Assembly: GCA_029883145.1 (NCBI GenBank)
Contig: JAOUJR010000013.1
Coordinates: 1-13,428 of the forward strand
Source of the DNA: Nitrospirota bacterium
Lineage (GTDB): Bacteria; Nitrospirota; Thermodesulfovibrionia; Thermodesulfovibrionales; SM23-35
Direction of reading: 5' to 3'
DNA length: 13,428 nucleotides
The notes beneath the pieces are model-generated. The model saw nothing but the letters and a program-made list of their open reading frames with translations, was not told the origin of the DNA and did not search any database. Both the position numbers and the translations under genes were made by a program. This document shows, piece by piece, positions 1 through 13,428 of the stretch (the first letter of the stretch is position 1; the number at the start of each line of letters is the position of its first letter).

Positions 1-479
1 GATATAAGGATTATAAGACTATCTTCCGGAGGTTCTTCAAGTGTTTTAAGAAAGGCATTTGCCGCATAGGGATTCATCGTATCCGCTTCATCTATTATAA
101 CGACCTTTTTCCTGCCTTCGAATGGTTTAAAAGAAAGTGCATCATCAATTGCCCTTATCTCTTCTATCCTTATCTGTCCACTTTTAGAAGAGATGAGAAG
201 AAAATCAGGATGTACACCAGCGTCAATTTTTTTACAGGAAACACATTCATTACAAGCGTCTATTTGAGTTAAAAGTTTATTATTATTTAACTCTATGCCC
301 TGTGCTCTATGCCCTGTGCTCTGACAGTTCAGTGCCTTTGCAAGATTAATGGCAGTAAACTTCTTTCCTATACCCGGTTCTCCTGCAAAGAGATATGATG
401 AGGGTATTCTCCCTCTCTCTATAGTTCTCAGCAGTATAGTTACTGCCCTGTCCTGTCCTATAACGTCCCTTAGTGACAT
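1..479 (-). CDS. holB: DNA polymerase III subunit delta' (partial, C-terminus off the left edge)
   Basis: Clamp-loader subunit that, with DnaX and delta, loads the beta sliding clamp onto primed DNA. The first 159 residues are present. An AAA+ fold is visible: a P-loop GEPGIGKK at residues 33-40, a zinc module with Cys52, Cys76, Cys79 and Cys82, and a Walker B VVIIDEAD at 126-133 followed by a FLKTLEEPP segment at 143-151. The P-loop lysine is followed by Lys rather than Ser/Thr, which fits delta' better than the ATPase DnaX. In the family the first two zinc cysteines are usually separated by about eight residues. Here 23 separate them, and the extra stretch coincides with a heptad tandem array. 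The ATG at 479 has only a weak upstream GAG. Adjacency to tmk is a common bacterial arrangement. DnaX is the alternative identity, less likely. Confidence 0.88.
   Translation of the reverse strand, partial: MSLRDVIGQDRAVTILLRTIERGRIPSSYLFAGEPGIGKKFTAINLAKALNCQSTGHRAQGIELNNNKLLTQIDACNECVSCKKIDAGVHPDFLLISSKSGQIRIEEIRAIDDALSFKPFEGRKKVVIIDEADTMNPYAANAFLKTLEEPPEDSLIILI
291..325. repeat. Heptad tandem array inside holB (5 units of 7 bp)
   Basis: Five consecutive 7-bp units. CTCTATG and CCCTGTG alternate, so 14 bp are repeated exactly twice and a fifth unit begins CTCT. The array encodes residues 52-63 of HolB, in the loop between the first and second zinc cysteines, and keeps the reading frame open. 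Seen directly; its origin is inferred. Confidence 0.85.
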
Positions 480-573
480 TTTAGCTCAAATAATACGATT
501 AAGATAATGAAGATGTTGTGAGAAAATTTATTTTTGATACCTTAATGTACATTATTCATGAATTTAAATAACA

Positions 574-685
574 ACAGGCTGGGCATAGTATTTGAGCGGT
601 TTTAAATTCTTTCGGAGAAAGAATTTACCTCGGAGTCCCGATCTTATCGGGACGAGAATGAGCGAAAATGCTATGTCCTGCCTGT
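574..685. repeat. Composite inverted-repeat element with two internal hairpins (MITE-like or structured RNA)
   Basis: Outer arms of 26 nt (574-599 and 660-685) are imperfectly complementary: 19 of 26 positions match, including the outer ACAGGC/GCCTGT and an inner CATAG/CTATG. Between them are two perfect hairpins: 603-627 (11-bp stem, loop GGA) and 635-653 (8-bp stem, loop CTT). The whole would fold as a three-stem junction in DNA or RNA. It fills the space between tmk, whose stop is 4 nt beyond the right arm, and holB. No target-site duplication and no transposase are visible, and neither hairpin is followed by a T-run on either strand, so it is not an ordinary terminator. Whether it is repeated elsewhere cannot be seen from one window. 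Confidence 0.75.
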
Positions 686-688
686 ATG

Positions 689-1330
689 TCATATTTTTAA
701 AAATAGGTCGGAAACTATACTCACTATTTTACCGTGTATTTCCTCTATACTTTTCGAGGCATCTATTAATTTTATCCTTTCCGGTTCTTTTGCTGCAATC
801 TCAAGGTACCCATCCCTTACCTTTTTATGAAACGATATATCCTCGAGTTCCAATCTGTCTGCCTTATTCACCCCTTTGTTTCTCTTTAAACCAACCTCCA
901 CATCAAGGTCAAGGAGCATAGTGATATCAGGTTTTAAGCCTGCGGTGACAATCCTGTCGATGGAATCTATGAGATTTAACTCTATACCCCTTCCATAGCC
1001 TTGATATGCAACGGTTGAATCGTTAAACCTGTCCGTGATCACTATGTCACCTTTTTTTATGGACGGAAAAATGACCTCTTTTATAAGTTGTACACGCGAC
1101 GCATTGTAAAGCATAAGTTCTGTGACTGGTGTCATTCCCTTATGTTCTACTGAGAGGAGGAGTTCACGTATCTTCAGCCCAATTGTGGTGCCGCCAGGCT
1201 CTTCTGTGAGTACAACTTCATATCCTTTTTTCCTTAGAAATTCGTCAAGGAGCTTTGCCTGGATTGTCTTGCCTGAACCTTCGATTCCTTCAAAGGATAT
1301 GAAGATTCCTTTCTTTACCATATCACCCAC
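689..1330 (-). CDS. tmk: Thymidylate kinase
   Basis: Phosphorylates dTMP to dTDP with ATP, the last dedicated step of dTTP synthesis in the cytoplasm. At 213 residues it has the usual family length. Visible motifs are the P-loop FEGIEGSGKT (residues 13-22), EEPGGT (43-48), the DR(F/Y) motif ITDRFNDS followed by AYQGYGRG (about 97-116), and a basic LID stretch near KRNKGVNKADRLE. The listed start is a GTG that overlaps the stop codon of the upstream MetE-like gene by one base (TAGTG) and has AAGGAG about 11 nt upstream. An ATG three codons in (1321) gives the canonical MVKKGIF start but has no clear Shine-Dalgarno. The gene sits in a minus-strand set with the MetE-like gene upstream and holB downstream. 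The composite inverted repeat begins 4 nt after the stop and may affect expression of holB. Confidence 0.95.
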   Translation of the reverse strand: MGDMVKKGIFISFEGIEGSGKTIQAKLLDEFLRKKGYEVVLTEEPGGTTIGLKIRELLLSVEHKGMTPVTELMLYNASRVQLIKEVIFPSIKKGDIVITDRFNDSTVAYQGYGRGIELNLIDSIDRIVTAGLKPDITMLLDLDVEVGLKRNKGVNKADRLELEDISFHKKVRDGYLEIAAKEPERIKLIDASKSIEEIHGKIVSIVSDLFLKI

Positions 1331-2364
1331 TATGAAATTGTCTCCTTAAGTTGTTTGAGCAGAGTGAACACTTTCACTGCATCCTCAACATTCATCGAGC
1401 CAGTTCCGCATGAAGGGGTAAGAAGTATTTGGGAACGTAAAAGGTCTGCAGGCAGAGATTTTGAGAGAAGCTCTAAACTGCTCTCAAGGCGTTTTCTGAT
1501 TGTCTCAATATGTTCATCTCGTATTGACTCGCTTGTGGGCACAATCCCCCATGCAAGGCATCCACCATCCCGAAGGAATTGAGTGAACTCTTCTGGATAC
1601 AAAGAGATTGTGTCGACATATTCATACGCATCAAAGCTGATAATTTTCGTTTTACTTTTTATTACCAATGGCCAGTCAGCGTTGCTGCAACAGTGAATCC
1701 CTGGAATGCCGCCAGCTACTTTAATGGCTTCTGATAGTTCATTTAAAAGCCTCAAGGCTTCATCGGGGTTCACACCGAGATAACTTGTGCTTCCAAGAGC
1801 AGAGAGAATAGGCTCATCAATAAAGATGATAATATTCTCAGCATACGGTTTCAGGATTTCAATCTGCCATCTTGCTTTTGCATTAAGAACTAAGAGGGAA
1901 ATCTCCCGCAGCTCTTCATCATAATAAGCCACTTTTCCTTCAACATCCTTAAGTCCAAGTGTAAAAGTAAGCGGGCCGGTCACCTGACCTTTCAGATAGG
2001 GGAATCGCCTGTTCTTTATGAAATTTACAAGCGTATGGAGACCCTTTGCATACTTCTCTGAGATGGCGATCTGAGTGTCATCTGAATACGTTTCAGAGAA
2101 TTGTATCAGTGCATCGCTTCCATTCCTCTCGATCCATATCGTCTCTTTCTGCTCATCAGTTTTTATAAATGGTACGCCTTCAGAGAACTGAGGGATCATC
2201 AATTCTTGGAATGATAGTTTAGGAAGTTGAGGCCAGAAAGGGATGTCGAATGTCTCGAGCACGAGCCTGCATGCCTCTTCCGGATCTGTATGCGGAAGAC
2301 TTCCAATGCCTGTTGTTGCAAATGGTGTAATCATCTTAACATGATACTCTATCAGTGAGTTCAT
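1330..2364 (-). CDS. Short cobalamin-independent methionine synthase-like protein (core MetE)
   Basis: Matches the catalytic (C-terminal) barrel of MetE only, at 344 residues; classical MetE is about 750 because of an additional N-terminal barrel that binds folate. Visible signatures are TGIGSLPH near the N-terminus (residues 18-25), a zinc-site HCC in GIHCCSNADW (about residues 223-232), and the distal zinc cysteine in LTPSCGTGSM (about 315-324). Core-MetE proteins in anaerobes are thought to take methyl groups from a corrinoid protein instead of methyl-tetrahydrofolate. That role here is inference, as no corrinoid partner is in the window. The start is uncertain: neither the ATG at 2364 nor the ATG at 2334, which begins MITPFATTG and fits the family better, has a convincing ribosome binding site. 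It is translationally coupled to tmk by a one-base overlap. A uroporphyrinogen-decarboxylase-like relative is the alternative. Confidence 0.8.
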   Translation of the reverse strand: MNSLIEYHVKMITPFATTGIGSLPHTDPEEACRLVLETFDIPFWPQLPKLSFQELMIPQFSEGVPFIKTDEQKETIWIERNGSDALIQFSETYSDDTQIAISEKYAKGLHTLVNFIKNRRFPYLKGQVTGPLTFTLGLKDVEGKVAYYDEELREISLLVLNAKARWQIEILKPYAENIIIFIDEPILSALGSTSYLGVNPDEALRLLNELSEAIKVAGGIPGIHCCSNADWPLVIKSKTKIISFDAYEYVDTISLYPEEFTQFLRDGGCLAWGIVPTSESIRDEHIETIRKRLESSLELLSKSLPADLLRSQILLTPSCGTGSMNVEDAVKVFTLLKQLKETIS

Positions 2365-2520
2365 TAGTCAATAGATAAGGCTAAATATATGGAGTGAATA
2401 AAAGGGGAAATAGAAATTATTATCTCTTATTGTAAGATTCAGACATTACATTTGAAAATTCTTCATAAAATCATAAATTTATAATTAAAAATATCTTATC
2501 CATACATAAATAAATCAAAT

Positions 2521-2548
2521 TTGACAAGCTATGAAAAATCACTATACT
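2521..2548 (+). promoter_or_regulatory. Sigma70-type promoter upstream of the RHS tip
   Basis: A perfect -35 TTGACA (2521-2526) and a near-consensus -10 TATACT (2543-2548) are separated by 16 nt. The predicted start near 2555 lies about 45 nt before the RHS start codon. The surrounding 2400-2560 is very AT-rich. Confidence 0.7.
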
Positions 2549-2601
2549 CGAAACTAACGTCATAATATTACCACCCATTTGGGAGAAGGATTGAGAAAAG
2601 T

Positions 2602-3312
2602 GTGAACGGGACGATAACCAAGTATGTCTATGACAATGAGGATATCATTGCTGAATATGATGGCAACAACCAGCTTATCGCCAGTTACACTCATGGCCCT
2701 GGGATTGATGAGCCAATATCAATGACGAATGGACAGACGTATTACTATCATGCTGATGCACTGGGTTCTATTATTGCTATCACTAATTCAACAGGAAATG
2801 TGGTACAAAGATATGAGTATGATTCCTTCGGGAATATTGTTTCAGTATTAGACCCTAACTTCAAACAGCCATATACATATACAGCCAGAGAATATGATGA
2901 AGAAACAGGACTCTATTATTACAGAGCGAGGTATTACGATGCAGAGGTGGGGAGGTTTATCAGTGAAGATCCGATAAGGTTTGATGGAGGAATTAACTTT
3001 TTTGCGTATGTCGGAAATAATCCTGTTAATCAGACTGACCCCGAAGGTCTTTCTGTTTTTCCTCCAGAGTGCTATAACAATCCTAATTGTTTTCTCGAAC
3101 TTCCAAAGAAAGGCGATAAGTGTTATAAGTGTGATTGGATAGCTATTTTACAGTGTATTAGCAAGAAACCTGCTACACCACCAAATGCGATGGCGTGTGC
3201 CAGATGTATTCTTTCAGGAGGTAAAGATAAAAATGCATGTTCTCAATGCGTTGGTTCATTAGCTGGAAATCTACTCGACTGCATAGATAGAACTGCCACA
3301 AAGGTAAAATAA
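2602..3312 (+). CDS. Orphan RHS C-terminal tip: RHS core plus ten-cysteine variable tail
   Basis: Residues 1 to about 150 are the conserved end of an RHS/YD-repeat protein: YD-type repeats (TKYVYDNEDI, YEYDSFGN), the hyper-conserved ETGLYYYRARYYD and GRFISEDP segments, and NQTDPEGL, which marks the core/tip boundary. The remaining 86 or so residues are a cysteine-rich tail with ten Cys (PEC, PNC, DKC, YKC, LQC, MAC, ARC, NAC, SQC, LDC) that I do not recognise. Full RHS proteins are typically over 1000 residues, so the shell is missing. In-frame similarity continues upstream of the GTG as HPFGRRIEKS back to about 2569 and then meets TAA at 2563, placing the truncation junction there. An AGAAGGA motif 11 nt before the GTG and a strong promoter suggest it may still be expressed. 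It could be a displaced toxin tip or a decaying remnant. No signal peptide is present. Confidence 0.8.
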   Translation: MNGTITKYVYDNEDIIAEYDGNNQLIASYTHGPGIDEPISMTNGQTYYYHADALGSIIAITNSTGNVVQRYEYDSFGNIVSVLDPNFKQPYTYTAREYDEETGLYYYRARYYDAEVGRFISEDPIRFDGGINFFAYVGNNPVNQTDPEGLSVFPPECYNNPNCFLELPKKGDKCYKCDWIAILQCISKKPATPPNAMACARCILSGGKDKNACSQCVGSLAGNLLDCIDRTATKVK

Positions 3313-3352
3313 ATGATTGTGGGCAGTGCGAATAATTTTATTCAGTCACAGG

Positions 3353-3979
3353 ATGAACTTATTATTTAAAAATATAAAATTGTTCTTCACACATCCGAAG
3401 AGTCTCTTTTCTGCACTAAGAGAAACTCCAGGGTTTAAACGTGCATTAATTTTGTTGTTTATATTAGCCTCTTCATTTGTCTTACCTAATATCAAGAGTC
3501 TTTTATCAAAATATCCAGATGCCATACTTATGACAGATGCTTTAATAATGACCTCGATTTTGGTGACTGGTCTCCTTTTCGTGGGATTACTACTGGGTAG
3601 CTCTTATGTATTAATATTGTGTAGACTATTGGGGCGTAAACCAAAGTTCACTGCAATTCTTTCCGCACTAATATATTGTGGAATTCCTTCGATGTTCGGT
3701 ATGATATTTTATACTTTGCTACCCGTTAGAACTTACCTCTTAAGTATTTTCCCTATTGAAAAGCTCCATCCCTTCTTGATCTCTGTATTTCAAGAGGTGG
3801 ACTTATTTTGGTTATGGACAACTGCTATGGAAATCATTGCAGTAGCCATCATTTCAGGGCTAAGTTATCGTAAAAGTTTTACTATTATAATTTCTTATTG
3901 GATTGTCAGATCGATAATAATTTATCTTCTGGGGATAAATATGGGCGAAATTTACAGAGGAGTATTGCCTATATTTTAA
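3353..3979 (+). CDS. Yip1-like multi-pass membrane protein; possible immunity protein for the RHS tip
   Basis: About 208 residues with roughly five hydrophobic segments. They include stretches around ALILLFILASSFVLP, ALIMTSILVTGLLFVGLLLG, ILSALIYCGIPSMFG, an ending near IIAVAIISGLSY, and SYWIVRSIIIYLLG. The N-terminal pattern, amphipathic LLFKNIKLFFTHPKSLFSAL followed by ETPGFKRAL, is typical of bacterial Yip1-family proteins, whose function is generally unknown. The start is uncertain: I chose the ATG at 3353 because it fits the family N-terminus. A TTG at 3317 and a GTG at 3326 give longer forms, and none has a clear ribosome binding site. It begins within about 40 nt of the RHS stop on the same strand, the usual place for the immunity gene of a polymorphic toxin. 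That role is inference only. Confidence 0.65.
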   Translation: MNLLFKNIKLFFTHPKSLFSALRETPGFKRALILLFILASSFVLPNIKSLLSKYPDAILMTDALIMTSILVTGLLFVGLLLGSSYVLILCRLLGRKPKFTAILSALIYCGIPSMFGMIFYTLLPVRTYLLSIFPIEKLHPFLISVFQEVDLFWLWTTAMEIIAVAIISGLSYRKSFTIIISYWIVRSIIIYLLGINMGEIYRGVLPIF

Positions 3980-4042
3980 AAGAGGAGAAGTGAAAATAGG
4001 GACAGTTGTACTCGCTCACTAATTCGGTAACTTTTTTTTATC

Positions 4043-4906
4043 TCACTTAATCAACTCTTCCAGTTCCTCAAGACTGAAAGAGTTTTCCTGGGTGATTTTC
4101 ATCCACCGGCGGCAGCGGTTCGCATTCAGAGGAATCCCTACCGGCGGAATACCAAGCTTGATGCAGAGCCTCATGCCACGGACAAGCTCGGGGATACAGG
4201 CAATACCAAGGGCACCGATGCTCGGGTGTTCGGCCTTGAGTTTCCTGAAAAGCCTTTCCTGATCCATCTCAATAGATATATATGGATTGATGCCATACTC
4301 CTTCAGGAGGAGACTCCCTAGATTGATGAAGCACTCTTGTGTGCAGCCCATACAGACAGCATCAATATCACCGGCAACAGAATGGCATTCGGGCCTGAAG
4401 TCGCGAAGGCAGTGCGGAATGAGTGCGAATTTGTATTCGCTCTTTTTGAAAGCTTCTTTGTAGATTCTGTTTATAAGCTCGATTTCGAGCATATAAAGAT
4501 GGTACTGTTTTTCTTTTGTCCTGAGTGTTTCATCCAATCTCTGCGTAAGCGACAGACTCCTGAGGTGTTCCTTAACTCCTTTAGTATATGCTGAAAGAGC
4601 CTCATGTGTATTCTTCCTTATCATTGAAATGAGTGCGGGATTAATGAGGTCTGAGCTTTTCTTGAATGAATGCGGACTGCTTCCGGCATTTTGAATATGG
4701 AAGAGGAGGGTCTGTTTGTCAGGGCAGACAAGGAGCAGTTTGTCCAGAATATCTCTTATGGAACTGTAATACCTTTCAGTCGAGACATCATCACCAAAAA
4801 GAGTATATGTTTTGCCTGTCACTGCTCTGTATTTTTCTTTTTGTACGATCACAACTTTAGTATAACCCTTTTGAGCGCAAGAGAGTGAAGAAGCCGGATC
4901 TATCAT
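4043..4906 (-). CDS. DUF116 family cysteine-rich protein
   Basis: The 287-residue product carries the DUF116 signature in its second half: ALIPHCLRDFRPEC, then CMGCTQEC about 17 residues on, then GALGIACIPELVRGM and GIPPVGIPL. The spacing of PHC, C, CxGC and C suggests an Fe-S or zinc site. The biochemical function of the family is not established as far as I know; it is frequent in anaerobic bacteria and methanogens. The first half (TYTLFGDDVSTERYYSSIRDIL) fits the N-terminal part of bacterial members. The annotated ATG at 4906 has no ribosome binding site and adds about 28 residues before the familiar TGKTYTLFGDD segment. A GTG at 4822 is therefore a plausible alternative start. It is divergent from the secreted hydrolase gene with only 37 nt between start codons. 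Confidence 0.8.
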   Translation of the reverse strand: MIDPASSLSCAQKGYTKVVIVQKEKYRAVTGKTYTLFGDDVSTERYYSSIRDILDKLLLVCPDKQTLLFHIQNAGSSPHSFKKSSDLINPALISMIRKNTHEALSAYTKGVKEHLRSLSLTQRLDETLRTKEKQYHLYMLEIELINRIYKEAFKKSEYKFALIPHCLRDFRPECHSVAGDIDAVCMGCTQECFINLGSLLLKEYGINPYISIEMDQERLFRKLKAEHPSIGALGIACIPELVRGMRLCIKLGIPPVGIPLNANRCRRWMKITQENSFSLEELEELIK

Positions 4907-4909
4907 GAA

Positions 4910-4938
4910 TGAACATTCTGATAATTGTAGTGTATACT
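4910..4938 (+). promoter_or_regulatory. Promoter predicted to give a leaderless mRNA for the DUF1460-like gene
   Basis: TGAACA (4910-4915), 17 nt, TATACT (4933-4938). The ATG at 4944 begins six positions after the last base of the -10, where transcription itself should start, and there is no Shine-Dalgarno. A leaderless transcript is inferred. Confidence 0.5.
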
Positions 4939-4943
4939 AAATT

Positions 4944-5714
4944 ATGATAAGGGTATTGTTTATAATCGTCTTTTTGTCTCTTGCTGTACCTGCCTATTCC
5001 TTTCTCTCAGATGAAGAGATTGCATCATTTCAAAAAGAGCTTCAAGGGAAGACTGTTAGTGAACGTATTGCCTTCTGGGCAGAGAAGTTTGTCGGTACTC
5101 CTTATGACCCTGATCCACTCGGAGAGTATGTAACGAAGAAAGTGATTGTTGCTGATGAGCGTGTTGACTGCATGTATCTGAGTTTCAGGACACTTGAGTT
5201 GAGCCTTGGGAAGACTCCATCAGAGGCATTAATGATTGCACTGGATAAAAGGTTTATTGATAAAGGAAGGATTGTGGATGGCAAGGTTGTTAATTATGAA
5301 AACAGGTTTGAATATGGCGAGGACATGCTTGACAGCGGTAAGTGGGGCAGAGAGATCACAGAAGATTATGGACCAGTCACTGAGATAAAAGGTTCACGGG
5401 GGAGGGAGAAGGTAAAGATTATTTCCAAAGAAGCTCTGCAAGTCATACTTGTTCTTGATGTAAATTCTTCGTGTAAATGTAAGGGTTCATTAATTCACAA
5501 TGGCGATATGCTTTTTTTTATCAAATCCCCTGATAAAAGAGTTGCAGATGAAATAGTCGGGCATATTGGTATTGTAAAAAAGGAGGATGGTGTTTTATAC
5601 CTCATACACGCCAGCGGGAGTAAAAACCGAGACGGTGTGGTTAAAAAAGTTTTGCTTTATGAATATATTAAATCAATGCCTTTTATAGGTGTGCGGCTAA
5701 GCAGGTTTGATTAA
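4944..5714 (+). CDS. Secreted DUF1460 / NlpC-P60-like amidase
   Basis: A 256-residue protein with an N-terminal signal peptide: basic start MIR, hydrophobic VLFIIVFLSLAVPA, and a likely cleavage after AYS near residue 19. The mature part has the DUF1460 layout related to NlpC/P60 cysteine peptidases: FVGTPYDPDPLG (49-60), a putative nucleophile Cys76 in RVDCMYL, then GDMLFFI (187-193), the putative catalytic histidine in GHIGIV (His207), and LIHASG (His222). Characterised relatives cleave N-acetylmuramoyl-L-alanine or peptide bonds in peptidoglycan, so a cell-wall role in the periplasm is likely, but the substrate is not shown here. A CKC pair at 177-179 is unusual for a secreted enzyme. No ribosome binding site precedes the ATG; see the leaderless promoter. 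The stop lies 10 nt from the stop of the opposing bS22-like gene. Confidence 0.75.
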   Translation: MIRVLFIIVFLSLAVPAYSFLSDEEIASFQKELQGKTVSERIAFWAEKFVGTPYDPDPLGEYVTKKVIVADERVDCMYLSFRTLELSLGKTPSEALMIALDKRFIDKGRIVDGKVVNYENRFEYGEDMLDSGKWGREITEDYGPVTEIKGSRGREKVKIISKEALQVILVLDVNSSCKCKGSLIHNGDMLFFIKSPDKRVADEIVGHIGIVKKEDGVLYLIHASGSKNRDGVVKKVLLYEYIKSMPFIGVRLSRFD

Positions 5715-5724
5715 GGCATTGACC

Positions 5725-5823
5725 TTACTTGTTCTTCCTCCTCTGGAATTTTGTCTTCTTCCTCAACTTGTCGTGCTTGTGCTTGCTCATCTTCTTTTTA
5801 CGCCATTTGACAACATTACCCAC
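5725..5823 (-). CDS. Small ribosomal protein bS22/mS38-like (AURKAIP1/COX24 domain), 32 residues
   Basis: A 32-residue, extremely basic product starting MGNVVKWRKKKMSKHKH and ending TKFQRRKNK. It matches the short AURKAIP1/COX24-type proteins, whose mycobacterial member bS22 (from memory, a similar [20 protein letters not shown] pattern) sits in the small ribosomal subunit and whose mitochondrial counterpart is mS38. Roughly half the residues are Lys or Arg. The shared features are the K-x-R-K-K-x-M-S-K-x-K-H core and a closing QRR. The GTG start is firmly set by AGGAGG seven nt upstream, the best Shine-Dalgarno in the window. It is read in the same direction as the activase, 74 nt after that gene's stop, and converges on the hydrolase gene. 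It is too short for routine gene callers, so it is easily missed. Confidence 0.85.
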   Translation of the reverse strand: MGNVVKWRKKKMSKHKHDKLRKKTKFQRRKNK

Positions 5824-5826
5824 TAA

Positions 5827-5836
5827 ATCACCTCCT
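5827..5836 (-). promoter_or_regulatory. Strong Shine-Dalgarno of the bS22-like gene
   Basis: AGGAGGTGAT on the minus strand, with the AGGAGG core seven nt before the GTG at 5823. It is a near-perfect anti-16S match and is the main evidence that the small gene is translated from a GTG. Confidence 0.85.
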
Positions 5837-5839
5837 CTA

Positions 5840-5867
5840 AAAGTTAAAATCAAAAAGTAAAAAGGTC
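5840..5867. repeat. AT-rich heptad array downstream of the activase gene
   Basis: Four degenerate 7-bp units on the plus strand (AAAGTTA, AAATCAA and so on), between the activase stop and the Shine-Dalgarno of the bS22-like gene. It is noncoding here, and it belongs by period to the coding arrays elsewhere in the window. Confidence 0.5.
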
Positions 5868-5886
5868 TTTCGATTCCTTAAGTTTA

Positions 5887-5912
5887 AATTTTTCATTTTA
5901 ATTTTTCATTTG
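5887..5912. repeat. 13-bp AT-rich tandem duplication carrying the activase stop codon
   Basis: AATTTTTCATTTT (5887-5899) is followed directly by AATTTTTCATTTG (5900-5912), 12 of 13 identical. On the minus strand it supplies the last codons Met-Lys-Asn and the TAA stop (5898-5900) of the activase, then repeats them out of the gene. Confidence 0.65.
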
Positions 5913-8900
5913 TTTTGCCTGTTCCATAAATGCCTCAAGCTGTATGGTTATTGCTGGAGACTCTGTTCCATCGTAAGGAATACTGATACATGGAGTATCA
6001 TAGTCTCTCCCTAGTCCCCTCAGGAGGGCTGTCACAATTGTCCCTGGCATGCACCCAAAGGGCATTGCATTTATAATACCTGAGGCCCCTTTTTCTATAA
6101 GGTCAACACCTTTCCCGATGCTTAAGATCGTTTCACCTTCAAATGAGCTATGTATATAAGGCGATGCCTTCTCAATGATCTCTTTTGACTCTGGCTCTTT
6201 CAATGTCTTCAAAAAACCTTTAAAATATTTTGCAAACCTGTGTTCTATTTTCTTCTGGAAGAATTTCTTCAAAAGGAAGCTAATAATAGCAGACTTGTCC
6301 TTTTTTAACAATGCCTTTTTTAGCCCCATGAGATTTACATAATAAATCCATTCTTCCACAGGCGCAAGCCACACCTCGCCACCCAATGCTTCAACTTTTC
6401 TTATGAGGTCTTCATTGGAGAATTTGTGGCACCTTACGAATATCTCGCCTATTATTCCAATAAGAGGCTTTCTATCTTTATGCGCAGGAAGATTCTCAAA
6501 CTTTTTCCTTATATCCTTTAAAATACCTTCTAAATTATCTGCGCTATTTCTCAGGGAGAGGTATAACTTTTTAAGATAACGCTCATATAACTCATCTGCA
6601 GAGCCTCTGTCAATTTCATATGGTCTTGTCTCATGGAGACATTTGGAGAGAAGTTCACAGGCAATGATGCCCCTCCATGCGTGCATTATAAAATCCTTGC
6701 CAATAATTCCAAGGTCACTGTAAAAGGTGGTATCCTGATTTGGTGAGAATATCGGGACGTCTTCATAACCCAGTTCATTGAGGATAAGCCTGTGGAAGAC
6801 ATTATACTGACCGAACCTGCACGGACCTGTGCCAGAGGGCATAAAAAAAGCACTCTTCTCAGGAATAAAATCAGGCTGCATGACTTTTTTAACCATATCA
6901 CCCGTAGTGACTGTACATGGATAACATTCCTTACCGGAGACGTATTTTCTTCCGAGGTCTGTGGTTTCTTTATCAGACTCTGGGAGGACTTCGGCATTTA
7001 TACCGCAATGCTCAAATGCAGCAGAAATGGCAATTACATGGTCTGACATGTGAGGAAGATAGATAGTGCGGTTTGAGTGACGAGTGACAAGTGATGAGTG
7101 ATAAGATGGCATCCTTTTGTCTTTACTGGTAGCTTGTAACTGGTAACTTGTAATCTTGTTTTTAATGCTGTCAATGAATGCCTCACACCTGGTGATTACA
7201 CCTGCAGCAGCGCTATGCTCGTCTATCTCGATATAGAGATATGGTTTGCCTTTCATCTCCTCTTCAAAATATTTAAGAATAAAAGAATCCGGGCCGCACG
7301 AGAAGTTACCGATATACAGTGCATAGAGATGAGGATGGTTTCGTATTAATTTTGCAGCTTGGAGTATTTTCTGTCCAGATTTCCAGTACATGTTCGGCCA
7401 GTCCTGATATATGCTTGTTTCCTCTATTGGCAGAAAATCCATCGGGATAGAATTGACCCCGAGATCGGCAAGTTTTTTAGGAATTTCGAGATTTGCACCG
7501 CTGTCAAAGGCATTATAAGGCCTCCCCACAATCACAATAGTCCTCTCTTTTATAGAAGAGAGAACCTCTATGCCTTGAGCTTTGATCTGTGTGAAAAATT
7601 CTTCCTGAGCCTTTTCTGCTCTTTCAAGTGCATTTGATAGAGCATTTGATGTTATTCTGAATGGCTTAAGTGTCTTCTTAAGCTCTTTTTCAAGAAATTT
7701 CTTTCCACGCCGTAAATTGATAATAGGGGTTAATAACTTTATTCCCTCAAATGCAATTTGTGCTACATAGGGAATTGTCTGTGTATAGGGGCATGCGTAT
7801 CCTCTGTCCAGGTGTTCTTCAGGTGTATTAAGGTTAATAAAACTCGGGATGAAAAGAGCGTCAATATTTTTATCAAGTAAATATCTGATATGCCCATGTG
7901 CAACCTTTACAGGGAAACATGCCTCTGAAAGGACAGTCTCAAGGCCGAGGTTAATGATCTGTCTGTTTGTTTTTGGAGAAACCTCTACATCAAATCCAAG
8001 TTCCCACAGGAGTGTTGTCCAGAAAGGAAGATAATCCTGGTAAAAGAAGAGGTAAGGGATGCCAATCTTGATGTGACGTGGAGATTCAGAGACAGGGAGA
8101 CTTGGAGGTAATATATTTTTGTCTTCAGTTGTTTTACCATTCACCATTTCACCGTATCTCTGTTTCATTCTGAGCATATGTTCTTTCCAGAGCATCTCAT
8201 CTCTGAATGAAAAGAGATCATGGGTCGTGAGTTGCGAGTCACGGGTAGATTTTTGATTTTTCCTTACATCATATTTTTCGCATCTGCTTCCATAAAAGAG
8301 AAAATCTTCTTCTTCTGCAATCTTTACCTTGTTTATTTCGCATACATTAGGACAGCCCTTGCATTCAAAAGAGGATATCTCATATGACCTTTTTGAAAGC
8401 TCAAAACCTTTAAAAGTGGTGAATCGGTGACTTGGTGAATCGGTGACTTGGTGAGTAATTTGCGTATCTGCTTCAATGAGTCTTCGAGTCTCCAAGTCTC
8501 TATTTTTCATATAGTCCATTGCAATCAATGCCATGCCTATTGCACCTGTGACGTCGTGGTGAGGGGGAACAGTTATTTTTTTACTGAGGTGTTTCTCGAA
8601 TGCAGCGATAACCGACTTATTAAAGGCTACTCCACCCTGGAAAAATATAGTATCGCCTATTGCTTTCCCTGCAACAACCCTGTTTATATAGTTCTGAACG
8701 ATAGAATATGCAAGGCCTGCAAGGAGGTCATTTTTATCAACACCCTTCTGAAGGTTTGCAATAAGGGAATTCTCCATAAAAACAGTGCATCTCTCACCAA
8801 GTCTGCAGGGACTTTCAGAAGAAAGTGCAGCTTTTTCAAATTCTTTCTTTATCGAAATATTCAATTTTTCTGCCTGCTCTTCAAGAAAAGAGCCTGTACC

Positions 8901-10235
8901 TGCTGCACATGCCTTATTCATCTCGAAATCAATGACAAAACCATCTTTAAGCGATATATATTTTGAGTCCTGTCCTCCTATCTCGAATATCGTATCAACA
9001 TTCTTGTCTAGAAAGGCTGCTGCAGTTGCCTGGGCGGTAATCTCGTTTTTTACAATATCTGCACCGACGTAATCAGCAATCATATATCTCCCTGAGCCGG
9101 TTGTGCCAACACCCATAATCTCTATTCTGTCTCCGATCTCCTCGCCTATTTCTGTAAGCCCCTGTCGGACTGCCTCTATAGGCCTGCCTGCTGTCATAAG
9201 GTATCTTTTTGAGAGGAGTCTTCCCTGTTCATCTGTCACCGCGAGGTTAGTGCTGATAGAGCCAATATCAATACCTAAATATGCCTTAACTCGTTCTGAG
9301 TTCAAAGTTCTAAGTTCTCTGTTCCAACTGATTGATGTTTGATATTTTTTGCCTGTTTCCTGATCGAGGTCGTTTAAAGGAGGGTAGCCTGCCTCGATAG
9401 GTCTGGGCGATGATAAAAATTCTTCGAGCCTTAAAAGGTCAAAGTGCTGTATGGTGCCTTCATGCATACTTTTTAATGCAGCACCAATGGCTCCCATAAG
9501 CAGATGATCTTCAGGAACAAATAGCTCATCAAGCTCAAAAATTTCCTTAAAAGCTCTGACCATTCCTTTATTTGCTGCAACCCCTCCCTGGAATGATACC
9601 GGCGCTACAATTTTTCTGCCTTTTACTATAGTGCCTCTGAAGTTTCTTGCGACAGCAAAGCAGAGACCTGCTACGATATCTTCAAAAGGTGTTGCAATCT
9701 GCTGAAGATGTATCATGTCAGATTTTGCAAAGACGCTGCATCTTCCCGCAATTCTTGAGGGCCTCTGTGATATAAGTGCAAGTTCACTGAACTCTTCTAT
9801 AGTAAGCCTCAACCTTTCTGCCTGCTGATCAAGAAAGGAGCCTGTTCCTGCAGCGCATACAGAGTTCATAGAAAAATCTTTTACAGAACAACTATCCTTG
9901 CCCAGGAGTATGAGCTTTGAATCCTCTCCCCCCATTTCAATTACAGTCTTGATATGTGGAAAGAGTAAATGTGTAGAATACGCCTGGGAAACAATCTCAT
10001 TGACTGGCCCTATGCCAAGAATAGATGCGATTAATTTTCCGGAGGAACCAGTGATTGATAGTGAAGAGTGGCGAGTGATGAGTGATGAGTCTGCCCTGAG
10101 GAGTTTAAGGGCAACACGAACAGGGAGCCCCTTATGTCTTTCGTAGCAACTGAAAAGTCTAATCCCCTTTTCATCAAAGACAACAAGTTTTACACTTACA
10201 GAGCCGGCATCAAGACCAATGAAATTCATCTCCAC
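5898..10235 (-). CDS. Giant acyl-CoA dehydratase activase: two BcrAD/BadFG ATPase domains, DUF2229, HgdB-like C-terminus
   Basis: A 1445-residue protein of the family whose archerase subunits use ATP to push single electrons into 2-hydroxyacyl-CoA dehydratases or benzoyl-CoA reductases. In order: ATPase domain 1 (GLDAGSVSVK at 7-16, GGEDSK, CAAGTGSF with Cys127, GRCSVF with Cys166); ATPase domain 2 (GIDIGSISTN from about 321, CAAGTGSF with Cys443, ERCTVF with Cys483); a four-cysteine motif (Cys625, 628, 632, 652); DUF2229 (KIGIPYLFFYQDYLPF onward, about 720-1020); and HgdB-like parts with ECYPC (1104-1107), GPCRFG (1139) and FGCMPGT (1395). The paired cysteines after each P-loop are the usual ligands of the bridging 4Fe-4S cluster. 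The second half resembles the dehydratase side, so activator and acceptor may be fused; the substrate is unknown. Seven heptad/octad arrays fall mainly in linkers. The GTG at 10235 gives MEMNFIG; an ATG at 10229 is equally plausible. Confidence 0.9.
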   Translation of the reverse strand: MEMNFIGLDAGSVSVKLVVFDEKGIRLFSCYERHKGLPVRVALKLLRADSSLITRHSSLSITGSSGKLIASILGIGPVNEIVSQAYSTHLLFPHIKTVIEMGGEDSKLILLGKDSCSVKDFSMNSVCAAGTGSFLDQQAERLRLTIEEFSELALISQRPSRIAGRCSVFAKSDMIHLQQIATPFEDIVAGLCFAVARNFRGTIVKGRKIVAPVSFQGGVAANKGMVRAFKEIFELDELFVPEDHLLMGAIGAALKSMHEGTIQHFDLLRLEEFLSSPRPIEAGYPPLNDLDQETGKKYQTSISWNRELRTLNSERVKAYLGIDIGSISTNLAVTDEQGRLLSKRYLMTAGRPIEAVRQGLTEIGEEIGDRIEIMGVGTTGSGRYMIADYVGADIVKNEITAQATAAAFLDKNVDTIFEIGGQDSKYISLKDGFVIDFEMNKACAAGTGSFLEEQAEKLNISIKKEFEKAALSSESPCRLGERCTVFMENSLIANLQKGVDKNDLLAGLAYSIVQNYINRVVAGKAIGDTIFFQGGVAFNKSVIAAFEKHLSKKITVPPHHDVTGAIGMALIAMDYMKNRDLETRRLIEADTQITHQVTDSPSHRFTTFKGFELSKRSYEISSFECKGCPNVCEINKVKIAEEEDFLFYGSRCEKYDVRKNQKSTRDSQLTTHDLFSFRDEMLWKEHMLRMKQRYGEMVNGKTTEDKNILPPSLPVSESPRHIKIGIPYLFFYQDYLPFWTTLLWELGFDVEVSPKTNRQIINLGLETVLSEACFPVKVAHGHIRYLLDKNIDALFIPSFINLNTPEEHLDRGYACPYTQTIPYVAQIAFEGIKLLTPIINLRRGKKFLEKELKKTLKPFRITSNALSNALERAEKAQEEFFTQIKAQGIEVLSSIKERTIVIVGRPYNAFDSGANLEIPKKLADLGVNSIPMDFLPIEETSIYQDWPNMYWKSGQKILQAAKLIRNHPHLYALYIGNFSCGPDSFILKYFEEEMKGKPYLYIEIDEHSAAAGVITRCEAFIDSIKNKITSYQLQATSKDKRMPSYHSSLVTRHSNRTIYLPHMSDHVIAISAAFEHCGINAEVLPESDKETTDLGRKYVSGKECYPCTVTTGDMVKKVMQPDFIPEKSAFFMPSGTGPCRFGQYNVFHRLILNELGYEDVPIFSPNQDTTFYSDLGIIGKDFIMHAWRGIIACELLSKCLHETRPYEIDRGSADELYERYLKKLYLSLRNSADNLEGILKDIRKKFENLPAHKDRKPLIGIIGEIFVRCHKFSNEDLIRKVEALGGEVWLAPVEEWIYYVNLMGLKKALLKKDKSAIISFLLKKFFQKKIEHRFAKYFKGFLKTLKEPESKEIIEKASPYIHSSFEGETILSIGKGVDLIEKGASGIINAMPFGCMPGTIVTALLRGLGRDYDTPCISIPYDGTESPAITIQLEAFMEQAKQMKN
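7071..7105. repeat. Heptad array, TGATGAG family (activase linker)
   Basis: Five 7-bp units of form TGAYRAG on the plus strand, the first degenerate. On the sense (minus) strand it reads SSLVTRHS at about residues 1044-1056, between DUF2229 and the HgdB-like part. Confidence 0.85.
7125..7152. repeat. Heptad array, ACTGGTA/ACTTGTA family (activase linker)
   Basis: Four 7-bp units alternating ACTGGTA and RCTTGTA, giving a 14-bp period. It encodes part of SYQLQATSKD on the minus strand. It lies 19 bp from the TGATGAG-family array in the same linker, so two unrelated heptad families are side by side. Confidence 0.8.
8081..8112. repeat. Degenerate octad array (activase linker)
   Basis: Units GAGATTCA, GAGACAGG, GAGACTTG and a diverged fourth give an 8-bp period. 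It encodes the PVSESPRH stretch just before DUF2229. A further weak 7-bp pattern (TTTACCA, TTCACCA) lies at 8132-8153. Confidence 0.6.
8221..8248. repeat. Heptad array, TGAGTTG-like (activase linker)
   Basis: Four degenerate 7-bp units (TGGGTCG, TGAGTTG, CGAGTCA, CGGGTAG). On the minus strand they encode STRDSQLTTHD, about residues 663-672, after the four-cysteine motif. Confidence 0.7.
8418..8457. repeat. Octad array with an exact 16-bp tandem duplication (activase linker)
   Basis: Units GGTGAATC and GGTGACTT alternate; 8418-8433 and 8434-8449 are identical and a fifth unit GGTGAGTA follows. It encodes THQVTDSPSHRF (about residues 593-607) between ATPase domain 2 and the four-cysteine motif. 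Confidence 0.9.
8479..8502. repeat. Octad array AGTCTYCR (activase linker)
   Basis: Three 8-bp units (AGTCTTCG, AGTCTCCA, AGTCTCTA), 21 bp from the previous octad array. On the minus strand they encode RDLETRRL, about residues 578-586, right after ATPase domain 2. Confidence 0.75.
9293..9327. repeat. Heptad array GTTCNNA (linker between the two ATPase domains)
   Basis: Five 7-bp units, each beginning GTTC (GTTCTGA, GTTCAAA, GTTCTAA, GTTCTCT, GTTCCAA). On the minus strand they encode WNRELRTLNSER, residues about 303-315, exactly between the two ATPase domains. Confidence 0.85.
10055..10089. repeat. Heptad array, TGATGAG family (ATPase domain 1)
   Basis: Five 7-bp units on the plus strand converging on TGATGAG; the last two are identical. 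On the minus strand they read SSLITRHSSL at about residues 50-60, a loop just before the ITGSSGK strand of the first ATPase domain. Confidence 0.85.
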
Positions 10236-10247
10236 CCCAATTTTTAA

Positions 10248-10256
10248 ATTATACCA
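10248..10256 (-). promoter_or_regulatory. Extended -10 promoter of the activase gene
   Basis: TGGTATAAT on the minus strand is a perfect extended -10. No good -35 is visible 16-18 nt upstream. The predicted start near 10241 leaves only a 6-12 nt leader containing GGGGTGGAG. Confidence 0.6.
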
Positions 10257-10308
10257 TAGAAAAAATATCTCCTGTGAAGAAGGAACTTTGAAAGGTACTC
10301 TTAAAGCA

Positions 10309-10337
10309 TTGCTATTTTGAAATAATTTTTTGATAAT
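10309..10337 (+). promoter_or_regulatory. Promoter predicted to give a leaderless mRNA for the ligase-ACP-PlsC gene
   Basis: TTGCTA (10309-10314), 17 nt, GATAAT (10332-10337). The ATG at 10344 begins seven positions after the -10 with no Shine-Dalgarno before it, so transcription should start at or next to the start codon. It is divergent from the activase promoter within about 55 bp. Confidence 0.5.
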
Positions 10338-10343
10338 GTAAGA

Positions 10344-13022
10344 ATGGCGGACAAGACTATCCAGCGACTATTTTTTGCAAAAGCAGAAAAGTGTGGTGAT
10401 AAGGTCGCATTCAATTACTTTGACCAGATATGGAAAACCATCACCTACCATAAGCTTCAAACCGATACAAAAGGCATTGCATCATGTCTTGTACAGAAAG
10501 GATTAAAGAAAGGTGACAGGGTTGCAATCATCTCTGAAAACAGGCCTGAATGGTGCACGACATATTTTGCAATAGCCCTATCAGGAGGGATTGCTGTTCC
10601 ATTAGATGCTCAGCTCAAACCCAAAGAAATAAGAATTTACTTTGCTGACTCTGAGCCGAAGGCGATTTTTTTCAGTTCAAAAACCAAAGAAAATGTAGAA
10701 GAGGCAATTAAAGAACTTTTTGCTTCTCACTCTTCACTCTTCACTGTGAGTTTCGATTCACCTGAGTTTAATGATATATGCATGACACCGGAAATGAATA
10801 ATTATCCTGAAGTTTCAGAGGAAGATGTTGCATCTCTTATCTATACATCGGGTACAACTGGTATACCCAAGGGTGTAGAACTTACTCATAAGAACTTTTG
10901 CTCTGATGTAGAGGCCATTATAAAAATCAGGCTTGTCACACATAATGATAATATACTTTCAGTATTACCATTGCACCATACCTATCCTTTTATGTGCACA
11001 TTTCTTTTACCAATTTTCCTTGGAGCAACCATTACCTATCCACCAAGTCTGAAAGGACCTGAAATCATGGCAGCCATGAGAGAACAGGGGGTGAGTATAC
11101 TTGTTGGAGTACCACAATTACTTGAACTGATAAGAAATGGAATCATCAACAGAATTAGGCAATTGCGACACCCACTCTCCGAATTTCTGATTGGTATTTT
11201 GAAACTGAGCGGAGTTCTAAGGAAAAAGACTGGCATAAACCCCGGTAAATTAATTTTTAGCTCAGCACATAAGGCACTTGGTAAGAGATTCAGATTTTTT
11301 GCAAGCGGAGGTGCACGACTTGACCCTGAGGTGGCAAGAGATCTTGAGGCCGTAGGATTTACTGTCCTTGAAGGATACGGTCTGACCGAGACCTCTCCGG
11401 TTGTTACGTTCACACCCATGGAAAAGAGGAAAGCAGGTTCGGTAGGCATGCCCCTTCCGTCTGTAGACATCAAAATACTGAATCCAGAGAGTCATGAGCC
11501 ATTAGGGTTAATGCAAGAGGGTGAGATTGCAATAAGAGGGCCAATGGTAATGAAAGGTTATTATAAAAATCCTAAGGCAACTGAACAGGCGATCAAAGAC
11601 GGATGGTTTTTAAGTGGAGACCTTGGCTATCAGGATAAAGACGACTATATATTCATAACCGGAAGATTAAAAGAAGTGATAGTCCTGAGTTCAGGAAAAA
11701 CTGTGTATCCAGAGGATGTAGAAAAACTGTATATGAAGATTCCTCTTATAAGAGAGATATGTGTAATGGGTATTGAAGAGAAGGGCATTGTTGAATCGCT
11801 CCACGCCGTAATTGTACCGAACCTCGAATATGCACGAGAGGCACAAATCGGAAACCTGCAGGAGTCACTGAAGTGGGAGATTAATAATATATCACTTCAC
11901 CTGCCCCATTATATGAGAATAAAAGGATATACCATTTATTCAGATCCTTTGCCGAGGACTCCACTTGGTAAACTCCGGAGGTTTATGGTCAAAGACCTTA
12001 TAAAAGTTAAAGACAAAGAGCAAAAAGCAGGGGTCCCAGATAAATATTTAATGGAAGATGAGATCGGGAGAGAAATTGTTCAATGTATAACACCTTTGAT
12101 GAAAGAAAAGATTCAAATACAATCAACAGACAATCTCGAGCTTGACCTCGGGTTTGACTCTCTTACCAGGATAGAACTTGTTGTTTCACTTGAAAAGGCG
12201 TTTTCAATTAAATTGCCCGAGACCTTTGCCTCTGAGATACAGACTGTTGAAGAGCTTGTTGCGAAGATAAAGGAATACGGAATACATGAAGTTATTGAAA
12301 TAAAAAAGTTACAGTGGAGAGACATATTAAAGGCAGACCCTGATTTTGCCGAGAGGAAAAAAGTTGGACTCCATCACGGTTTTTTTGATTGGATGATAAT
12401 TATTATTTGTTTAGGTGCAGTGAAGATTCTTTTTAAACTATTTTTCAGGCTGAAGGTGAAGGGTCTTGAAAATTTGCCTGAAAAAGGACCCTATATTATC
12501 ACACCAAATCACACAAGCTACCTTGATGGATTCAATATTGTTGCTGCACTCCCGTCAAAGATATTCAAAGATTTATATTTAGTTGGATTTCAGAAATACT
12601 TTACCGGTACATTCAGGGAAATTTTTGCAAGACTTGCTCATGTTATTCCGGTAGACCCAGAAACATATCTCAATAAAGCTCTTCAGTTAGCTGCCTATGT
12701 GTTGAGAAAGGAAAAATCACTTGTGATATTCCCTGAAGGGGGGAGGTCTTATGACGGAGAAATGATGGAATTCAAAAGAGGAGTCGGTATTCTTTCCATA
12801 GAACTGAATATACCTGTTATTCCAGCATCTATCAAAGGCTCTTTTGAGGCATTACCAAGAGGTGCGAAGTGGCCAAAATTTACCGAGATAGAGATTACCC
12901 TTGGAGAGCCTCTTTATCCTTCTGAGATGGACATGTCCAGAAAACCGAAAGATATAGATGAATATCAGTTCTTCGTGAATGAGTTGAGAGAAAAGGTGAG
13001 AGAGTTAAAGTTGATTGCTTAG
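10344..13022 (+). CDS. Trifunctional fusion: acyl-AMP ligase, acyl carrier protein, PlsC-type acyltransferase
   Basis: An 892-residue protein. Residues 1 to about 560 are an ANL-superfamily acyl ligase: YTSGTTGIPKG (167-177), GYGLTETSP (344-352), GDLGYQDKDD (from 425), TGRLKEVI, and the catalytic lysine K543 in TPLGKLRR. About 570-650 is an acyl carrier protein with the phosphopantetheine serine S606 in LGFDSLTRIEL. A hydrophobic segment (WMIIIICLGAVKILFKLFF, about 676-695) precedes the acyltransferase, which has HxxxxD at H723-D728 (NHTSYLD), FPEGGRS at 796-802 and VIPASIKGS. The likely job is to activate a free fatty acid with ATP, load it on the fused carrier and esterify it to a lysophospholipid at the membrane, like Aas but with the domains in the opposite order and a built-in ACP. 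Acceptor and chain length are unknown. A TCTTCAC heptad array lies at residues 127-134. Confidence 0.9.
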   Translation: MADKTIQRLFFAKAEKCGDKVAFNYFDQIWKTITYHKLQTDTKGIASCLVQKGLKKGDRVAIISENRPEWCTTYFAIALSGGIAVPLDAQLKPKEIRIYFADSEPKAIFFSSKTKENVEEAIKELFASHSSLFTVSFDSPEFNDICMTPEMNNYPEVSEEDVASLIYTSGTTGIPKGVELTHKNFCSDVEAIIKIRLVTHNDNILSVLPLHHTYPFMCTFLLPIFLGATITYPPSLKGPEIMAAMREQGVSILVGVPQLLELIRNGIINRIRQLRHPLSEFLIGILKLSGVLRKKTGINPGKLIFSSAHKALGKRFRFFASGGARLDPEVARDLEAVGFTVLEGYGLTETSPVVTFTPMEKRKAGSVGMPLPSVDIKILNPESHEPLGLMQEGEIAIRGPMVMKGYYKNPKATEQAIKDGWFLSGDLGYQDKDDYIFITGRLKEVIVLSSGKTVYPEDVEKLYMKIPLIREICVMGIEEKGIVESLHAVIVPNLEYAREAQIGNLQESLKWEINNISLHLPHYMRIKGYTIYSDPLPRTPLGKLRRFMVKDLIKVKDKEQKAGVPDKYLMEDEIGREIVQCITPLMKEKIQIQSTDNLELDLGFDSLTRIELVVSLEKAFSIKLPETFASEIQTVEELVAKIKEYGIHEVIEIKKLQWRDILKADPDFAERKKVGLHHGFFDWMIIIICLGAVKILFKLFFRLKVKGLENLPEKGPYIITPNHTSYLDGFNIVAALPSKIFKDLYLVGFQKYFTGTFREIFARLAHVIPVDPETYLNKALQLAAYVLRKEKSLVIFPEGGRSYDGEMMEFKRGVGILSIELNIPVIPASIKGSFEALPRGAKWPKFTEIEITLGEPLYPSEMDMSRKPKDIDEYQFFVNELREKVRELKLIA
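10724..10744. repeat. Heptad array, CTCATCA family (acyl ligase gene)
   Basis: Three 7-bp units (TTCTCAC, then TCTTCAC twice) on the sense strand, encoding SHSSLFT at residues 128-134. The reverse complement GTGAAGA belongs to the same family as the TGATGAG arrays in the divergent activase gene. Confidence 0.7.
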
Positions 13023-13428
13023 CCTTAAAACATCCCATGCATTGGTAAATATTGAATCGTGTATTCCGAATTCCTTTAAGATGGTGTAGTTATTATCCAG
13101 CGGATTTCCCAACTTTTTAATGTGTTCCAAGAGTTCATGAAGGTTCAATAGATTTTTGAAAATAGTAATATCCACTATCGGGATAGGAAAATCACTTCCA
13201 TAAAGGAATCTGCGAGGGTTGAGAGTTCCCTTACTGATCTCTTCGTTTATTCTTTCGAGATACGTGATTCTTGTAGGAGTGCAAAAAGCTGATATATCTG
13301 CATAGAGATTCCATTTCTTCTTTTCAGAAACCCTGAGCATTTCTAAAAGCTCTTCAAAGTAATCTTTATCAACAGGAAGAATTCCACCAAGATACGGTGT
13401 GGCACAATGTGCTGCAATAACTTTTACA
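13005..13428 (-). CDS. Amidohydrolase family protein (partial, N-terminus off the right edge)
   Basis: The reading frame is open to the window edge, so the 111-residue form starting at 13340 is not the real start; about 29 further residues (KVIAAHCATPYLGG and onward) precede it. The pattern AAHCA, then NLYADISAF, then RFLYGSDFPIP is that of metal-dependent hydrolases of the Amidohydro_2 type: a metal-binding histidine, a beta-strand with an acidic residue, and the GSDFP motif with the catalytic aspartate. These enzymes hydrolyse or decarboxylate small substrates on a TIM barrel; the substrate cannot be told here. Its last 18 bases overlap the last codons of the convergent ligase fusion gene. 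Confidence 0.75.
   Translation of the reverse strand, partial: VKVIAAHCATPYLGGILPVDKDYFEELLEMLRVSEKKKWNLYADISAFCTPTRITYLERINEEISKGTLNPRRFLYGSDFPIPIVDITIFKNLLNLHELLEHIKKLGNPLDNNYTILKEFGIHDSIFTNAWDVLRLSNQL

Follow-up and report, generated by a model that had tools for sequence, protein, structure and literature searches.

Paired 7- and 8-bp tandem arrays of variable unit in protein linkers of a Nitrospirota bacterium and its relatives

RESULTS

Arrays in the window

The window, by which we mean the whole stretch of 13,428 nt analyzed from the genome of a Nitrospirota bacterium (G000), carries a HolB-like gene, a long activase gene, and an AMP-ligase/acyltransferase gene, together with short tandem arrays.

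3-479, minus strand: DNA polymerase III delta'-type (HolB) protein, N-terminal part; contains 291-325
About 271-290: weak AGT-type partner of 291-325, recognized by eye; the pair folds no better than shuffles (z -0.3 and -1.0)
291-325, minus strand: AB-AB heptad array (14-bp period) in a length-variable linker of the HolB-like gene
5839-5864, plus strand: intergenic A-rich heptad array of AGT type, found by TRF; belongs to a loose convergent pair, in which it is the 5' arm
5878-5911, plus strand: T-rich partner of 5839-5864; TRF period 7 or 13
5898-10235, minus strand: activase of 1445 aa containing two stretches of BadF/BadG/BcrA/BcrD ATPase domain as well as DUF2229; 8 of the 11 arrays lie in it
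7071-7105, plus strand: GAGTGAY heptad array, arm of a convergent pair in activase linker S5
7125-7153, plus strand: heptad partner arm of 7071-7105, reverse complement MAGTTAC
8081-8112, plus strand: weak octad-like array (lag-8 identity 0.54), linker S4
8132-8153, plus strand: weak ACC-type heptad array opposite 8081-8112
8221-8248, plus strand: weak single heptad array (lag-7 identity 0.62), homologous and diverged in G001 and G002
8417-8457, plus strand: octad array GGTGAATC/GGTGACTT, 16-bp AB-AB, arm of a convergent octad pair in linker S3
8478-8502, plus strand: octad partner arm of 8417-8457, GAGTCTCC type
9293-9327, plus strand: heptad array RAGTTCN, linker S2; three different arrays in three congeners
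10052-10090, plus strand: heptad array GAGTGAT, linker S1, common to G001 and G002 and without a strong partner
10344-13022, plus strand: AMP-binding, phosphopantetheine, and acyltransferase protein; hosts 10724-10745
10724-10745, plus strand: heptad array TCACTCT in the AMP-ligase/acyltransferase gene

A family of 7- and 8-bp arrays had been described here in a sequence-only reading, and on reading all 11 stretches we found this description to be largely right. At a minimum score of 30, TRF recovered nine of the 11 (at 291, 5839, 7075, 7125, 8417, 8478, 9293, 10052, and 10727) and did not report 8081-8112 and 8221-8248, which are weak. A stricter lag-segment scan (score of at least 11) retained seven (291, 7075, 7125, 8417, 9293, 10060, and 10727), and 5839-5864, with a lag-7 identity of 0.62, fell under its threshold. 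Within the array bounds as first drawn, lag-7 or lag-8 identity ranged from 0.54 (8081) to 0.86 (10724). Two arrays are better described by a doubled period, 291-325 as a 14-bp and 8418-8457 as a 16-bp AB-AB array.

Order-3 Markov controls of the window gave on average no array at lag 7 and 0.2 at lag 8. Eight genes of the window contain five arrays at lag 7 and one at lag 8, compared with 0 and 0.01 when codon order was shuffled and 0.03 and 0.01 when synonymous codons were shuffled with the protein kept; the lag-7 signal (5 vs 0.03) therefore stands above the codon-shuffled controls, and the synonymous shuffles rule out codon bias or amino acid repetition as the source of the arrays. As tandem 5- to 11-nt units above chance, the arrays belong to the heptad class of long simple sequence repeats. 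The window is unusually rich in them because of one gene: an untargeted 180-kb sample of the same genome held nine period-7 arrays, or 50 per Mb.

Period and gene location in genome samples

Period 7 was the commonest period in the samples of G000, G030, and G032, with 9, 47, and 34 arrays against 1, 2, and 0 in Markov controls of one replicate each. In G030, periods 6 and 8 were equally common (14 and 15 arrays), and there is a recurrent composite heptad element, which fits dispersal. No period-7 array was found in 100 kb each of G033 and G040. The claim that most arrays lie inside genes held in the window (10 of 11) and in the sample of its own genome, where all nine period-7 arrays lie inside crude ORFs covering 0.89 of the DNA. 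In the two best-sampled relatives, ORFs make up 0.92 of the DNA but contain only 28 of 47 (G030) and 20 of 34 (G032) arrays, so that arrays are under-represented there.

Turnover in orthologous linkers

Alignment with 29 orthologues placed the activase arrays in length-variable linkers. In relatives, the same sites carry other units, with period and pairing mostly retained, or lack the array; in many orthologues the linkers are short and array-free. The residues are not kept among orthologues, and conserved protein sequence is thus ruled out as the source of the arrays. Among 74 arrays in orthologous linkers, the period is 7 in 61 and 8 in 10, compared with about 0.6 arrays per period after shuffling. 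Together with the commonness of period 7 in the genome samples, this supports the earlier proposal that the arrays share one process, whose period is fixed and whose unit varies.

Linker S4, weakly patterned in the window, carries clear heptad pairs in the congeners G001 and G002, and at the 9293 site L009 and L025 have paired arms with unlike units. The S5 spacers of the window, L012, and L015 look alike by eye, which suggests that arms can differ around an older spacer. In the HolB linker, several unrelated palindromic inserts fill the same place in relatives. The region of the 10724 array holds no period-7 or period-8 array in the 13 other orthologues (array in 1 of 14), and TTACTC, a possible seed, is present at this site in G001 and G012.

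Convergent pairing and matching of arms

Many arrays stand head to head with a second array of the same period and, often, of complementary unit. The clearest convergent pairs of the window are 8417-8454/8478-8500, with a predicted hairpin on both strands (z -3.0 on plus, -3.2 on minus), and 7075-7105/7125-7153, where the hairpin predicted for 7071-7153 has z -3.3 on the plus strand and merely -0.9 on the sense (minus) strand. The latter pair is convergent by its AGT/ACT cores and of class GG by G-C skew. The pair 5839-5864/5878-5911 gave z -2.4 on plus and -1.2 on minus, and no hairpin was predicted for 8081-8153 (z 0.0 and 1.3; sense strand 1.3). Folding better than shuffles (z below -2) was seen for 3 of 3 convergent pairs in G000, 8 of 14 in G030, 10 of 12 in G032, and, among the matches listed, 31 of 42 cross-phylum pairs, these being 42 of 44 after exclusion of pairs longer than 200 bases. 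Convergent inverted pairing had not been mentioned in the sequence-only reading.

The first and last arrays share their period in 33 of the 36 linkers with at least two arrays. Complementarity of a linker's own arms (7.86) exceeded both that of pairings permuted over all sites together (5.12, SD 0.35) and the direct match of same-site arms from other genera (5.98), in a test that used a laxer array score of 6.5, took only the first and last array, and includes doubtful rows (L011 and L257). The observed matching was reached by 0 of 400 permutations for the linkers, 7 of 500 for G030, and 0 of 500 for cross-phylum loci among the matches listed; in G032 it was not above permutation (55 of 500). 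Own arms are thus more alike than expected, as in quasipalindromes made by template switching, except in G032. Arrays also matched their own flanks in inverted orientation at a score of at least 14 in 18 of 61 (G030) and 17 of 38 (G032) cases, compared with 3% and 11% for swapped flanks; direct matches numbered 5 of 61 and 0 of 38. None of the 10 arrays of the own-genome set had an inverted match at this score, and at a score of at least 10 inverted and direct matches were equal (three each). In 80 cross-phylum stretches, among the matches listed, own-flank matches were nearly as frequent in direct orientation (40 of 230) as in inverted orientation (52 of 230).

Polarity of the pairs

In the genome samples and cross-phylum loci, polarity was scored for pairs of equal period with a gap of at most 60 and a score of at least 9 per array; linker pairs were taken from the arm-matching test with its laxer score. 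Where one arm is G-skewed and the other C-skewed, the G-skewed arm lies 5' in 29 of 29 pairs from three related genomes and in 24 of 24 linker pairs, a set that overlaps the former since the activase genes of G030 and G032 fall within the samples of these genomes. Cross-phylum loci, among the matches listed, gave 44 of 45, counted in 116 stretches (80 were used for flank matching); the 44 pairs come from 35 loci selected by the single pattern GAGTGAY, some of them in Nitrospirota themselves. Pairs of equal or zero skew, the 7075/7125 pair among them, were left out (6 from the three genomes, 12 from linkers, and 52 cross-phylum). GG and CC neighbors make up 16 and 24 of the 97 cross-phylum pairs among the matches listed, and of 12 such pairs with a zero-skew arm, seven lean against the polarity, three with it, and two neither way. 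The cross-phylum ratio among the matches listed is 44 to 1 when zero-skew arms are left out and 45 to 5 if zero skew is counted as C. By purine content the polarity is weaker (RY 41 and YR 12 of 97, same loci among the matches listed, score of at least 9). At period 7 or 8, no GC pair was found in the samples of G031, G016, and G023; they yielded a single C0 pair, in G016, which leans against the polarity.

Self-folding energies of the DNA favor the G-skewed strand in 59 arms and the other strand in 11, with 76 ties. This signal is weak, and G-T wobbles favor the G-skewed strand by construction; self-folding was set aside as a cause.

DISCUSSION

Cyanobacterial STRR consist of a few fixed heptamer units per genome and are mainly intergenic, unlike the arrays described here, which have many units and in-frame places in the window. 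STRR had been proposed as the closest analogue; the convergent GGGAATC heptamer pairs of Xanthomonas are nearer (PMC4692102). According to the parts of that report consulted, those repeats have a 7-bp period and 2 to 26 units, are dispersed and 89 to 93% intergenic, show 70 and 75 cases of two nearby convergent sites with noted stem-loop potential, and are prominent at different genes in two related species. Nearby convergent arrays are a likeness that holds for part of the arrays here, many of which are single. However, in place of one GGGANTN consensus with G tracts, the window has GAGTGAY, MAGTTAC, GGTGACTY, RAGTTCN, and others; compared with about 90% intergenic placement, 10 of 11 arrays (window), 28 of 47 (G030), and 20 of 34 (G032) lie in ORFs; and units of both 7 and 8 bp stand in in-frame linkers with arms matched pairwise.

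The TAACTGA direct repeats of Beggiatoaceae, also 7-bp arrays scattered over distant phyla, have a fixed unit, lie mostly just upstream of start codons, and include one inverted case in 170 sets (PMC4679880, in part); neither the fixed unit nor this placement is found here. The long simple sequence repeats of Mrazek et al. 2007, as described in the same source, are 5- to 11-nt repeats above chance with heptads most abundant in most genomes and slippage proposed as their origin, a description that makes no mention of inverted pairing, polarity, or linker turnover. Bacillus repeats of constant size and variable sequence are alike in principle, with longer units of 52 or 20 to 21 nt (PMC8161180). 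Template switching at quasipalindromes is described as homogenizing inverted-repeat arms, coding DNA included, in accounts that give no 7/8-bp tandem period or polarity (PMC8604942, PMC8794818, and PMC7202029, as consulted). Nematomorph mitochondria have inverted repeats within protein genes, with gains and losses and proposed arm conversion, but these palindromes are long and mostly perfect, and the word "tandem" is absent from the main text (PMC6649704). Against these sources, heptad arrays and convergent GGGAATC pairs are already known, and the variable-unit, arm-matched, in-frame form looks new.

We tentatively favor, at chances just short of even, a local birth of the arrays by slippage at period 7 or 8, with inverted arms copied or homogenized by template switching and the product tolerated in linkers. 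Replication slippage on a short host seed would start an array; a template switch on the nascent strand would then make or homogenize a complementary partner on the 3' side of the G-skewed strand, as template switching homogenizes inverted-repeat arms in yeast coding DNA (PMC8604942, in part). Repeated rounds of both could replace the unit sequence again and again and still retain period and pairing, and the presumably near-neutral inserts would persist between genes, or in length-variable protein linkers if in frame and without in-frame stops. The tendency of these mirror-image pairs to face the same way hints at a DNA copying error as their maker. Several results weigh against this account: the unlike units of some paired arms, the arm matching in G032, the lack of high-scoring inverted matches in the own-genome set, the frequency of direct matches and of GG and CC neighbors in the cross-phylum set, the zero-skew pairs that lean the other way, and, in G030, the period-6 arrays and the composite element. 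Generic slippage leaves the absence of period-7 arrays from the G033 and G040 samples unexplained.

For comparing genomes, array-rich meant that AGTN4AGTN4AGTN4AGT matched at least 40 times. This proxy overlooks arrays of other units (G030 has 24 matches, though rich in period-7 arrays by sampling) and has no clean null, since its reversed-pattern control is also raised in rich genomes; the factor statistics that follow ignore kinship and genome completeness. REPIN/REP systems with TnpA-REP have a conserved REP core in many copies and a Y1 transposase in the genome. That heptad-armed hairpins were moved whole as REPIN- or MITE-like elements, perhaps by a Y1 (IS200/TnpA-REP type) transposase, is unlikely but the best of the alternatives: Y1_Tnp (PF01797) was found in 33 of 38 array-rich and 68 of 111 other genomes (Fisher p 0.004, kinship ignored), with three matches in G000, and the composite element of G030 and the varied palindromic inserts of the HolB linker speak for mobility. 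However, Y1_Tnp was not found in five array-rich genomes, some incomplete (G151, G218, G221, G266, and G275), most of the listed pairs have a unit and spacer of their own with no conserved core of the REP kind, and the one spacer pattern tried matched one place among 101 genomes, so that it defines no general dispersed element.

Hairpins selected as mRNA or DNA to act at domain linkers and gene ends (in pausing, termination, or stability) would agree with the folding of most convergent pairs in each set and with several unrelated palindromes in one linker. We consider such selection improbable, because many orthologues do with short array-free linkers, arm order is not decided by stability, and on the activase sense strand 8417-8502 is the single clearly stable pair (z -3.2, compared with -0.9 for 7071-7153 and 1.3 for 8081-8153). 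Head-to-head telomere fusions direct the G-skewed strand to the junction, the orientation also seen here, which would suit broken 3' ends extended with G-skewed heptads and then joined. This is more doubtful still: many units per genome are not expected from one fixed RNA template, the alike S5 spacers occur with differing arms, Ku was found in 5 of 38 array-rich and 31 of 111 other genomes (p 0.08), and RVT_1 in 14 of 38 and 42 of 111 (p 1), being absent from G000, G012, G029, and G032. Ku and reverse transcriptase were accordingly rejected as needed factors, as was SbcD (above cutoff in 1 of 38 and 12 of 111, p 0.19). Two of the 11 arrays are weak, as chance might produce, but the Markov, codon-order, and synonymous controls and the unconserved residues leave chance or ordinary conserved protein sequence with hardly any credit.

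Beyond local slippage and template switching, a bolder version seems quite unlikely to us: that in bacteria of many phyla head-to-head 7/8-bp arrays in fused-telomere orientation are the work of a strand-specific process, which acts at the 3' end of G-skewed DNA and continually rewrites linkers of essential proteins, with period and pairing inherited and sequence not. If upheld in wider samples, polarity and arm matching would turn the favored 7-bp repeats of bacteria into a testable mechanism, because the rule names the active strand and end. Peptides such as SSLVTRHS and SYQLQATS call for caution in annotation, as they are possibly repeat-born and not homologous. If the proposed origin is true, the process would supply new in-frame sequence to linkers, for example that of HolB, and leave the domains unbroken.

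Host genes and abundance of the arrays

Contig C145, which makes up the window, comes from a genome of 2.23 Mb in 444 contigs (completeness 86.6%). The sequence-only reading had proposed eleven short arrays of period 7 or 8 bp, most of them within genes. TRF detects nine of these and a strict lag scan seven, the arrays at 8081-8112 and 8221-8248 being weak; ten of the eleven do lie within genes, distributed as follows.

5898-10235, minus strand: activase of 1445 aa with BadF/BadG/BcrA/BcrD domains and DUF2229; 8 arrays
HolB-like gene: 1 array
AMP-ligase/acyltransferase gene: 1 array
5840-5867: array between genes

The lag signal also held against codon-shuffled controls, since the Markov, codon-order and synonymous-codon controls yield almost no arrays. 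A genome of the same family, G007, carries a 76% match to the activase (C185:1570-5763). Elsewhere in the window, 2602-3312 encodes a short RHS/YD-repeat protein whose C-terminal tail is rich in cysteine, and intergenic 585-690 holds, by eye, nested inverted repeats (GGGCATAGTATTTGAGCG versus facing CGAAAATGCTATGTCC, with CCCGATCTTATCGGG within) and looks like another palindromic element.

In untargeted genome samples, set against one Markov replicate per genome, period-7 arrays numbered 9 per 180 kb in the window's own genome (replicate, 1), 47 per 500 kb in G030 (2), 34 per 340 kb in G032, whose sample includes its activase locus (0), and 1 per 160 kb in G154 (0), with none in 100 kb each of G033 and G040 (0 and 0). 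G016 had 4 in 160 kb, and G031 (200 kb) and G023 (40 kb) had none. Period-8 arrays numbered 2, 15 and 6 in the samples of the own genome, G030 and G032, and G030 had 14 of period 6 beside its 15 of period 8. A composite element with octad and heptad arms is repeated intergenically in G030 (loci L059, 730-866 and 16624-16734, and L208, 1508-1673).

Turnover among relatives

Alignment with 29 orthologues showed that the activase arrays lie within length-variable linkers. Period 7 accounts for 61 arrays in the five linkers of 30 species, period 8 for 10, period 9 for 2 and period 6 for 1; shuffled sequence gives about 0.6 per period. Linker S3 (8418-8502) holds nine of the ten octad arrays, with quite different units in the window's species, G002, G011, G029, G032 and G023, and has heptads instead in G001, G005, G030 and G031. 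The expectation that arrays change or vanish at the same sites in orthologues was borne out: the three congeners (the window's species, G001 and G002) each have a different array at S2 (9293-9327), and the AMP-ligase array occurs in 1 of 14 orthologues. The S1 array (~10052-10090) is common to all three congeners, that of S3 to the window's species and G002, and those of S4 (~8081-8112) and S5 (~7071-7153) to G001 and G002 only.

The HolB linker in relatives contains heptad pairs, other palindromic inserts or just a few residues. Between AKALNC and DACDECPSC (L253-L282) the in-frame inserts are of three kinds or more, among them heptad pairs and palindromes of the PPLPPFSKGG and SLxLPPRGGG types. 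The CTGAGCCTGTCGAAGRG motif lies within heptad arrays of two G029 genes (L016, 10055 linker; L267, HolB linker).

Inverted pairing and polarity

Each array was matched to its own flank, inverted or direct, at a score of at least 14, with swapped flanks as the control. Inverted matches were found for 18 of 61 arrays in G030 (direct 5; swapped inverted 3%) and 17 of 38 in G032 (direct 0; swapped inverted 11%). The own genome gave none among 10 arrays at this score, and three inverted and three direct at a score of at least 10. Among the 80 listed cross-phylum loci (stretches picked by one GAGTGAY pattern), an inverted match was found for 52 of 230 arrays and a direct one for 40 (swapped 7%). In linkers with at least two arrays, the first and last agree in period in 33 of 36, and own-arm complementarity was 7.86 against 5.12 (sd 0.35) when permuted, a value attained in 0 of 400 permutations. 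The observed arm matching was attained in 0 of 500 permutations for the cross-phylum loci, 7 of 500 for G030 and 55 of 500 for G032, the last a null result. Convergent pairs fold better than shuffles (z below −2) in 3/3 cases in the own genome, 8/14 in G030, 10/12 in G032 and 31/42 in the cross-phylum loci; in the window's activase, read on its sense strand, such folding is clear only for 8417-8502.

Polarity was classed by the G-C skew of each arm in adjacent arrays of equal period, GC denoting a G-skewed arm 5' of a C-skewed one and CG the reverse.

Polarity of array pairs (cross-phylum: among 116 of the stretches that match the pattern)
Own genome with window: GC 3, CG 0, GG or CC 1
G030: GC 14, CG 0, GG or CC 4
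G032: GC 12, CG 0, GG or CC 1
Linkers: GC 24, CG 0, others 12 (0C 3, C0 1, CC 6, GG 2; 0, zero skew)
Cross-phylum: GC 44, CG 1, GG 16, CC 24, zero-skew arm 12 (7 tending against the GC order, 3 with it)

The single GG of the own genome is the window pair 7075/7125, convergent solely by its AGT/ACT cores. Inverted symmetry alone leaves either arm free to be first and does not require this polarity.

Within genes, a stop trinucleotide present in every unit is barred from longer arrays because a 7-bp unit runs through all three frames. The density of stop trinucleotides in C-type arms (45 arrays) is 0.9 per 100 nt on the coding strand and 11.0 on the opposite strand. For G-type arms (26 arrays) it is 8.3 on the coding strand and 4.3 on the other, and their stops must therefore stay out of frame. 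Coding constraint may be the reason that arms match more poorly within genes than elsewhere.

Spread, prior work and origin

The pattern GAGTGAYGAGTGAYGAGTGA has at least 116 matching stretches in the species collection, and the titles of the 80 matches listed include Chloroflexi, Verrucomicrobia, Acidobacteria, Bacteroidales, Deltaproteobacteria, Cyanobacteria and Nitrospirae; within the window's phylum it matches in 11 of 198 genomes. Earlier publications describe heptamer repeats, convergent GGGAATC pairs and also homogenisation by template switching. The authors of the Xanthomonas study (PMC4692102) term its GGGAATC pairs convergent, and from that word we take their orientation to be that of the pairs described here. 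In the parts of the open-access literature consulted, we found no description of in-frame pairs that have variable units and matched arms and follow a polarity rule.

The arrays might instead be mobile palindromic elements served by a Y1 transposase. This explanation is kept alive by the excess of Y1_Tnp in array-rich genomes (at least 40 matches of AGTN4AGTN4AGTN4AGT), 33 of 38 against 68 of 111 others (p 0.004, uncorrected for kinship). The corresponding counts are 5/38 and 31/111 for Ku, 14/38 and 42/111 for RVT_1, and 1/38 and 12/111 for SbcD; none of these four families is needed. Of 149 order-level genomes, 13 have SbcD above the family cut-off, and all but two of these show at most 4 AGT-heptad matches, the exceptions being G201 (53) and G240 (37). 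Two families hold 11 of the 13, and the low counts may reflect kinship only.

We favor slippage with template switching, in which slippage would begin at local seeds and template switching would join it. This combination does not by itself explain the polarity; it accounts for the fixed period, the variable unit, the matching of the arms and the turnover of the arrays.
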